64,000 bases of DNA. Source: Mesorhizobium sp. CAU 1732. Its GTDB lineage: Bacteria > Pseudomonadota > Alphaproteobacteria > Rhizobiales > Rhizobiaceae. The stretch is from contig NZ_JBDQQR010000005.1 in assembly GCF_039888675.1 (NCBI RefSeq), positions 1 through 64,000 on the forward strand. The letters are read 5' to 3'. This document shows positions 1-64,000 of the stretch, in pieces. The notes beneath the pieces are model-generated. The model made no database searches and was not told where the DNA came from. It was given only the letters and a program-made list of their open reading frames with translations. The translations under genes were made by a program, and so were the position numbers. Position 1 is the first letter of the stretch. Each line of letters opens with the position of its first letter.

Positions 1-3000
1 ACCCGCGGACCATATCGGCCAAGGAAAGCAGTTTCACGGCTGCGGCATGATTGTCTGCGGTCAGCCTTTCCAGCACCTCGTCGACAAGCTTTTCGTAGCC
101 GACGATCAGGCGGCGTTCCATCTTTCGCTCGATCGTATAGCCGAATGGATCGAACGCGGTGCCGCGTAAACGCTTTGCTTTCGAAAGCACGCTGAGAAGG
201 GGGCTCATCCACCTTGTGGAGAATTCGCGCTTGCGCGGGCGACCGTTGACCGAGGCGCCACCCATGATCGGAGGTGCAAGATTGAAGCTGAGGCTGGCCT
301 CGTCGCCGAATGTGCGCGACAGGTCGGCCTTCAGGCGCGGGTCGGTAAGCAGGCGCGCGACTTCGTACTCATCCTTGTATGCCAGCAGGCGCGAATAGTT
401 TCTGGCAACGGCGAGTGCGAGTGCTTCCTTGCCCGCGCCGATCTTCTGTTCGGCATTGCTTATGCGGGCGATCATCTCTTTGTAACGCTTGGCGAGAGCG
501 GCGTCCTGATACCGCGTCAGATGAGCAGACTGGGCTGCCACGACCTCGTTGAGCGTCTGGGGAAGAACGCGCTGCGGTGTGGACGGCAGCAGCGTTTCTA
601 CCTTTTCGCGGTCCGTGATGAACAGCCGGCCAAGGCGAAATGCGGTGAGATTGAATTCGACGGCGGTGCCGTTCAGCGCAATCGCCTGCTCAAGGGTTGC
701 AGGTGCTATCGGCAAAAGACCACGCTGGACGGCCGCGCCGACCATGAACATGTTGGCCGCGATGCTGTCGCCCAGGAGTGCGAGCGCCAATGCGGTTGCA
801 TCTATGGGCGTGACCGCGTCCTCTCCGATGAGACGCTTTAGGCGCATCTGAAGCAGGCTGTTGTCGACCTTGGCGTCCCTGTTGAACTGGAAAGCGGCGG
901 TCGCACTGACGTCGCTGTTGACGAGCGCGAGCGTCTTTCCCGACGCGAGCGTCGCGCTCGACTCGGCCGACAGCGCCGCCACCAGATCGAACGCAAGAAG
1001 CACGTCCGACTCGCCGCGCCCTAGCTTCTGGCTATGGATGTCGCCGGTCGACCGTGCGATGCGTACATGACTGAACACCGCTCCGTTCTTCTGGGAAAGC
1101 CCCGTCATGTCGAACAGGGACGCGGCAAGACCTTCAATGTGTGCTGCCATGCCGATCACTGCGGACACCGTTATGACGCCTGTTCCGCCGATCCCGGCCA
1201 CCATCATCCCAAACCCGTCCTTGTCCAATGGCCTGCGGGCGGGGGTCGGCAGATCATCGAACCAGCGTGGATCTATCTTGGCGCCGCGCGGTTTTTTCGG
1301 TTCAGCGCCGCGCACGGTTATGAAGCTGGGGCAAAAGCCGTTGAGGCAGCTGAAATCCTTGTTGCAACTAGACTGATCGATCTTGCGCTTCATGCCGTGT
1401 TCGGTCTCGAGCGGCGTCAGGCTTACACATGTCGACTGGACGGAGCAGTCCCCGCACCCTTCACACACGGCCTCGGAAATAAAAAGCCTTTGCGGCGGAT
1501 TGGGGAAGGTGCCACGCTTGCGTCGCCGACGTTTCTCGGCCGCGCAGGTCTGCTCGTAAATGAGAACCGTACAGCCAGGAATATCCCTCAGATCTCGCTG
1601 CACGCCATCGAGATCGTCCCGATGGGAGATTTGTACGCCGGGCGGAAGCCTCGGGTTTCCGCGATGATGATCTGGGTTGTCGCTGACGATCCGGATTGTA
1701 TCGACGCCCTCGTGGCGTACCTGCTGCGCAATCTCGGCCACCGAGATCGGACCATCGACAGGCTGACCGCCGGTCATGGCGACAGCGTCGTTGTAAAGAA
1801 TTTTGTAGGTGATGTTCACGCCGCTTGCGATGGCAGCGCGAATGGCGAGCAGGCCGGAGTGATAATACGTCCCGTCGCCCATGTTCTGGAAGATGTGCTT
1901 TGTGCCGGTGAAGTGAGACAGTCCGATCCAGTTGCCACCCTCACCGCCCATATGGGTAGGCGGCAGAGCCTCCTGCGGGCGCACCATGGTGACCATTGTG
2001 TGGCAACCGATGCCGGTCATTGACAGGCTGCCGTCGGGAATGCGTGTGGATCGGCTGTGCGGACAGCCGGAGCAGAAATAGGGCGTGCGGGCCATGATCG
2101 GCGCACCGTTGTCGGTCGGCTGCAAAAGCTTGAGAAAGAGGGCCGCCTTGCTCGATAAGTCGTCATTGTCGATGCCGAGATGACGCAGGCGATCAGCGAT
2201 GGCGACGGCGATGCGCATCGGCTCAAGCTGTGTGGCCAAGGGCAAAAGAGGCTTGCCATGTTCGTCAAGCTTGCCGAGCAGATATGGCCTTCGCGCTTCA
2301 TTCACGAGGAGCGAGGCAAATTGCTGTTCGATGAACCCCTTCTTTTCCTCGATGACGAAAACGGCGTCGTGATCTTTCGCAAAGCTGCGTGCGCCGGTGG
2401 GCTCGAGCGGCCAGATGCAGCCGACCTTGTAGAGCGAAACGCCGAGCATGGCCGCCTTCAGATCGTCCAGACCCAGCAAACTGAGGGCTTGGCGGGTGTC
2501 GCCATAACTCTTGCCGGCGGTGACAAGTCCAAGACGCGGGGTCGCGGCACGAAACGACGTGCGATCGATTTTGTTTTCGCGGACGAAATCGTGGATATGT
2601 GGAAGGCGATGTTCTGCAACAATCTGCTCATCGCGCAGCGGGCCGAACGCTTTGGGGCGAACATGCAGCCCTTCCGGCGGCAGTTCCCGATAAGACGGCA
2701 AAACCGGCGCGAAAGATGCGGCGTCGACGTCGCAGGAGGCTGTCTGCTCGACAACCTCGTTGACGAGTTTCAGTCCAACCCACGAGCCGGAAAAGCGAGA
2801 CATCGCGTAGCCCAGCAGGCCATACTCGATAATCTCGCCGACATTGGCGGGATAAAGCGACGGTATCAGCGCCGAGGCGACGGCTTGCTCGCTGTGATGC
2901 GCGATCGTCGACGACTTGCCGCCGTGGTCGTCGCCGTAAAGGATAAGTACGCCACCGTTCGGGTGCGAGCCTGCGAAGTTGCCGTGCTTCAGCGCATCAA

Positions 3001-3385
3001 GCGATCGATCTATGCCGGGACCTTTGCCGTACCAGGCCGCGAAGACACCATCGTATTGAGGGTCGGGGACTGCGTCCAGTTGCTGGGTGCCGCGAACCGC
3101 AGTGGCTGCAATATCTTCATTGACCCCTGGAACGAACTTGATATGCGCTTCTTCCAGCCGCTTGGCTATGCCCCATAGCATCGCATCGACATTGCCCAGG
3201 GGAGAGCCGCGATAGCCGGAAACAAAGCCGGCCGTGTTGATCCCTGCTCGTATATCGAGCGCTTTCTGGGTCAGGAGCACACGGCCGATCGCCTGCGTTC
3301 CGTTCAGGAATATACGGCCTGCCTGCTTTTCCCATTTGTCATCGAGACTGATGGAGCCCGTTGTGGCCAGCGCTTGCGATCCCAT
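1..3385 (-). CDS. Indolepyruvate:ferredoxin oxidoreductase, fused subunits (3' end outside window)
   Basis: This enzyme class oxidatively decarboxylates aryl-pyruvates to aryl-acetyl-CoA using thiamine diphosphate and Fe-S clusters, passing electrons to ferredoxin. I translated the minus strand from an ATG at 3385 that follows a GGAGG-type ribosome site. The N-terminus contains the family stretches NTAGFVSGYRGSPLG, PGVNEDIAATAVRGTQQ and AAWYGKGPG. Near 1430-1475 it encodes a 4Fe-4S motif, CEGCGDCSVQSTC. About 1128 codons are visible and they end in LADMVRG. That is near the C-terminus of this family of roughly 1150-1190 residues, so only a short tail is missing. The gene is divergent from the IclR regulator, with a large dyad between them. 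The long plus-strand frames opposite it are shadows. Confidence 0.9.
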   Translation of the reverse strand, partial: MGSQALATTGSISLDDKWEKQAGRIFLNGTQAIGRVLLTQKALDIRAGINTAGFVSGYRGSPLGNVDAMLWGIAKRLEEAHIKFVPGVNEDIAATAVRGTQQLDAVPDPQYDGVFAAWYGKGPGIDRSLDALKHGNFAGSHPNGGVLILYGDDHGGKSSTIAHHSEQAVASALIPSLYPANVGEIIEYGLLGYAMSRFSGSWVGLKLVNEVVEQTASCDVDAASFAPVLPSYRELPPEGLHVRPKAFGPLRDEQIVAEHRLPHIHDFVRENKIDRTSFRAATPRLGLVTAGKSYGDTRQALSLLGLDDLKAAMLGVSLYKVGCIWPLEPTGARSFAKDHDAVFVIEEKKGFIEQQFASLLVNEARRPYLLGKLDEHGKPLLPLATQLEPMRIAVAIADRLRHLGIDNDDLSSKAALFLKLLQPTDNGAPIMARTPYFCSGCPHSRSTRIPDGSLSMTGIGCHTMVTMVRPQEALPPTHMGGEGGNWIGLSHFTGTKHIFQNMGDGTYYHSGLLAIRAAIASGVNITYKILYNDAVAMTGGQPVDGPISVAEIAQQVRHEGVDTIRIVSDNPDHHRGNPRLPPGVQISHRDDLDGVQRDLRDIPGCTVLIYEQTCAAEKRRRRKRGTFPNPPQRLFISEAVCEGCGDCSVQSTCVSLTPLETEHGMKRKIDQSSCNKDFSCLNGFCPSFITVRGAEPKKPRGAKIDPRWFDDLPTPARRPLDKDGFGMMVAGIGGTGVITVSAVIGMAAHIEGLAASLFDMTGLSQKNGAVFSHVRIARSTGDIHSQKLGRGESDVLLAFDLVAALSAESSATLASGKTLALVNSDVSATAAFQFNRDAKVDNSLLQMRLKRLIGEDAVTPIDATALALALLGDSIAANMFMVGAAVQRGLLPIAPATLEQAIALNGTAVEFNLTAFRLGRLFITDREKVETLLPSTPQRVLPQTLNEVVAAQSAHLTRYQDAALAKRYKEMIARISNAEQKIGAGKEALALAVARNYSRLLAYKDEYEVARLLTDPRLKADLSRTFGDEASLSFNLAPPIMGGASVNGRPRKREFSTRWMSPLLSVLSKAKRLRGTAFDPFGYTIERKMERRLIVGYEKLVDEVLERLTADNHAAAVKLLSLADMVRG

Positions 3386-3600
3386 TGATTCCCTCCGGTT
3401 TTCCCGCGCGTGCAAACGGCAACTGCGGAAATGCCTACTTGTGATGGCCTGCCGTCATCCCCGGCTCCGTATGTGGCGACACACATCCGGCTGCTTTTTG
3501 CAAGTTCATGAATGCGCGTGCCGACCTTTATGCTCGCGTGATCGGGAACACTCACTCCCTGATTGAGAATGACACAGACTTTGTCGTCTAGCAATCATAC

Positions 3601-3633
3601 TCCGCATAGCGAACCGATAGTTCGTATTGCGGA
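3601..3633. promoter_or_regulatory. 33-bp dyad, candidate IclR operator
   Basis: Outer arms TCCGCA/TGCGGA (3601-3606 and 3628-3633) enclose inner arms CGAAC/GTTCG (3610-3614 and 3620-3624) around CGATA. Eleven of 14 arm positions pair. It lies in the 333-bp gap between the divergent oxidoreductase and IclR genes, which is the usual place for an IclR-family operator. Binding by the adjacent regulator is inferred. Nothing else gene-like was seen in this gap. Confidence 0.5.
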
Positions 3634-3718
3634 CATAGAAAGTTGACATTTGCAGAATACGCAGTCCATAAATCCGTTTTGCGAGACATGGCTGCGCTAG
3701 GCGCAGTTCGGGGGAGAC

Positions 3719-4558
3719 GTGCAAGCAGCAACGAAGGCGAGCCGACTGGACGAGGGCGCTTCGCTGACAAGGGCGAGGGCGCGAACCGATCGTGAGGTCG
3801 CATCAGTGTCCAACGCCATGCGCCTGATCGAGGAGATGGGCCGTCGCGAATATGCAGGCGTTGCCGAACTTTCGCGGGCTTTGTCGCTTTCGAAGCCATC
3901 GGTCGACAGGCTTCTTTCCACGCTTATCAATTCCGGGTTCGTCGAGCAGGACGCCGATACAAAGAAGTACAGGCTGGGAATGAAGCTTGTCGCAATCGCC
4001 GACAGCATCAGGCCGCGCACCTCTCTGATCGACATCGCCAAACCCCACCTTGCCGTGCTGGCGCGACGGTTTGCCGAAACCGTCAATCTTGGCACACTGG
4101 TGGGAGGTTCGGTCATCTATGCCGACACGATCCCCTCGCAACGTCCTTTTCGGATCGAACTGCGTGCCGGGACGATGCTGCCTGCGCACAATACCGGCGT
4201 GGGGAAAGCAATACTTGCGTTCCGTCCAAACTGGGAGGTGGAGCGCTACATCGAAGAAAATGAGTTCGAGCGTCTGACACCTCGATCGACCGATTCGGGT
4301 GACGAGCTTCGAAAGCGTTTGTCGGAAACGCGCGCAAAAGGCTTTGCCGTCGATGACGGGGAGATTCTGGAAGAAGCGTGTTGTGCAAGTGCGCCTGTTT
4401 TTGACGCCGAAGGTTTAGCGATTGCAGCGATCTCGATCACTGCGCCCCGGTCGACATTCTATCGAATCTATGACGATGCCGTCGCGGCCATCCTTCATGC
4501 CGCAGCGCGGACCAGCGCCGACAATATCGTTGCGTCTGGACAAGGACGATCGCGGTGA
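3719..4558 (+). CDS. IclR family transcriptional regulator
   Basis: A 279-residue protein with an N-terminal winged helix (about residues 24-85, with AELSRALSLSKPSVDRLLSTL as the recognition region) and the C-terminal IclR effector domain (VNLGTLVGGSVIYADTI, RAGTMLPAHNTGVGKAILA, ILEEACCASAPVFD). The start is GTG at 3719, preceded closely by GGGGGAG. It is divergent from the indolepyruvate oxidoreductase and upstream of the TRAP binding protein in the same direction. It could therefore control uptake and breakdown of an aromatic or 2-oxo acid. The effector cannot be read from the sequence. Confidence 0.93.
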   Translation: MQAATKASRLDEGASLTRARARTDREVASVSNAMRLIEEMGRREYAGVAELSRALSLSKPSVDRLLSTLINSGFVEQDADTKKYRLGMKLVAIADSIRPRTSLIDIAKPHLAVLARRFAETVNLGTLVGGSVIYADTIPSQRPFRIELRAGTMLPAHNTGVGKAILAFRPNWEVERYIEENEFERLTPRSTDSGDELRKRLSETRAKGFAVDDGEILEEACCASAPVFDAEGLAIAAISITAPRSTFYRIYDDAVAAILHAAARTSADNIVASGQGRSR

Positions 4559-4750
4559 AGAACGCACGGACGCTTCACGCAATTGTCGCGTTTAGCGATC
4601 GCCGCATTGCAGCCGACCGATCTGACCAGGTCTTCCAACCGATAGGAGTTGACTGACCGGCTTTGAGCATTGGTTTGGAAGGCACAGTCACACCCACCAA
4701 TCAACGACTGCAACCGGCCCGCAGGGCCCAAATTCTGGGAGGAGAAAACC

Positions 4751-5848
4751 ATGAACCGTCGTTCCCTTATCAAGGGTGCTGGCCTGGCAGGCTTCGGTGC
4801 TGTCGCCGCCACAACCCTTGCCGCGCCCGCGATTGCGCAAAGCACGCAGACCTGGCGAATGGTCACGACGTGGCCGAAGAATTTCCCCGGTCTCGGAGTG
4901 GGGGCTCAGCGGCTTGCCGATCGGATTACACAAGCTTCAGGTGGCCGGCTTGTCATTCAGGTCTATTCCGCCGGAGAACTCGTTCCTCCGTTCCAGGCGC
5001 TTGATGCCGTCATCGACGGTAATGCGGAGTTGAGCCATGGATCCCCGTACTACTGGCAGAACAAGAGCGAAGGCCTCTCGTTTTTCTCCGGCGTGCCCTA
5101 CGGGATGACAGCGCGAGAACTCACTGCCTGGGTCAGGCACTTGGGTGGCCAGCAAATCTGGGACGAGATTTACGACCAGTTCGGTCTTCAGGGGTTCCTG
5201 ATCGGCGATACGAGCACGCAGGCCGGTGGCTGGTTCAGAAACGAACTGACAGGTCTGTCGGACGTTCAAGGTCTGCGGTTCCGCACACCAGGTCTTGGCG
5301 GGCAGGTGTGGGCGAAACTCGGCGCGTCGGTGACGAATCTTCCCGCCGGTGAGATTTTCCAGGCATTGCAGGCAGGAACCCTGGATGCGGCCGAGTTCGT
5401 CGGACCCTATAACGATCTCGCATTGGGCTTGTATCAGGTTGCGAAGAATTACTACTTCCCGAGCTTCATCGAGCCGGGTCTTGCAGGCGAACTGGTGATC
5501 CAGAAGGAAAGATTGCTGAACCTCCCAGAAGATCTGCAGGCCATCATTCGTTATGTGTGCCAGGCCGACTACGACGAGGTAGCGTCCGACTTCGCCGCAA
5601 ACGACCCAAGGGCCATGCAAACGCTTGTTCAGGACCACGGTGTCCAAGTGCGCCAGTTCCCCGACGAAATCCTGGAAGCAGGCGCAAATGCTTCCAAGGA
5701 AGTTCTCCAGACGTTGCTCGATTCGAGCGACCCTCTCACCAAGAAGACCGCCGAGAGCTTTGTTTCGGCGCTGAAGATCGTACGGCGCAAAACGGAAGAC
5801 ACGGACAGTCCATTCATTCTCGCGCGTGAAAAATACTTTGATATTTAA
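4751..5848 (+). CDS. dctP: TRAP transporter solute-binding protein, DctP family
   Basis: Periplasmic binding protein of a tripartite ATP-independent transporter, 365 residues from ATG 4751, which follows GGGAGGAG. The N-terminus MNRRSLIKGAGLAGFGAVAA, ending near APAIAQS, is a twin-arginine-like signal. The mature part (TWRMVTTWPKNFPGLG, GLRFRTPGLGGQVWAKLGA, LPAGEIFQALQAGTLDAAEFVGP) resembles the TakP-like branch, which binds 2-oxo acids. That would fit an aryl-pyruvate substrate for the neighbouring oxidoreductase, but this is inference. No DctQ or DctM membrane subunit follows, so its partners must lie elsewhere. Confidence 0.9.
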   Translation: MNRRSLIKGAGLAGFGAVAATTLAAPAIAQSTQTWRMVTTWPKNFPGLGVGAQRLADRITQASGGRLVIQVYSAGELVPPFQALDAVIDGNAELSHGSPYYWQNKSEGLSFFSGVPYGMTARELTAWVRHLGGQQIWDEIYDQFGLQGFLIGDTSTQAGGWFRNELTGLSDVQGLRFRTPGLGGQVWAKLGASVTNLPAGEIFQALQAGTLDAAEFVGPYNDLALGLYQVAKNYYFPSFIEPGLAGELVIQKERLLNLPEDLQAIIRYVCQADYDEVASDFAANDPRAMQTLVQDHGVQVRQFPDEILEAGANASKEVLQTLLDSSDPLTKKTAESFVSALKIVRRKTEDTDSPFILAREKYFDI

Positions 5849-5874
5849 GATAAGAGCCGCTTGAATTTCAGACT

Positions 5875-5903
5875 GCAGGAGCGGTGGACGTTGCCGCTCC
5901 TGC
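5875..5903 (+). terminator. Hairpin after dctP
   Basis: A perfect 10-bp stem, GCAGGAGCGG / CCGCTCCTGC, with a 9-base loop lies 27 bases after the dctP stop. There is no strong T-run after it. It may be a terminator or an mRNA-stabilising structure. Confidence 0.5.
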
Positions 5904-6115
5904 GTAGACTGGTTGAGGCGTCTCAGTGAGGGCCGATGACGGCCCGTTCACCGAATGGTTCCAGGCCGACGATCAACCACATCGCCCGACATCAAACTGA
6001 CGCTGATGTGGGCGTCTCCATAAAGATTGCAAGCTCTCGCCGGACCTCGCCGCGTTTCTGGAATAGCAATTCGTTGCGTGCCTGTTGTTGTTGGTTGGCC
6101 CTTTCTCAGCGCGGG

Positions 6116-7300
6116 TCAGAGCACTTCGAAAGCCAGCGCGATGCCCTGACCACCCCCGATGCAGAGCGTAACGATCCCCTTCGTCAGGCCGTCGCGCCTC
6201 ATCGAATGCAGCAGTCGGGTTGTGAGGACCGCCCCGGTCGCACCGATGGCGTGCCCGTGAGCGACAGCGCCACCCTCGACGTTGACGATATCCTCGGGCA
6301 GGCCAAGCTCCCTGATGATGGCGAGCGGCACTGCGGCGAAAGCCTCGTTGATCTCGAAACGCTCGACGTCACCGATCGTCCACCCGGCCTTGTCGAGCGC
6401 GCGCCTCACGGCGGGCACCGGCCCAAGCCCGAACATCCCTGGCTCGACCGCGCCGACGCCATAGCCGGCAAGCCGCGCGAACGGTTCGAAACCGGCGCTA
6501 TCCGCGAAACGTCTCTCGGCGACGACCATGGCCGATGCTCCGCTGTTCAGGCCCGGTGCGTTGCCGGCGGTGATAGTACCGTCCTTGCGGAAGGCAGGCT
6601 TCAGGCGGGCAAGTGTCTCGATCGTGGTGTCCGGCCGCGGCGCCTCGTCGACCGAGAAGGACTCGGCGCCCTTGCGTCCCCTGATCTCCACGGGCACGAT
6701 CTCGGCCTCGAAGTGGCCGGCCTCGCGCGCGGCCGCGAAGCGCTGCTGGGAGCGCGCAGCGAAGGCGTCCTGTTCGTCGCGAGTGATTTGGAGTTTCTTT
6801 GCCAGATCCTCCGTATGCCAGCCTGAATGCTCTCCTGAAAAGGCGTCGTTGAGACCGTCCGTCAGCATACTGTCGAGAATCTGGGCCGGCCCCATGCGGT
6901 AGCCCCAGCGGCCGCCATTCATGAGGTAGGGCGCGCGGTCCATGTTCTCCATGCCGCCAGCGATCGCGGCATCGCTGTCACCGGCCTGCACTTCGAGCGC
7001 GGCCGAAAGGATGGCCTGCGCGCCGGAGCCGCAGACGCGGTTGACGGTGAGCGCCGGCACGGAGACCGGCAGGCCGCCGCCGATGGCGGCCTGCCGCGCC
7101 GGGTTCATCCTGTTGCCTGCCTGGATGACGTTGCCGAGGACGACCGTGCCGATCCTCTCGCCTTCGAGACCCGAGCGCCGCAGGGTCTCGCGGACGACCA
7201 TGGCTCCCAGTTCGCTGGCCGGCACGCCCTTGAGAGCGCCGTTGTAGGCGCCGATGGCCGTGCGGACGGGATTGCAGATCACTAATTCTCGTTTGCTCAT
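6116..7300 (-). CDS. Acetyl-CoA acetyltransferase (thiolase) family protein
   Basis: 394 residues, the normal thiolase length. Catalytic features are visible: nucleophilic Cys90 in VNRVCGSGAQA, His350 in VAHGHAIGATG and Cys380 in TLCIGGGQG. Thiolases join or split acyl-CoA units, for example in beta-oxidation or beta-ketoadipyl-CoA cleavage. It heads no obvious pathway here. The aldo/keto reductase lies immediately upstream on the same strand, separated by 28 bases, so the two are probably co-transcribed. The acyl substrate cannot be assigned. Confidence 0.93.
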   Translation of the reverse strand: MSKRELVICNPVRTAIGAYNGALKGVPASELGAMVVRETLRRSGLEGERIGTVVLGNVIQAGNRMNPARQAAIGGGLPVSVPALTVNRVCGSGAQAILSAALEVQAGDSDAAIAGGMENMDRAPYLMNGGRWGYRMGPAQILDSMLTDGLNDAFSGEHSGWHTEDLAKKLQITRDEQDAFAARSQQRFAAAREAGHFEAEIVPVEIRGRKGAESFSVDEAPRPDTTIETLARLKPAFRKDGTITAGNAPGLNSGASAMVVAERRFADSAGFEPFARLAGYGVGAVEPGMFGLGPVPAVRRALDKAGWTIGDVERFEINEAFAAVPLAIIRELGLPEDIVNVEGGAVAHGHAIGATGAVLTTRLLHSMRRDGLTKGIVTLCIGGGQGIALAFEVL

Positions 7301-7328
7301 GTTGGTTCCTTCCTAGGTTCGCCTTGCG

Positions 7329-8339
7329 TCAAGCGACGACCTTGCCGGCCGGCATGGTATGTCCCCACGCCACTGGTGCTCGGGTGGGGGAGGCGGTGGC
7401 GATCCGGCTCACCTCATCTAGGCGGGTGATGTGGTCGACAGAGAGTTCCAGCGAGAGCGCTGCGATGTTGCTCTCGAATTGTGAGAGAGTGCGGGGGCCG
7501 ATCAGAGGGACGGCGCCATGCGTGCCTGCCCATGCGATCGCCACCTTGTCGGGACTCGTCCCGAGCTCGGTGGCGATTTCCAGAACGGTGTCGATGATGC
7601 GGCTGCGCTGGTCGGAGTTCTCCGGCTGGAACACGCGGCCGCCAAATCCTTCGGCACGCCCTTTCTCGCCCTTGCGGTATTTTCCTGTCAGAACCCCGCC
7701 TCCGAGGGGCGACCAGGTGATGATGCCGAGGCCGAGAGCCTGCGCGGCGGGGAAGAGATCGACTTCCGGTTCGCGGTAGACAAGGCTGTGCTGAAACTGT
7801 GCGGCGGCGATCGGAACGGCGCGCGTCAGTTCCGCCAATGTAACCGCCCGCGATAGCCGCCAGGCCGGGAAATTGGAAAGACCTGCGTAGAGGATCTTGC
7901 CGGCACGCGCGAGGTCGTCAAAGCCGCGCACGATCTCCTCCATTGGCGTGATGCCGTCCGGATGATGGACCCAGTAGAGGTCGATCCTGTCTGTCTTGAG
8001 CCGCCTAAGGCTTGCTTCCACCGACGCCACCAGCGATTTGCGGCTGTTGCCTGTGACCAGACGATCCGCGTTCGGTTCAGCGCCATTGGTGAACTTGGTG
8101 GCCAGAACGAAGTTCTCGCGCCGACCCTTGATCAGATCGCCGACGATCTCCTCCGACTGGCCAAACTGATAGACGTCCGCCGTGTCGATGAAATTGCCGC
8201 CGGCCTCGACATAGGCGTTGAATAGGGTCGCGCTGTCTTCGGCATTGGCGCCATGGCCCCAGCCGGTGCCGAAGTTCCCGGTCCCGAAGGCGACTTGGGA
8301 TACGCGCAGACCGGTCTTGCCGAATGGAATGTATTTCAT
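7329..8339 (-). CDS. Aldo/keto reductase
   Basis: 336-residue NADPH-dependent carbonyl reductase of the AKR superfamily. The catalytic tetrad is recognisable as Asp52 and Tyr57 (IDTADVYQFG), Lys82 (LATKF) and His125 (YWVHHPD). The C-terminal cofactor region (AIAWAGTHGAVPLIGPRT) is present. It sits between the MFS transporter and the thiolase, all on the minus strand with short gaps. This suggests one transcription unit controlled by the MarR regulator further upstream. Substrate unknown. Confidence 0.92.
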   Translation of the reverse strand: MKYIPFGKTGLRVSQVAFGTGNFGTGWGHGANAEDSATLFNAYVEAGGNFIDTADVYQFGQSEEIVGDLIKGRRENFVLATKFTNGAEPNADRLVTGNSRKSLVASVEASLRRLKTDRIDLYWVHHPDGITPMEEIVRGFDDLARAGKILYAGLSNFPAWRLSRAVTLAELTRAVPIAAAQFQHSLVYREPEVDLFPAAQALGLGIITWSPLGGGVLTGKYRKGEKGRAEGFGGRVFQPENSDQRSRIIDTVLEIATELGTSPDKVAIAWAGTHGAVPLIGPRTLSQFESNIAALSLELSVDHITRLDEVSRIATASPTRAPVAWGHTMPAGKVVA

Positions 8340-8379
8340 GCTGTTTCCTTTCCGATTCGAATGGATGGCGCGAGCAGTG

Positions 8380-9693
8380 TCATGCCGTGGCGGGCGCGAG
8401 AGCGCTGCCGGATTTGCGGATGGCGAACACGGCCAGTGCCGCGATCAGGCAGAGGATTCCCGCTACGTAGAAGGCGGGGAGATAGGTGGCGTAGAAGCTT
8501 CGAATGAACCCCGCGCCATAGGCGGCGATCGCCGCGCCGAGCTGATGGCCGACGAAGACCCAGCCGAAGACGATCGTCGCCTTCGTGCCGAATCTGTCAG
8601 AGGCGAGCTTCACGGTCGGGGGCACGGTCGCGAGCCAGTCGAGGCCGTAGAAGACGGTGAAGATGGCAAGCTCGTAGATGCCGAAGTTCGTGAACGGGAG
8701 ATAGAGCAGGGAGAGACCCCTGAGACCATAGTACCAGAACAGTAGCCAGCGGCTGTCGAAGCGGTCCGAGAGCCAGCCGGAGCCGATTGTTCCGATAAGA
8801 TTGAATGCACCGATCGCCGCCAGCATTCCCGCCGCCATCACCGGCGCGATGCCGAAGTCTCCACAGATGGCGATGAGATGCGTTTGCACGAGGCCGTTCG
8901 TCGTCGCGCCGCAGATGAAGAAAGTCCCGAAGAGAACCCAGAAGGTGAAGGAACGCGAGGCTTCGCCAAGGACGCGGATCGGCGAGATGAGCATCGCCCA
9001 GAGCGAAGCGGACTGAGCCGGTTCCAGCGTTGCTTCGCTCGCGCCATAGGGCAGGAGACCGACATCGGACGGCCGATCGCGCATCAGGAAAAGGATGGCG
9101 AGCGATGCGATGAAGATCATTGCGAGTAGCAGCGACTGCGCGATGCGCCAGCCATAGGCTTCGGAAAGTGCGGCGAACGCCGGCAGGAACAGCAATTGTC
9201 CGGCCGCAAGGCTGGCGGTGAGCAGGCCCGTGACCATCCCGCGACGGGCGACGAACCATCTGGTTGCGACGGTTGCTCCGAGCACCATCGCCGTCAGGCC
9301 CGTCCCGAGGCCGACGACGACACCCCACAACAGGAAGAGCTCGACCAGGCTCGTCATGAAAAGTGAGCCGATCACGCCAAAGCCGATCAGCGTCATGGCA
9401 ACCATCGCGACGCGCCCGACGCCGAACTGGATCAGCAGGACCGCGGCGAAAGGGCCGACGAGACCGAACAAGGCGAGGCGCACCGCGAAGGCGGCCGAGA
9501 TGTCGGCGATGTCCCAACCGAATTCGGATTGGAGCGGGCCGATAAGCACGCCGGGAGCGCCGACGGCGCAGGCGCCAACCATCATGGTGAGAAACGTCAC
9601 CGCGACTACGACCCAGCCGTAATGGATGCCCCGGCGCGCCAAACTGTCAGCGAAGAAGGACGGCTTGGTGACGGACGGGGATGGAGACGTCAT
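8380..9693 (-). CDS. MFS transporter
   Basis: 437-residue major facilitator superfamily carrier. Hydrophobic segments are spread through the whole length, in keeping with about 12 transmembrane helices, for example GWVVVAVTFLTMMVGACAVG near the N-terminus and FYVAGILCLIAALAVFAI at the C-terminus. The layout resembles monocarboxylate/oxalate-formate type carriers. It is the first gene of the minus-strand block and has a near-perfect dyad (9709-9722) just upstream, so it is probably a target of the adjacent MarR regulator. Transport direction and substrate are unknown. Confidence 0.9.
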   Translation of the reverse strand: MTSPSPSVTKPSFFADSLARRGIHYGWVVVAVTFLTMMVGACAVGAPGVLIGPLQSEFGWDIADISAAFAVRLALFGLVGPFAAVLLIQFGVGRVAMVAMTLIGFGVIGSLFMTSLVELFLLWGVVVGLGTGLTAMVLGATVATRWFVARRGMVTGLLTASLAAGQLLFLPAFAALSEAYGWRIAQSLLLAMIFIASLAILFLMRDRPSDVGLLPYGASEATLEPAQSASLWAMLISPIRVLGEASRSFTFWVLFGTFFICGATTNGLVQTHLIAICGDFGIAPVMAAGMLAAIGAFNLIGTIGSGWLSDRFDSRWLLFWYYGLRGLSLLYLPFTNFGIYELAIFTVFYGLDWLATVPPTVKLASDRFGTKATIVFGWVFVGHQLGAAIAAYGAGFIRSFYATYLPAFYVAGILCLIAALAVFAIRKSGSALAPATA

Positions 9694-9708
9694 AAACTCA
9701 CCTGTTTG

Positions 9709-9722
9709 CGGGTATATGCCCG
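9709..9722. promoter_or_regulatory. Candidate MarR operator upstream of the MFS gene
   Basis: CGGGTATATGCCCG, palindromic except for the two bases flanking the central ATAT. The stretch GGGTATATGC recurs, inverted, at 10151-10160 just upstream of the MarR gene. A related GCATATAC core occurs before the second MarR gene at 35.4 kb. Confidence 0.5.
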
Positions 9723-9744
9723 TTTTCCATAAAAGAATTTGTGC

Positions 9745-10143
9745 TCAGATCGAACGCAGAATGTCTTGCAGCGCCGTCACCTTCACAGGTCCGAGCCGCT
9801 GTTCGAACTCCTTCTGACATGACTCCCAGAGGGGACCTGCTTCCTCAAGCACCTCGATACCGCGTGGCGAAAGTGCAACCACCGCTTCCCTGTGGTCATC
9901 TTCGCTGCGCGCCGTCGAGACCATGCCCATTCGTTCCAGAACGCGGACGTTTCGACCCACGGTCGAGCGATCGAGTACCGCCTTGTGGCCGAGCTCGGTG
10001 AAGCTCACGGGCTGATACCGCTCTATCGTGCGAAGCAGCGAGTATTGAGCGATATTGATGCCCAAGGGTGCAAATGCTTCGTCATAGACCGAGCCAACCT
10101 TGCGGGCGGCAGTGCGCAGGAGGGTGCAATAGCAGCGAGACAT
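9745..10143 (-). CDS. MarR family transcriptional regulator
   Basis: 132 residues with a MarR winged helix: helix-turn-helix around VSFTELGHKAVLDRSTVGRNVRVLERMG, then the wing TARSEDDHREAVVALSPRG. The N-terminal CYC pair before TLLRTAARKVGSVYDEAFAPLG also occurs (as CNC) in the second MarR of this window, so a cysteine-based sensing role is possible. It lies upstream of the MFS gene on the same strand. Shared dyads upstream of both genes suggest autoregulation plus control of the exporter/reductase block. Confidence 0.9.
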   Translation of the reverse strand: MSRCYCTLLRTAARKVGSVYDEAFAPLGINIAQYSLLRTIERYQPVSFTELGHKAVLDRSTVGRNVRVLERMGMVSTARSEDDHREAVVALSPRGIEVLEEAGPLWESCQKEFEQRLGPVKVTALQDILRSI

Positions 10144-10147
10144 ATTG

Positions 10148-10161
10148 CGTGCATATACCCT
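10148..10161. promoter_or_regulatory. Candidate MarR operator in front of the MarR gene
   Basis: GCATATACCC (10151-10160), the inverse of GGGTATATGC in the dyad at 9709-9722, lies 8 bases upstream of the MarR start. It is an imperfect dyad with only one good arm here. Confidence 0.4.
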
Positions 10162-10169
10162 CTTCCGGC

Positions 10170-10820
10170 CTATGTCGAGCGAGCGAGGCGTTTTTCCGCA
10201 CCTGGCAGGGCGGACACGTTCCGTGAACCGCCGTCAAATGCCGGCCTCTCCAGACCTGCCACGAGAGTATCGACATGAAGGCGCAAGCCTGCGCGACGTG
10301 TATCGGGATCGGCCTTGTCTGACCTTAGGGTACCATAGGCTGCAGCTGTGAACATCCGTGCGGCGCCCGGAATCACCACGCCCTGCGATTCCAGAAGGTG
10401 GGCGATCAGCTCTTCAACCTGCGCCAGATGACGTTGGAGAATTTCCCTTGCACCGCGCCATGTGGGTTCGACCGCCTCCATTTCGTATGACGCGTCCCGC
10501 ACCAACCGCTCGATTGCGCATATCTGGGTGTCTAGGATCGCGGCAATGCGGAAGGAGAGCGAGGCAGGCCGCGGTGCGACGTCGTCGACGACAAGCCGCA
10601 CCGCGGCCTGCCTCATGATCTCCATGAGGGTAGCGAGGATTTCGTTCTTCGAGGCGAAATGGGTATAGACGCCGGGCCGGGAGACGCCTGCCCCTCCAGC
10701 TATGTCGCCGATCGACGTCCGCTTGAAGCCGTATCGGATGAAGAGCGTCCTAGCGGACTCCAGAATCCTCGCACGCTTCACCTCGGCTTCTGTGATTGGG
10801 CGGTCGCTTGGGCTGTTCAT
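10170..10820 (-). CDS. TetR/AcrR family transcriptional regulator
   Basis: 216 residues. The N-terminal TetR DNA-binding domain (ARTLFIRYGFKRTSIGDIAG, then GVSRPGVYTHFASKNEIL) is clear, followed by an alpha-helical ligand domain. The start overlaps the end of the small upstream gene (ATGA), implying translational coupling. It is not closely similar to the two paralogous TetR proteins at 11.1 and 31.8 kb. Targets are unknown. Confidence 0.9.
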   Translation of the reverse strand: MNSPSDRPITEAEVKRARILESARTLFIRYGFKRTSIGDIAGGAGVSRPGVYTHFASKNEILATLMEIMRQAAVRLVVDDVAPRPASLSFRIAAILDTQICAIERLVRDASYEMEAVEPTWRGAREILQRHLAQVEELIAHLLESQGVVIPGAARMFTAAAYGTLRSDKADPDTRRAGLRLHVDTLVAGLERPAFDGGSRNVSALPGAEKRLARST

Positions 10821-11017
10821 TGCTTCTCTGTGGTTTCTCCCGGTTGGCGTTCTACAAGCGCCCGTAGCCGGTCCAGTTCAGCCTCAACCGTGCGAACACG
10901 TTTCTCGAGCCTGACGAGATAGTCGCCCTGTGGGTCATCCATCCCCGACATTGCATCGAGTAAGGCAAGAGACCTTCGAAACAGCCGCGAGGTCGAGGAT
11001 CGGATCGCCGGGTACAT
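10817..11017 (-). CDS. Small coiled-coil hypothetical protein
   Basis: About 66 residues from ATG 11017, which is preceded by GGAG at a 9-base spacing. An upstream in-frame start at 11059 lacks this support. The C-terminal half (DYLVRLEKRVRTVEAELDRLRALVER) is a strong heptad-like helix. Its stop overlaps the TetR start by four bases, so the two are likely one operon. They face away from the TetR/copper ATPase pair. No family recognised. Confidence 0.55.
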   Translation of the reverse strand: MYPAIRSSTSRLFRRSLALLDAMSGMDDPQGDYLVRLEKRVRTVEAELDRLRALVERQPGETTEKQ

Positions 11018-11067
11018 GGTTGGTTGCTCCAGATCGTGTCCGTAGGATTGGGAAAGCAAGCTTAAAA

Positions 11068-11081
11068 ATGATAGCCATCAT
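11068..11081. promoter_or_regulatory. Dyad ATGAT-N4-ATCAT, site A1
   Basis: ATGATAGCCATCAT, perfect 5-bp arms. One of nine copies in the window of ATGAY-N4-RTCAT, in the divergent promoter region of the 10.8-11.0 kb genes and the 11.1 kb TetR gene. Confidence 0.6.
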
Positions 11082-11102
11082 GAAAAGCGTCAAGGTATAA
11101 TG

Positions 11103-11116
11103 ATGACAGCTATCAT
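11103..11116. promoter_or_regulatory. Dyad ATGAY-N4-RTCAT, site A2
   Basis: ATGACAGCTATCAT, 35 bases from site A1 and 33 bases upstream of the TetR start. Candidate autoregulatory operator. Confidence 0.6.
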
Positions 11117-11148
11117 TGATTGGTCGCGTCAGCCGAAAGGAGCCGTCG

Positions 11149-11745
11149 TTGCGTGTAACAAAGGAGAAGGCTCGGGAAAACCGCGAGCGCATCGTCGACA
11201 CCGCGGCGATGCTGTTCCGTGAGCAGGGGTTCGACCGTGTGGGCGTTGCGCAGCTCATGGAGCAGGCGGGTTTCACCCATGGCGGCTTCTACAATCACTT
11301 CGCTTCGAAGGACGAACTGATCGCGGAAGCGCTTGCACGATGCTTCGACGAACGCTCCGAACAATATGCAGGCCATGAGGCAATTGCCATAGTCGAGCGC
11401 TATCTGTCGCGGGATCACAGGGATGCCCCCGGCCGCGGCTGTCCCGCCGCAGCTTTGGGCAGCGACGCATCGCGTCAGTCGGACGAGACGCGCTCGGCGT
11501 TTGCCGCAGGGGTCGAGAACATGATCGCGGCGATCGAGAAAGACGTGCGCCCGAAGCAGGCTCACGATCCGGTTTCGCGTGCGCGAGCCATCAGCGTACT
11601 GGCTCAGGCTGTTGGAGCAATGATCCTTTCGCGAGCTTGCCCGGAGAGTTCCTCATTGGCCGACGACATCCTCGATACCTGCCGTGCGGAGTGTATCTCG
11701 ATCTTCGACAATCACGGGGAAAGAGAACTGTCCGGAGAATCGTAA
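11149..11745 (+). CDS. TetR family regulator upstream of copper ATPase
   Basis: 198 residues from TTG 11149. I chose this start because AAAGGAG lies 6 bases before it; an upstream TTG at 11116 overlaps the operator. The DNA-binding domain ends in GFTHGGFYNHFASKDELIAEAL. The C-terminal domain has the HRDAPGRGCPAAALGSD stretch. Both parts closely resemble the TetR at 31761 (AGLTHGGFYGHF, HRDDPAHGCPTAALVAE), and both genes carry the same 14-bp dyad upstream. The copper ATPase starts three bases after its stop. Confidence 0.9.
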   Translation: MRVTKEKARENRERIVDTAAMLFREQGFDRVGVAQLMEQAGFTHGGFYNHFASKDELIAEALARCFDERSEQYAGHEAIAIVERYLSRDHRDAPGRGCPAAALGSDASRQSDETRSAFAAGVENMIAAIEKDVRPKQAHDPVSRARAISVLAQAVGAMILSRACPESSSLADDILDTCRAECISIFDNHGERELSGES

Positions 11746-11748
11746 GCG

Positions 11749-14231
11749 ATGCCCAACAAGCATGACCAAGGACCGCACGACCATGCGGCACATGGCAGTT
11801 CAAGTCACTTGCCGCATGGCATCGCGGAGCCCTCGCCCGCTTTGAAAGACGCCGTCAAGGACCCGGTCTGCGGTATGACCGTGAATCCACAGACAGCGCA
11901 GCACAGGATCGAGCATCAGGGCACTGTCCACCATTTTTGCTCCTCCGGTTGCAAGGCCAAATTCGAGGCCGATCCCGAGCGCTACATTGCTACGGAATCG
12001 GCTTCCGACGGCGCTGTTGCCCACGACCATTCGCAGAGCGATCCTGCCGATGCCAACGCGCATCACCGCAAAAGACAAGTCGCTGCCGCTGAACCAGCGG
12101 CCGAACGCGCGGTGTGGACATGCCCCATGCACCCCGAAATACGGCGGAATGTACCGGGCAACTGCCCGATCTGCGGAATGGCGCTCGAACCGCTCGTGGC
12201 AGCGCCCGATACGGGACCGAGCCCGGAACTGAAGGACATGACGCGCCGGTTCTGGATCGGATTGGTGCTGGCCTTGCCGGTGTTCGTTCTGGAGATGGGT
12301 TCTCACCTAATTCCGGCTCTGCATCATCTCGTGCCGGGGCATATTTCCGTAGCGGTGCAAATGATCTTGGCCACACCGGTCGTGCTCTGGGCCGGCTGGC
12401 CGTTCTTCGAGCGTGCCCGGGAGTCAGTGCGCACGCGCAACCTGAATATGTTCACGCTGATCGCCATGGGCACTGGCGTCGCCTGGGCGTACAGCATGGT
12501 TGCGGCTCTCGTCCCAGGGATCTTTCCGGCTGCGTTCAGAGCCGGCGATGGAACTGTAGCGGTCTACTTCGAGGCCGCCGCCGTTATCACCGTTCTGGTG
12601 TTGCTCGGCCAGGTGCTGGAACTGCGCGCCCGTGAGCAGACCTCCGGCGCGATCCGCGCATTGCTGGACCTGGCCCCGAAAACTGCGCGCCGGATCGGAG
12701 AGGCCGGCGCGGAAGAAGACATACCCATCGACGCTGTGCAGATCGGCGACCTTTTGCGGGTACGACCGGGTGAGACGGTGCCCGTCGATGGCATGGTCAC
12801 GGAGGGCCGCTCCTCGCTGGACGAATCCATGGTGACGGGCGAATCCATGCCGGTGACGCGCGCCGCCGGGGAAAATGTCGTCGGCGGCATGATGAACCAG
12901 ACGGGCGCGCTCGTCATCCGGGCCGAGAAGATCGGCAAGGATACGATGCTCGCGCGCATCGTGCAGATGGTCGCGGACGCCCAACGTTCGCGAGCGCGGA
13001 TCCAGCGCATGGCCGATCAGGTGTCCGGCTGGTTCGTACCGGTGGTGATCGCCATCGCGCTCCTCGCGTTTGCGGCATGGGGGATATGGGGGCCGGAACC
13101 GCGCCTTGCCCATGGCCTTGTCGCTGCCGTCTCGGTCCTGATCATCGCCTGTCCCTGCGCGCTCGGCCTCGCCACGCCCATGTCGATCATGGTTGGCGTC
13201 GGCAAGGGTGCGGGCGCGGGCGTCCTAATCAAGAATGCCGAAGCGCTGGAGCGCATGGAGAAGGTCGATACGCTGGTTGTCGACAAGACGGGAACGCTGA
13301 CCGAAGGCAAGCCGGCGGTTACGAAGGTCGTCGCCGGGGAGGGGGTTGCGGAAGACGAGATCCTGCGGCTTGCGGCCGCGGTCGAGAAAGCGTCGGAACA
13401 TCCGCTGGCGCTGGCGATCGTCGCGGCGGCGGACGGCAAGGGCATCGCCGTACCGGCGGTTAGCGATTTCGACTCTCCGACAGGCAAGGGCGCGCTCGGT
13501 ACGGTCGAAGGACAACGGATCGTGCTCGGCAACGCAGCTTTCCTCAAGGAAAACGGCGTCGATGCGTCCGCGTTGTCGCAGGAGGCGGATGCCTTGCGCC
13601 ATGACGGTGCAACGGCGATTTATATCTGTATCGACCATCGCGCAGCCGGCATCTTCGCGATCGCCGACCCGATCAAGGCCACGACGCGGGAAGCTCTCAA
13701 GGCTCTGCATGCGGACGGCATCCGCATCGTCATGCTCACCGGTGACAACCGTACGACCGCGGAGGCCGTCGCACGCGAACTAGGAATAGACGAGGTCGAG
13801 GCTGACGTGCTCCCAGACCAGAAGAGCGCCGTCGTTGCCCGGCTGAAGTCGGAGGGCAGGGTAGTGGCCATGGCCGGCGACGGGGTCAACGACGCACCGG
13901 CGCTCGCTGCCGCCGATGTTGGTATCGCAATGGGGTCTGAACCGATGTCGCCATCGAAAGCTCGGGCGTCACCCTTCTGAAGGGCGATCTGAACGGTATC
14001 GTCAAGGCGCGCCGCCTGTCGGAAGCGACGATGCGCAACATCCGGCAGAACCTCGTCTTTGCCTTCATCTACAATGCGGCCGGAGTGCCGGTTGCGGCGG
14101 GCGTGCTCTATCCGGTCTTCGGCATCCTGCTTTCTCCAATCATCGCCGCGGCGGCCATGGCGCTGTCTTCAGTCAGCGTCATCGGCAATGCTCTCAGGTT
14201 GCGTAGCGCCTTAGTGGCACATGACATCTAA
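11749..14231 (+). pseudogene. copA: Copper-translocating P1B-type ATPase, frameshifted
   Basis: P-type ATPase exporting copper across the inner membrane. In order: a His-rich start, a YHS domain (DPVCGMTVNP...HHFCSSGCKAKF), a heavy-metal-binding segment (WTCPMHPEI...NCPICGMALEPL), the TGES loop (DESMVTGESMPV), the ion motif CPC (near residue 467), the phosphorylation site DKTGT (near 511), SEHPLA and GDGVNDAP (near 710). The open frame stops at 13980 after [10 protein letters not shown]. The expected [18 protein letters not shown] and the last two membrane helices continue in another frame to 14231. One missing G near 13935-13940 explains this; with it the protein would be about 827 residues. 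Either a real inactivating mutation or a sequencing error. Confidence 0.85.
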
Positions 14232-14712
14232 GCGCTGTGCTCGGTAGATTGATTTCGTGCAAACGAATTCGCAGGAGAGGTCGGACGGCTTGCGATCAAT
14301 GTGCCAGCTTGATCCTAGCGAAGTGCTTGGCAAATTCGGGCCTCATGTGCTCGGCCCTTTCTCTCAAGAGTGGACGGCATTCACCGCATTGGAGGCTAAG
14401 TTGCGGGTTACCCGCATCAATCAGTCCATCGGAACGGATTTTTCCAAATCATACTAATTCTATAAATTTTGTTCTTTATGGTTGGCGTCAGATTGGCATG
14501 ATGAGCGCCTGCCTTTGCGCGGGTGTGTTCTTATCGAGGAGCATCATGTAGTCCCGATCAATATAGTCCCGCATTGTAACAGATTTTATTTTGCATCAGC
14601 CTGTAAAGATTCGGCTCGGTGAATGGAAACAATTATATGATCTCCACCATGTATATTATGATTTAGCGTTTAATAGTCTCTATTGAGTTTCTTAAATAGA
14701 AGAAAGAAGACA
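14232..14712. other. Gap between copA and the organosulfur operon
   Basis: About 480 bases, clearly richer in A+T than its surroundings from 14450 onward. One frame (GTG 14257 to 14457, 66 codons) has no recognisable similarity and no convincing ribosome site; it may be a gene remnant. TAGTCCCG occurs twice close together (about 14549-14576). The AT-rich part probably holds the promoter of the downstream operon. Confidence 0.4.
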
Positions 14713-15273
14713 GTGACCTACTCGATCGTCGGCTTCTCCGGCAACATCACGCGTCCGTCCCGCACGCGCCAACTCGTGGACCATCTCGTTCTTTCGATTG
14801 CGGAGCGTGGCAGTGCCCAACGACGCCTTTTCGACATTGAGGATATCGGACCTTCTCTGGGCGCGGCGCGGAACGTGGGGCAACTCGACCAGAGTGGCCA
14901 AGACGTTCTACTACAGATCAAGTCGGCCGACCTTCTTGTCGTCGGATCGCCCACCTACAAGGGCAGCTATACCGGCCTCTTCAAGCACTTTTTCGACCTC
15001 ATAGAGCCAGACGCGCTCCTTGGTAAGCCGGTGCTTCTTGCCGCGACAGGTGGAGGTCAGCGGCATTCTCTGATGATCGAGCACCAGTTGCGTCCGCTGT
15101 TCGGCTTTTTCCAGGCACTGACCTTGCCCACTGGTGTGTACGCCTCGGCTAAAGACTTCAGGGAGGGCGGTCCGGTGTCCAGCGAACTTCACGATCGCTC
15201 CCGGCAAGCCGTAGAGGAAGCGCTGCGACTGCTTCCCCGATCCTTCGCAGATGCTTCCATCGCCGCAGAGTGA
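14713..15273 (+). CDS. NAD(P)H-dependent FMN reductase, MsuE/SsuE type
   Basis: 187 residues from GTG 14713, preceded by AGAAAGAAGA. The N-terminus VTYSIVGFSGNITRPSRTR matches the usual beginning of MsuE-like flavin reductases, and VVGSPTYKGSYTGLFKHFFDLI is the flavodoxin-fold flavin-binding segment. These enzymes supply reduced FMN to two-component monooxygenases that cleave sulfonates or other C-S bonds. It is the first gene of a plus-strand operon and is followed directly by such a monooxygenase. Confidence 0.9.
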   Translation: MTYSIVGFSGNITRPSRTRQLVDHLVLSIAERGSAQRRLFDIEDIGPSLGAARNVGQLDQSGQDVLLQIKSADLLVVGSPTYKGSYTGLFKHFFDLIEPDALLGKPVLLAATGGGQRHSLMIEHQLRPLFGFFQALTLPTGVYASAKDFREGGPVSSELHDRSRQAVEEALRLLPRSFADASIAAE

Positions 15274-15332
15274 GCGGCTCCTTGGCTAACGCGGGGCGAC
15301 GCAGCTCTGCCACCGTAAACGAGGTAAGATCC

Positions 15333-16667
15333 ATGACTGATCGCAAACTGCACATCGGTACATTCCTGGTTGGTATACATGCGGGACATTGGCGGGATGC
15401 CGAGACGCCAGCGGACGCCGTCTCCAACATCAAGTCCTTCATCAGATTTGCGCAGCTTGCCGAAGCGGCGAAGTTCGATTTCGGGTTCATTGCCGACTCC
15501 GCCTACATCAACAAGGATTCGGCATGGGCGCTTCTGAGTCGACTTGAGCCAATCACCGCGCTTTCGGCCCTGGCCACAGTGACCACCCATCTTGGTTTGG
15601 CCGGAACGGTCTCCAGCTCGTACTCGAACCCCTTCGAAGTCGCGCGCCAGTTCGCATCGCTTGATCGGATCAGCGGCGGTCGCGCCGGATGGAACGTGGT
15701 CACTTCGGCTCTCGAAGGGGCCGGTCGCAATTTCGGGCAAGAGCGGCTGCATTCCCACGAAAAGCGCTACCGTATCGCGGAGGAACACGTCGAGGTCGTG
15801 CGGGGGCTCTGGAACTCCTGGGCCGACGACGCCTTCACGCGGAACAAAGAGACCGGCGAATACTTCGATCGCGAGAAGCTCTTCACACTCAATCACAAGG
15901 GCGAGTTCTTCAAGGTGGAAGGTCCGCTCAACATCGAGCGGTCTCCGCAGGGGCATCCTGTCATATTCCAGGCTGGCGCTTCGCCGGCGGGCAAGCGGCT
16001 CGCTGCCCGGACCGCCGACGCGATCTACGCGCCTTCGCCGACCGACGAGGTCAAGGCTCGCGCAGATTACCAGGAATGGAAACGGCTCGCCGAGGAAAAC
16101 GGGCGCAATCCGGACCATCTACTGGTCCTGCCTAATTTCCAGCCTGTTGTTGGGCGCACCGACGCCGATGCGCAGGAGCAATACGAGAAATCGAACCGGT
16201 TTATAGATGTTGATCACTCGCTGAGGATCATCAGCCGCTACTTCAACTATTTCGACTTCACGTCGATCGCGTGGGATAAGCCATTTCCGCACGATATCCT
16301 TGTTCATTCGAAGGAAGGCTTCGTCTCCGCCGCAGAACATCTCGTCGCCGATGCCCATCGCCATGGCCTTTCGGTCGCGGAGGCCGCGTTGAAGCACTCC
16401 AGGCCGTCGAAGGAGTTCGTCGGCAGCGCGGAACACATCGCCGACAAGATCGAGCGCTATTTCACCACCGGTATCCTCGACGGCTTCGTGGTGACGGTGA
16501 GCGAGGAGAACCTCGAGCGTTTCACCGATCTCGTGATTCCCATTCTGCAGCGCCGCGGCCTGTTCCGAACCGAATACGAGTCGACCACGTTGCGCGGACA
16601 TCTCGGTCTGCCGTTCCCGGAAAACCCTAATGTGGCTACCGCCTCGCGCCGGGAGGCGGCCGAGTGA
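15333..16667 (+). CDS. FMN-dependent monooxygenase, NtaA/SnaA/DszA family (LLM class)
   Basis: 444 residues from ATG 15333, preceded by GAGG; an earlier in-frame start at 15270 overlaps the reductase gene. The family block FASLDRISGGRAGWNVVTS and the late IADKIERYFTTGILDGFVV are present. This family takes reduced FMN from a partner reductase and oxidises nitrilotriacetate, dibenzothiophene sulfone, dimethyl sulfide and similar substrates. The adjacent reductase, sulfurtransferase and sulfonate-type ABC importer favour an organosulfur substrate. It is a paralogue of the truncated enzyme at 38 kb. Confidence 0.92.
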   Translation: MTDRKLHIGTFLVGIHAGHWRDAETPADAVSNIKSFIRFAQLAEAAKFDFGFIADSAYINKDSAWALLSRLEPITALSALATVTTHLGLAGTVSSSYSNPFEVARQFASLDRISGGRAGWNVVTSALEGAGRNFGQERLHSHEKRYRIAEEHVEVVRGLWNSWADDAFTRNKETGEYFDREKLFTLNHKGEFFKVEGPLNIERSPQGHPVIFQAGASPAGKRLAARTADAIYAPSPTDEVKARADYQEWKRLAEENGRNPDHLLVLPNFQPVVGRTDADAQEQYEKSNRFIDVDHSLRIISRYFNYFDFTSIAWDKPFPHDILVHSKEGFVSAAEHLVADAHRHGLSVAEAALKHSRPSKEFVGSAEHIADKIERYFTTGILDGFVVTVSEENLERFTDLVIPILQRRGLFRTEYESTTLRGHLGLPFPENPNVATASRREAAE

Positions 16668-16969
16668 TGAGCCAGACCATCCAGCTCAGGCGCTACTCGA
16701 TTGCCGAGGGCAAGGAGGACGCTTTCCTCGCCTCGTGGTCGTCACAGATTCCGCAACTGCGACGGAAGTACGGCTTCGAGATCAAGTTCGCCTATCTCGA
16801 TCGCGGGAATGGTCTCTTCGTTTGGGCGGTCGCGGTAGAGGGAGACGAAGAAGCTTTCCTCGCCGCGGAGCGAAGCTATTACGGGTCGCCGGAAAAGGCG
16901 GGGCTCGGAAACGGCGATCCTTCCATCCTGCGCGATATCTCGGTTGGCTTCGTCCAGCCCGTGCACTGA
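16667..16969 (+). CDS. NIPSNAP-like protein
   Basis: 100 residues. The start ATG 16667 overlaps the monooxygenase stop (TGATG), implying coupling. The pattern IQLRRYSIAEGKEDAFLASWSSQIPQLRRKYGF, ending in ISVGFVQP, is that of a NIPSNAP/dimeric alpha-beta barrel protein. No catalytic function is established for the bacterial members. In this operon it may assist the monooxygenase or handle a labile intermediate. Confidence 0.7.
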   Translation: MSQTIQLRRYSIAEGKEDAFLASWSSQIPQLRRKYGFEIKFAYLDRGNGLFVWAVAVEGDEEAFLAAERSYYGSPEKAGLGNGDPSILRDISVGFVQPVH

Positions 16970-17003
16970 CAGCCGCAATCGCAAGCACAATCAAGGTAAT
17001 CAC

Positions 17004-17819
17004 ATGACACAGCTCATCGAAGCAGCCGACCTGCGCGCCGCGCCCAAGAACTACAGAATTGTCGCCATTCATTTCGATGCGGATACGGAGGACAGCCGCG
17101 CGGCGTTTGCTGCCGAACACATACCGGGTGCCGTTCTCGCAGATCGTCTCATTTTCTCCCGGGCGCCGGAGAAGGGAGAGGGCCGCAACCCTCTTCCGCG
17201 AAGGGAGCAACTCGAGAAGGATGTTCGAACCCTTGGGCTTTTGCTCGGTGATCGGATCGTCCTCTACGATGCGAAGAAGAACGTCTTTGCAAGCCGCGCC
17301 TGGTGGGTGCTGCGAAACGCCGGTTTCACCGATGTGCGGATTCTGAACGGCGGACTCAAGGCTTGGAAGGCCGCAGGGGGCGAGATCGCATCGGGTGACG
17401 TTACCGTCCGACCAAGCTCCGTCGAAATCAGTGACGATCGCCTGCCGGCCATCTCGGGCGACGACGCGGCAGTCTTTCCTCAGCGCGGCATCTTGCTGGA
17501 CGCGCGTTCGGCCGCGCGTTTTTCAGGCCAGCCCGATCCGCTCGATCCCCGACCGGGCCATGTACCCGGCGCCGTCAACATTCCGTGGGAAGGGCTCATC
17601 GACGACCAGGACCGTTTCCTTCCCGCTTCAGAACTGCGTGAGCGTTTCGCCAGCCTCGGCATAAAGCCCGACACCGCAGTCGCGGCCTATTGTGGCTCGG
17701 GCGTCTCGGCCGCCCATGTCCTCGTATCGCTGGAAGTGGCCGGTTTCCCGACAGGAGCGCTCTATCCCGGATCGTGGAGCGAATGGGCGGCGGATCCGCG
17801 CCGGCCGGTCGAGGCGTGA
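17004..17819 (+). CDS. Two-domain sulfurtransferase (rhodanese/3-mercaptopyruvate type)
   Basis: 271 residues from ATG 17004, with AAGG upstream. Two rhodanese domains are visible: the first includes GDRIVLYDAKKNVFASRAWWVLRNAGF and the second LLDARSAARF...HVPGAVNIPWEG. The active loop in the second domain is YCGSGVSA, with the catalytic cysteine. The enzyme moves sulfane sulfur from a donor thiol to cyanide, thiols or sulfite. Its place in an FMN-monooxygenase/ABC operon suggests it processes sulfur released from the substrate. Confidence 0.9.
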   Translation: MTQLIEAADLRAAPKNYRIVAIHFDADTEDSRAAFAAEHIPGAVLADRLIFSRAPEKGEGRNPLPRREQLEKDVRTLGLLLGDRIVLYDAKKNVFASRAWWVLRNAGFTDVRILNGGLKAWKAAGGEIASGDVTVRPSSVEISDDRLPAISGDDAAVFPQRGILLDARSAARFSGQPDPLDPRPGHVPGAVNIPWEGLIDDQDRFLPASELRERFASLGIKPDTAVAAYCGSGVSAAHVLVSLEVAGFPTGALYPGSWSEWAADPRRPVEA

Positions 17820-17827
17820 GCGGCGTC

Positions 17828-18592
17828 ATGGCGGGACTGCTGACAGATAAGGTCGTATTGGTCACCGGTGGCGGCCGGGGCATCGGCGCGGCCTCGGCTC
17901 GGCTTTTCGCCGCTGAAGGTGCGGCTGTCGTGCTTGCATCGCGCTCGTCCGATGAAATCGCGGCTGTCGCCGAAACGATCGAGGCAATCGGCGGGAAGGC
18001 ATCGTGGCAGAGGGCCGATGTTTCGGTCGGCGACGAGGTCAGCGCGCTCATATCCTTCGTTGTCTCCAGGCACGGCCGTATCGACGGCGCGTTCGCATGC
18101 GCCGGAATGGGATCAGGCGGCTCCGGCAGCGTCTTAGACATCGAGGAAAAGGACTTCGACGCGAGTTTCGACGCAAATACGCGCAGCGCATGGCTAACCG
18201 TCAAGCATGTGTCGAAGGCGATGATCGCGGCCGGCAAGGGCGGGTCCATCGTGACCACGAGCAGCATCGCGTCGACCATGACCAACACGCGCGGTGGAAT
18301 CTACGCAGCGGCAAAGCACGCCGTGGACCGGATTTCCACGGTTGCCGCCCGCGAGCTTGGTCCGTTGGGCATCCGCGTGAACACCATCGCTCCCGGCGCA
18401 ACGCGCACCGAGATGTTCGCTAGGTGGGAGAAGAGCAAGCCCGGGATCACTGAGGAGATCGCCCGCACGACGCCTCTCGGGCGAATCGGAGAGGCCAGCG
18501 AGATCGCGGAGGCCGCCGCCTGGTTGCTCAGCGACAGGGCGTCCTATGTCAGCGGCGCCTTCCTGCTGGTCGATGGCGCGCGGAGCGTATGA
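17828..18592 (+). CDS. SDR family oxidoreductase
   Basis: 254 residues from ATG 17828; GTG 17816, overlapping the previous stop, is an alternative start. Classical short-chain dehydrogenase: VTGGGRGIGAASARLF (cofactor), a CAGMG stretch in place of NNAG, TTSSIAS and GIYAAAKHAVDRI with the catalytic Tyr and Lys. NAD(P)-dependent reduction or oxidation of a carbonyl/alcohol is expected. It lies between the sulfurtransferase and the ABC importer genes in the same operon. Confidence 0.9.
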   Translation: MAGLLTDKVVLVTGGGRGIGAASARLFAAEGAAVVLASRSSDEIAAVAETIEAIGGKASWQRADVSVGDEVSALISFVVSRHGRIDGAFACAGMGSGGSGSVLDIEEKDFDASFDANTRSAWLTVKHVSKAMIAAGKGGSIVTTSSIASTMTNTRGGIYAAAKHAVDRISTVAARELGPLGIRVNTIAPGATRTEMFARWEKSKPGITEEIARTTPLGRIGEASEIAEAAAWLLSDRASYVSGAFLLVDGARSV

Positions 18593-18621
18593 GTCAGGTT
18601 CGAAAGAAGAAGGGGCATGTC

Positions 18622-19387
<766 letters not shown>

Positions 19388-19398
<11 letters not shown>

Positions 19399-20242
19399 TC
19401 TCGATCACCCCAGGGTGGGGTTCCAGCCGCGTGACATTGCGAGATGGGTTGTTCCGTTCGTCGCCGTCGTCAGGAACGTTGCCATCGGGTTCATCGCTCC
19501 GATAGTCGTGCTGGTGTTGTGGGAATATGCCGCGCGCAGCGGGCTTGTTCCCCGCATCCTTTTTCCGGCGCCCACGGCGATCTGGAAAAGCGCTGTCTCA
19601 GTCTACGACTCCGGCAGGCTCGCCGACCATATCACGGCGAGTGTGTCCCTGCAGCTCACCGGTCTCGCTGTTGGGTCGGTGCTGGGCGTGACGCTTGGGC
19701 TGCTCGTTGGTCTGCTGCGCAGCGCCGAAGACATATTCGACAGTTCACTCGTCATTCTCCAGGCCATACCAACCACGGCCGTGATACCGCTTTTCATCAT
19801 CTGGTTCGGTGGTGATCAGGGCACTCGCGTCCTCGTTGTGGCGCTGGCCGTGTTCTTCCCTGTCTACGTCAACACGCTCGGCGGCATCAGGCTGACGGAC
19901 AGGAAGCTTATCGAAGTCGGGCGCATCCTGAACTTTGGCCCGATCAACGTTGCCTTGCGAATCCTGGTGCCTCACGCCCTGCCGCAGATATTCGTCGGCA
20001 TACGCCAGTCTCTGAAGATGGCATGGGTCGGGGTGGTCGCGGCAGAACTCCTGATCGCATCCTCTGACGGCATCTACTTCATGATGATGGAGGCGCGGTC
20101 CTTCGGCCAGACGCCGATCGTGTATCTCGGTCTCATCCTGTTCGGGGTTTTCGGCGTGGTGAGCGATCTGGTAGTCGGACGTCTTCAGCGAATTGCCCTG
20201 CCGTGGACGCATGAGGCGGGCCACGTGGGACGGCGCAAATGA
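19388..20242 (+). CDS. ABC importer permease 1, SsuC/TauC type
   Basis: 284 residues from ATG 19388, preceded by AAGGAGGAGG and overlapping the end of the ATPase gene. About six membrane helices. The cytoplasmic EAA-like loop (NTLGGIRLTDRKLIEVGRIL, then ALPQIFVGIRQSLKMAWVGVV) matches sulfonate-type permeases. It is followed by a second, different permease overlapping by four bases. Confidence 0.92.
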
Positions 20243-21027
20243 CTGCTGCAACCGGTTTCATTCGGCGTTGGGCGATTCCGCTGGCCGTCTTGGCTGCGTG
20301 GCAGGTAGCCGCCCCCCTGGGTTGGGTCGACCCGATCATGTTGCCCCCGCCGACCGCGGTTGTGGCGGAGGCATGGCGGCTGCTCCTGTCAGGCGAGCTT
20401 CTCCAGCATGTGGTGGCGAGCGGCACCCGGGTCTTACTGGGCGTGACCATCGCCGTGTCGCTCGGCTGCACCCTCGGTTTCCTGGTCGCCTCCTCGTCCG
20501 TGATGGCGCAGCTCTTCGACGGCACGATGCAGGCGCTTCGGCTGACGCCGGTCGTCGCGGCGGCGCCCTTGCTCATCCTCTGGTTCGGTTTCGGGGAGGC
20601 GAGCAAGATTGCCATCATCGGGGCGATGGGCATGTTCCCGATGTACCTCGCCGCGCTCAGTGCGTTCCGCGGCATCGATCCGCGCCTGATCGAGGTGAAC
20701 AGAATCCTGCGGCCGGGACGCTGGTGGCTGCTATGGCGCTTCTACATACCAGCGGCGCTGCCTGAGATTCTGAACGGTGCGCGCTACGCGCTGGTGATTT
20801 CCTGGCTGTCGCTGGCCGTGGCCGAGCTCATCGGCACCAGTACCGGCATCGGTCATCTCGTTCTCGCGGGCAACGCCCACAAGAACCTCAACCTGCTGTT
20901 CGTCGCTGTCCTTCTTTTCGCCGTCTCGGGAAAACTCACGGACGCGCTGATCGCCCTCGTCCAGCGCCGTCTGCTGGTCTGGTCGGACACATTCTCCAAT
21001 CGCGAGGCGGCAGGGGCCGCCCGATAA
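20239..21027 (+). CDS. ABC importer permease 2, SsuC/TauC type
   Basis: 262 residues; the start overlaps the first permease stop (ATGA). Similar topology to permease 1, with the loop AALSAFRGIDPRLIEVNRIL followed by AALPEILNGARYALVISWL. Sulfonate importers usually have one permease gene that homodimerises. Two distinct permeases suggest a heterodimeric channel. Confidence 0.92.
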   Translation: MTAATGFIRRWAIPLAVLAAWQVAAPLGWVDPIMLPPPTAVVAEAWRLLLSGELLQHVVASGTRVLLGVTIAVSLGCTLGFLVASSSVMAQLFDGTMQALRLTPVVAAAPLLILWFGFGEASKIAIIGAMGMFPMYLAALSAFRGIDPRLIEVNRILRPGRWWLLWRFYIPAALPEILNGARYALVISWLSLAVAELIGTSTGIGHLVLAGNAHKNLNLLFVAVLLFAVSGKLTDALIALVQRRLLVWSDTFSNREAAGAAR

Positions 21028-21066
21028 CCCCCCACATCGATGCAAATGCAAACTCTGGAGCTCACG

Positions 21067-22032
21067 ATGAAACTTCTAAAGGCCGCGGCTGCGGCCGCCT
21101 TCACTCTGGCGACCATATTGACGGTGTCTTCACTTCCGACCGCCGCTCAGGCGTCCGGCGCCACCCTGCGGTATGGTCACGTCAATTCCGGCTCGGCCGA
21201 ACCGCTCGACGAGATCGGATGGGGTCTCCATCGCGGTATCATCCAGGAGGAACTGAAGAAGATCGGCATCACCGAAATCACGGTTGCGCCCGGAATGGTG
21301 GGGCCGGACCTGAACGATGCGATCAATTCGGGCAGTCTCGACCTCGTCACCTATGGTGACGGACCCGCCGTCGTGGCGCGGGCGATCGGCACGCCCACCC
21401 GGCTCATCGACTTCTCCTCGGTCACGCGCCAGTCGATCATCGTGACGAGGCCCGACTGGCCCCAGGATATCAAGTCTCTGGATGGCAAGAAGATAGCGGT
21501 CGTCGTCGGATCGACGATGCACCGCCAGACCGAGGAATTCCTCAAGAACAACGGCGTGAACGCCACCTTCGTCTCGGGCGGCAACGATCTGTCGCTGCTT
21601 CAGAGCGGAACCGTCGACGCCATCGCGGGCTGGCCCTATGGCGCGCAGTTGTACCTCCTTATCCATGAAAAGGGCTACAAGGTCATCTTCGACAGCGCGG
21701 ATCATCCAAGCTACGCCTGGTCGCTGCTGAGCGCCTCTAGCGAGGATTTCCTGAAACTCCATCCGGACCTGCCGCGGGCCTGGGCTACCGCGCGCGCCAA
21801 GGCGACCGAGGACCTGCTTGCGAACCAGGACGAATTCTATGCGTGGTTCGGCTCAAAGTCCGGCGTGGACGCCGCATTGGCGAAGGCACTGTTCCCTGCG
21901 GACCAGATCGCGCGCGGCACGGAGGAGGAGTTTGCCCAGGGCACGCAGCTGATCGAGACGGCCAAGGCCATCCTGCTCAAGAGCGGCCGTATTCAGGAAG
22001 ACTTCCCGGTTGCGGAATGGGTCGCGCGCTAG
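21067..22032 (+). CDS. ABC importer substrate-binding protein, SsuA/NMT1-like
   Basis: 321 residues from ATG 21067 (GGAG upstream). It has a Sec signal: a charged MKLLK start, a hydrophobic stretch and AQASG near the cleavage site. The mature sequence (LRYGHVNSGSAEPLDEIGWGL, INSGSLDLVTYGDGPAVVARAIG, KSLDGKKIAVVVGSTMHRQ) is typical of periplasmic proteins that bind sulfonates and related anions. It completes the importer encoded just upstream. Confidence 0.9.
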   Translation: MKLLKAAAAAAFTLATILTVSSLPTAAQASGATLRYGHVNSGSAEPLDEIGWGLHRGIIQEELKKIGITEITVAPGMVGPDLNDAINSGSLDLVTYGDGPAVVARAIGTPTRLIDFSSVTRQSIIVTRPDWPQDIKSLDGKKIAVVVGSTMHRQTEEFLKNNGVNATFVSGGNDLSLLQSGTVDAIAGWPYGAQLYLLIHEKGYKVIFDSADHPSYAWSLLSASSEDFLKLHPDLPRAWATARAKATEDLLANQDEFYAWFGSKSGVDAALAKALFPADQIARGTEEEFAQGTQLIETAKAILLKSGRIQEDFPVAEWVAR

Positions 22033-22048
22033 CAGCAAGGAGAAAGAG

Positions 22049-22849
22049 ATGTCGCGAGAACCACAGGTCAGGCGTGTGCTTGTCAGCGGCGGAAGCCGGG
22101 GCATCGGCCTGCGCATCGCCCACGCATTCCACGAGGAGGGCAACGCGGTTGCCCTCCTCGCACGGGATGCCGAGCAACTCGAGCGCGCCGCGCGTTCGTT
22201 CGGCGGCGACGGGCAACGAATGCTCACGGTCGCTGCCGATGTCCGCTCGTCCCAATCCGTCGAGGCGGCAGTCGCCAGAACGGTGGAGGGGTTGGGCGGC
22301 ATAGACATCTTGGTGAACACGGCTGCCGCTCCCGCCGATCAACTGGTCAACCGGCCGATTGCCGAGTTCGACGAGGACAGCCTGCGAGCGGAGCTGGAGA
22401 CGAAGACACTCGGCTACCTGCGCACCATCAAGTTCGTGGCCCCGCACTTCATCGCCCAGCGCTGGGGGCGCATCATCAACATCGGCGGGCAGAGCGTAAG
22501 ACATACGGGCTCGATCGCCGCGACGGTACGCAACGCCGCGATCTCGGCACTCACAAAGAATGTGGCCGACGAACTTGGATCGTACTCGGTCACGGCGAAC
22601 GTGGTTCATCCCGGGTTCACCGTGACCGAGCGCACGCCAGAACTGCTAGAGGGGATCGCCGTTCGTACGAACTCGACAGTTGAGGAGGCCAGGAAGCGCC
22701 TGGAAGCTACCACCAGCAACCGAAAGCTGAACACTGCGGACGACATCGCGGCATTGGTCGTGTTCCTGGCGTCGGAACGCGGCAGCGTCATCAACGGAGA
22801 GGCGCTTCACGCCGGAGGGGGCGTCGCCGGCAGCATCTTCTCCTATTGA
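22049..22849 (+). CDS. SDR-like protein lacking the catalytic Tyr/Lys
   Basis: 266 residues from ATG 22049 (AAGGAG upstream). The cofactor motif SGGSRGIGLRIAHAF and the region GRIINIGGQSV are present. Where SDRs carry YxxxK, aligning on the following AISALTKNVADELG gives AxxxN, so both catalytic residues appear changed. It is the last gene of the organosulfur operon. It may be a binding or structural member, or use another acid/base. Confidence 0.8.
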   Translation: MSREPQVRRVLVSGGSRGIGLRIAHAFHEEGNAVALLARDAEQLERAARSFGGDGQRMLTVAADVRSSQSVEAAVARTVEGLGGIDILVNTAAAPADQLVNRPIAEFDEDSLRAELETKTLGYLRTIKFVAPHFIAQRWGRIINIGGQSVRHTGSIAATVRNAAISALTKNVADELGSYSVTANVVHPGFTVTERTPELLEGIAVRTNSTVEEARKRLEATTSNRKLNTADDIAALVVFLASERGSVINGEALHAGGGVAGSIFSY

Positions 22850-23099
22850 GTGGTGATCAGCTGATGGGAATATGTTCTGTCGCAGGGGCCGCTGGATCTG
22901 CAGCTCGATTCGAACAGATTGTACGCTCCACAGCCTTCTTCTAGGACCCGTGGCCGCAGGGGGCCATCCGGGCAAACCCTGCTCGTTCGCCGAGCATGTC
23001 CCAATCGCCTAGAGACGATCGTGTGGTGTGGGGACCTAGAAAGGCGATGCCTAAGAGCTCGCCTATCATTCGACGAGATCGAACTTACTAAAACCGAGT

Positions 23100-23948
23100 T
23101 CAGCTCTGACCAACGGTAGCGTCGAGGACCAGGGTTACGTTCGCAACAAACTGGCGTGGATACTGGAATTGCGATCCGTGTCCCGAGTCCGGATAGAGGA
23201 TCAACTGTGCGTTCGGGATATGCTGTTGCAGGGTGAATGAATGCACCGTCGGCACCATGATATCGTTGCTGCCGTTGACCACGAGCGTCGGCTGGCGGAT
23301 TTCCTTGAGATAGCCATAGCGCTCGCCGCGCGGCTGCCGCCATTCGCCGATCGCTGCCGCCTGCGCCTTCAGCGTATCGATAGAGGATGGCGGGTCCTGA
23401 TCCTTACGCTCATGGCGACGCGCCCAGAAGGCACGGCCTGCGGCCTGGCTCGCTTCGGATGGCGAGAAGAACAGGTACAGGAAGTCGTCTTCCGTCGGTA
23501 CCGGGTTGCCCGCGACCTGCAGAACCTTCGGATCGGGATTGGTCTCGCCGTTGCGCGGTCCCGTGCCGACCAGCACGAGCTTTCGGACGAGTTCGGGATA
23601 GCGGTGAGCGAAACTCTGGGCGACGAAACCGCCGATCGAGAAGCCGAGCACGTCCACTTGGGAGAGTCCGAGCGCCTTGACGAAAGCCGCGCCGCCATCC
23701 GCCATCCCGTCCACGGTAGTCGCATTCTCGCCGGACGAGCTCGCGACGCCCGCATAGTTGAACAGGATCACCGGGCGGCCCTTGGCAAGGCCGTCGGTGA
23801 CCAGCGGGTCCCAGTTGTCGAGGCCGCCACGGAAGTGTTGGAAGAACAGCAACGGCGTTCCGGTCTCGGAGCCGAAGCGGCGATAGGCATAGCGAACGCC
23901 GTCGGCATCGACGAACTGTGTGGTGGCGGTGATATGTGTGCCGGTCAT
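23100..23948 (-). CDS. Alpha/beta hydrolase
   Basis: 282 residues from ATG 23948, with GAGG upstream; an extension to 24110 would overlap the neighbouring gene. Nucleophile elbow GFSIGG, acid region NGSNDIMVP and catalytic His in DSGHGSQF. The paralogue at 26583-27446 has the same motifs. It follows the ene-reductase on the same strand and is probably co-transcribed from the promoter at 25.2 kb. Substrate unknown; an ester, lactone or C-C hydrolase are all possible. Confidence 0.9.
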   Translation of the reverse strand: MTGTHITATTQFVDADGVRYAYRRFGSETGTPLLFFQHFRGGLDNWDPLVTDGLAKGRPVILFNYAGVASSSGENATTVDGMADGGAAFVKALGLSQVDVLGFSIGGFVAQSFAHRYPELVRKLVLVGTGPRNGETNPDPKVLQVAGNPVPTEDDFLYLFFSPSEASQAAGRAFWARRHERKDQDPPSSIDTLKAQAAAIGEWRQPRGERYGYLKEIRQPTLVVNGSNDIMVPTVHSFTLQQHIPNAQLILYPDSGHGSQFQYPRQFVANVTLVLDATVGQS

Positions 23949-24033
23949 GTCATCCTCACTTTGAAGACTGGAGAATACGGATTGCTGGATGGCAGACCGC
24001 GATGACGCGGCCATGCCTCGGGACTGTGCGGCC

Positions 24034-25116
24034 TCAACCTGCCAGTGTGGGATAATCGGTGTAGCCCTCTGCGCCGCCGCCATAGAGGGTGGCGGGGTCA
24101 AGGGCGGCAAGCGGTGCGCCGCTCTTCAGCCGGGCCACCAGATCGGGATTGGAGATGAACGGGCGGCCAAAGGCGAACAGGTCCGCCTTGCCCTCCGCGA
24201 GGCGCTTCGCGGCAAGATCCAGATCGTAACCGTTGTTGGCGATGTAGGTGTTCGTGAACCTACTGCGCAGCGCGTCGAAGTCGAAGGGTGCGACTTCGCG
24301 AGGTCCGCCTGTCGCGCCTTCGACGACGTGAATGTAGGCGATTCCCAGTTCATCAAGCTTGCCGACGAGATAGTCGAACTGCGGTTGCGGATCGGAACTG
24401 GAAGCACCATTGGCTGGAGACACCGGCGAAATACGGATGCCGGTGCGCTCCGCCCCGATCTCGTCGACAATGGCTGCCGTGACCTCGAGAACAATACGGG
24501 CACGGTTTTGGACCGAACCGCCGTATGCGTCTGTGCGGGTGTTGGCACCGTCCTTGAGGAATTGGTCGAGCAGATAGCCATTTGCTCCATGGATTTCGAC
24601 ACCGTCAAAGCCTGCCTTGATCGCATTTGCGGCAGCCCTTCGGAAGTCCTCCACGATGCCGGGAATTTCAGTCAGCTCGAGGGCGCGAGGCTCCGATACG
24701 TCGACGAATCCGTTGTTAACGAAGGTCTTTGTCTCAGCACGGATGGCGGATGGGGCAACCGGGGCCTGCCCGCCGGGCTGAAGGTCGACATGCGAGATTC
24801 GGCCGACATGCCAGAGCTGCAGGACGATATGGCCGCCCCTGGCATGGACGGCATCTGTCACTTTGCGCCAACCGTCGATCTGCGCCTGGGTATAGATGCC
24901 GGGGGTATTCTGATAGCCTTGGCCCTGCTGCGAGATCTGTGTCGCTTCGGTGATGATCAGACCAGCCGAAGCCCGCTGCGCGTAATACTCGACGGCCAGG
25001 TCGCCCGGCACGAAGCCAGCGTCCGCCCTGTTGCGCGTCAACGGAGCCATCACGACCCGGTTGGAGAGCGTGATGTTGCCGAGTTCATAGGGTTCGAAAA
25101 GAGAGTTGTCGTTCAT
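24034..25116 (-). CDS. nemA: Old yellow enzyme family ene-reductase (NemA-like)
   Basis: 360 residues, the usual length for this FMN enzyme. Substrate-binding His and Asn in GVEIHGANGYLLDQFLKD, the catalytic Tyr in RTDAYGGS, and the start LFEPYELGNITLSNRVVMAPLTRNRA are diagnostic. NemA-type enzymes reduce activated C=C bonds of enones, quinones and maleimides, and nitro or nitrate esters. It is divergent from an SDR. Two 14-bp dyads in between suggest TetR control. Confidence 0.93.
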   Translation of the reverse strand: MNDNSLFEPYELGNITLSNRVVMAPLTRNRADAGFVPGDLAVEYYAQRASAGLIITEATQISQQGQGYQNTPGIYTQAQIDGWRKVTDAVHARGGHIVLQLWHVGRISHVDLQPGGQAPVAPSAIRAETKTFVNNGFVDVSEPRALELTEIPGIVEDFRRAAANAIKAGFDGVEIHGANGYLLDQFLKDGANTRTDAYGGSVQNRARIVLEVTAAIVDEIGAERTGIRISPVSPANGASSSDPQPQFDYLVGKLDELGIAYIHVVEGATGGPREVAPFDFDALRSRFTNTYIANNGYDLDLAAKRLAEGKADLFAFGRPFISNPDLVARLKSGAPLAALDPATLYGGGAEGYTDYPTLAG

Positions 25117-25202
25117 ATGTTCCTAAGCCTTCCTTTTGTGCGAACACGGGAATCGCCAGACGATCCGCTTACGGGCTGCATCTAAGGTTCGTCTAATTAA
25201 AG

Positions 25203-25216
25203 ATGACGGCCATCAT
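25203..25216. promoter_or_regulatory. Dyad ATGAY-N4-RTCAT, site C1
   Basis: ATGACGGCCATCAT, in the divergent promoter region between the ene-reductase and the SDR. Confidence 0.6.
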
Positions 25217-25227
25217 CATAGACAAAT

Positions 25228-25241
25228 ATGATAGTCGTCAT
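25228..25241. promoter_or_regulatory. Dyad ATGAY-N4-RTCAT, site C2
   Basis: ATGATAGTCGTCAT, exactly 25 bases from site C1, the same spacing as sites D1/D2. Confidence 0.6.
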
Positions 25242-25299
25242 GAAAGAAGTCAAATGGCACACTGTGACTCCACACACAGCCGCTCTCGAGGAGACGAAC

Positions 25300-26001
25300 A
25301 TGACGCACCCTGCAGCCAAGCCACTCGCCCTTGTCACCGGAGTAGGGCCGGGGACCGGCACTGCCATCGTTCGCCGCTTCGCGAAGGGCGGTTATCGCGT
25401 CGCCATGCTGGCGCGGGACGCCGGGCGCCTTGCCGATCTTGAGGCAGAGATACCCAACACGATTGCGGTCCCCTGCGACGTGACGGATGACGACGCCCTT
25501 GAAGCTGCGATCGCCGGCCTGGGCGCACCGAAAGTCGTCGTCCATAACGCCGTGGGCGGCGCTTTTGGATCGTTCATGGAGATCGACCCCGACGTCTTGC
25601 GACGCAATTTCGAGGTCAACACGATGGCGCTTCTGCATCTTGCCCGGCTGACCACGCCGGCGATGGTCGAAGCAGGCGATGGCGCGCTGATCGTGACGGG
25701 CAACACGTCCGCCTTGCGGGGCAAGCCTAACTTCGCCGGCTTCGCCCCGAGCAAGGCCGCACAGCGGATTTTGTCGGAAGCGATTGCACGCGAGCTTGGC
25801 CCCAAAGGGGTTCACGTCGCCTACGTGATCATCGACGCCGTGATCGACGTTCCCCGGCAACGCGAGCGCTTCCCCGACGCAGCGGATGATTTCTTTGTCC
25901 AACCCGCGTCGATCGCCGCCGAAGTCTTCCATCTCGCTCACCAGCGCCGCGACGCCTGGTCGTTCCTTGCCGAGGTCCGGCCGTTCCACGAGCCCTGGTG
26001 A
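25300..26001 (+). CDS. SDR-like protein with Phe in place of catalytic Tyr
   Basis: 233 residues from ATG 25300, preceded by GAGGAG; an upstream start at 25228 lies inside the operator. It has the SDR cofactor region (LVTGVGPGTGTAIVRRFAKGG), HNAVGG in place of NNAGG, and TGNTSALRGKPNFAGFAPSKAA, where FxxxK replaces YxxxK. The SDR at 37030 shares this substitution (FAAFSAAK) and the RGKxNFA context, so they form a distinct subgroup. It is followed by a tautomerase gene. Confidence 0.85.
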   Translation: MTHPAAKPLALVTGVGPGTGTAIVRRFAKGGYRVAMLARDAGRLADLEAEIPNTIAVPCDVTDDDALEAAIAGLGAPKVVVHNAVGGAFGSFMEIDPDVLRRNFEVNTMALLHLARLTTPAMVEAGDGALIVTGNTSALRGKPNFAGFAPSKAAQRILSEAIARELGPKGVHVAYVIIDAVIDVPRQRERFPDAADDFFVQPASIAAEVFHLAHQRRDAWSFLAEVRPFHEPW

Positions 26002-26068
26002 TCGTCGCGATGCCCGACGTCGCAAGCGGGTCCGCTGACATGAAGTCGAAACCAGAGAAGGATTGAAG

Positions 26069-26506
26069 ATGCCCACATACATATGCTGGACGGCCGCCGG
26101 TCTGCTCTCTTCGGAAAAGCGCGCGCAGATTGCCGAGGCCATAACGACCATCCATGCCGAAGAGGGACGCGCGCCGCTCTACTTCGTTCAGGTGCTTTTT
26201 AACGATGTGCAGCCGGCCAGTCACTTTGTTGGCGGCCAGCCCGCCGCCGACGGGCACATCTGGATACGCGCCGACATCAGAAGTGGCCGCACCGACGAGC
26301 AGAAGAAGGCCATCCTCGAGCGGATCGCCACCGAAGTAAGCACCGTCGCAAAGGTCGGCAGGGAAGACGTCTGGGTCTACATCTCGGACATTTCGGCGGC
26401 AGGGGTTCTCGAGTTCGGCCATGTCCTCCCACAGCCGGGCGAGGAAGATGCCTGGTTCGCTAAACTGCCGAAGGCGTTGAGGGAGCGACTGAAGGCGCTT
26501 TCCTGA
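26069..26506 (+). CDS. Tautomerase superfamily protein (Tautomerase_3/cis-CaaD-like)
   Basis: 145 residues from ATG 26069 with AAGG upstream. Residue 2 is proline (MPTYICW), which becomes the N-terminal catalytic base after Met removal. The length is about that of cis-3-chloroacrylic acid dehalogenase-like members, double the 4-oxalocrotonate tautomerase unit. The family catalyses enol-keto isomerisation, hydration or dehalogenation. It follows the Phe-type SDR on the plus strand, presumably in one operon under the 25.2 kb dyads. Confidence 0.8.
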   Translation: MPTYICWTAAGLLSSEKRAQIAEAITTIHAEEGRAPLYFVQVLFNDVQPASHFVGGQPAADGHIWIRADIRSGRTDEQKKAILERIATEVSTVAKVGREDVWVYISDISAAGVLEFGHVLPQPGEEDAWFAKLPKALRERLKALS

Positions 26507-26582
26507 CCGCGTGCATCGGTCCTCGTTGAGCGGAGCATCAAACTTTCACACGAAAGCGCGGCACTTCGTCCGCGCTTGAGCC

Positions 26583-27446
26583 TCAAGCGTCCAGAAACGC
26601 CACGGCCTTTTCGACGAACGCCTCGTGGTTCTGGAAAATACCGCCGTGACCGGCATCCTCGTAAATGACCAGTTCGGTGTTTGGCAGACGGCGCGCGAGG
26701 TCGATCGAGTTGGGTGTGGGGACCATTATGTCGTTGTCACCGTTGGCGACCAGCACCGGCTTGCCGATGATGGACAAATCCTGCGGCGACTGTCTGCCCC
26801 AGGCGTGGATCGCCTTCAACTGTCTCAGCAGTATGGTGATCGTGGCCGGCTTGTCGCGATCGGCTTTCCGCTCCTTCAATCGTTCGAGAAAGGCTTTCGC
26901 GGCGCGGCGGCCGTTCGGGGTCGAAGTGAAGAACAGGAAGGTCTTCGGGTCCGTGAAGGTCAACACGCCCCTGATCATCAGCGGCCATGACACCGGCCCG
27001 ACACGCGCGATCCCCTTGCCGCCTGCCGGCCCGGTTCCGGCCAGTACGAGTTTTCTGATCAGCTCGGGGTGTTCCACGACAATCTGTTGGGCGACGAAAC
27101 CGCCGAGCGAGAATCCGATCAGATCGACTTCCCTGAAACCGAGCGCCCGGATCACGGCGACCATGTCCGCGGCCATTTCGCCAATCGTCACCGGCGCCGT
27201 GCCGCCAGATCTGCCGACGCCGCGATAGTTGAGTGCAATGACAGGGCGTGTCCGGGCAAGTCCATCGACGATGCGCGGATCGAAATTGTCCAACGTCGCG
27301 GCCCAGTGGTTGAGCAGGACGACGGGCACACCTGACGCGGCACCGAGTTGTCGATAGGCGAACGTCGTTCCCGCAGCCTCGATTCTTAAGGTGGGCGTGT
27401 CCCTCCAGGACGTCGCGCCAGCTTCGGATGGGTGTGGTCTTGTCAC
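26583..27446 (-). CDS. Alpha/beta hydrolase
   Basis: 287 residues. Nucleophile elbow GFSLGG, acid region NGDNDIMVP and His in DAGHGG. It is a paralogue of the hydrolase at 23100. It is the last of a minus-strand set (SDR, AcuI-like reductase, zinc-free alcohol dehydrogenase-like reductase, hydrolase) starting at 30362. It converges with the tautomerase gene. Its substrate is unknown. Confidence 0.9.
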   Translation of the reverse strand: MTRPHPSEAGATSWRDTPTLRIEAAGTTFAYRQLGAASGVPVVLLNHWAATLDNFDPRIVDGLARTRPVIALNYRGVGRSGGTAPVTIGEMAADMVAVIRALGFREVDLIGFSLGGFVAQQIVVEHPELIRKLVLAGTGPAGGKGIARVGPVSWPLMIRGVLTFTDPKTFLFFTSTPNGRRAAKAFLERLKERKADRDKPATITILLRQLKAIHAWGRQSPQDLSIIGKPVLVANGDNDIMVPTPNSIDLARRLPNTELVIYEDAGHGGIFQNHEAFVEKAVAFLDA

Positions 27447-27487
27447 GACGGACTTCCTTGAGATGTGCCGGAACGAGCCCCGGGCGT

Positions 27488-28492
27488 CTACGGCTTCAAC
27501 TTGACGACCACCTTGCCTTTGGCGCGCCCCGACTCGACGTAGGCAAGGGCATAGTTGGTCTCCGCGAACGGGAAGACCCGATCGACGACGGGACGAATGA
27601 CGCCTTTCTCGATCAGGGCGGCGATCTGGCCCAACTGTTCGCCGTTCGCGCGCATGAACAGGAACGAGTAGTCAACCTGCCGCGCCCTGGCATTGCGGCG
27701 GATGCCCGAACTCAAGAGGCGCAAGACCTGCCGCAGGAGCCAGTTCAGTCCCTGCTCCTTTGCGAAGGCCGGGTCGGGCGGACCGGAGATCGAGATCAAC
27801 TTGCCGCCGGCCTTCAGTACGCCGAGCGACTTCTCCAGCGTCTTCGCGTCGAGGCTGTTCAAGGCGACGTCGTAGCCTGACAGGATTTTTTCGAAGTCCT
27901 GCGTCCTGTAGTCGATGACGACGTCCGCCCCGAGGCTCGTGACCAGTTCGGCATTCGCGGCGCTTGTCGTCGTCGCCACCGTCGCGCCGAGATGCTTGGC
28001 GAGCTGGATGGCGAAGGTCCCGACGCCACCCGATCCGGCGTGGATGAGAACCTTCTGTCCCTTTGCCAGCCTGGCGCGTTCGACGAACACCTGCCATGCG
28101 GTCAGGCCGACGAGAGGAATGGACGCAGCCTCCTCCATCGTCAGGTTCTTCGGCTTCAGCGCGACATCAGCCTGATCGATGGCGATGAACTCCGCGAGCG
28201 TGCCGATCCGCCCGTCGCGCGGGCGGGCGTAGATCTCGTCGCCAGGCTTGAAGCGGCGCACGTTCCTGCCGACGCGGACCACGACGCCGGCCACGTCATG
28301 ACCGAGGACGAGGGGGAAGCTGTAAGGCAGGATCAGCTTGAACTCGCCGTCGCGAACCTTGGAATCGAGCTGGTTGAGTCCCGCTGCGTGGACTTCCACA
28401 AGCACGTCTTCGTCCTGCACGACCGGTTCAGGCACGTCGCCGAACCGCAACGCGCTCTTCTTCCGGTATCGGTCGAGAATGAAGGCTTTCAT
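27488..28492 (-). CDS. NADP-dependent quinone oxidoreductase-like MDR protein
   Basis: 334 residues of the medium-chain dehydrogenase/reductase superfamily: EVHAAGLNQLDSKVRDGEF, VLGHDVAGVV, then the Rossmann motif IHAGSGGVGTFAIQLAKHLGA. The structural and catalytic zinc cysteines of true alcohol dehydrogenases are missing, as in quinone oxidoreductases (zeta-crystallin type). It probably reduces quinones or enals with NADPH. It lies downstream of the AcuI-like gene in the same direction. Confidence 0.9.
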   Translation of the reverse strand: MKAFILDRYRKKSALRFGDVPEPVVQDEDVLVEVHAAGLNQLDSKVRDGEFKLILPYSFPLVLGHDVAGVVVRVGRNVRRFKPGDEIYARPRDGRIGTLAEFIAIDQADVALKPKNLTMEEAASIPLVGLTAWQVFVERARLAKGQKVLIHAGSGGVGTFAIQLAKHLGATVATTTSAANAELVTSLGADVVIDYRTQDFEKILSGYDVALNSLDAKTLEKSLGVLKAGGKLISISGPPDPAFAKEQGLNWLLRQVLRLLSSGIRRNARARQVDYSFLFMRANGEQLGQIAALIEKGVIRPVVDRVFPFAETNYALAYVESGRAKGKVVVKLKP

Positions 28493-28545
28493 GATATTCG
28501 GCTCTCTGTTTCGTTGCCAGGCCTGCGGGGCCGATGGCGGGTCAG

Positions 28546-29532
28546 TCAGGCGTTGACGTCGACAACGGTCCGGCCACGAACCTTTCCTTCGAGGATGCGC
28601 GGGGCGAGGTCCGGAACATCCGCGAGGCCGACGACCGTCGTGGTTTTGGCCAGCTTGTCGAGATCAAGATCGCGGGCGAGCCGCGACCAGGCTTCGAAGC
28701 GCACGCTTTGCGGCGCATTGACGGAATCGATCCCTGCAAGCGTGACGTTGCGCAGGATGAACGGCAATACGGAACCGGGAAGATCAGCGCCCTGCGCAAG
28801 GCCGAACGCGGCCACCACGCCCCGGTACTGCGTCTGTGCAAGGACGTTCGCAAGCGTGTGGCTGCCGACCGAGTCTATCGCGCCCGCCCATCGTTCGGAG
28901 GAGATCGGCTTGCCCGGTTCGGAGAGCGAGCGTCGATCGATGATTTCCGCCGCGCCAAGTTCACGCAGATAATCGGCTTCCTCCAAGCGTCCGGTCGAGG
29001 CGACGACCCGATAGCCGAGTGTCGAGAGCAGGGCGATAGCTATAGAGCCAGATCCCCCGTTTGCACCCGTGACGAGTATGTCGCCGCGGTCCGGCGTGAT
29101 GCCGCCGTGTTCAAGCGCCAAGACCGAGAGCATGGCCGTGTAGCCGGCCGTGCCGATCGCCATGGCGTCTTTCGTCGAGAACGGCTCGGGAAGCTTGACG
29201 AGCCAGTCGCCGCTCAGCCGCGCCTTACGGGCGTAGCCGCCATGGTGGGTCTGGCCCAGGCCCCAGCTATTGGCGACGACCCGGTCGCCGACCTCGATGC
29301 CGGGATAGGAGGATGCTTCCACGGTTCCCGAAAGGTCGACGCCAGGGATCAACGGAAACTTCTGAATGATCGGCGCACGGCCGGTCAGGGCCATTCCATC
29401 CTTGTAGTTTACGGTCGAGTAGTCGACGGCGACCGTGACATCGCCTGGCATGAGATCGTTTTCTTCGAAGTCGACGAGATTGACGGAAAGCTTCTCGCTA
29501 TCCCGCGTTGCCAAAAGAGCCTTGAACGTCAT
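28546..29532 (-). CDS. acuI: AcuI/YhdH-type acryloyl-CoA or enoyl reductase
   Basis: 328 residues from ATG 29532 (GGAGA upstream); an extension to 29661 overlaps the upstream SDR. YhdH/AcuI features: MTFKALLATRDSEKLSVNLVD at the start, VDYSTVNYKDGMALTGRAPI, IPGVDLSGTV and the cofactor region VTGANGGSGSIAIALLSTLGY. The family reduces acryloyl-CoA or similar 2-enoyl compounds with NADPH. It fits with the other NADPH-dependent reductases of this block. Confidence 0.9.
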   Translation of the reverse strand: MTFKALLATRDSEKLSVNLVDFEENDLMPGDVTVAVDYSTVNYKDGMALTGRAPIIQKFPLIPGVDLSGTVEASSYPGIEVGDRVVANSWGLGQTHHGGYARKARLSGDWLVKLPEPFSTKDAMAIGTAGYTAMLSVLALEHGGITPDRGDILVTGANGGSGSIAIALLSTLGYRVVASTGRLEEADYLRELGAAEIIDRRSLSEPGKPISSERWAGAIDSVGSHTLANVLAQTQYRGVVAAFGLAQGADLPGSVLPFILRNVTLAGIDSVNAPQSVRFEAWSRLARDLDLDKLAKTTTVVGLADVPDLAPRILEGKVRGRTVVDVNA

Positions 29533-29573
29533 TGACCTGTTCTCCCGTATCCCAGCTTGGCACAGACTGGTTG

Positions 29574-30362
29574 CTATCCTGCGATCCTGTAGCGTTCGGC
29601 AGGTTGCGTCTGCCCGAACCCCTGGATCATGACCAGCCGCGCGGCCTGATAGGCATCCCAATGCGCGCCCTCGTGAAGGGCCGGGATGGTGATCGGCTCA
29701 CGACGATCGAAACCCACGAGCGCGGCATCCACCAGTTCGCCAACGTCCATCAGCGGGGGAACCTTCTCCGGATCGGCGCCGGAGCGCTCCCAGATCTCGG
29801 TGCGCGTTGCCGCAGGAAGCACGGCCTGCACATAGACGCCCTTCGGGCCGAGCTCGAGGGCGAGTCCCTGCGAAAGATAGAGGACGAACGCCTTTGTCGC
29901 GCCGTAGACGCTCTGGCCGAACTCGGGCACAAGCCCCACCACCGACGAGATGTTGACGATGGTTCCCTGGCCGGCCGCCACGAAATTGCCGGCCGCCGCA
30001 TGGGAAAGGCGCAGGAGAGCGGTCGTGTTGAGTGAGACGAGCCGTTCCACGTCGGCGATTGCCTGGCGCTCGAAAGCACCGGCAAGGCCCGCCCCGGCGT
30101 TGTTCACGAGAACTCCGATCTTGCGATCATCGCTCACGCGCTTTGCCACCAGGCCGAGATCGTCAGGATCGGTCAGGTCTGCGACGACGATCTCGACGGC
30201 AACGCCGGTCTCGTCGCGCAGCCGCGCGGAAAGAGCATTGAGGCGCGCCTTGTCTCTTGCGACGAGGACAAGATCGTGGCCGCGTCGCGCAAAGCGTTCG
30301 GCATAGGTTGCACCAATGCCGGACGATGCGCCGGTGATGAGGACTGAAGATGTGTCGGTCAC
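29574..30362 (-). CDS. SDR family oxidoreductase
   Basis: 262 residues with the intact classical motifs: ITGASSGIGATYAERFA, VNNAGAG, NISSVVG and SVYGATKAFV (catalytic Tyr and Lys present). It is the first gene of the minus-strand reductase operon; two 14-bp dyads lie 34 and 59 bases upstream. It probably acts on a carbonyl substrate with NADP(H). Confidence 0.92.
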   Translation of the reverse strand: MTDTSSVLITGASSGIGATYAERFARRGHDLVLVARDKARLNALSARLRDETGVAVEIVVADLTDPDDLGLVAKRVSDDRKIGVLVNNAGAGLAGAFERQAIADVERLVSLNTTALLRLSHAAAGNFVAAGQGTIVNISSVVGLVPEFGQSVYGATKAFVLYLSQGLALELGPKGVYVQAVLPAATRTEIWERSGADPEKVPPLMDVGELVDAALVGFDRREPITIPALHEGAHWDAYQAARLVMIQGFGQTQPAERYRIAG

Positions 30363-30395
30363 GATACTGCTCTCGCTGTCGGATTATTATTCATG

Positions 30396-30409
30396 ATGAT
30401 TGTCATCAT
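30396..30409. promoter_or_regulatory. Dyad ATGAY-N4-RTCAT, site D1
   Basis: ATGATTGTCATCAT, upstream of the SDR-AcuI-MDR-hydrolase operon. Confidence 0.6.
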
Positions 30410-30420
30410 TGATGCTAAAT

Positions 30421-30434
30421 ATGATCGCCATCAT
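30421..30434. promoter_or_regulatory. Dyad ATGAY-N4-RTCAT, site D2
   Basis: ATGATCGCCATCAT, 25 bases from D1. Confidence 0.6.
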
Positions 30435-30606
30435 CTCAATGTCAATGGCAGGGGGCGACGATTCCGACGGGTAGCGCCGGCCTGATCTGTCGATCGGCAA
30501 TCGTTCAGGCCTGCCGTGGGAAGAACCTACGGCAAAGATGAACTCTGACGGTCAACGGGTCTTGGGCAGGTGTTCGCGCGATGCGGCTTGCCGCCCGTGC
30601 TGCGGT

Positions 30607-30966
30607 TCAGAACGACAGATAGCCCTGGAGTGCCAGAAAAAGCAGCGCCGAAGTCGGCAGCAGCGCATGCCTGTATTCCTTGTGGATCAGCAGCGTCGCG
30701 ATCGCAGCCAGCATGACGGCAATGCCAAGTCCAACGCCCCAGACCCGCGTCGAGGCAAAAATCAGAAGAACCGCCACGACCAGCTCGAGGACCGCCGTTA
30801 CGTAATGGAACCAGTCCGGATAGCCCCACCGGGCATATTCCGCCCGTACGTTCGCGGGAGCGATCCAGTTGCCGATCGCGCCCACGAAAAAGAATATCGC
30901 CAGAGCCCAGGCCAGCAGATCGTGCGCGGCGAGACCGAAAATCATGAGGGGGTCATCCTTCGCCAT
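30607..30966 (-). CDS. DoxX family membrane protein
   Basis: 119 residues with four hydrophobic segments (LLAWALAIFFFVGAIGNWI, a segment near VTAVLELVVAVLLIF, GVGLGIAVMLAAIATLL, ALLPTSALLFLALQGYL). The charged stretch NVRAEYARWGYPDWFHYV between the first two is typical of DoxX-like proteins. The function of this family is poorly defined; some members are tied to redox balance. Dyads E1/E2 lie 12 and 40 bases upstream, placing it in the putative TetR regulon. Confidence 0.8.
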   Translation of the reverse strand: MAKDDPLMIFGLAAHDLLAWALAIFFFVGAIGNWIAPANVRAEYARWGYPDWFHYVTAVLELVVAVLLIFASTRVWGVGLGIAVMLAAIATLLIHKEYRHALLPTSALLFLALQGYLSF

Positions 30967-30977
30967 TTAGTCCAATG

Positions 30978-30991
30978 ATGACATATATCAT
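30978..30991. promoter_or_regulatory. Dyad ATGAY-N4-RTCAT, site E1
   Basis: ATGACATATATCAT, just upstream of the DoxX gene. Confidence 0.6.
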
Positions 30992-31005
30992 CATTACGCC
31001 AACGT

Positions 31006-31019
31006 ATGACCGACATCAT
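31006..31019. promoter_or_regulatory. Dyad ATGAY-N4-RTCAT, site E2
   Basis: ATGACCGACATCAT, 28 bases from E1. Confidence 0.6.
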
Positions 31020-31103
31020 GATTATGTCAACGCTGTGGAAAACTGCTGCTGGAAACAAGCGCTTTTTCGCGGTCAACGATTGTGGCTCGACCGGCCCATC
31101 GTC

Positions 31104-31559
31104 CTAAAGAGCAAGCTTCAACCCCTTCAGGATCTTGTCAGCGATCTTGCGGTCCGCCCGGAACGCCAGTCCAATGACTTCGAGGGCGTCGGCGGACACG
31201 GCCGCGACGGCGGCGCGGTTATCGACATCGTTGAAGGTGCCAAAGAGATCCCGGGTAAAGATGGCGAACGGAACATCCCGGCTGCGCGCGCGCTCAATGG
31301 TGCGGCCAATCTCTTCGGGACTAGCGCCGAAGACGAGGACCGGGTCCTTGAACATCGGGAGGTAGCGATTGCCCGTTGCATCGAAATAGTCCTCGCCGAC
31401 GGCGTCGGCCTGGCTCGCGACGCCGCTGATCGTAAAAGCGGCGACGTTCAGTCTCTGCCATGGCTCGAGGTCCGAGCGCAGAACGACGGCGATCTTCATC
31501 GACTGTTCGGTGGCGGGAGTTTCATCGCTATTGCCCGTTTCGTGATCGGCTTTGTTCAT
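31104..31559 (-). CDS. DUF2000 family protein
   Basis: 151 residues from ATG 31559 with GGAG about 10 bases upstream; ATG 31499 (MKIAVVLRSDLEPWQRLNVAA, the start of the domain proper) is a possible alternative. The domain pattern continues as KDPVLVFGASPEEI and IFTRDLFGTFNDVDNRAAVAAV. DUF2000 proteins have no established function. It is divergent from the second TetR paralogue, with one perfect dyad between them. Confidence 0.75.
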   Translation of the reverse strand: MNKADHETGNSDETPATEQSMKIAVVLRSDLEPWQRLNVAAFTISGVASQADAVGEDYFDATGNRYLPMFKDPVLVFGASPEEIGRTIERARSRDVPFAIFTRDLFGTFNDVDNRAAVAAVSADALEVIGLAFRADRKIADKILKGLKLAL

Positions 31560-31700
31560 TCCTGCTTCACTCCGTCTCTTGTCCTCGCTCAAGGCAGGTT
31601 CGGCGCACGGCCGGATGGGCCGCCATTCATGTGCACGGAACTGACAGCAGCTCCGCTCCGGGATTTCCCTGTTGCCTGTCTTGGCGCTTCACCTATATAC

Positions 31701-31714
31701 ATGACAATTGTCAT
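31701..31714. promoter_or_regulatory. Dyad ATGAY-N4-RTCAT, site F
   Basis: ATGACAATTGTCAT, a perfect 14-bp palindrome between the DUF2000 gene and the TetR gene. Confidence 0.65.
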
Positions 31715-31760
31715 GATTGTAGGATGCGTTCGCATCCGCCTCGCAAGCTGGAGACGAAGG

Positions 31761-32327
31761 ATGAAGGTCAGTCGAGAGCAGATGGCGGAGAACCACCGCC
31801 GGATACTGGATTCGGCCAGCCAACTGTTTCGCGAAAAAGGCTTCGAGGCCGTCACGGTCGCCGAGGTCATGAAGGCGGCCGGCCTCACCCATGGAGGCTT
31901 CTACGGCCATTTCGAATCCAAGGACGATCTGGTCGCCCAGACTCTCGCGCACGGCCTCACGCCACGCACCGACCGCAAGTTCGATCTCGATGCCTATATC
32001 GACAGGTATCTTTCGCCCGAACATCGCGACGATCCTGCCCACGGCTGCCCCACGGCTGCGCTTGTCGCCGAGACCCGCCATCAAAGCCCGGCGGCACGGG
32101 CAGCGATCACCGAAGGGTTCCGTGCGCAGATCGACAGACTGAGCGCGGCGGTCCCCGGGCCGAACGATGCCGACAAACGGCGTGCGGCCATCGCGACTTG
32201 GGCGGCGATGGTGGGGGCCGTGATCCTTGCGCGCGCCATCGACGATCCTGAGCTTTCCGATGAAATGCTGGAGCAGACACGCGCCTGGATCGGTTCCGGA
32301 ACCGACCGCCTTTCTCCGGATCAGTAA
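31761..32327 (+). CDS. TetR family regulator, paralogue of the 11.1 kb TetR
   Basis: 188 residues from ATG 31761 (GGAG upstream); a much longer frame beginning at 30975 antisense to DUF2000 is not the real start. The DNA-binding end AGLTHGGFYGHFESKDDLV is nearly the same as in the 11149 gene, as is HRDDPAHGCPTAALVAE in the ligand domain. It likely represses through ATGAY-N4-RTCAT sites, including its own promoter. A MATE efflux gene starts 10 bases later. Confidence 0.93.
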   Translation: MKVSREQMAENHRRILDSASQLFREKGFEAVTVAEVMKAAGLTHGGFYGHFESKDDLVAQTLAHGLTPRTDRKFDLDAYIDRYLSPEHRDDPAHGCPTAALVAETRHQSPAARAAITEGFRAQIDRLSAAVPGPNDADKRRAAIATWAAMVGAVILARAIDDPELSDEMLEQTRAWIGSGTDRLSPDQ

Positions 32328-32336
32328 AGGCGCATC

Positions 32337-33710
32337 GTGACAGATACCGTTGCGGCCATTGCTGAGCACCGGATAGACGCGCGTACGCAACGCCTTCTTG
32401 ATGCTCCTGTTCTTCCGCTGCTTCTCAGCATGGCGTGGCCGAACGTTCTGATCATGGTCGCCCAGGCATCCACCGGGCTGATCGAAACGTGGTTTGTCGC
32501 AAAGCTCGGTACCGCGGAGCTCGCGGGCATGGCGCTGGTGTTCCCGCCCGTCATGTTGATGACGATGATATCGGGTGGAGCGGTCGGCGGCGGAATCTCT
32601 TCCGCAGTGGCGCGGGCGCTCGGCGGTGGGAGAAGGCAGGATGCCGATGCGCTCGTCCTTCACGCGGTCGTCATCAACATCGTTCTGGGCCTGTTCTTCT
32701 CGTTCATCTTTCTCGTGTTCGGCGAGCAGATCTACCGGCTGATGGGAGGTGAGGGCGCGGAGCTCGAGGCCGCGCTGATCTACTCGAACGTCGTCTTCGC
32801 CGGCAGCATCTTCATCTGGCTCATGAACGGTCTTGCCAGCGTCATCCGTGGCACCGGAAACATGCTATTTCCCGCTATTGTCATCTGCGTCGGTGTCCTC
32901 TTCCTCGTCCCGGTCTCACCGCTGTTGATTTTCGGCTTTGGTCCGATTCCTGCGCTCGGCATCGCCGGCGGGGGCGTTGCTCTGGTGTTGTTTTACGTTG
33001 CGGCGACTGTGGCGACCGCCTGGTACATCCTGGGCGGCCGCAGCTCCGTTCGATTCCGCTGGGTCAGGCTTCAGAAGGCCGCCACTACGAGCATCATGCG
33101 TGTCGGCGCCTTTTCCGCGATCAGTTCGATTCAGACGAATGTCGTCATCGGAGGAACAACCGCGCTGGTCGCGACCGTCGCCGGCGTCGGGGCCGTGGCT
33201 GGATACGGCACCGGAGCCCGCCTCGAATATCTGCTCATTCCGCTCATCTTCGGCATCGGGGCACCGCTGGTCGCGCTGGTCGGCGCGAACATAGGAGCCG
33301 GAAAGCCGGAACGCGCGCTCAGGATCGCCCTGACGGGGGGGGCATTGGCTTTTGTTCTGACCGAGGCGATCGGCATCGCCGCTGCCATCTGGCCCGAACA
33401 GTGGCTGGGGCTGTTCAGCACTGAGGCAGCAATGATCGAAACCGGAACCGCCTATCTGCGCATCGTCGGACCGGCCTATGGGTTCTTCGGCTTGGGATTG
33501 TCGCTCTATTTTGCCTCGCAGGGCGCGGCGCGGTTGTTCTGGCCGCTCTCCGGTGGCTTTCTGCGCATCGCAATAGCGCTCGGCGGGGGCTGGATCGCGC
33601 TCAGGCTGACCGGATCGCTGGAATGGCTTTTCGCGGCGATCGCTTTGGGAATGGTGGTCTACGGGCTGACGATCCTGGCCGCCGTCCGATCAGGCGCGTG
33701 GTTCCGATAA
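32337..33710 (+). CDS. MATE family efflux transporter
   Basis: 457 residues, the usual length of multidrug and toxin extrusion carriers, with about 12 membrane helices in two halves. Recognisable parts: LPLLLSMAWPNVLIMVAQASTGLIETWFV at the start and APLVALVGANIGAGKPERALR in the second half. The start is GTG 32337 directly after the TetR gene, so both are probably one transcript repressed by that TetR. It would export a drug-like or toxic cation using a sodium or proton gradient. Confidence 0.92.
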   Translation: MTDTVAAIAEHRIDARTQRLLDAPVLPLLLSMAWPNVLIMVAQASTGLIETWFVAKLGTAELAGMALVFPPVMLMTMISGGAVGGGISSAVARALGGGRRQDADALVLHAVVINIVLGLFFSFIFLVFGEQIYRLMGGEGAELEAALIYSNVVFAGSIFIWLMNGLASVIRGTGNMLFPAIVICVGVLFLVPVSPLLIFGFGPIPALGIAGGGVALVLFYVAATVATAWYILGGRSSVRFRWVRLQKAATTSIMRVGAFSAISSIQTNVVIGGTTALVATVAGVGAVAGYGTGARLEYLLIPLIFGIGAPLVALVGANIGAGKPERALRIALTGGALAFVLTEAIGIAAAIWPEQWLGLFSTEAAMIETGTAYLRIVGPAYGFFGLGLSLYFASQGAARLFWPLSGGFLRIAIALGGGWIALRLTGSLEWLFAAIALGMVVYGLTILAAVRSGAWFR

Positions 33711-33720
33711 GGCCAATCTG

Positions 33721-34200
33721 TCACGTGCCAGGTCGCTCGACATCGGAGACGAGCAAGGTCGACGTCGCTGATGCGCAAAGACGGCCGGCAGCGTCGACAA
33801 GCGTGGCTTCTGCAAAGGCGACACGACGTCCGAGCGAGACCACTTTCCCCTCAGCTCGTACAGGACCGCTTTCGTCCGTCAGTCCACGATGGTAGGCGAC
33901 CTTCAACTCAAGCGTCGTGTAGCCCTGTTCTGCTGATAGGCTCGAATGGACCGCACAGCCGCAGGCGCTATCGAGCAAGGTCGCCGCGTAGCCGCCGTGA
34001 ACAGAGCCGATCGGGTTGTAGACCGCCGTCGACGGCTTGCCTTCAAAGACCGCCCGTCCTCGCTCGACAGCCACCAACTGAAAATCGAGCGTGTGGCCGA
34101 TTGGGGGCTGCTTGCCCTGTTCGAGAAGAGCGGAAAGCTGTCCAAGCCCATCCCGCCGCTGCTGGTTGTCCGCAATGACATTCTGCGGCCTGACACTCAT
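33721..34200 (-). CDS. PaaI family (hotdog) thioesterase
   Basis: 159 residues from ATG 34200 with AAGGG upstream; a longer frame to 34344 overlaps the next gene's end region. The hotdog motif NPIGSVHGGYAATLLDSACGCAVHS is the PaaI signature. These enzymes hydrolyse acyl-CoA thioesters, often of aromatic acids. It is probably co-transcribed with the MaoC protein upstream and converges with the MATE gene. Confidence 0.9.
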   Translation of the reverse strand: MSVRPQNVIADNQQRRDGLGQLSALLEQGKQPPIGHTLDFQLVAVERGRAVFEGKPSTAVYNPIGSVHGGYAATLLDSACGCAVHSSLSAEQGYTTLELKVAYHRGLTDESGPVRAEGKVVSLGRRVAFAEATLVDAAGRLCASATSTLLVSDVERPGT

Positions 34201-34279
34201 ATCTGAACCCTTTCGTCGAAAATTCGGCCCTTCTGATACAGGGCCTTCCCCGATCGCTCGTGCGGCCGGTGCGTACTCC

Positions 34280-34735
34280 CTAACCTGCCGGCGGCTTCCT
34301 CTGTACGACGAGATTGTCGACTGAAACCTGAACGGCCTCGCCATTCTGATTGAGCGTTGTCGTTCTCGCCTTTATCATGCCTTGCGTCGGTTTTGTCTTC
34401 GAGGGCCGCACTTCCAGCACTTCGCTCTCAATGCGCAGTTCGTCGCCCGGTCGAACCGGCCGTGGCCATCGCAGCTCCTCGAATCCGGCACCGATAATGC
34501 CGCCGGCGGGCTTGAATGCGCTGCCGACCAGAAGACGCATCGTTATCGCCGCCGTGTGCCAGCCGCTTGCCGCCAGACCACCAAAGATGCTGGTGCGCGC
34601 GGCTTCGTCATCGAGATGAAACGGCTGCGGGTCGTAGACGCCAGCGAACGCCCGGATATCGTCTTCCCCGATGCGCAGGGGACCGGCCTTGAACACCTGA
34701 CCTGCCGCAAAATCTTCCAGATAGAGCAAAGTCAT
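34280..34735 (-). CDS. MaoC family dehydratase
   Basis: 151 residues from ATG 34735, with GGAGG about 10 bases upstream; 34753 is an alternative start. The hydratase motif FAGVYDPQPFHLDDEAA (Asp and His) followed by FGGLAASGWHTAAITMRL is diagnostic. It adds water to, or removes it from, a 2-enoyl-CoA. It lies between the thioesterase and the MarR gene on the same strand. Confidence 0.9.
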   Translation of the reverse strand: MTLLYLEDFAAGQVFKAGPLRIGEDDIRAFAGVYDPQPFHLDDEAARTSIFGGLAASGWHTAAITMRLLVGSAFKPAGGIIGAGFEELRWPRPVRPGDELRIESEVLEVRPSKTKPTQGMIKARTTTLNQNGEAVQVSVDNLVVQRKPPAG

Positions 34736-34804
34736 CGATTGCCGTCCCTCCAATTTCTCATCGAAGCGCGATGGGTTTCGCTAGGACCTTTCGCGGCGAG
34801 TTGG

Positions 34805-35257
34805 TCATTCAGCCCAAGGCTCCAGACCCGTCTTGAGCACATCCGCCATGAGGCTGCGCATCGTCGCAGCCTTGGCGGCGCCGTAACTCTGTTCGAAGCT
34901 CTTCTGAGCCGCGCGCCACAGTGGCACGCAGGTTTCAACACGCCCCGCTCCATCTTCGGTTATCTCGATCAGGCGCGCTCGGCGATCGGACGGGTTCACC
35001 GTCAACCGTACCAGGCCGTCGCGCTCCAGCGGTTTAAGATTGGCAGCCAGCGTCGTGCGATCCATCGCCATCGACGCGGCGAGCGGCTTGACCTCCATCG
35101 GTCCCCGTTGCCGGAGCCTGTACAGGATCGTGAACTGGGTAACGCGCAGTCCGGAGGGCGACAAAGCCTTATCGTAGACCGCCGTCGTATACCTCGCGGC
35201 CATGCGCAAGGTTTGGCAGTTGCATGCGCTCGCCGCTTCTTTATCACCTGACTGCAA
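34805..35257 (-). CDS. MarR family transcriptional regulator
   Basis: 150 residues with the MarR winged helix (PMEVKPLAASMAMDRTTLAANLKPLERDG, then NPSDRRARLIEITEDG). The N-terminal CNC before QTLRMAARYTTAVYDKALSPSG parallels the CYC of the first MarR at 9745, and the C-terminal CVPLWRAAQKSFEQ parallels GPLWESCQKEFEQ. The two are therefore related regulators. It is divergent from a tautomerase gene, with a GGAG-CATATA-CTCC dyad in the gap. Confidence 0.92.
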   Translation of the reverse strand: MQSGDKEAASACNCQTLRMAARYTTAVYDKALSPSGLRVTQFTILYRLRQRGPMEVKPLAASMAMDRTTLAANLKPLERDGLVRLTVNPSDRRARLIEITEDGAGRVETCVPLWRAAQKSFEQSYGAAKAATMRSLMADVLKTGLEPWAE

Positions 35258-35374
35258 TCACTGTGCCTTTATATTTCGGGCAGCCAATGGCCCTCGCCGG
35301 TCTAGATCCTGCATCAACAGCCCGAGCCTTGGCATGTGCGTCACTCGAATGGTCAGGCTTGCTTACAGAAAATA

Positions 35375-35388
35375 GGAGCATATACTCC
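35375..35388. promoter_or_regulatory. Candidate MarR operator between MarR and tautomerase
   Basis: GGAGCATATACTCC, a dyad around ATAT. It shares the core GCATATAC with the sites near the first MarR gene. It lies 26 bases upstream of the tautomerase start. Confidence 0.5.
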
Positions 35389-35414
35389 CAAATTGCGCAA
35401 ATGAAGAGGTCATG

Positions 35415-35819
35415 ATGCCGGTTTTTGAAGCACACATTCCAGCCGGCAGGTTCAGCCGGCAAGAGAAGAGGGCGCTTGCGGATGCGCTCAATCGGTCACT
35501 GGTCGAAGGGCTAGGCATACCGGAAGACGACCGGTTCATCGTCCTGAGCGAGCATGGCGAGGATGAGCTTTTCCTGTCCCCGACCTTCATGGACATGAAG
35601 CGCGATCCCGCTAGCGCAATGATAATTACAGTTCTGGTTGGTGCTCACCGTCCCATTGAGGACAAGAGCAAGCTGGTCGCCGCGATCAACCGACTGGTCG
35701 TAGAGGCCGTTGGGGTATCGCCTGACGACGTGTTCGTCGCGCTCATCCCTGTACCCAACGAGAACTTCTCCTTTGGCAGGGGTGAGCTTCAATTGGCAGA
35801 CGGCAAGCCACGCTGGTAG
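35415..35819 (+). CDS. Tautomerase family protein
   Basis: 134 residues. The second of two adjacent ATGs (35415) puts Pro next to Met, giving the N-terminal catalytic proline (MPVFEAHIPAGRF), and has AAGAGG at good spacing. The protein looks like two 4-oxalocrotonate-tautomerase-type halves. It is divergent from the MarR gene and is probably under its control. The reaction (tautomerisation, dehalogenation or hydration) is unknown. Confidence 0.8.
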   Translation: MPVFEAHIPAGRFSRQEKRALADALNRSLVEGLGIPEDDRFIVLSEHGEDELFLSPTFMDMKRDPASAMIITVLVGAHRPIEDKSKLVAAINRLVVEAVGVSPDDVFVALIPVPNENFSFGRGELQLADGKPRW

Positions 35820-35935
35820 CCCAGGCGGGCCTCGCATCTTGCCTCCCGGTCGCCAGACTGACGACAGATGGCATCGGATTTCCGTCGGGTAACGTGGGGA
35901 TGCATCGTGTTGAACAATTCGGGAGCAGACGTCAC

Positions 35936-36970
35936 ATGCCATCTTCCAGCAAGACCAATCGCCGTATTCTGCTTGCGTCGAGACCAAACGGTGCTCCGAC
36001 GGCGGAGAATTTCCGCACCGAGGACGCAACTATCCCGGCCCTCTCGAAGGGGCAGGTTCTGTTGCGTGTGCTCTATCTGTCGCTCGACCCCTATATGCGC
36101 GGACGAATGAGCGCGGCCAGGTCCTATGCCAGACCGGTCGAAGTCGGCGACTTGATGGAAGGTGGTACAGTCGCGGAGGTCGTATTGTCGCGGCATCAGG
36201 ATTTCGAGCCGGGCGATGTCGTGCTTTCGCATTCCGGGTGGCAAAGTTACGCCGTGTCGGACGGCGGCGATCTTCGCAAACTCGATCCCTCGCAGGCACC
36301 GGTCACGACGGCGCTCGGCGTTCTGGGCATGCCCGGGTTCACCGCCTATTCCGGTTTGCTGACCATCGGCCAGCCCAAGCCCGGTGAAACCGTCGTGGTC
36401 GCCGCCGCCAGCGGCGCGGTCGGGTCCGTCGTCGGCCAGATCGCGAAGATCAAGGGTGCGCGCGTGGTCGGCATCGCGGGCGGACCGGACAAGTGCGCAT
36501 TCGTGCGCGACGAGCTGGGGTTCGACGCTGTGGTCGATCATCATGCTCAGGATTTCGAGGCCCAACTTGCAGCGGTTTGCCCCGACGGGATCGACGTCTA
36601 TTTCGAGAATGTCGGCGGAAAGGTGTGGGACGCAGTGTTCCCGCTCGTTAACGAGTTCGCCCGCATTCCGGTCTGCGGCCTGATCGCACAGTACAACCAT
36701 GCCGGCGACAGCTTCCCCGGACCTGACCGGCTTCCGCCTCTGATGCGCGCCATCCTGAGCAAAAGCCTGCTCGTGCGCGGCTTCATCCAGCGAGAATTCG
36801 TCGATCAGCGACCGGCCTTCTACCATGACGTTGCCGAGTGGATCGCTTCGGGACGGCTTCGTTACCGGGAGGATTTCGTGGACGGACTCGACAACGCTCC
36901 AAACGCCTTCATCGGCCTGCTTGAAGGCCGGAACTTCGGCAAGTTGATCGTGCGTGTCGCCGGCACATGA
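35936..36970 (+). CDS. CurA/leukotriene B4 12-hydroxydehydrogenase-like reductase
   Basis: 344 residues from ATG 35936 (GGGAG upstream); GTG 35894 and ATG 35900 are less supported. MDR superfamily member of the CurA/prostaglandin reductase group: LLRVLYLSLDPYMRGRMS, GMPGFTAYSGLL, VVAAASGAVGSVVGQIAK and DVYFENVGGKVWDAVFP. These NADPH enzymes reduce C=C of 2-enones. The 345-codon frame on the opposite strand is a shadow. Confidence 0.92.
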   Translation: MPSSSKTNRRILLASRPNGAPTAENFRTEDATIPALSKGQVLLRVLYLSLDPYMRGRMSAARSYARPVEVGDLMEGGTVAEVVLSRHQDFEPGDVVLSHSGWQSYAVSDGGDLRKLDPSQAPVTTALGVLGMPGFTAYSGLLTIGQPKPGETVVVAAASGAVGSVVGQIAKIKGARVVGIAGGPDKCAFVRDELGFDAVVDHHAQDFEAQLAAVCPDGIDVYFENVGGKVWDAVFPLVNEFARIPVCGLIAQYNHAGDSFPGPDRLPPLMRAILSKSLLVRGFIQREFVDQRPAFYHDVAEWIASGRLRYREDFVDGLDNAPNAFIGLLEGRNFGKLIVRVAGT

Positions 36971-37029
36971 TGCCGATGCCGATAGGGCATGAAGCTACAT
37001 CCATTCATCGATAGACAGGAAGACATGCT

Positions 37030-37803
37030 ATGATCGGAAAAATCGAGACACCGTCAAAAGGAAGCGTGCTCATCGCCGGCGTCGGTTCCGTTCAGGGACT
37101 CGGTGCAGCCATTGCGCGTCGTTTCGGTCGCGAAGGACATCCTATCGTTATCGCAGGCCGCAGCGCTGAAAAGCTGTTGGCAACGCGCGACGCTTTGCAG
37201 GCCGCGAACATCACGGTCGAAGCCGTTCTAGGCGATGTTTCGAAGCCGCACGACGTTCAGGGATTCGTCAAGGCCGCGCGATCGCTCGGTGCCCTTGTTG
37301 TTGCCGTTCATAACGCTGGCAGCAATCGGCCAACACCGTTTCTCGAAATGCCGGAAGAGGACTTCGAGATACACTGGCGAGAGCATGCGCTCGGAGGATA
37401 CAATCTGGCGCGTGCGGCGTTGCCTGCCTTGCTGGAACACGTGAACACAGGCTCGCCCATTGATGAGAACCGCAGCCTGTTCTTCACAGGTGCCAGTGGC
37501 AGCCTTCGCGGCAAGGCGAATTTTGCGGCGTTCAGCGCTGCCAAAGGCGCTCTGCGCAACCTCTCACAGTCCCTGGCGCGTGAATTCGGGCCTCAGGGCG
37601 TCCATGTAGCTCATGTCGTGATCGACGGCGGCATCGAGGGCGAGCGACTGCTCTCGAAGTTGACGACGCTCAAGGAAGCCAGAGGTCCAGACGGGCTTCT
37701 CGGTATCGATGCGATCGCCGACGCCTACTGGTTCCTGCATCATCAGCATCGCAGCGCCTGGTCGCAGGAACTGGATCTTCGTCCGTGGAGCGAGAATTAC
37801 TAA
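37030..37803 (+). CDS. SDR-like protein with Phe in place of catalytic Tyr
   Basis: 257 residues. Cofactor region LIAGVGSVQGLGAAIARRFG, HNAGSN, then TGASGSLRGKANFAAFSAAKGAL, where FSAAK replaces YxxxK. The same change and RGKxNFA context occur in the 25300 protein, so this is a conserved subgroup and not a random mutation. It follows the CurA-like reductase by 59 bases and is probably in the same operon. Confidence 0.88.
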   Translation: MIGKIETPSKGSVLIAGVGSVQGLGAAIARRFGREGHPIVIAGRSAEKLLATRDALQAANITVEAVLGDVSKPHDVQGFVKAARSLGALVVAVHNAGSNRPTPFLEMPEEDFEIHWREHALGGYNLARAALPALLEHVNTGSPIDENRSLFFTGASGSLRGKANFAAFSAAKGALRNLSQSLAREFGPQGVHVAHVVIDGGIEGERLLSKLTTLKEARGPDGLLGIDAIADAYWFLHHQHRSAWSQELDLRPWSENY

Positions 37804-37831
37804 CCGCAGGGACGGCCGAAGCAGAGTTCGA

Positions 37832-37852
37832 AGGATGCTCGAAAAGCATCCT
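37832..37852 (+). terminator. Hairpin after the SDR gene
   Basis: AGGATGCT / AGCATCCT with loop CGAAA, 28 bases after the SDR stop. No T-run follows, so termination strength is uncertain. Confidence 0.45.
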
Positions 37853-37994
37853 CGCGGCGTCAGGCGATACAGAATACTACCGGTGAGCGGAATTTGAGCA
37901 GCTCATTCCTCTGCATCCAAGCCGCAGGCCACCATCTTACAGGGCGTCTCGGCGAACGGGGCGAATTCTGCCGATCGCCGCTCTGGAGTAGATC

Positions 37995-39251
37995 ATGGCG
38001 AAGGATCGCAAACTACATCTTGGGGCGTTCATGCGGCCGGTGAGCCTTCACACCGGTGCCTGGCGTTATCCGGGAGCGTGGCCGGATGCGAACTTCAACT
38101 TCCCGCGTCTGCGGCAACTCGCGCAGAAGCTGGAAGCCGCAAAGTTCGACGCCTTCTTCATGGCCGATCATCTTGCCGTGCTAAACATGCCGGTGGAGGC
38201 GCTGAAGCGGAGCCACACGGTCACTTCGTTCGAGCCGTTCACGCTGCTGTCGGCCTTGGCCGGCGCCACCGAGCGGATCGGTCTGGTCGCGACCGCGTCG
38301 ACCACGTTCGACGAGCCCTACCACGTCGCCCGGCGTTTCGCCTCGCTCGACCATATCAGCGGCGGGCGCGCCGGCTGGAACATCGTCACGACCGCCAATC
38401 CCGATTCCGCGCTGAATTTCGGGCTCAGCGACCATGTCGATCACGCTGCGCGCTACCGGCGGGCACGCGAGTTCTATGATGTCGTCACCGGCCTGTGGGA
38501 TTCCTTCGCCGACGACGCCTTCGTGCGCGATGCTGAGCAGGGCATCTTCTTCGATCCGGAGTGCATGCATGTGCTCGATCACAAGGGCGAGCACCTGTCA
38601 GTTCGAGGTCCCTTGAACGTCGCTCGCCCGCCGCAGGGTTGGCCGGTGATCGTTCAGGCGGGCGCTTCGGAGCCGGGCCGCCAATTGGCGGCCGAAACAG
38701 CAGAAGTGGTGTTCGCCGCCACGCCAACGCTCGAAGCTGGCAAGGCTTTCTTCGCAGACGTCAAGGGCCGTGCCGAGCGGGCAGGGCGCTCGCGCGACAG
38801 CATCAAGATATTGCCTGGTGCGTTCGTGTTGGTAGCGGATACGGCGGAGGAGGCGCGCGAGCGGCGCGCGAAGCTCGACAGCCTCGTCCACTACGAAAGC
38901 GCCATCGCCTCGCTGTCGATCGCCATCGGGCACGAAGCCTCCGCCTTCGATCCCGACGGTCCGCTGCCCGACATCCCGGACACCCATGCCAGCAAGTCGA
39001 GCCGCGAACGTGTGATCGAACTGGCGCGAGCGGAAGATTTGACGGTCCGGCAAGCATGGCGTGACTTCTTAAAGCTAGGATCTGTCGTGATCTGCAAAAT
39101 AGATCTCCGTCACCCTGAACCGGCCGCCGATGCGCTTGCACTGGACGATGATGTCGATCGAGATCTTGAGCAGGTTGCGGATGTCGTCGCGCTTGAGATC
39201 CTGCCCGCCTTCGGATTCCTTGATCAGCAGCGTCAGCTGCTCGAAGGCTAG
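37995..39251 (+). pseudogene. FMN-dependent monooxygenase (NtaA/SnaA family), 3' truncated
   Basis: The start MAKDRKLHLGAFMRPVSLHTGAWRYP and the block FASLDHISGGRAGWNIVTT identify the NtaA/SnaA/DszA family. Homology runs to about LARAEDLTVRQ (near 39052). After that the frame continues antisense through the VirB11 gene to 39251 and no longer resembles the family. The expected last 80-90 residues, including the VGTPxxIADxIE-type segment seen in the 15333 paralogue, are missing. The gene appears cut where the type IV secretion cluster was joined. Probably inactive. Confidence 0.85.
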
Positions 39252-40073
39252 GCTCGGGGAATCCGCATGCACCGTGGTGATCGAGCCGGGATGCCCCGAA
39301 TTGATGTTGCGGATGTAGTAGAAGGCAGTGCCGTCCCGGAGCTCCTGCAGCAGGACACGATCGGGCCGCATGCGCAGGCAGGCTTCCAGCAGGTCCTTGG
39401 CGCCCAGCTTTGCGAGCCCCTGTCCTCCTTTGGAATAGAACAGCCGCACGTGATTGAGCTGCGGAATGATCAACTCGGGCGTGTCCTCGATGCTGATCAA
39501 CCGCTCGTCTTCCGGAATGTGTCGGATCAGGGCCTTTGACAGCGTGGTCTTCCCCGAGCCCGTCGCACCGGAGATGATGATGTTCTTGCGCGCCATAACC
39601 GCAGCTTCGAGGAATGTCCGGTATTGCCCGCCGCGATATGCTTCGAGGAGCGGATCGTTCGTCGGCGCATTGTAAGCGCTCGGCACAGCATTCTCGAACA
39701 AGCCGCCTGCTTCCATGTTCGCCATGGAGAGAGATACCGAGGACGGCTTGCGAATGGTGATCGACACCGTATCGCGCCTCGTCGCCGGTGGGATCACGAT
39801 CTGGATGCGTTCTTCGTCCGGAAGGGTCGCCGAGAGCAACGGGCGGGTCTCGTCGATCCCCTGATTGGAAAAGCTGGCGACGGCCCGCGCCAGTCGCATC
39901 AGCTTGTCGAACGACAGATCCGGCAGCTCGTGCCGCTCCCAGCCGGTTCTTCCTTCCGTGAGCACCTCTCCCGGCCGATTGATGACCACCTCATAGAGGC
40001 GCTCGTCCTTGAGGAATGGTTCGAGCGGCAGGAGCAGTTGGCGGACGACGCCGGCATCGGAGTTTTCCGCCAT
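39075..40073 (-). CDS. virB11: VirB11 secretion ATPase
   Basis: 332 residues. Walker A ISGATGSGKTTLSKAL and the following blocks RLISIEDTPELI, LRMRPDRVLLQELRDGTAFYYI and NSGHPGSITTVHADS are those of the hexameric VirB11 traffic ATPase, which sits at the inner-membrane base of the type IV channel. It is the last gene of the virB cluster. Its 3' end lies against the truncated monooxygenase, so a few C-terminal residues may have been altered at the junction. Confidence 0.95.
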   Translation of the reverse strand: MAENSDAGVVRQLLLPLEPFLKDERLYEVVINRPGEVLTEGRTGWERHELPDLSFDKLMRLARAVASFSNQGIDETRPLLSATLPDEERIQIVIPPATRRDTVSITIRKPSSVSLSMANMEAGGLFENAVPSAYNAPTNDPLLEAYRGGQYRTFLEAAVMARKNIIISGATGSGKTTLSKALIRHIPEDERLISIEDTPELIIPQLNHVRLFYSKGGQGLAKLGAKDLLEACLRMRPDRVLLQELRDGTAFYYIRNINSGHPGSITTVHADSPSLAFEQLTLLIKESEGGQDLKRDDIRNLLKISIDIIVQCKRIGGRFRVTEIYFADHDRS

Positions 40074-40080
40074 CCCTGCC

Positions 40081-41256
40081 CTACTTCGTTACCAGATCCG
40101 AACGCGGATAGAAGTCGCCCATTACCGCCCGGTCGTAGATCGTATTGCGTGGCTCGGTGACGCGCAGGCCATAGATGCTGGAGAAATCGAGATCTCGTGC
40201 GACGAATATCGACACCAGAGACCCCTGATGCTTCATCAGCGTCGGCGGAATATTGATCGACTGCTCGACCGCGATGGCCGTGGCATCCTTGCCCGCGCTT
40301 GTCGTACCCTGTGCCTGGACATCGCTCTGCTGCAGTTCCTGACCCGCCCAGGTCGCGACATCGCCGACAACGGACAGCAGCAGCGCGCTGCCAAAGCGCT
40401 CCCACCAATGTGTATCGACATAGCCGTCGAACCCGGCCCTCCCGATCGCGTCGGTCGCGGGAGAGGCGAGCGTGATGATGACGCCGGTCGGGGTCTTGGC
40501 CCGGTTCCACAGCACGAACAGCCGGCTCTGGCCACGTCGCAAGCCGCCGCGATATTCGCCGACGACCTGGGTGCCTTTCTCCATCAGCACCACCCGGCCA
40601 TTATCGGAAAGGACGTCGCGGGTGATGACGCAGCTCGTGAAGCCGGGCTGGTCCGAAGACAAGGCGGTTTCCAATGCGCAGGGGATCGACGTGCCCATGG
40701 CGACGATGAAGTTGCGATTGCCGAGATGGCCAGCCTTGGAGCCCTCCAGTACGGTTGGCGTCAGCATGCGATTGAAGCGCTGATCCTCTTTCTCGCCCTG
40801 TTGACCGCCGCCCAGAAGACCATCGACCGGAAGGAAGCTGGAGTCGGTGGTGGCCGCCGCGCCGGCGGTTGTTCGATTGCCGGTTCCTGTTTGTCCGCCA
40901 CCGAAGGCCATGACCGGGGCGCGCCGTGCCGCCTCGAGAAGTTCGTCGACAGGCGGCGTCTCCGGCGTGGCCAATGACGGCATCGGCAGAGTGACTGCCG
41001 GCATGGGAAGCACGACGGGTTCCGGCTCGGCGCGTGCAGGCTCGAATTCCGTGGTTTGTCGGATGACGCCTGTGCCCGGTTGATCAGCCTCCTCCCTGGG
41101 CGCCTGTCGCATCGACCACATGGCGAAGCCCATGAAGGCTACGACCGCCAAGACGACCGCCCCCCGCTTCATGAGCGGGTTCTTGTCTGCCTTGCGGGCC
41201 GTCGTCGTCTGCGCCCGTTCGCCCGGGATCGTCGTCTCTGTCGTTGTGTCGGACAT
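40081..41256 (-). CDS. virB10: VirB10 core complex protein
   Basis: 391 residues. An N-terminal cytoplasmic part, one membrane helix (GAVVLAVVAFMGFAMWSM), a Pro-rich linker and the C-terminal beta-barrel domain (GTSIPCALETALSSDQPGFTSC, RLFVLWNRAKTPTGVIITLASPATDAIGRAGFDG). VirB10 spans both membranes and links ATPase activity to outer-membrane pore opening. It is separated from VirB11 by 7 bases and from VirB9 by 11. Confidence 0.95.
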   Translation of the reverse strand: MSDTTTETTIPGERAQTTTARKADKNPLMKRGAVVLAVVAFMGFAMWSMRQAPREEADQPGTGVIRQTTEFEPARAEPEPVVLPMPAVTLPMPSLATPETPPVDELLEAARRAPVMAFGGGQTGTGNRTTAGAAATTDSSFLPVDGLLGGGQQGEKEDQRFNRMLTPTVLEGSKAGHLGNRNFIVAMGTSIPCALETALSSDQPGFTSCVITRDVLSDNGRVVLMEKGTQVVGEYRGGLRRGQSRLFVLWNRAKTPTGVIITLASPATDAIGRAGFDGYVDTHWWERFGSALLLSVVGDVATWAGQELQQSDVQAQGTTSAGKDATAIAVEQSINIPPTLMKHQGSLVSIFVARDLDFSSIYGLRVTEPRNTIYDRAVMGDFYPRSDLVTK

Positions 41257-41267
41257 CGTCTCCCCCC

Positions 41268-42125
41268 TTACTGGCCAGCCGCCGGCACCTTGACCACGCG
41301 TTCGACCGAGGGCGAGGTGGTGTTGGTGCCGGCATCGACGCCGGCCGGCGAATAGGCTTCGTTGAAGATGCAGAGCGTGTCGGAGCCGCGGCGCAGGATG
41401 AACTTGCGGCTGATCGCATGGACGAGAACGAGATCGCCCTGCACCGTCTTGGGGACCAAGCTTTCGGTACCATCCGAGTTCTCGATGTAGATGGCCGGCA
41501 TTTCCTGGTTGCCGGAGAAGGCGAAGGTCGTGACCTTGCCATTATCATAGACCGCCTGCGGCTCGATCGCCGCCGACCCTTGCGCGGAATAACGCCAGTT
41601 TCGCGGACCGTATTGCTCGTGGATTCCCAGCACCTGATCGGCATAGCCGGCCTCGGCCGCCCGCTTCCGCGCCTCCTCTTCAAGCCGCCGCCGCTCGGCT
41701 TCATCGGCGGGATAGCGATATTTCACGTAGAAATAGGTATTCTGGCCGGCATCCACCGACCCGTCACGGACAACGAGCTCCATCTGATAGCTGCGCTTGG
41801 ACCCGTCGCGCCGCGTGGTGACGACGGAGATGTTCGTTGCCGGCTGGTTCTCGCGGGGCTTGAGGAACAGGATGTGGCCGGCCGGCGCAACTTCCCAGGC
41901 GACGGTGTTGCCGAGGGCGACATGGGCGATTTCTTCATCCGGCGCAAATTCGACCTGCACCGACGAGCGGATCGTGCCGACGATACGGGTGATGTTGTAG
42001 GGCTGGTAGTTGACGAAGCGGACGCGATTGTCCTGCTGTGCGCTTGCCGGAATTTCCAGCGTATGCGCGGGCAATGGCATCAGGATCGCAGCCACGGCGG
42101 CTGCCAGGATGGTCAGTTTCTTCAA
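41268..42125 (-). CDS. virB9: VirB9 outer-membrane core protein
   Basis: 285 residues with a signal peptide (MKKLTILAAAVAAILMPLPAHT). Typical VirB9 features: DNRVRFVNYQPYNITRIVG near the N-terminus, GHILFLKPRENQPATNISVVTT, and a C-terminal domain with DGTESLVPKTVQGDLVLVH. It forms the periplasmic/outer-membrane ring with VirB7 and VirB10. Its start is adjacent to the VirB8 stop. Confidence 0.95.
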   Translation of the reverse strand: MKKLTILAAAVAAILMPLPAHTLEIPASAQQDNRVRFVNYQPYNITRIVGTIRSSVQVEFAPDEEIAHVALGNTVAWEVAPAGHILFLKPRENQPATNISVVTTRRDGSKRSYQMELVVRDGSVDAGQNTYFYVKYRYPADEAERRRLEEEARKRAAEAGYADQVLGIHEQYGPRNWRYSAQGSAAIEPQAVYDNGKVTTFAFSGNQEMPAIYIENSDGTESLVPKTVQGDLVLVHAISRKFILRRGSDTLCIFNEAYSPAGVDAGTNTTSPSVERVVKVPAAGQ

Positions 42126-42794
42126 TCAGAAAGCCTCCGGATCGGCCCGGTACTCGCTCACGACGAACCCAAGCGGGTTCACCAGCCGGTCGCTCGAGGA
42201 AATCGGGGCATTGGCGTAGGAATAGGTGATCGTCGCCACCCAATGGGTGGTGCGCACGTCGCCGCCGCGCGTGATGGTACGCGTGTAGCGAACCGACACG
42301 GCATTGGCGTTGATCAGCGAGATCGACTTAATGGCGATCTTCGATGTCGACGATCGACCATAGATGTTCTGCGGTGATTCCGGATTGCTGCCGCGATAGG
42401 CGGCGGCAAAACGCTGCTGCTCGGCGGCATTGGACATCAATGAGGCAGTGCGAAAATTCTCCTCGGCCTCCGACCACACATAGCCTTCGCGGGCACGGAC
42501 ATAGTGTGCCGCGAAATACTTGGTGACTTCCTCGTCATAGCTACCGGCTGTCGAGGAAAGGGCCGAGACGACGTCGACAATGCCAGTCGAATTATCGACG
42601 CGGATGACGAAAGGCTCGACGGTCTTGAGCGGCGTCAGCGCCACGACGGCGGCGATCGATATGCAGGCCAACACGCTGGCGACTGCGGCGACGAACCAGG
42701 CGAGTCGCCTCGAACGCTCGGCCGAAACCATCCGGTCCTGGTCGAAACGGCGCGCCTTGTCGAAATAATCCTTGAGACTGTCGTTGGTCACCAT
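42126..42794 (-). CDS. virB8: VirB8 inner-membrane assembly protein
   Basis: 222 residues: a short cytoplasmic start (LKDYFDKARRFDQDRM), one membrane helix (LAWFVAAVASVLACISIAAVVAL) and a periplasmic NTF2-like domain (VTKYFAAHYVRAREGYVW, VRYTRTITRGGDVRTTHWVATITY). VirB8 nucleates assembly of the channel. It is directly adjacent to virB9 and 4 bases from the VirB7-like gene. Confidence 0.95.
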   Translation of the reverse strand: MVTNDSLKDYFDKARRFDQDRMVSAERSRRLAWFVAAVASVLACISIAAVVALTPLKTVEPFVIRVDNSTGIVDVVSALSSTAGSYDEEVTKYFAAHYVRAREGYVWSEAEENFRTASLMSNAAEQQRFAAAYRGSNPESPQNIYGRSSTSKIAIKSISLINANAVSVRYTRTITRGGDVRTTHWVATITYSYANAPISSSDRLVNPLGFVVSEYRADPEAF

Positions 42795-42798
42795 GCCC

Positions 42799-43092
42799 CT
42801 ACCCTACCTGGCAGCCGCGGTGCGATCCGGCCTCATCGAACTGGGCAAAGGCGGTCTGAACCGGGGCTTGCTCTTCCCGCTCCGATGCAAGCGCCGCCTC
42901 GCCTTTTTCAACGGCATCGAGCGCGGAATGCTGGTTGGCTGCGGGCTGCTTCGTCCCCTCCCATTCCCACATGGAGCGATTGAGCGGGCGCTTGGCGTAG
43001 CCGTCGCATTTGGGAAGCGGATAGCTCAGCGTCGCGCAGCCGGAAAGAACGGCCAGCATGCCCACCAATGTCAGAACTCGAACTACAGGCAC
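42799..43092 (-). CDS. virB7: VirB7-position lipoprotein
   Basis: 97 residues from GTG 43092 with GGAG 7 bases upstream. The N-terminus is a lipoprotein signal with lipobox LSGC (MPVVRVLTLVGMLAVLSGC). It lies between virB6 and virB8, the usual place of VirB7, which stabilises VirB9 in the outer membrane. It is longer than classical VirB7 (about 50 residues) and the mature part has no recognisable motif, so assignment rests on position and lipobox. Confidence 0.7.
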   Translation of the reverse strand: MPVVRVLTLVGMLAVLSGCATLSYPLPKCDGYAKRPLNRSMWEWEGTKQPAANQHSALDAVEKGEAALASEREEQAPVQTAFAQFDEAGSHRGCQVG

Positions 43093-43095
43093 GCC

Positions 43096-44016
43096 TTATC
43101 TCCCCTTGTTTTCGCTGGGCTCGCGGCCCCTGCCCGTCAGCTTGCGCCAGCCCCAGCCAATGCTGCGCGTGACCGTGCTCTGATGCGCGTCACGGCCGGC
43201 GGCAAAACCGTAGGTCAAAGACGCACCGCCGGAAGCGAGCGCCGAGGCGATGCTGGGCAACTGATAAAAGACATAGAGCGAGGCGAGGCCGATGGCGCCA
43301 ACGGCGATCGGCCGCATCAGCACGTCGCTATAGGCCTCGACCGTGGTGAACATGGTGGCAAAGCTCGTGACCAGCAGCGAGCCGACCGCCACGACCAGCA
43401 CTTGCAGGATCACGAAATTCGCAAGCTGCCCGATCCACGCCTCGGTGAAGCGGCGGGTCGACTGGAACATTGCGAGCGCGATGAAGAGCGGGCCGATGGC
43501 TAGCACGATCGCGAGCGCCACGCGGGCATAGAGCGAGACAACATAGCCGATCGAGGCGACGATGAAGGTGACGAAGACCACGACCAGGCCGGCGAAGCTG
43601 GTCAGCGGATCGACCGGCCAGGCCGACTGCGCCCAGATGTCGTTTGCCGACTTCTGGCCCTTGTCGAGGAGCGAGTCGAAGGTCGAGGCGCTCGGTGCGC
43701 CACCGGTATTGAGCGCCTCGGACACTTCACGCGGAAGCGTCTCGAAGAAAACATCGGTCACATAGCTCTGATATTCGCCGGCATTCCTCACCAGCATCAG
43801 AATGATGGCGAGCTTCATCGCGCGGAACGCAAAATCCATGATCGGTTCCTGCACGGAGCCGCGCAGGATGAGGAAGCCGTAGAGAATGACATAAAGCGTC
43901 AGCGCCACCGTCAATGGCCCCGTCACCCAGGCGCTGATGCCGCTCGTGCCGGAACTGATGAAGTTCTGGAGCGGCGTCGTGAACTGGCTGTCGAGAAAAT
44001 CGAAGACGGTGTACAT
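43096..44016 (-). CDS. virB6: VirB6/TrbL-type polytopic membrane protein
   Basis: 306 residues from ATG 44016 (GGGGG upstream); the frame extends to a TTG at 44031. Several membrane helices (VALTLYVILYGFLIL, FAGLVVVFVTFIVASIGYVVSLY, LAIVLAIGPLFIALAMF, FVILQVLVVAVGSLLV) surround a periplasmic loop. VirB6 forms part of the inner-membrane channel. The end has a charged tail. Confidence 0.93.
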   Translation of the reverse strand: MYTVFDFLDSQFTTPLQNFISSGTSGISAWVTGPLTVALTLYVILYGFLILRGSVQEPIMDFAFRAMKLAIILMLVRNAGEYQSYVTDVFFETLPREVSEALNTGGAPSASTFDSLLDKGQKSANDIWAQSAWPVDPLTSFAGLVVVFVTFIVASIGYVVSLYARVALAIVLAIGPLFIALAMFQSTRRFTEAWIGQLANFVILQVLVVAVGSLLVTSFATMFTTVEAYSDVLMRPIAVGAIGLASLYVFYQLPSIASALASGGASLTYGFAAGRDAHQSTVTRSIGWGWRKLTGRGREPSENKGR

Positions 44017-44020
44017 GGCG

Positions 44021-44257
44021 CTATCCCCCAAGCGCCCTGTTCATGCGCTCGAGCCGTGCCTTGCCCTCGGCTTCCTCGGCGTTGCGGCAATTGGCGGTCT
44101 CATCCAGCGTGCCCGGGTTGTCGCGGCATTTCTCGAGATGCTCGGCGCGCAAGCTGTCGTCGGCAAGAAATTCGCTCACCGTGATAACGGTCTCACGCGG
44201 CGGCTCAGAGCAGGCCGCAAGCATTGCCATGAGAAGTAGCGCCGCCGGCTGCCTCAT
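44021..44257 (-). CDS. eexN: EexN-like entry exclusion lipoprotein
   Basis: 78 residues from ATG 44257, overlapping the virB5 stop (ATGA). Lipobox LAAC after MRQPAALLLMAM, then VSEFLADDSLRAEHLEKCRDNPGTLDETANCRNAEEAEGKAR. This matches the EexN pattern of a small lipoprotein with two cysteines in xxCxxNPG...xNCxNA. Such proteins block redundant conjugation into a cell that already holds the plasmid. Its place between virB5 and virB6 supports a conjugative role for this secretion system. Confidence 0.85.
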   Translation of the reverse strand: MRQPAALLLMAMLAACSEPPRETVITVSEFLADDSLRAEHLEKCRDNPGTLDETANCRNAEEAEGKARLERMNRALGG

Positions 44258-44952
44258 TGGCCGAGCGCCGTGTTCATGGTGTCGATGCGCTTGCGCCAAT
44301 CCTCAGCCTTGCGCTGCTCCTCGACCTGGGCCTGCGCTGCCTGCACCATCTGCAGGCCCTGCATGCGCAGAAGATCGGTTTGCAGGAAGGCGCTCTCGGC
44401 TTGAAGCCGCGCCTGCAGATCGGCTACGTCCTTGGCGTCGCTTGCGGAGCTGATCTGTTGGCGCAACTGGTCGATGCCATCGATGCGCTTGGTCGCTGCG
44501 TCATAGATCTGCTGGCCAAGCGACATCTGGCCGGCATTGCGGTTCTGGATACGGGCCAGTTCCTGTGCATAGAAATCGTTGGCTGAGGTCTGATAGGTCG
44601 AATTGCTTTCGAGGAACCGCGAGGCTGAATCCCCGAACACACCCGAGCCATTGCCGCTCAGCAAACTCTCGATCGCGGCAAAGTCCTGTGGCAGCGCCTT
44701 GCGGATCTCCGGCTGGTTCAGTAGCGAGGCCACGTCCGCCATGTTCGTTAGCTTGTTCAGCGAGCCATAGAGCTGCTCGGCCTGCGCAATCTGCTGATTG
44801 AGCGCGTCGAACTGCTCTTTCATCGCCTCGAGCTGGCTCGCCCAGCGCAGGATAGCCGTCTTGTCGATGACCGGAATGCCCTGAGCGAGCGACATGGTCG
44901 TCGACAGGGCAAGAGCGGCAGCGGCCGCCAGGATCGCTTTGCGTGTGCGCAT
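44254..44952 (-). CDS. virB5: VirB5 minor pilus protein
   Basis: 232 residues with a signal peptide (MRTRKAILAAAAALALSTTMSLAQG) and long helical, Gln-rich segments (QLEAMKEQFDALNQQIAQAEQLYGSLNKLTN; LRQQISSASDAKDVADLQARLQAE). VirB5 proteins sit at the pilus tip and help contact the recipient. The start overlaps the end of virB4 and the stop overlaps eexN, so the genes are coupled. Confidence 0.93.
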   Translation of the reverse strand: MRTRKAILAAAAALALSTTMSLAQGIPVIDKTAILRWASQLEAMKEQFDALNQQIAQAEQLYGSLNKLTNMADVASLLNQPEIRKALPQDFAAIESLLSGNGSGVFGDSASRFLESNSTYQTSANDFYAQELARIQNRNAGQMSLGQQIYDAATKRIDGIDQLRQQISSASDAKDVADLQARLQAESAFLQTDLLRMQGLQMVQAAQAQVEEQRKAEDWRKRIDTMNTALGQ

Positions 44953-47339
44953 CAGCCTGCACTCCTTTGCTGCTGGAAAAGCGGAAGCCAGGCTTCCGGA
45001 TCGTCGCCCGTCTGGGCGCGGATCGTGTCGGCAAGCTCGACATTGGCCGTGCGGCCGGAGAGAATTGCGAGCTCGTCGTCGAAACCGCCGAGATTGAGCT
45101 CGGCTACCACGCTGTTGTGCCCCTGCTTGACGATGAAGCGGCGGCTCTCATTGGAGAGCTCACGTGCGATCAACTCGTATTCCCGTTCGGTGAGCTTGAA
45201 GCCGTCGACATAGTCAGCCCGGCTGCCGCGCGAGTTCGGCATGAACACCTGCGTCGGGCACTGTTCGATGATGGTATGAGCGATCGGGGAATTAATCGCG
45301 TCGCGCGGGCTTTGCGTCGCAAACAGCATCAGCCCGTTCTGTTTGCGGATCGTTTTGAGCTTGTTCTGGGCGAGATCCCGAAAGCCTTCGTCGGCGAGCG
45401 CCTTCCAGAACTCATCGATGACGATGATGATCCGGCGGCCGTCGATCAGTTGCTCGACGCGATGGAAGAGATAGGCCATCAGCGGCGTGCGGATTTCCTC
45501 ATTGTCGAGGAAGTCGGTCATGTCGTAGCCGAGGAATTTTGCGCCGATACCGATCTCGTCGCTGTCATTGTCGAAGACCCAGCCGAGCGGCCCTCCCCTC
45601 TCCCAGCGGCGTAGCCGTGCTGCGACGCCTTCCGGATCTGTATTGTTGAGGAAGGTACGGAGCGCTCCAATAGTGCGCTGCTCGACGGGCAGGTCGGCAA
45701 GCCCGTCGATCCCGCCAGCGATGTCGCGGGTCTCCGCAACCGAGATTTCGTGGGATTTCGAGCTGACCAGCTTGGTCACCCACTGGGCAAGAAACACCCG
45801 GTTCTCGGGCGTGAGCTCCATGCCCTTGAGCGGTGCGCAGCCTGTGGGTCGGCCATTGTGCAGCGGCAGATAGGTTCCCCCGGCGGCGCGGACGAAAAGA
45901 TCGGCGCCACGATCCTTGTCGAAGAAGACGATATGGGCATCGAACTTCTCGGTCTGGGACAGGAGGAAGTTCAGAAGCACGGTCTTGCCTGATCCGGAGG
46001 GGCCGCCGATGAAGGTGTTGCCGAGATCGCCATAGTGCAGATTGAAATAAAGCGGAGACCCCGAGGCGGTCTTCAGCATGGCGACCGCCGGTCCCCATTC
46101 ATTGCCGTCGCGCTGACCGACGGGATAGGAATGGAAGGGCGAGAAGGCGGCGAAGTTTTTCGAGGTTATGGCGCCGGAGCGAACGCGATATCGGAAATTG
46201 CCCGGCAGCTGCGCCCACCATGCGGCTTCCAGGCCGAGATCCTCACGCGCGACGACGGCGCCCCCATTGGTCAGATGCGTCCGGCTCTTCGCCAGATTGT
46301 CGGTCAGCGCCTTCACACTATCCGCAAAGACCGTCAGCGTTAGATGATGGTCGCCGAGCACGAAGCGGTTCGATTCCAGATCGTCGAGAGCATCGTCGAG
46401 CTCCTCGAGCTGCGAGCCTGCCTTGTCGCCGGCGCTGACCATCTGGTTCTGCTTGCGTCCCATGACAGTCTTGGCGTCAGCCTTGGACAGGAACGAGAAA
46501 CTCTGGGTCAGGATCAGCTCGTAGGGCACGGTGAGCAGGCCATCGAACATGCCCGATCGCGTCCGCGCAGGATATTCCTTGAAGCCGAACATGCCGGCAT
46601 AGCGGCTCGATCCCTCGTGCCGAATCTCGACCGTCTCCCTGCCGACTATTACCCGATCAGAATAGATCGCCGATGAGATGCGGCCTTCGGTCAGCGGCAC
46701 TGCCTCGCGGCGTCCGCCGACCAGCTGGTGCAAGACCTCGCTGGGTTCGGAGAAAACCAGACCGTCACGGTCCTGGAGCGTCAACACCCTGGGATTGAAG
46801 CGCTTGAGGCCTGCGGTGACGTCGACGATCGCGTCGTCGAGGTTCTTGAGGGCGTCCCTATCGAGTTCGACGCCACCCCGTCTTGCCTTGCGCAGGCTGG
46901 CCAGAAACGCCACCACGCGCTCCGCCGCGTCGCGACCGGGATGCCAGACGAGGCTCACATAGAGATCGTTGCGGAACAGGTCCTCGCCGATCATGCGCGC
47001 ACGGTATTTCTCATTCAGGGTTCTGGAGAAGGCATTGGCGAAGCTGCCGTCGGGATATTCATTGTCGCGGCGGCGGATGAGATGCGTCCACAGTGCCAGA
47101 CGCTCGTCGGCGATGTTCCGGTAGAGCGTGTTGAGGTCTCGATGCAGCGCGTTGAGATCGATTGTGTCGGCGGTCTCGAATGACACGCCCTCAAGGGCAA
47201 TCACCACCACCAGGGCGCGGGAGTCGAGCGCGATCACCCGCTCGTCCACATGCCGCACATAAGGGATGAAGGTCTCGGGCTCGAGCTCGCGGCTCCTGAC
47301 GGCAGTGGTTCTAGGCAAGGCCGAGATCCCTTTCGTCAT
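44952..47339 (-). CDS. virB4: VirB4 secretion ATPase
   Basis: 795 residues, the family's usual length. CagE/TrbE/VirB domain in the N-terminal half, then Walker A GGPSGSGKTVLLNFLL and Walker B RIIIVIDEFWKALADEGF, followed by KTIRKQNGLMLFATQSPRDA. VirB4 powers pilus assembly and substrate transfer at the inner membrane. The start lies 29 bases inside the end of virB3. Confidence 0.96.
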   Translation of the reverse strand: MTKGISALPRTTAVRSRELEPETFIPYVRHVDERVIALDSRALVVVIALEGVSFETADTIDLNALHRDLNTLYRNIADERLALWTHLIRRRDNEYPDGSFANAFSRTLNEKYRARMIGEDLFRNDLYVSLVWHPGRDAAERVVAFLASLRKARRGGVELDRDALKNLDDAIVDVTAGLKRFNPRVLTLQDRDGLVFSEPSEVLHQLVGGRREAVPLTEGRISSAIYSDRVIVGRETVEIRHEGSSRYAGMFGFKEYPARTRSGMFDGLLTVPYELILTQSFSFLSKADAKTVMGRKQNQMVSAGDKAGSQLEELDDALDDLESNRFVLGDHHLTLTVFADSVKALTDNLAKSRTHLTNGGAVVAREDLGLEAAWWAQLPGNFRYRVRSGAITSKNFAAFSPFHSYPVGQRDGNEWGPAVAMLKTASGSPLYFNLHYGDLGNTFIGGPSGSGKTVLLNFLLSQTEKFDAHIVFFDKDRGADLFVRAAGGTYLPLHNGRPTGCAPLKGMELTPENRVFLAQWVTKLVSSKSHEISVAETRDIAGGIDGLADLPVEQRTIGALRTFLNNTDPEGVAARLRRWERGGPLGWVFDNDSDEIGIGAKFLGYDMTDFLDNEEIRTPLMAYLFHRVEQLIDGRRIIIVIDEFWKALADEGFRDLAQNKLKTIRKQNGLMLFATQSPRDAINSPIAHTIIEQCPTQVFMPNSRGSRADYVDGFKLTEREYELIARELSNESRRFIVKQGHNSVVAELNLGGFDDELAILSGRTANVELADTIRAQTGDDPEAWLPLFQQQRSAG

Positions 47340-47649
47340 AGCGGCGAACGAGACGCAACGGGGTCAGTGTCGAGCCGCCCCAGAAGCCGGCGTTGCGAGC
47401 CCTGCCCCGCGTTTCGATCCAGCCGAGCAGCACCCGGAACATGTTGTGGTCGTGCTTGACGATCGCCTTGAAGATGACGTGGAACACCAGTCCGACAAGG
47501 GCATAGGCAACGGATCCCGCGAGGATGAAGAGGATCGTTGTGAAGATCATGTTGATCCCCATCGCCTCCATGGTGACGCCGCCGATCATCGCCGGACGGG
47601 TGCAGGCGACGAACAGCGTGTCTTCTTCGAGCGTGATCCGTTCCGCCAT
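47311..47649 (-). CDS. virB3: VirB3 inner-membrane protein
   Basis: 112 residues. LFVACTRPAMIGGVTMEAMGINM and the hydrophobic stretch FTTILFILAGSVAYALVGLVFHVIF are the VirB3 signature. It partners VirB4 in pilus biogenesis. It lies between virB2 (3-base gap) and virB4 (overlap). Confidence 0.93.
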   Translation of the reverse strand: MAERITLEEDTLFVACTRPAMIGGVTMEAMGINMIFTTILFILAGSVAYALVGLVFHVIFKAIVKHDHNMFRVLLGWIETRGRARNAGFWGGSTLTPLRLVRRYDERDLGLA

Positions 47650-47652
47650 CCC

Positions 47653-47952
47653 TTAGCCTCCTGAGATCATCCCGACGATTTCGGTCGCCCCGAAGATGAT
47701 GCCGATGCCCAGAACGACGAAGGCCGCCTTGCGCAGGTCGAGATAGCCGAACATCCAGGCGATGCCGACGATGATGACGGCGATGATCGCCAGCAGCCGG
47801 GCAACGTTGCCGGTCAGCATGTTGACGATGTTCTGAAGCACGCTTTCGATGCCGCCGGCCTGGGCGAAACTCGGCTCGATCAGGGCCAGGGAAAATACAG
47901 TCGCCATCGTCGCGACGGTCGCGACGGGCCTGATGCGGGCCGACATGTTCAT
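47653..47952 (-). CDS. virB2: VirB2 major pilin
   Basis: 99 residues from ATG 47952 (AAGGAG about 10 bases upstream); an in-frame extension to 48039 overlaps virB1. A long signal sequence ends near FAQAGG, then two hydrophobic helices (LLAIIAVIIVGIAWMFGYL and AAFVVLGIGIIFGATEIVGMI). This is the standard VirB2/TrbC pilin layout. Confidence 0.93.
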   Translation of the reverse strand: MNMSARIRPVATVATMATVFSLALIEPSFAQAGGIESVLQNIVNMLTGNVARLLAIIAVIIVGIAWMFGYLDLRKAAFVVLGIGIIFGATEIVGMISGG

Positions 47953-47959
47953 ATGATCG

Positions 47960-48634
47960 TCACTCCTTATGTTGATTGGAAAAGACCAGGACGGAGGATC
48001 GCCGCCCTGAACCGAAGACATCCCATCGCGGCGCTGCATCCGACGAGCCCTGCTCGTTCGGCCGCGCCTGCGGGCTATTGGCGGCAGCGTTGCGACCTTC
48101 CAGGTCCGCCTGGCCAGCGGCGGATCCCTCTCCCGCCACTACGGTAATCTCCAGGCGGTCGAGGTGCCCCGATAGCCGTGATTGCTCGGCCAGGACTTTG
48201 GTGTCGTAGCCGACCATCTCACCGATGGAAGCATCTCCACGGCCATACCAGGCGCGCAGCATGGCAACGCGCGCCTCGGCGGCAGACGCGCCGTCGCCCA
48301 CGGCGACGCGGTAGTAGCCATCGAGCAGGGTCGCACTGGCCTTGAGATTCATGCAGAAATCGAAGCTGTCGCCGACCGAGAGGCCAAGACGAGGCAGATC
48401 GCGGGCGGGGAGGCCGGTCAGACCCAGATCGATGTCGACGCCCTCGGCGATGAGGATCGTTGCGGTCTCGATCGCTTCTGCTCGCGTTCGCGGCGGATCC
48501 GCGAGCGGGTGATCCGAATTGATCCGGATGGCGAAGGGCCGGAATGCGCTTTCCACGCTCACGATGGCGGCCAGCGTCTCCACAGTGATCTGGGGCGCGC
48601 ATTGCTGGGCGAGATCCACGAAAGCCACCGGCAT
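47960..48634 (-). CDS. virB1: VirB1 lytic transglycosylase
   Basis: 224 residues from ATG 48634 (GTG 48646 is an alternative; neither has a clear ribosome site). The SLT domain begins FVDLAQQCAPQITVETLAAIVSVESAFRPFAI with the catalytic Glu in VESAF, and includes FDFCMNLKASATLLDGYYRVA. It locally cuts peptidoglycan so the secretion channel can assemble. No clear signal peptide was seen. The C-terminal 60 residues look disordered. Confidence 0.92.
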   Translation of the reverse strand: MPVAFVDLAQQCAPQITVETLAAIVSVESAFRPFAIRINSDHPLADPPRTRAEAIETATILIAEGVDIDLGLTGLPARDLPRLGLSVGDSFDFCMNLKASATLLDGYYRVAVGDGASAAEARVAMLRAWYGRGDASIGEMVGYDTKVLAEQSRLSGHLDRLEITVVAGEGSAAGQADLEGRNAAANSPQARPNEQGSSDAAPRWDVFGSGRRSSVLVFSNQHKE

Positions 48635-48636
48635 GA

Positions 48637-49158
48637 TCAGAACCACACGCGCTGTCGGCCGGCGCCATCGATCGTCACATCGACATAGCGCGGTTGTTCA
48701 CGAACATGAGGGCGCGCCGTGACGAAGGCTTTGCAGACCCGCGTCCCGTTCTCGACGTGCCAGCTGCCCGTCATTGCGCCGCTTTCATCGTGCCTGCATG
48801 CTTCGTTGCTAACCACCACAGGCTCGGTCGAAACACAGCCGACTTCGCTGCGGCCGCGATCGCCTTTCTTCGTGACGAGGCGGAAGCCGGCGTCGCAATA
48901 GTAGGGCTCGTATCGCGGTCTGGTCGTCGTGAAGCCGACCCCGCTGCAGATCGGGAACGATCGCCCCTTGGCAAGGTGCGACCAGAGCCTTTCGATCGGG
49001 GGGCGGCACTCGGCGAATTCGGTCGCGCCGCCTGGGTTCGACAGGCACAGCAGAACTTGACAACCCCAATCATCACTGCGCGCTACGGAAGATGAAAACG
49101 TGTATAATGAAACGCAGAGTAAAACGCCGGAAAGCGCGCGAATGGCCGCATTTTTCAT
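48637..49158 (-). CDS. Cys-rich exported protein next to virB1
   Basis: 173 residues from ATG 49158, preceded by GGGGG; an extension to 49254 runs into the divergent promoter. A signal peptide (MKNAAIRALSGVLLCVSLYTF...VARS) is followed by DDWGCQVLLCLSNPGGATEFAEC and RPPIERLWSHLAKGRSFPIC. At least eight cysteines are in the mature part, suggesting disulfides in the periplasm. I recall similar uncharacterised proteins beside rhizobial plasmid secretion genes but cannot name a family. It heads the virB transcript. Confidence 0.75.
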   Translation of the reverse strand: MKNAAIRALSGVLLCVSLYTFSSSVARSDDWGCQVLLCLSNPGGATEFAECRPPIERLWSHLAKGRSFPICSGVGFTTTRPRYEPYYCDAGFRLVTKKGDRGRSEVGCVSTEPVVVSNEACRHDESGAMTGSWHVENGTRVCKAFVTARPHVREQPRYVDVTIDGAGRQRVWF

Positions 49159-49213
49159 GCAAATCCCCCCGTTTAGACATCCTTCGAGCCATGGCCGAGG
49201 CGCTTTCACTATC

Positions 49214-49242
49214 TTGTCATACTGCACGATAACGCATAGATA
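49214..49242 (+). promoter_or_regulatory. Promoter of the winged-helix gene
   Basis: TTGTCA (49214-49219), 17 bases, TAGATA (49237-49242). The -10 is part of the 15-base stretch CACGATAACGCATAG (49225-49239), which recurs with one mismatch at 49628-49642. Confidence 0.45.
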
Positions 49243-49313
49243 ACGAGATGCCAAGCCAATTAGAGAGCCGCTGGCACAACACGATTTTCGCGACCTTGAC
49301 CACGCACGAGATC

Positions 49314-49601
49314 ATGTCCAAGCCCCTGCCCGATGAGACGCCGAATTCGCGTCTGCGTCAGCTTGGGATGATGAACCTGCTTTACAGCCTGCAAAAAGCC
49401 GACACCGCGCTGACCATTACGAGCGTCACGGAAGTGACTGGAATGACGCGAAAAGCCGCCCAGGAAGCGATAGATCCGCTTGTTGCACGTGGACTGCTAA
49501 AGGAATCCTGGGGGCGGACGTCGATCGGCCGGGGCAAGGCCCGGCAGTACGAGATCGCGCCCGAGATATTCGTAAAGCTTCAGGGTGTGTACGGCGCCTA
49601 G
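49314..49601 (+). CDS. Small winged-helix DNA-binding protein
   Basis: 95 residues from ATG 49314; ATG 49248 would sit almost on the predicted transcription start. The fold is a winged helix: LGMMNLLYSLQKADTALTITSVTEVTGMTRKAAQEAIDPLVARGLLKESWG, then IGRGKARQYEIAPEIF. It is divergent from the secretion cluster and upstream of the orphan repC. It is a good candidate for a repressor of conjugation or replication genes. No named family recognised. Confidence 0.7.
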   Translation: MSKPLPDETPNSRLRQLGMMNLLYSLQKADTALTITSVTEVTGMTRKAAQEAIDPLVARGLLKESWGRTSIGRGKARQYEIAPEIFVKLQGVYGA

Positions 49602-49938
49602 TCTTGGCGAAGCACTCTCCAATACCACACGAAAACGCATAGTATTGATTGCGCCTTAGCGCGCAAGCATACTCGACGCTGCGACTCAGGATGCCGCGAT
49701 GCAAACTGATTCGTTTGGCGCAGATAAATCGTCTGATGGAGAAACTATAGAGCAAAAACGGAACGACCTCGGAAGTTGGCGCTTCCAAGGCCGGTTCAAA
49801 GAAGATCGGTAGTTTTGATCGGGCTGTTTGCCTGTCCGTCAATCAGTATCCGGACAATCGCAAACCCCCAAATTGCTGTCAAGACGAAACGCCGCTTCGG
49901 TGAACGCTCCTGCTTTGCCATTTCGGGAGGAAACCGAA
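49602..49938. other. Gap upstream of the orphan repC
   Basis: 337 bases without a supported gene. It holds CACGAAAACGCATAG (49628-49642, a repeat of 49225-49239) ending in a -10-like TAGTAT, and a TTGCGC/GCGCAA hairpin (49649-49666) just after it. These could form the promoter/operator and leader of repC. No ctRNA-like terminator such as the one before the other repC was seen. Confidence 0.4.
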
Positions 49939-51480
49939 TTGAGCACGACAGAAAGCCATACACCCCACTCATGGGCCAGACCGGTCGCAGGAGTGCGACA
50001 GGTCACGCAGGCGAGCCTCGACGCGCAGCGCGCCGCACGTCGCTATGCCGGATCAAGGAGCCCACGGATCAAACGCGTCGATGCGCTGCGGATTGCCAAA
50101 CGTGCAGCGGCGGCCATGGGCTTGAAGGCGGCCAAGATCGCCATGATTGACAAGCTGTTCGGCTTCTCACCAACGGCAGACTGGGAGAGTTTGGACGCCA
50201 ACCCCGTGGTGTGGCCGTCGAACGACGCCCTGGCGCGGCAGCTTGGCCTGTCGGTTTCGACAACGCGGTATCATCTGCGCGGTCTGGCGGCGGCCGGACT
50301 GATCGCCCATACATCCCACCCGACCTATCAGCGCCGCGGTGTCCGCAACGGACAGGGCCACATCGTCGAGGCCTTCGGCATCGATCTCTCTCCGATCATC
50401 ATGCGCTATGACGAGCTGCTCGAGATCGCACTCGCCTATGAGCAGGACGGGCGCGAGCGCCGTGAACTCTCCTGCCGGCGCACCCAGTTACGCAGGGAGA
50501 TCGAGTCGGTCTTTGCCGCGGCACGGCGCGACGACATCGCCGGCGACTGGCAGCCGTTCCAGGCGAGGCTCGATCGGCTGCGCGAAATCACACCCGCCGA
50601 CAGCGAGGCCTTTCATCAGCTGATCGACGGATTGTCCGCACTTCGCGACGAGGTCGAAGGCGCATTCAGCGATGCTTGTGAGCGCTCAAATTTAGACACC
50701 GCGGTGATCAAATTTCGACAGGTACAAACTACAGCCGAATCTTCACCTCGTAGAAGTAGTCTCGCCCCTGCCCCGCGGGGTCTTGCGGACTCTACTCATC
50801 TCCGGCAGTGGCGTGAGCCGACCTCTCCTTCCGAAAGAAGAAGCAAAGGCAGCGGCCAGGCGGATGCGGACGGGCCGAACACGCTTAGGAGCGGCGGCGA
50901 CGAAATCACCAATGTCTCGCTCGCTCTCGTCCGGACGGCGTGCCCTGCCCTCGCCTTCCACGTCCCGCAGGTCTTCGATAGCTGGGCGCAGCTGCGTCAG
51001 TCCGGCCGCCGCCTTTGCGCCGCCGCGTCGATCAATCCGCAGGTATGGACTGAAGCGGAAACGCACCTCGGCCCCGATACGGCTATCGCGGCACTCGCGG
51101 TCACGGTGCAGCGCGCCGAAAGTGGCCACGTATCATGCCCCGGCGCCTACCTGCGCACCCTCATTCAACGCGGCAGGAAGGGCCAACTGCGCATCAGTCG
51201 CTCGCTCTTTGCTCTCGCCGACCGTCAGCACAAGACAGCCCTGCCGGAAATCATCGCGTCAAAGCCGCCCGATCGTGGCTTCCCACCCGGCCCGATTTCC
51301 TGGACCGGATGGTCCGAGCTAGTCCGCCGTCATGCGCCCGAGCCGATCCCGGACGCAGAGAACGTCGCCGAGGCGTTCAGGGCCTGGTGCCGCAAGAGCA
51401 ATATCGACCTTGAGCAGCCGAGCATCGAAGTAGCTTTCATTGGCTTCTGCAAGAAGTCGCGGCCGCGTTCCAATGGCTAG
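49939..51480 (+). CDS. repC: Orphan RepC replication initiator
   Basis: 513 residues from TTG 49939, which has GGGAGG at a 7-9 base spacing; the open frame reaches back to 49828 without a better start. RepC features: VVWPSNDALARQLGLSVSTTRYHLRGLAAAGLIAHTS (winged helix), EAFGIDLSPIIMRYDEL, and the C-terminal TWTEAETHLGPD-like and ISRSLFALADRQ regions. An A+T-rich stretch near 50685-50760 could be the internal origin known for RepC replicons. It has no repAB directly upstream. The longer length and sequence differ from the RepC at 54726. Confidence 0.88.
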   Translation: MSTTESHTPHSWARPVAGVRQVTQASLDAQRAARRYAGSRSPRIKRVDALRIAKRAAAAMGLKAAKIAMIDKLFGFSPTADWESLDANPVVWPSNDALARQLGLSVSTTRYHLRGLAAAGLIAHTSHPTYQRRGVRNGQGHIVEAFGIDLSPIIMRYDELLEIALAYEQDGRERRELSCRRTQLRREIESVFAAARRDDIAGDWQPFQARLDRLREITPADSEAFHQLIDGLSALRDEVEGAFSDACERSNLDTAVIKFRQVQTTAESSPRRSSLAPAPRGLADSTHLRQWREPTSPSERRSKGSGQADADGPNTLRSGGDEITNVSLALVRTACPALAFHVPQVFDSWAQLRQSGRRLCAAASINPQVWTEAETHLGPDTAIAALAVTVQRAESGHVSCPGAYLRTLIQRGRKGQLRISRSLFALADRQHKTALPEIIASKPPDRGFPPGPISWTGWSELVRRHAPEPIPDAENVAEAFRAWCRKSNIDLEQPSIEVAFIGFCKKSRPRSNG

Positions 51481-52039
51481 CGTGACGCCGCCGTCGCGAA
51501 TGGTAGTCGCTGCGGCCCTATGGCTCGCTCATCTGACGGGTGCCGTATGGGCGCAGCAGCTTCCCGAGACCGTGACAGGGTTCGCCCAGGTCTATGACGG
51601 CGTGACCTTCGATCTGATCGAAAGCGGAAGCCGCTATCGAACGGTCACTCGCGTCCGCCTCGAATCGGTCGAGGCCTGCGAGATCAGGCAGAAGGCGAAG
51701 CTCGCCGGCTTCGACTGGCCCTGTGGCGTTGTCGCAGCCGCGTGGCTCGTATCCAGCACCATGTCACGCCCGGTCGAGTGTCGGCCGACGCGCATCCTCA
51801 AGGGCGGCGGGTACTGGGCGCAATGCTTCGTGGAAAATCGCGATATTGGGGCGGAGGGCATTAGAGTCGGCATGTACGTGCTTGCGGCTCCAGCAGGTGA
51901 GGTGGCGCTGCCTCGATATAGCGAGCTCGAAGAAAACGCCAGGCAGGATCGGGAGGGGCTTTGGTCCAGTGAGTTTATGATGCCGGCAGACTGGCGCCGG
52001 GCGAACGGAAGCTACAATCCGTTAGCCCCGAGCAGGTGA
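51473..52039 (+). CDS. Exported SNase-like (thermonuclease family) protein
   Basis: 188 residues from ATG 51473, overlapping the repC stop by 8 bases. A signal peptide ends near AVWAQQ. GFAQVYDGVTFDLIESG and RVRLESVEACEIRQKAKLAG resemble the staphylococcal nuclease fold, but the usual DGDT is DGVT and the DAPE-type motif is EACE. Activity is therefore doubtful. Such proteins are common next to rhizobial plasmid transfer genes. Confidence 0.7.
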   Translation: MASVTPPSRMVVAAALWLAHLTGAVWAQQLPETVTGFAQVYDGVTFDLIESGSRYRTVTRVRLESVEACEIRQKAKLAGFDWPCGVVAAAWLVSSTMSRPVECRPTRILKGGGYWAQCFVENRDIGAEGIRVGMYVLAAPAGEVALPRYSELEENARQDREGLWSSEFMMPADWRRANGSYNPLAPSR

Positions 52040-52086
52040 CGTGTGATGGCCGTCGATGCCTGGAAGCAGGCAAAGTTGGACCAGTT

Positions 52087-52105
52087 TCTTGTCAGCCGTT
52101 TTTTT
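52087..52105. repeat. 19-base repeat upstream of repA, copy 1
   Basis: TCTTGTCAGCCGTTTTTTT, identical to 53500-53518 between repA and repB. The left part fits TTNNCNGCNG of the known repABC parS consensus GTTNNCNGCNGNNAAC, but the right part does not. Possible centromere-like or RepA/RepB-binding site. Confidence 0.55.
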
Positions 52106-52305
52106 GTGAGAAAAAGGCAGACAGAACAACGGGCTATGCAATTTGACGGGTATTTTGCGGTCGCTTTTTCAGCGCAAAGGGACGTTAACTTCTCGTTAAC
52201 TTTAAATCCGTTGCGCGGCTTGGAGAATCGGTCGTATAATTGCGCATCTTTTGGCAGGTGGTGCTTCTTTGCGAAACTATCGCGATTTAGGAAATAGTTT
52301 TCAAA

Positions 52306-53496
52306 ATGAACGAACAGGTGGCACCACGGTTTGACCTCGAGATCGCGCAGCAGGGGACACGAATCTCGAATGCGCTCAATCTTCTGCGAAACCAGCAGTA
52401 CCCTCCAGATGCAAAGAAGGGACTGCGCAAGTTCCAGATCGCCGAGGTCGCCGACTTCATCGGCGTGACTCAAAGCCATCTTCGTCAGTTGCACGCTGAG
52501 GGCAAGGGGCCTGAGGTCGAGACGGTGTCCGGCCGCCGCTACTATACCGCCAACCAGATGTTGGAGTTGCGCGAGTTTCTCGAAGCGAACAAGAAATCCG
52601 ATAAGAGAACTTACGTTCCCCATCGCCGTCCTGGCGAGGCGCTGCAGGTCTTATCCGTCGTCAATTTTAAAGGCGGCAGCGGCAAGACGACGACTGCTGT
52701 GCACCTATCGCAGTATCTTGCGCTGACTGGACATCGCGTTCTGGTCATTGATCTTGATCCGCAGGCCTCTCTGACTTCGGTCTTTGGCATACAGCCGGAA
52801 CTCGACGACACCGTATCGCTCTACGAATCCCTTCGGTTCGACGATGAGCGGCGGCCTTTGGCCGACATAATTCAGAAGACAAATATTCCCGGCTTGGACA
52901 TCGTGCCGGCGAACCTCGTCTTGCAGGAGTATGAGTACGATGTCCCATTGGCAATTGCCGGCAAGACGGGGCAGGAGGGTCGGCTGTTTCATACCCGCAT
53001 CCGGAATGCGGTTAAGGAGGTCGAGGATGACTATGACCTGGTCATCATGGACTGCCCTCCTCAGCTTGGCTATCTCACAATCACGGCTCTGATGGCATCG
53101 ACCGGGATCATTGTGACAATCCACCCCGAAATGCTGGACATTATGTCGATGAGCCAGTTCCTCATGATGTTGGGTGGCATAATGACAACGGTTGCCGACG
53201 CCGGCGCCGAGATTGGGATCAAATGGTTTCGCTACCTCGTCACGCGGTTCGAGCCTACCGACATCCCGCAGGCGCAGATGGTCGGTTTCATGCAATCCCT
53301 ATTCGCGCAGAACATGCTCAACAATCACGTTCTGAAATCGACGGCGATATCAGACGCTTCAATCAAAAAGCAGAGCCTCTACGAGGTAGAGCGCGGCGAG
53401 ATTGTCCGGGCGACCTATGATCGAGCGATGGAAAGTCTCAATGCAGCGAACGGAGAGATCGCGAAGTTGGTCCACAAGACATGGGGGCGCCTATGA
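52306..53496 (+). CDS. repA: RepA (ParA-type) plasmid partition ATPase
   Basis: 396 residues. N-terminal winged-helix region (FQIAEVADFIGVTQSHLRQLHAEGKGPEV), then the deviant Walker A VNFKGGSGKTTTAVHLSQYLAL and Walker motif LVIDLDPQASLT, and YDLVIMDCPPQLGYLTITAL. This is the standard repABC RepA, which segregates the plasmid and represses its own operon. The 266 bases upstream hold copy 1 of the 19-base repeat and two GTTAAC hexamers (52184-52200). Confidence 0.96.
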   Translation: MNEQVAPRFDLEIAQQGTRISNALNLLRNQQYPPDAKKGLRKFQIAEVADFIGVTQSHLRQLHAEGKGPEVETVSGRRYYTANQMLELREFLEANKKSDKRTYVPHRRPGEALQVLSVVNFKGGSGKTTTAVHLSQYLALTGHRVLVIDLDPQASLTSVFGIQPELDDTVSLYESLRFDDERRPLADIIQKTNIPGLDIVPANLVLQEYEYDVPLAIAGKTGQEGRLFHTRIRNAVKEVEDDYDLVIMDCPPQLGYLTITALMASTGIIVTIHPEMLDIMSMSQFLMMLGGIMTTVADAGAEIGIKWFRYLVTRFEPTDIPQAQMVGFMQSLFAQNMLNNHVLKSTAISDASIKKQSLYEVERGEIVRATYDRAMESLNAANGEIAKLVHKTWGRL

Positions 53497-53499
53497 GCC

Positions 53500-53518
53500 T
53501 CTTGTCAGCCGTTTTTTT
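53500..53518. repeat. 19-base repeat between repA and repB, copy 2
   Basis: Same 19 bases as 52087-52105, beginning three bases after the repA stop. Placement on both sides of repA suggests a partition or regulatory site. Confidence 0.55.
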
Positions 53519-53580
53519 TGCCGCGTTGTGCCGTGAAATCAATCCCTTATCGGATCTGACGAGGCGAGGGGGAACACTTC

Positions 53581-54576
53581 ATGTCTCGTAAGAATCCCTT
53601 TGCAGAACTGGATATCGGTTCGATTAGCAACGAAAAGCCCGCATCGAAGCCGGGATACGGTATGACGGGAGCTGCCAAAGTCGTCGTTCGGTCCATTGAG
53701 GAAATGGCGGAGAACACGAAAAGACTGATGGAGGGCGAGACGATCATCGTGCTCGATCCCGATGCTCTTGAAGTCTCATTTGTTCCCGACCGCCTTTCCA
53801 GCGATGACGAGGAGTATCTGGAGTTAAAGCAGGCGATACGCGACCAGGGACAGTCGAGCCCTATTCTCGTCCGTCCTCATCCCGTCGATCGAAACCGATA
53901 CATGGTTGTTTTCGGCCACCGGCGCGTGCGCGTAGCGCGTGAGCTCGGTATCAAGGTCAACGCTGTCGTCAAGGATCTCGATGACATCACCTCGGCGATC
54001 GCACAGGGACAGGAGAATTCCGCTCGTTCGAACCTCTCGTTTATCGAGCGAGCATACTTCGCCCGGAACCTGCTCGAGGCTGGACTGACCAAGGACGTGG
54101 TCAAATCCTCCTTGGGCATCGATGATGCCTTGCTCTCCAAAATACTCAGCGTGTTCGAAACGGTTCCGCAGTCGATGTTGGATGCGCTTGGCGCGTCGAA
54201 AAGGATCGGCCGCGACAGGTGGCTCGATTTGCGCCAGATGCTGCTTAATCCAGCCCATGTGAAAGTGGCGCTTGAGTATGTGACGACCCCGAGCTTCCTC
54301 GAGACGGCGCATGAGGGTCGATTCGAGAGCCTGCATGCGTTCCTAAAGCGCTACAAGAAGAAGTCCGCTGCAAAGACGCCGAAGAAAGATGCCGGCGTCA
54401 CGACCTGGGCATCGAAGGACGAGTTGCTCAAGCTGGCCATGAATACAAAGCCAAGAAGAGTTGCGATCGAATTGACCAGTGCTGAGGCGCGGCCGTTCAG
54501 CGATTGGCTCTCATCCCGACTGGACCGTCTTTACGACGAGTACAGGCAGACCAAACCAACAAACGAGGGAAACTGA
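53581..54576 (+). CDS. repB: RepB (ParB-type) plasmid partition protein
   Basis: 331 residues. ParB N-terminal box (ILVRPHPVDRNRYMVVFGHRRVRVARELGIKVNAVVKDL), then SAIAQGQENSARSNLSFIERAYFARNLLEAGLTKDVVKSSLGIDDALLSKIL with the helix-turn-helix, and a C-terminal RepB domain (STLDR-type end SDWLSSRLDRLYDEY). It binds parS sites and works with RepA. It is followed by the ctRNA region and repC. Confidence 0.96.
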   Translation: MSRKNPFAELDIGSISNEKPASKPGYGMTGAAKVVVRSIEEMAENTKRLMEGETIIVLDPDALEVSFVPDRLSSDDEEYLELKQAIRDQGQSSPILVRPHPVDRNRYMVVFGHRRVRVARELGIKVNAVVKDLDDITSAIAQGQENSARSNLSFIERAYFARNLLEAGLTKDVVKSSLGIDDALLSKILSVFETVPQSMLDALGASKRIGRDRWLDLRQMLLNPAHVKVALEYVTTPSFLETAHEGRFESLHAFLKRYKKKSAAKTPKKDAGVTTWASKDELLKLAMNTKPRRVAIELTSAEARPFSDWLSSRLDRLYDEYRQTKPTNEGN

Positions 54577-54587
54577 ACCGCAAAAGA

Positions 54588-54634
54588 AAAAGGCCCCCTA
54601 CGGCGCGCCGCGGAAGCCCTTCTCAGATGTAAGC
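54588..54634 (-). ncRNA. repABC counter-transcribed RNA (incA-type ctRNA)
   Basis: Minus-strand RNA of about 47 bases in the repB-repC gap. Its promoter is TTGACA (54664-54669, minus strand), 17 bases, GATTCT (54641-54646). It ends in a terminator whose stem pairs GGCTTCC with GGGGGCC, followed by TTTTTCTTTT on the minus strand (54581-54617 region). The sequence and layout are those of the antisense RNAs that limit RepC synthesis and cause incompatibility in repABC plasmids. The ends are estimates. Confidence 0.85.
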
Positions 54635-54640
54635 AGTCAG

Positions 54641-54669
54641 AGAATCTCATTTCCGCGAATCGGTGTCAA
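54641..54669 (-). promoter_or_regulatory. ctRNA promoter
   Basis: Perfect -35 TTGACA (54669-54664) and -10 GATTCT (54646-54641) with a 17-base spacer on the minus strand, directing the ctRNA. Confidence 0.7.
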
Positions 54670-54725
54670 GAGTCACTGCGTCGTCCAGTGAGCTGAATTC
54701 TTTTGCCTAACTACAGGTGAAAGAG

Positions 54726-56039
54726 ATGCAGACGCATATCACAACGACGCCCTTTGGGCGGCGAGCGTTGACGCTTGGCCAGATTTCCAGCCAAGTGGCC
54801 GCCAAGGCCATGCCTGAAGCGGCACTGACGAACAAATGGAAGACATTCGGACATATCCGTGAAGCACGGGAGCTGATCGGCGCGACTGATCGCGGTCTCG
54901 CAATCCTGAACGCGCTGCTCACCTTTCATCGCGAAACCGATCTGTCTGCCGAGAGCGAGCTGGTCGTCTGGCCTTCTAACGAACAACTCATGGCACGCGC
55001 CAACGGCATGCCTCCGACCACACTTCGCCGGCATCTGGCCGTCCTCGTCGATTGCGGACTGATCATTCGCAGGGACAGCCCCAACGGCAAGCGCTTCGCC
55101 CGCCGGGGCAGGGGAGGAGAGGTCGAGCAGGCCTATGGCTTCGATCTGTCGCCGATCGTCGCCCGCGCCAGCGAGTTCGCAGACCTGGCCGAGACGGTGC
55201 AGGCTGAGAAGAAGGCCTTCAGGGTCGTGCGCGAGCGCCTTACGCTTCTGCGCCGTGACATCAGCAAGATGATTGAGACGGCCATCGAGGAGCATGTTCC
55301 GGGCAACTGGGGCAGGGTGCTGCAGAACTATCGCTCAATAGTCGAGAGGCTTCCTAGGACGGCGCCACGACAGCTTCTGGAGGATATCTGCGTTGATCTG
55401 GAGATCCTTCACGGCGATATCCGGGAAGTGTTGGAATCATTCGTAAAAACACAGAATCCGGACGCCAATGAGTCCCATTTTGGTCGCCACATACAGAATT
55501 CAAATCCAGACCAATCTTATGAATCTAAATATGGCTTACGAGAGAAGGAGGAAGCGGGCGGCGGCGCCGCGGAAACCGACAACGTGCGGAGCCTGCCGAA
55601 ACGGGATCTGCCCCTGAGCATTGTAGTGAACGCCTGCCCGAACGTGACCGACCTGAGCGGCGGGAACGAGGTGCGATACTGGCGCGACCTTGTCGCTGCG
55701 GCCGAAACCGGACGGAAAGTCCTTGGGATCAGCCCCAGCGCCTGGCAGGAAGCTTGCGAGGTGATGGGCGACCAGCAGGCTGCGATCACACTGGTGGCGA
55801 TTTACCAGCGGACGGACCAGATCAGCAGCGCCGGCGGCTATCTGCGAAATCTCACCGACAGGGCCCGGGAAGGCAAATTCTCGACATGGCCGATGATCAT
55901 GGCCCTTGCGAGGGCGAAACTGGAGGAAAGCAGGAAGCCGGATATCGCACCGGCCGCCACCAAGCAGGACGATGTTCCGAAAATGCCGGTTTCCGACGCC
56001 TTGCTCAAAACGCTGCAGAAGCCACGGTTTCGGACGTGA
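54726..56039 (+). CDS. repC: RepC replication initiator of the repABC operon
   Basis: 437 residues from ATG 54726; the typical RepC start MQTHITTTPFGRR settles this over GTG 54717. Winged-helix part: LVVWPSNEQLMARANGMPPTTLRRHLAVLVDCGLIIRRDSPNGKRFA; EQAYGFDLSPIVARASEF; C-terminal SPSAWQEACEVMGDQQAAITLVAIYQR and SAGGYLRNLTDRAREGKFS. A marked A+T-rich stretch at 55440-55545 lies where the origin of repABC plasmids has been mapped, inside repC. Expression is controlled by the ctRNA immediately upstream. Confidence 0.95.
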   Translation: MQTHITTTPFGRRALTLGQISSQVAAKAMPEAALTNKWKTFGHIREARELIGATDRGLAILNALLTFHRETDLSAESELVVWPSNEQLMARANGMPPTTLRRHLAVLVDCGLIIRRDSPNGKRFARRGRGGEVEQAYGFDLSPIVARASEFADLAETVQAEKKAFRVVRERLTLLRRDISKMIETAIEEHVPGNWGRVLQNYRSIVERLPRTAPRQLLEDICVDLEILHGDIREVLESFVKTQNPDANESHFGRHIQNSNPDQSYESKYGLREKEEAGGGAAETDNVRSLPKRDLPLSIVVNACPNVTDLSGGNEVRYWRDLVAAAETGRKVLGISPSAWQEACEVMGDQQAAITLVAIYQRTDQISSAGGYLRNLTDRAREGKFSTWPMIMALARAKLEESRKPDIAPAATKQDDVPKMPVSDALLKTLQKPRFRT

Positions 56040-56060
56040 TCGATGAGCGCCTTCTCGTTT

Positions 56061-56996
56061 TCACGTCTCGTTTGGCCCCGAGGTCAGCAATCCCGATCGC
56101 TTGGCGCGATCGATCAGGTTCTTGACCGAGGAAGGCGACCATTTCGAGCCGCCGCGCGGCGTTCGCTCATGCAGGCGCTCGAGCTGGCCCGCGATCTCGC
56201 GAAGGGTGAGCTCGGGATTGGACGAGTGAATGCCAGCAACCAGCGTCATCAGCCGGTCCTCGGGAAGACGGGGAGGGGATTTTCGGAGCAAAACCGCATC
56301 CGCCATGCCCTCGGCTACCATCCATTTCACCGCACGGCGCAGTCGTTCCGGTGTCCACTCGGTTCCCCGCTGCTTCAGGACGCGGGCAACATCGTCCCAG
56401 GTATGATCCGGCCGCATGCGGCGTACCGTAGGAAGCCACTGGTTTGCGGTCGCCTGGACCCGCTCGCCATAGGCAGCCTTCTGCGCGGCCGTCATCTTCG
56501 CCAGCGCCTCCGGCCGCCGCTCACGAATACCGGGATTTCCTGGTTTCTTTCCTCTCGCTTTTGCAGCCCGGATCCCCGCTTTGGTGCGTTCCGAGATCAA
56601 CGCGCGCTCGAGCTGCGCCACGGCGCCGAGAACCTGCAGCGAGAACATGCCCTGGGGTGTCGACGTGTCGATCGGATCGCGCAGCGAGCGGAAATGCGCG
56701 CCCTTGGCAGCGAGATCCTCGATCACCTCAAGCAGATGGCTGACCGATCGCGCCAGGCGGTCGAGACGAACGACGACCAGTGTGTCGCCAGCGGCGATGT
56801 CGCGGATCAGTTTCGCAAGAGCAGGGCGAGCGCGCGATGCGCCCGAACCGTGTTCCTGTACGATAAGGTCGCAGCCGGCCGAGCGTAGCTCGATCTCCTG
56901 CGCTTCCGTCGCCTGCTCGTCGGTGGAGACGCGGGCGTAACCGATAAGGCGACCCTGTGGTCGACGGGAAGCTTGATTTTGTGAGTCAGCGGCCAT
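56061..56996 (-). CDS. Serine recombinase (resolvase/invertase family)
   Basis: 311 residues from ATG 56996; an extension to a TTG at 57035 is weaker. Catalytic Ser24 in GYARVSTDEQ, then VVVRLDRLARS, SLQVLGAVAQLERALISERTKAGI, and an unusually long C-terminal part with helix-turn-helix-like segments (TWDDVARVLKQRGTEWTPERLRRAV and TLREIAGQLERL). It converges with repC (21-base gap). It may resolve plasmid multimers or be a remnant of a transposon. Confidence 0.9.
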   Translation of the reverse strand: MAADSQNQASRRPQGRLIGYARVSTDEQATEAQEIELRSAGCDLIVQEHGSGASRARPALAKLIRDIAAGDTLVVVRLDRLARSVSHLLEVIEDLAAKGAHFRSLRDPIDTSTPQGMFSLQVLGAVAQLERALISERTKAGIRAAKARGKKPGNPGIRERRPEALAKMTAAQKAAYGERVQATANQWLPTVRRMRPDHTWDDVARVLKQRGTEWTPERLRRAVKWMVAEGMADAVLLRKSPPRLPEDRLMTLVAGIHSSNPELTLREIAGQLERLHERTPRGGSKWSPSSVKNLIDRAKRSGLLTSGPNET

Positions 56997-57279
56997 TTGG
57001 AGCGCCTGAGAGAGTAGGGGAGGGCAGTTTTCCAAATGCAGAAGATACGCCTAACCGATCGGTTGTAAACGTCTTTTGACGATATTGAAGACGTCGCCAC
57101 ACCGCGAAAACACCGAGAAAACGGTCATTCTCGGTGATCTGAAGCGTGATTGGCGGGCGTCTGTTCAATCCCGATGGCCACAGCGCGCTAGATCGTACCC
57201 GCGCGAGAGAACTTTACCTATATGACGGAAGACAATGGCGTGATAGCTTCCGTATCATGCTTTGGGACGTTCATTTCCA

Positions 57280-58401
57280 ATGACTTATGAAATCGGCAAA
57301 TTGCTTCTGGAGAGCCTTCTGCCGGCCATGGCGCGGGCGGAAGATCAACTCGCCCGTTTGGACGAGATCGTGCGACGCAGTCCGGCGGGCGAGGGCTTTG
57401 TCGAGCGCGGACATTTCTTCGACGCGGCTGCCAGCATGTGGGTCGCCGGGGAACTCGTCCATATCGAGGATCTCGTTCTGCACGATGCCCGGATGGACGT
57501 CCGGGCGCCGACGCACGAGCTGACGATCGCGCACGCCATCCTTCGATCGCGACGTCGGATCGCCGGCGTCGAGCCGAGTTGGGCGTTCAGCGAAGCCGGC
57601 CTCGCCGCGCTCGCTGGATCCGCTGCCATAGAGCCGGACCGCGATTTTGCATCGCCTGACCCGGTAGGGCAGGTCGATCTTGATTCCGCGGACGAGCGGG
57701 ATGACGACCCCCTCGCCAGGGAGTTCGCTCATATCGATGCCGTCATCACTCGCTCGCAGCGCGTATTGGAGCACCTAGCCGAAGGCGTCATTCCGAAGCC
57801 CCCCGAACGGTCGCTGCTGGCCGTTGGCGATCTCGTAATCCGCGATCCGGACTGGGATGAGCGCGAGCGCATGGCGGAGTGGCGCAACGTCTTGAAAGCC
57901 ACAGAGGAATTCCCCCCGGTCCTGTCGGCGGCGCTTCTGTTCGATGCCTGGGAAACCCTCGAACCGCTGCAACGACAACATGGGTTGGGCGGCCAGCTCG
58001 TCGCTGCTCATCTACGCGCGCGGGGCAAGGTCATGTCGCACCTGCCGACCTTTCATGTCGGGCTGAAAGCCGTACCGCGTGAACGCAGGCGCGCGCACGG
58101 AAGGACGGCGCGACTCCAAGCGTTCCTCGATGCGATGTCGGCTGCGGCCGAAGCAGGCTTCAAGGAAATCGCTCGGCTCAGTCACGCGCGCGAGCAGATG
58201 GAGCGGAAGGCGAGGGGGCGGCGCTCTTCGAGCAGCTTGCCCGCGGCGATCGAGCTGATCCTGTCGCGCCCAATCGTCTCGGCGGCGACCGTGGCTAAGG
58301 CGGCTGGCGTGACCCCGCGCGGGGCGCTCAACCTGATCGCCGACCTCGGCATTCGCGAGGCGACCGGGAGGGGGCGATATCGAGCCTGGGGAGTCATTTA
58401 A
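57280..58401 (+). CDS. RHE_PE00001/DUF1612 family helix-turn-helix protein
   Basis: 373 residues from ATG 57280. The sequence (LLLESLLPAMARAEDQLARLDEIVRRSP, FFDAAASMWVAGELVHIEDLVLHDARMDVR, HELTIAHAILRSRRRI) matches the DUF1612 proteins found on rhizobial plasmids. A C-terminal helix-turn-helix follows (ILSRPIVSAATVAKAAGVTPRGALNLIADLGI). The N-terminal part looks like the Fic-like proteins often grouped with this family, but I see no HPFxxGNGR motif. Function not established. Confidence 0.85.
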   Translation: MTYEIGKLLLESLLPAMARAEDQLARLDEIVRRSPAGEGFVERGHFFDAAASMWVAGELVHIEDLVLHDARMDVRAPTHELTIAHAILRSRRRIAGVEPSWAFSEAGLAALAGSAAIEPDRDFASPDPVGQVDLDSADERDDDPLAREFAHIDAVITRSQRVLEHLAEGVIPKPPERSLLAVGDLVIRDPDWDERERMAEWRNVLKATEEFPPVLSAALLFDAWETLEPLQRQHGLGGQLVAAHLRARGKVMSHLPTFHVGLKAVPRERRRAHGRTARLQAFLDAMSAAAEAGFKEIARLSHAREQMERKARGRRSSSSLPAAIELILSRPIVSAATVAKAAGVTPRGALNLIADLGIREATGRGRYRAWGVI

Positions 58402-58445
58402 CGCCCGTGCAGAAGTATCTCTACTGCGCGTTCACCGCAGCTCCC

Positions 58446-58467
58446 CTTTTCAGCCGGTGCTGAAAAG
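58446..58467. promoter_or_regulatory. Dyad 1 at the AbiEi-like gene
   Basis: CTTTTCAG-N6-CTGAAAAG, perfect 8-bp arms, immediately upstream of the antitoxin start. AbiEi antitoxins are known to repress their own operon by binding paired inverted repeats. Confidence 0.6.
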
Positions 58468-58477
58468 GCGCGTTGTG

Positions 58478-59599
58478 ATGAAAGGGATTGACATATTTCA
58501 CCAAAGGAACCACTTTCAGCAAATGCTGAAAGCGACCGAAAATGTGAAGCAGCTCGAAGGTCAGGCGGCGGATGCTGTCCAAGCCCTGCTGCGGGATGTG
58601 CCGGTTATCCGCACGTTTGCGGTCGAGTCTGCACCACCTGGTTCCTACGTCGATCTTGTTGTCAGACTGAATCTCGACGGGCACGAGCGGCTGCTGGTTT
58701 GCGAAGTCAAGTCGATCGGACAACCCCGGCACGTGCGGGCGGCTCTCCTTCAGCTGCAGAAGGTGGCGAGCAGCTTTGACCCTCCGGCGACGCCGATCTT
58801 CATCGCTCCTTATCTGTCCACGGACGCGCAAGCCCTCTGCCGCGAGTTCGACGTGGGTTTCGTCGATCTCGTAGGCAACGCAAGGGTCACGTTCGACAGC
58901 GTGTTCATCGAGCGGCAGGTAGATGCCAAGCCGCCCGCTGTCCAACGCAGCCTGAAATCCATCTTCAAGCCGAAATCCGCGCAGGTGTTGCGCGTCCTTC
59001 TTCGCGAACCTGCGCGGGCATGGCGAGTCGCGGATCTGGCGGAAGCATCCGGCGTGAGCCTTGGCCATGTCAGCAATGTTCGCGGTGAACTGGTCGATCG
59101 CGAATTGGCCGAGGTTGCCGATGACGGCCTTCGGCTGTCGCATCCGGACCGTCTCCTCGACGCTTGGCGCGAGGCTTACGAGCCGCCCCTTGGCGAGCGC
59201 GTGGAGTTCTACACCACGCTCCATGGGCAACCTCTCGACCATGCCCTGCGCAGTGTTTTGCACATGGAGGACAGTGGATCCCACGCCGTCTTGGCATCAT
59301 TCTCGGCGGCACATTGGCTCTCGCCCTACGGGCGAGTACCAACTCAGTATTGCTACGCGGATGCGGGCGGGCTTGTCGCTCTGCGCTCCGCCCTGAAGAT
59401 GGCACCTGCCCGGTCGGGAGCCAATGTAGTCGTGACAGTCCTAAAGGATCACGGCGTCTTCCTGGATGCAGTGGAACCTGCGCCCGGCGTCTTCTGTACG
59501 AGCCCGGTCCAGACTTATCTCGACCTTGCCTTTGCCGGCGAACGCGGCGCCGAGGCTGCCGACCACCTGCGACAGGAGCTTCTCGCATGGCGAAAATAG
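58478..59599 (+). CDS. AbiEi-type antitoxin (type IV toxin-antitoxin)
   Basis: 373 residues from ATG 58478 (AAGG upstream); ATG 58457 lies inside dyad 1 and ATG 58523 inside dyad 2. Middle winged-helix region: PKSAQVLRVLLREPARAWRVADLAEASGVSLGHVSNVRGELVDRELAEV. Then the C-terminal AbiEi part (HAVLASFSAAHWLSPYGRVPTQYCYAD; VFCTSPVQTYLDLAFAGERG). The N-terminal 110 residues resemble a nuclease-like fold with CEVKSIGQPRHVR, which some AbiEi relatives carry. Its stop overlaps the start of the nucleotidyltransferase gene. Confidence 0.85.
   Translation: MKGIDIFHQRNHFQQMLKATENVKQLEGQAADAVQALLRDVPVIRTFAVESAPPGSYVDLVVRLNLDGHERLLVCEVKSIGQPRHVRAALLQLQKVASSFDPPATPIFIAPYLSTDAQALCREFDVGFVDLVGNARVTFDSVFIERQVDAKPPAVQRSLKSIFKPKSAQVLRVLLREPARAWRVADLAEASGVSLGHVSNVRGELVDRELAEVADDGLRLSHPDRLLDAWREAYEPPLGERVEFYTTLHGQPLDHALRSVLHMEDSGSHAVLASFSAAHWLSPYGRVPTQYCYADAGGLVALRSALKMAPARSGANVVVTVLKDHGVFLDAVEPAPGVFCTSPVQTYLDLAFAGERGAEAADHLRQELLAWRK
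58513..58532. promoter_or_regulatory. Dyad 2 at the AbiEi-like gene
   Basis: CTTTCAGC-AAAT-GCTGAAAG, perfect 8-bp arms, 65 bases from the centre of dyad 1 and sharing TTTCAG/CTGAAA arms with it. It falls within the predicted antitoxin coding start. Confidence 0.6.
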
Positions 59600-60456
59600 T
59601 GCCACCCGACCCTCAATCCGCCTCGGACTATGAGGACCGTACCACAAGGGCCGTGAAAGGCGTCCTGATCGAGATCGGCCAGATCCTCGGCAGCTTCAAG
59701 GGCAAGTTCGCCGTGATCGGCGGCGCGGTCCCCTGGCTGCTTCTCGACAATGAGGACATGCCGCATGTCGGCACACTCGACGTCGACCTTGGTCTCGATG
59801 CAGAGGCTCTCGGGGATGGCGAGTATGTCACCCTCGTCGAGGCTCTGATGGGGCAGGGCTATAAACAGCGGGAGGAGCTTCGCCGCTTCCAGCTCGTGCG
59901 GGAAGTCCCTGTCGATGACGGAGGCGCGCCCATCGACATCGTCGTCGATTTCCTCATGCCGCGGCATGCGGAAATCGTGAAGAACAATCCGCCGATCCTG
60001 AGCGATTTTGCTGTCCAGAGGGCCGATGGAGCCGATCTCGCCCTTCGCTTCTATCAGCTCGTCGCCATCTCGGGCGACATGCCCGAAGGCGGCACGAACC
60101 GCGTTGAAGTCGCAGTATGTTCGATTCCTGCTTTGTTGGCGATGAAGGGCCATGCCCTGAACGGCCGGCATAAGCAGAAGGACGCCTACGACATCTACTA
60201 TTGCATCCGCAATTATCCGGACGGGACCGATGCTTTGGCTGAGGTCTGCAAGCCCTTGCTCGAACACAAGAGCGGAGCCCAAGGCTACAAGTTCATCTCA
60301 GAGAAGTTCGATGTTCCGGAAGGCTATGGTCCGACTAGCGTGCGAAAATTCGTCGACGAAACGGCGATACTCGACGGTCGCACACCCGAGCAGTGGCAAC
60401 AGGACGCCTTCGGCCAGGTTGATGCTTGGCTGCGGGCGCTCGGAGTACGTCGGTAG
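59587..60456 (+). CDS. AbiEii-type nucleotidyltransferase toxin
   Basis: 289 residues from ATG 59587, overlapping the antitoxin end by 13 bases; the frame extends far upstream but only antisense-like. Nucleotidyltransferase features: VIGGAVPWLLL, then TLDVDLGLD (metal-binding Asp pair), IDIVVDFLMP (third Asp) and KGHALNGRHKQKDAYDIYYCI near the C-terminus. AbiEii toxins modify tRNA and halt growth; the AbiEi partner counteracts them without direct contact. Together the pair stabilises the plasmid and may stop phage. Confidence 0.85.
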   Translation: MAKIVPPDPQSASDYEDRTTRAVKGVLIEIGQILGSFKGKFAVIGGAVPWLLLDNEDMPHVGTLDVDLGLDAEALGDGEYVTLVEALMGQGYKQREELRRFQLVREVPVDDGGAPIDIVVDFLMPRHAEIVKNNPPILSDFAVQRADGADLALRFYQLVAISGDMPEGGTNRVEVAVCSIPALLAMKGHALNGRHKQKDAYDIYYCIRNYPDGTDALAEVCKPLLEHKSGAQGYKFISEKFDVPEGYGPTSVRKFVDETAILDGRTPEQWQQDAFGQVDAWLRALGVRR

Positions 60457-60635
60457 CGAGATCGATACTACATCGCCGGAATGACTGATGAGCGGAAAGA
60501 CAGGGTCCTCAGGCGCGGGGCGTCATTGCTGCGAAGAGAAGACGGACATCGAAACCGCCGGCGTCGGGCTCACAGGACGCCGCATTAGATCATGCGGTGT
60601 TCCTCATGGTTTCAAGCTGAAATGGAGATACTGCC

Positions 60636-61262
60636 ATGCCGCTTCCGGCTTTCGATGAGCTACCGTTCAACGCTCGCCCTGACCTGACGCCCTATCTTCT
60701 TCATCTGACCAAGAACACAGATTCTGAAGACAAATTCTCTGGCTATGACAATCTAGTAAGCATTTTGAGAACGGGTGAGATTTGGGGCAGCAGTTCGAAG
60801 AGGGGATTCATCAAGGGGCCTAATAAGGCCGCTTGTTTTATGGACGTCCCGTTCGCCTCGCTCAAATATGTGCTTACTCCGGAGAACTCCGATCCGCAGG
60901 CGCCACGCTACGAGCCCTACGGGATCGCAGTTACGAAGCGCTACGCCTATGGCAAAGGCTGCCGGCCAGTGCTCTATCTCTCGGACGCTGAGACCACGGA
61001 GTTGCAGATTCCTCGCAATGAGCTCTGGCGCGTCGTGCGTTTTGAGGTGAGCAAGAAGGGGTGGATCAGCTGGCTGCATGAACGGGAATGGCGCTGCAAG
61101 GGCAACTTCGTGCTCCCTTCAAGCGTTCAAGCCGTCTTCGTGCGCAACACGCGGGAGGCCGAACGCTTGAACAAGGATCTCGCGAGCTCAAAGTCAGATT
61201 TCAAATGCCGCCCGCGCGCCGTTGTCCCGCTGACCGTTATGTGCCAGGGTCTTCTCGCCTGA
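60636..61262 (+). CDS. Possible AbiGi-like protein, next to a defence-type ATPase
   Basis: 208 residues. Conserved-looking blocks: LTPYLLHLTKNTD, NLVSILRTGEIWGSS, KAACFMDVPFASLKYVL, YEPYGIAVTKRYAYGKGCRPVLYLSDAE, and LHEREWRCKGNFVLP. The order (L..IL, cFxDVPf, YGIaxxK, PVLYL, HEREWR) resembles the AbiGi abortive-infection family, in which the E-EWR motif is frequent, but this is from memory. It has no partner AbiGii next to it. It converges with the AAA ATPase gene. A hairpin covers its stop codon. Confidence 0.55.
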   Translation: MPLPAFDELPFNARPDLTPYLLHLTKNTDSEDKFSGYDNLVSILRTGEIWGSSSKRGFIKGPNKAACFMDVPFASLKYVLTPENSDPQAPRYEPYGIAVTKRYAYGKGCRPVLYLSDAETTELQIPRNELWRVVRFEVSKKGWISWLHEREWRCKGNFVLPSSVQAVFVRNTREAERLNKDLASSKSDFKCRPRAVVPLTVMCQGLLA

Positions 61263-61270
61263 GAAGACCC
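61247..61270 (+). terminator. Perfect hairpin over the stop codon
   Basis: GGGTCTTCTC-GCCT-GAGAAGACCC, a 10-bp perfect stem with a 4-base loop that includes the stop codon at 61260-61262. No T-run follows. It may act as a two-way terminator between convergent genes. Confidence 0.5.
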
Positions 61271-61353
61271 ACGGAGGCTTCCCAGCTCCGTGCGGCTCAG
61301 CTCAACGCGCTCCGGAACCGCTCATGCATTACCGCCGCGCGTTTTCCGACTTC

Positions 61354-63996
61354 TCATTTCTTCGGCTTCATCTGTGGTCGGGCTGCTTCCGCAGCATCGC
61401 TATCGGCCTTTAGGTTAGAGATGAGGGCCTCAAGCTCGGCGACGTCAGTAGCGAACTCAGCCGGCGAGGGGACCGGCACTGTATCGGCTGCGGGATTATC
61501 GTGGCTGTGCGTATTGGCTCGGGTCATGCCCTCATGGAAACGAACGGCGAGCGCATCCGAGAGGCAGACATATCGCAACAGCTGAGTCTGAATCACATCG
61601 GTGCCGCGGCGCACGATATCCTTGAAAATGATCTCCTCCACGACACGTTCATAGGTGTCGCGAAGCCGCCCATACAGGTTCTTCACAGCGACTTCGTAGT
61701 CGGCAGGACTCGTTGTATGGAGTTTCGACAGCTGCGCTGAATCATTCTTTATTCGGCCGATGCGCTTGGCGACGTTCATGCCCTTCCAAGGCATTCCGGC
61801 CGCATCGATCTTGCCCGCAGCGCTCTTGTCGCTGAACAGCGCGACCGTGACGGGTTCGATCCCCTGCGCGTCGGCTGTTCGGCAGAGCTCATTGAAGAAG
61901 ACGATGTCGTGCGTGAACACGATCACCTGCCTTCTTAGCGCCTCCTCACTGATGCGCTCCGCCACCTTGACGCTCCGATCACGGTCGAGCGAGGAGACGG
62001 GATCATCGATCACGATCGCACCTGATCCGTCGGTGAGGGCGACTTCCGTCAGGAAACCGGCGAGGGCCAAAGCGCGCTGCTCGCCTTCGCTGAGAATTTC
62101 AGATGTCACCTTCGTCAGCTTTGTTTGTGGATTGACCTCGAATTCCGCCTTTGTCTTGTCGCTCTTGCGTGCGAGTCCGACATTCAGGTGCATGATGTCG
62201 AACCCGGTGCGCTCCGCATCAAAGCGCGTGACCACGGCCTTCGTCAGGTGAGTATCCAGTAAATCGTTCGCCCGTTGTGTAATTCCTTTAGTCTGGACAT
62301 CTGCGAGAGCCTTCAAATATGCGTCGTCGACGACCAACAGATCGCGTCGCGCGACAAGCTTCGACTTGTTCGCCGAGAGGGTCTTGCGATCCTCAAGCTC
62401 GGCTTTCTCAGCCGTGAGTTTGGTTCGCTCCTCTGCATTCCCGGCTTGCGCAAGGCCGTCCTTCTCGGCTTTCAGCTTGAGTGCAAACGCTTGCACCTCA
62501 AGGAGCGGCACCACCATCGGGGGCGCCGTCTCGTATGCATCACCGTGAAGGCGCGCAATCGCTTGGTCGCGGCGTTTCACCGCCGCTGCCTGGAAGCTCA
62601 CGAGAAGATCAGCTAACCCCGTATCGCGCTTTCGAATTTGCTCGAGCCGGTCCGCGAAATCCACCGCCCGAAGGCAGGCTAGTTCGTGCAGTGTTGCAAC
62701 CGCATCAGCGACCGCCTTCTCCGCCGCTGTCGCCGCTCGGTCCAACGTATCGTCCATGTACTTTTGGAAGCGCTGCATCCGGCTCGCCCCTTCGGGCAGC
62801 AGAGGCTGCTGACACAGCACGCAGGCAGAGGGCGCGTCGTCCACGGACACCACCGGGAAGGTTTTGCCGACATAGGCTTCCTTAACCGAGTAGTCGCGGG
62901 CGGCTGCCCAGAGCGCCCGCCACGTGTCGCTGCCCACTCCCGGGAGAGGCTCGTCTGTAAAGAGAGCGCCGGCGGCGACCGTGGCGGCGTTCCTTGCCGT
63001 GGTTGCCATATCGCGCAGAGCGGTAAGCTTCTCAAGGGGTTCGTCAGTCAACGTCGCTCCAACAGCGGCGCTTTCGGTAGCAAGCGTCTCTGCCCATTTG
63101 GCGAAAGCCGTGACGTCGGCGGCGGCAGCAGCACCAGCCGACAGCGCCACGGTGATTTCTACCAGGCGCTTTTGGTCTGTCTCGCAAAATGCGGTCGCCG
63201 TGTCGATCTGGGCGTCCGTCGTGAGTTTGTTGAGCGCCTTGTCGAACCGCTGGGCTGCGGTGTCCCGCGCCGGGGCGAACGATATTGCTGTAAGGCTGAC
63301 CTTGTTTCCAACCTCGGTCGCGCGCTCCGCCTCGAGCGTGTCCTTCAGGCCGAGGCAGACGCCGTTCAGTCGATGAGGCAGGGCCAGTCCGAAGGGAAGA
63401 AAGCGGATCTGATTGCCGCCATCGACGTAGATCTGCGCGGAGGCAGAATCGAAGACCGCCACCTGCATGAGTTCAGGGGAAGCCGTATTTCCCGGAGACC
63501 ATGCAATGGGAATATCTCCAGCACCTGCGTCGATGATGATCTCTGCGGTTTGCGGTCCTGTCGATACTCCATAAACGTCGGCGAGAACCTTGAGTTTGGC
63601 CGGATTCTCGACGCGCGTGCGGCAGGCAGTTCTCAAAATCCGCACGAAGCCGCTCTTGCCGCTGCCATTGCGGCCATAAACGATCGTCAGAGCTTTCGGA
63701 CAAAAGGTGAGGCCTGCCTTTGGTACGAGCCGGTTAATGTTCTCGGCATTGGCGATACCCTTCAGCACGATGGGCTGGTGTTTTCCGCCCCCGAAATGGC
63801 TTTTGACGAAAGGAACGGCCGCCGGCGGAGCGCTGGCAAGGGTGAATCCGGCAGCTTTTTTGACCATGCCCAGCAGCTCGCCGAGGTCGCCGTCCGTAAG
63901 GTCATTGCTGATCGCGAGTCTGCGCAGGGCATCCTGCTTCCAGGACGACAATTTATTCGACCAATCCAAGACATCGTCTATCGGCTCTCTAGTCAT
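61354..63996 (-). CDS. AAA ATPase with zinc-hook-like CxxC and HEPN-like C-terminus (RloC/PrrC-like)
   Basis: 880 residues; the start at 63996 lies at the window edge and cannot be checked upstream. ABC/SMC-type ATPase halves: Walker A GRNGSGKS (108-115), signature LSEGEQ (635-640), Walker B AIVIDDPVSSLD (660-671) and FTHD (694-697). The two halves are separated by long helical segments with ACVLCQQPL (CxxC at 392-395) in the middle, like a Rad50 zinc hook. C-terminal RANTHSH (826-832) fits the HEPN RNase pattern Rx5H. This order is that of AAA_13 proteins such as RloC, a DNA-damage-triggered anticodon nuclease. Function is inferred. Confidence 0.75.
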   Translation of the reverse strand: MTREPIDDVLDWSNKLSSWKQDALRRLAISNDLTDGDLGELLGMVKKAAGFTLASAPPAAVPFVKSHFGGGKHQPIVLKGIANAENINRLVPKAGLTFCPKALTIVYGRNGSGKSGFVRILRTACRTRVENPAKLKVLADVYGVSTGPQTAEIIIDAGAGDIPIAWSPGNTASPELMQVAVFDSASAQIYVDGGNQIRFLPFGLALPHRLNGVCLGLKDTLEAERATEVGNKVSLTAISFAPARDTAAQRFDKALNKLTTDAQIDTATAFCETDQKRLVEITVALSAGAAAAADVTAFAKWAETLATESAAVGATLTDEPLEKLTALRDMATTARNAATVAAGALFTDEPLPGVGSDTWRALWAAARDYSVKEAYVGKTFPVVSVDDAPSACVLCQQPLLPEGASRMQRFQKYMDDTLDRAATAAEKAVADAVATLHELACLRAVDFADRLEQIRKRDTGLADLLVSFQAAAVKRRDQAIARLHGDAYETAPPMVVPLLEVQAFALKLKAEKDGLAQAGNAEERTKLTAEKAELEDRKTLSANKSKLVARRDLLVVDDAYLKALADVQTKGITQRANDLLDTHLTKAVVTRFDAERTGFDIMHLNVGLARKSDKTKAEFEVNPQTKLTKVTSEILSEGEQRALALAGFLTEVALTDGSGAIVIDDPVSSLDRDRSVKVAERISEEALRRQVIVFTHDIVFFNELCRTADAQGIEPVTVALFSDKSAAGKIDAAGMPWKGMNVAKRIGRIKNDSAQLSKLHTTSPADYEVAVKNLYGRLRDTYERVVEEIIFKDIVRRGTDVIQTQLLRYVCLSDALAVRFHEGMTRANTHSHDNPAADTVPVPSPAEFATDVAELEALISNLKADSDAAEAARPQMKPKK

Positions 63997-64000
63997 TATT

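Follow-up and report, generated by a model that had tools for sequence, protein, structure and literature searches.

The closest described system is XdpR/xdo of Agrobacterium bohemicum R89-1, in which a TetR-family regulator gene lies divergent to the xdo operon, encoding a short-chain dehydrogenase/reductase (SDR, xdpA) and an old yellow enzyme (OYE, xdpB); the accessible text gives the XdpR site as TCATGA-N6-TCATGA, shown by gel shift (PMC5891007). According to the same text, codeine left xdpR and xdpB mRNA unchanged while the oxidative stress genes katG, trx1 and gshB went up, XdpA was inactive on the substrates tried, including crotonaldehyde, and the authors propose that xdo serves a pathway whose substrate is unidentified (PMC5891007). 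Other TetR repressors offer looser parallels. NemR of the E. coli nemRA-gloA locus controls N-ethylmaleimide reductase, and its Cys21, Cys106 and Cys116 are described as sensors in the part of the source available (PMC7464077). In the accessible portions of PMC13178969 and PMC9342713, AltR (Pantoea ananatis) and DitR (Stenotrophomonas maltophilia) act as repressors on inverted repeats, are released in a Cys-dependent manner and target stress genes plus their own gene. Their operators, CAATCTAC-N6-GTAGATTG for AltR (PMC13178969) and CATAC-N5-GTATG for DitR (PMC9342713), are unlike the ATGA-N6-TCAT operator considered here.

That operator, together with the core repressor-SDR-OYE unit, is already published as XdpR/xdo, as far as the available text of PMC5891007 goes. 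In the window, by which we mean the whole analysed stretch of 64,000 nucleotides, an exact scan for ATGAY-N4-RTCAT gave 10 matches at nine separate sites in five promoters (P1 to P5), the total being 10 rather than nine because a match at 30393 overlaps the one at 30396. In 100 dinucleotide shuffles of the window, the mean was 0.14 matches and the maximum 2. The nine operator starts listed in the initial annotation are all exact matches, and the two copies it had placed 25-35 bases apart at four promoters were recovered with start-to-start spacings of 35, 25, 25 and 28; the fifth promoter has a single exact site, at 31701. A small codon-usage gene caller placed 8/9 sites (9/10 matches) in intergenic DNA. 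It labels 31701 as coding because it extends the TetR2 frame upstream through DUF2000 antisense, and the TetR2 start conserved in another genus is 31761.

The site in pAtC58, TC-ATGACGATCATCAT-GA, contains the 14-mer of the window, and the accessible text names C58 as having the same regulation sequence (PMC5891007); the C58 regulator is 69% identical to TetR2 and 41% to TetR1. Because the flanks differ, the window lacks the full 18-mer of the paper; this 18-mer occurs in 15 of the best 80 of 530 relatives, and the inner 14-mer nine times in the window. Where the available text of the xdo paper gives one site (PMC5891007), C58 has a second copy starting 27 bp on. The published XdpR site is thereby extended by a further copy and by its place in the promoter, neither of which we found in the open-licence PubMed Central literature.

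At P1, the copy at 11068..11081 is followed by GTCAA (11089-11093), the TTGAC of a leftward promoter, and the copy at 11103..11116 stands immediately 3' of TATAAT (11096-11101), ahead of TetR1 (11149..11745, plus strand), for which we propose a TTG start after AAAGGAG. P2 lies between the OYE gene (24034..25116, minus strand; N-ethylmaleimide reductase subfamily, above the NCBIfam cut-off) and an SDR-tautomerase pair on the plus strand (25300..26001 and 26063..26506, the latter Tautomerase_3). Its copies are at 25203..25216 and 25228..25241, the second within the -35/-10 spacer of the OYE promoter (TTGACT, 25253-25248). At P3 (30396..30409, with the overlapping register at 30393, and 30421..30434), the second copy occupies the -35/-10 spacer (TTGACA, 30445-30440) of a minus-strand promoter serving an XdpA-like SDR (29574..30362), AcuI acrylyl-CoA reductase (28546..29541, above the NCBIfam cut-off), an MDR protein of the zinc-type dehydrogenase/quinone-reductase-like kind (27488..28492; PIG3 scores highest among the NCBIfam models but stays under its cut-off) and an alpha/beta hydrolase (26583..27446). 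Many relatives carry a homologue of this SDR gene divergent to the TetR gene. P4 has copies at 30978..30991 and 31006..31019, the latter just inside TTGAC (31030-31026), ahead of a DoxX-like membrane protein gene (30607..30966, minus strand). P5 holds one exact copy (31701..31714), preceded by CTATATAC, in the gap between the DUF2000 gene (31104..31559, minus strand) and TetR2 (31761..32327, plus strand).

DUF2000 is the weakest regulon member and only a probable one, its lone site looking like a TetR2 promoter; by name, DUF2000 was not found in the open-licence PubMed Central literature. Behind TetR2 lies a MATE transporter gene (32337..33710, plus strand) without an operator of its own, a possible read-through member of the regulon. 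The copper-type P-type ATPase gene behind TetR1 (11749..14207, plus strand) reads in two frames and may be co-transcribed with TetR1, its role being uncertain.

The placement of the operator recurs in relatives. Among the best 80 of 530 relatives, 47/53 pairs have one copy just inside a TTGAC -35 element (random 12-mers, 30/4,000), which implies repression by occlusion. We rejected a -10 element at a constant position for the regulator gene, as a TATA-like box stands directly before the distal copy in only 13/53 of these pairs (random 10-mers, 6/4,000).

The coupling of operator and regulator was approached from both sides. When TetR loci were chosen by protein only, 69 of the best 80 of 530 relatives carried at least one exact site in the 250 bp ahead of the gene, and in 53 of them there were two; sites numbered 123 in the 20,000 upstream bases vs 8 in the remaining 639,001. 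In the 11 of these 80 relatives without an exact site, the best match within 250 bp had one mismatch in 9 and two in 2, while among 338 random windows, 11 reached at most one mismatch and 102 at most two. For the reverse direction we used a composite DNA pattern, two operator copies plus GTCAA with proteins ignored, and 25 of the 28 loci it found adjoin a TetR gene of the clade; these 28 leave out one overlapping locus (L285, with L269) and the loci of the window's own genome, and 7 of them come from genomes already in a looser pair search of the family. That search returned pairs in 62/297 genomes, and the stricter composite was adopted because some of the loose pairs listed look like Met/His-rich coding repeats; its 40 inspected loci give no rate since they were picked by eye as promoter-like. 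Within the genome itself, in a control covering 30/41 TetR_N matches, only three members of the clade had sites within about 1.5 kb, apart from one gene that shares P1. At the sequence level, this ties the operator to a single TetR clade. The initial annotation's reading of one operator and one TetR regulon is strongly borne out by this two-way footprinting, and also by the own-genome control and the gel-shifted relative of the partly available PMC5891007. As the DNA composite alone reached the clade, it offers a way to compile candidate targets from other genomes of proteobacteria.

The 5.44-Mb genome has 70 matches, and the 64-kb window accounts for 10 of these (binomial p ~1e-8). The gene caller placed 53 of the 60 non-window matches, 42 as coding and 11 as intergenic; 4 of these 11 form two further pairs adjoining XdpR-like TetR genes. 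Three more sites were placed from ORF lists: two fall within ORFs and the third either within one or at its start. Operator pairs were found at six separate loci genome-wide, including four in the window, vs 0 for a reversed-pattern control; on the opposing side, the seven other genomes of the genus yielded none. The lone copies elsewhere are mostly background, and we rejected them as extra regulon members: L233 was called intergenic yet lies within an ORF read as VapC-like, L234 is at the start of an ORF read as hydantoinase-like, and L313, L314 and L315 fall in ORFs read as flagellar FlgK-like, a permease and, inside or at its start, a histidine kinase.

L172, a relative from another genus, has a closely similar cluster in which each of the five promoters is conserved. 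Half-site bases of the operators, counted without the four core bases per site, are identical between the two at 82/90 positions, vs 378/742 for other intergenic bases. Both loci have an operator before each TetR gene's own start, and the two repressors are retained together in two genera.

We consider it probable that the locus is an enlarged XdpR-type regulon in which both repressors act on one operator by occlusion and respond to an electrophile-type ligand. This explanation takes the operator, its promoter placement, its coupling to the clade and its conservation from the sequence, and predicts binding at this locus, repression, sharing of the site by both TetRs and the ligand class. TetR1 and TetR2 would both bind ATGA-N6-TCAT; at the enzyme promoters, one copy would fill the -35/-10 spacer, so that bound repressor is proposed to exclude RNA polymerase, with the second copy 25-28 bp away (35 at P1), and the repressors would also occupy their own promoters. 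The OYE ene-reductase, AcuI, the MDR reductase, two SDRs, the tautomerase, the hydrolase, DoxX and probably DUF2000 would be turned on once a small molecule releases the repressors; the likeliest candidates are quinone-type compounds, alpha,beta-unsaturated carbonyls and products derived from either. The gene content suggests enones or quinones as the inducer. The initial annotation had proposed an enzyme set for enones, quinones or other electrophiles; this agrees with the enzymes and with the fold neighbours, but the relative's codeine induction was negative in the available text (PMC5891007). The other clade members' regulon genes vary, including thiolase, aldo/keto reductase and MFS genes (22 of 51 listed divergent genes compared, one row being the window's own SDR), and therefore the operator is not tied to one chemistry.

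The same operator and regulon could instead be a catabolic switch sensing one specific compound on which the cell grows, or one specific intermediate, such as an aromatic enone or a terpenoid from plants, with SDR, OYE, AcuI, tautomerase and hydrolase forming a pathway. The codeine results and the authors' pathway proposal (PMC5891007, as accessible) favor this, as do the thiolases and aldo/keto reductases of other clade members, but the redundant-looking broad reductases (OYE, AcuI, MDR, two SDRs), DoxX and the nearby MATE transporter resemble protection, and no ring-cleavage or CoA-ligase gene stands behind P1-P5; on balance we regard it as unlikely, if still worth serious consideration. Rather improbable is an arrangement in which one repressor, probably TetR2, runs the shared promoters and TetR1 acts on P1 and its neighbors only or has another ligand or other targets. 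TetR1 and TetR2 are only 42% identical, and L119 and L127, the two relatives that come closest to the TetR1 group from outside its family, lack an exact site among the best 80 of 530 relatives; however, exact copies stand at P1 before TetR1 in both the window and L172, THGGFY is kept through the clade and two genera keep both repressors. Chance or coding bias, by which a simple palindrome recurs without function, might account for the mostly coding lone copies and for the loose pairs in Met/His-rich-looking coding stretches of other genomes. It is refuted for the operator by 0.14 expected vs 10 observed matches, by the six paired places vs none in the control, by the protein-chosen (among the best 80 of 530) and DNA-chosen loci and by the L172 half-sites, and is scarcely credible.

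Under the enlarged XdpR-type reading, we infer that TetR1 and TetR2 would read one common site, which would make the locus a compact example of a site shared by two repressors. Both regulators belong to the same TetR clade as XdpR: in a tree of 82 proteins, the C58 regulator, TetR2 and the contig C3 copy group together and TetR1 falls in a deeper group. This set, also used for conservation counts, includes added proteins of the window, C58 and L172/L203, and five of the 80 relatives with in-frame stops (L078, L104, L105, L114, L125) were dropped. More tentatively, two diverged repressors with different sensor domains on common operators may form a two-input gate for the enzyme set, full induction requiring that both be removed, each by its own signal; if so, the DoxX-like and DUF2000 proteins would be tied to enone or quinone metabolism. 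The arrangement itself is present in the window and L172, with one operator locked in the -35/-10 spacers of enzyme promoters.

Compared with xdo, which in the accessible text is one operon with one regulator, this genome has five promoters, two regulators and further copies on contigs C3 and C1. TetR is divergent from SDR-OYE in xdo (in the available text), at the contig C3 copy and in C58. The window has SDR and OYE under separate promoters, with neither TetR gene directly divergent from them. A switch known before for one simple gene pair here serves a larger conserved gene set that encodes detoxification-type enzymes, and DUF2000 and DoxX-like proteins gain a regulatory context. We found neither this spread of the operator to DoxX, DUF2000, AcuI, quinone-reductase-like and tautomerase genes nor two deeply diverged repressors on one site in the open-licence PubMed Central literature. 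The window OYE ends in GYTDYPTLAG, the GxxDYP motif of OYE subgroup C1, which the xdo enzyme shares in the available text; what xdo-type old yellow enzymes do physiologically would become testable through the regulator's ligand.

Of the solved structures, 2fd5 rather than NemR is closest in sequence. The second-ranked fold match, at 22% identity, is the DNA-bound structure 4l62 of PA2196 from Pseudomonas aeruginosa. We take PA2196 to be CurR, adjoining a curcumin (enone) reductase; the NCBIfam CurR model scores TetR1 and TetR2 at about 35 bits, far below its 300-bit cut-off. NemR shares the TetR fold as third-ranked match, but identity is 23%, orthology was not found, and nemR shares its orientation with nemA and gloA. 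Its Cys21 and Cys116 align with Phe23 and Arg106 of TetR2 and have no counterpart cysteines, whereas Cys106 aligns with Cys96, invariant in 82/82 clade proteins, and Lys175 with the invariant Arg158. As proof of a thiol switch, Cys96 and Arg158 were set aside, because the cysteine also occurs in 4/5 displayed TetR structures.

A pattern scan of the window places the 14-bp palindrome ATGAY-N4-RTCAT at 11068, 11103, 25203, 25228, 30396 (with an overlapping register at 30393), 30421, 30978, 31006 and 31701, where 100 dinucleotide shuffles gave a mean expectation of 0.14. The nine copies proposed in the initial annotation are thus borne out, and they fall at five promoters: P1, flanked leftward by a small ORF and an unrelated TetR and on the other side by TetR1 (11149..11745, +); P2, between genes for an old yellow enzyme (OYE) and a short-chain dehydrogenase/reductase (SDR)-tautomerase pair; P3, ahead of an SDR-AcuI-MDR-hydrolase operon (MDR, zinc-type dehydrogenase/quinone-reductase-like); P4, ahead of DoxX; and P5, between DUF2000 and TetR2 (31761..32327, +). 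The OYE scores above the NCBIfam cut-off of the N-ethylmaleimide reductase model, AcuI above its own NCBIfam cut-off, and DoxX_2 and DUF2000 above their Pfam cut-offs. TetR1 and TetR2 are 42% identical and, as had been noted, share the recognition end THGGFYxHF.

In Agrobacterium bohemicum, XdpR controls xdpA (an SDR) and xdpB (an OYE), and its site was predicted as TCATGA-N6-TCATGA, with a gel shift in support and the same sequence stated for strain C58 (passages of PMC5891007). The pAtC58 18-mer, TC-ATGACGATCATCAT-GA, contains the window's 14-mer, and therefore the operator and the core unit were already known; a second copy in C58 begins 27 bases on. For the paired layout, promoter placement, five-promoter gene set and two repressors, we found no published account in the open-licence literature. 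As a whole, the window system is likely an enlarged XdpR-type regulon.

Relatives of three TetR proteins of this genome were sought by protein alone in 84,980 species genomes, and the best 80 of 530 were taken. Among these 80 loci, an exact operator lies within 250 bp upstream of the TetR gene in 69 and two copies in 53, spaced 23-31 bp apart with a single exception of 143. In the initial annotation, equal abundance of the motif in unrelated DNA was to count as refutation; there are 123 sites in 20,000 upstream bases and 8 in the other 639,001. A one-mismatch site is present in 9 of the 11 loci without an exact copy (six Oxalobacteraceae, Novosphingobium, an acidobacterium, Hylemonella, Burkholderiaceae and Pectobacterium). 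The reverse search, with a DNA composite of the pair plus GTCAA, found 16 of 385 class genomes and 13 of 398 phylum genomes (each count including our own genome; reversed control, 0), and a clade TetR, that is, a relative of XdpR, lies beside the pair in 25 of 28 distinct non-own loci. Two others (L269, L302) have hydrolase plus SDR or MDR genes in place of TetR, and in L297, a locus of just 1,923 bp, a partial TetR match lies 1.2 kb off. Judged from sequence, ATGAY-N4-RTCAT is almost certainly the operator of the XdpR-type TetR clade, and the proposal of one operator and one TetR regulon is supported by protein-picked and DNA-picked loci alike. Duganella loci of this clade (L085, L088, L089, L107) have a drifted pair upstream of TetR (e.g., ATTACGCTCGTAAT in L088 and L089), which may reflect a natural shift in specificity.

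Within 4 kb flanks of the best 80 loci, an XdpA-like SDR occurs at 38, its identity being at least 51% in 37 of these; OYE and MDR are each present at 9, and the TetR of other clade members faces thiolase, aldo/keto reductase, MFS or DoxX genes. Thus, the operator is a mark of the clade and does not define a single chemistry.

GTCAA (TTGAC on the other strand) starts 4-7 bases past the TetR-proximal copy in 47 of the 53 pairs among the best 80, and is present in 30 of 4,000 random 12-mers. P2, P3 (TTGACA, 16 bases, CATATT) and P4 fit this placement; at P1, GTCAA comes after the first copy. One copy therefore sits between the -35 and -10 elements of the enzyme promoter, where a bound repressor would exclude RNA polymerase and repress the enzyme genes. 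The regulator genes would be autorepressed. At P1 and P5 of the window a TATA-like box is followed by the regulator-side copy, a strict order found in only 13 of the 53 relatives. The TTGAC-operator arrangement of P1 is directed at what lies leftward of it in window 10173-11017, namely the unrelated TetR and, upstream of that gene, a small ORF of about 66 codons; the L172 locus, from a different genus within the family, has a hydrolase gene at that place.

Counted genome-wide, as had been proposed, the operator matches 70 times in 5.44 Mb (six contigs), and the window accounts for 10 of these matches. A small gene caller based on codon usage placed 53 non-window sites, 42 coding and 11 intergenic, and 4 of these 11 form two further pairs. 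Pairs (two copies 6-36 bp apart) occupy six distinct genome places, four in the window, and none in the reversed control; each of the two non-window pairs is flanked by an SDR gene on one side and an XdpR-like TetR on the other. The contig C3 pair adjoins a TetR 72% identical to TetR2, with SDR and OYE. At contig C1:3585473-3585789, the XdpR-clade TetR that neighbours an SDR and an unbroken operator pair is split into two pieces in different frames. Filtering for an AT-rich flank on one side leaves 17 sites: 9 in the window, 4 from the further pairs and 4 inside ORFs or at an ORF start. Among the 30 of 41 own-genome TetR_N matches examined with DNA, the three clade members carry sites, the unrelated TetR (10173-10820) shares P1, and 26 have 0 operators within about 1.5 kb (Fisher p about 0.001).

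L172 has nearly the same cluster, in the order TetR2, DUF2000, DoxX, SDR, AcuI, MDR, hydrolase, tautomerase, SDR, OYE, TetR1 and second hydrolase, with proteins 55-86% identical to the window's. Exact operators stand at all five promoters (one copy at DoxX versus two in the window), and across the five intergenic regions 82 of 90 half-site bases are identical versus 378 of 742 others. The DUF2000 link rests on the window, L172 (80%) and a Sphingomonas panacis plasmid, which has a copy nearby (73%); other copies in the family reach 48% or less. TetR1 lies about 11 kb from the rest of the regulon, with a P-type ATPase gene in between. This copper-type gene (11749-14207) immediately follows TetR1 and is spread over two frames; compared with its intact relative in L125, which likewise follows an XdpR-clade TetR, it is broken near 13938-13941. 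Window 14683-22032, also part of the stretch that parts TetR1 from the other regulon genes, with putative flavin reductase, flavin monooxygenase, sulfurtransferase, SDR and NitT/TauT-type ABC transporter genes, is possibly an inserted sulfur-compound cluster.

In the tree, TetR1 and TetR2 fall in separate deep groups, both with the operator; L119 and L127, without an exact operator, adjoin the TetR1 group. We consider it quite probable that both repressors use the operator in this genome. The closest folds to the predicted TetR2 structure (mean pLDDT 90.7) are 2fd5, PA2196 on DNA and NemR. Cys96, the sole invariant Cys (82/82), aligns with NemR Cys106, and Arg158, also invariant, with NemR Lys175; these two NemR residues are the pair named for its bleach switch (a passage of PMC7464077). 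Four of five displayed TetR structures also have a Cys at the Cys96 position, so a thiol switch there in clade TetRs is possible at most. As to stress, the introduction of PMC5891007 credits XdpB with protecting cells from the Michael acceptor codeinone, which counts for the idea; in a passage of the same paper, xdpR and xdpB mRNA are unchanged with codeine, which counts against it, and katG, trx1 and gshB are up. The case for enone/quinone-type inducers of the window regulon is evenly balanced.

After TetR2, window 32337-36970 holds MATE, thioesterase, MaoC, MarR, tautomerase and curA-like reductase genes, with 0 sites in the operator scan; the gene order TetR-MATE-MaoC recurs on a Sphingomonas panacis plasmid.
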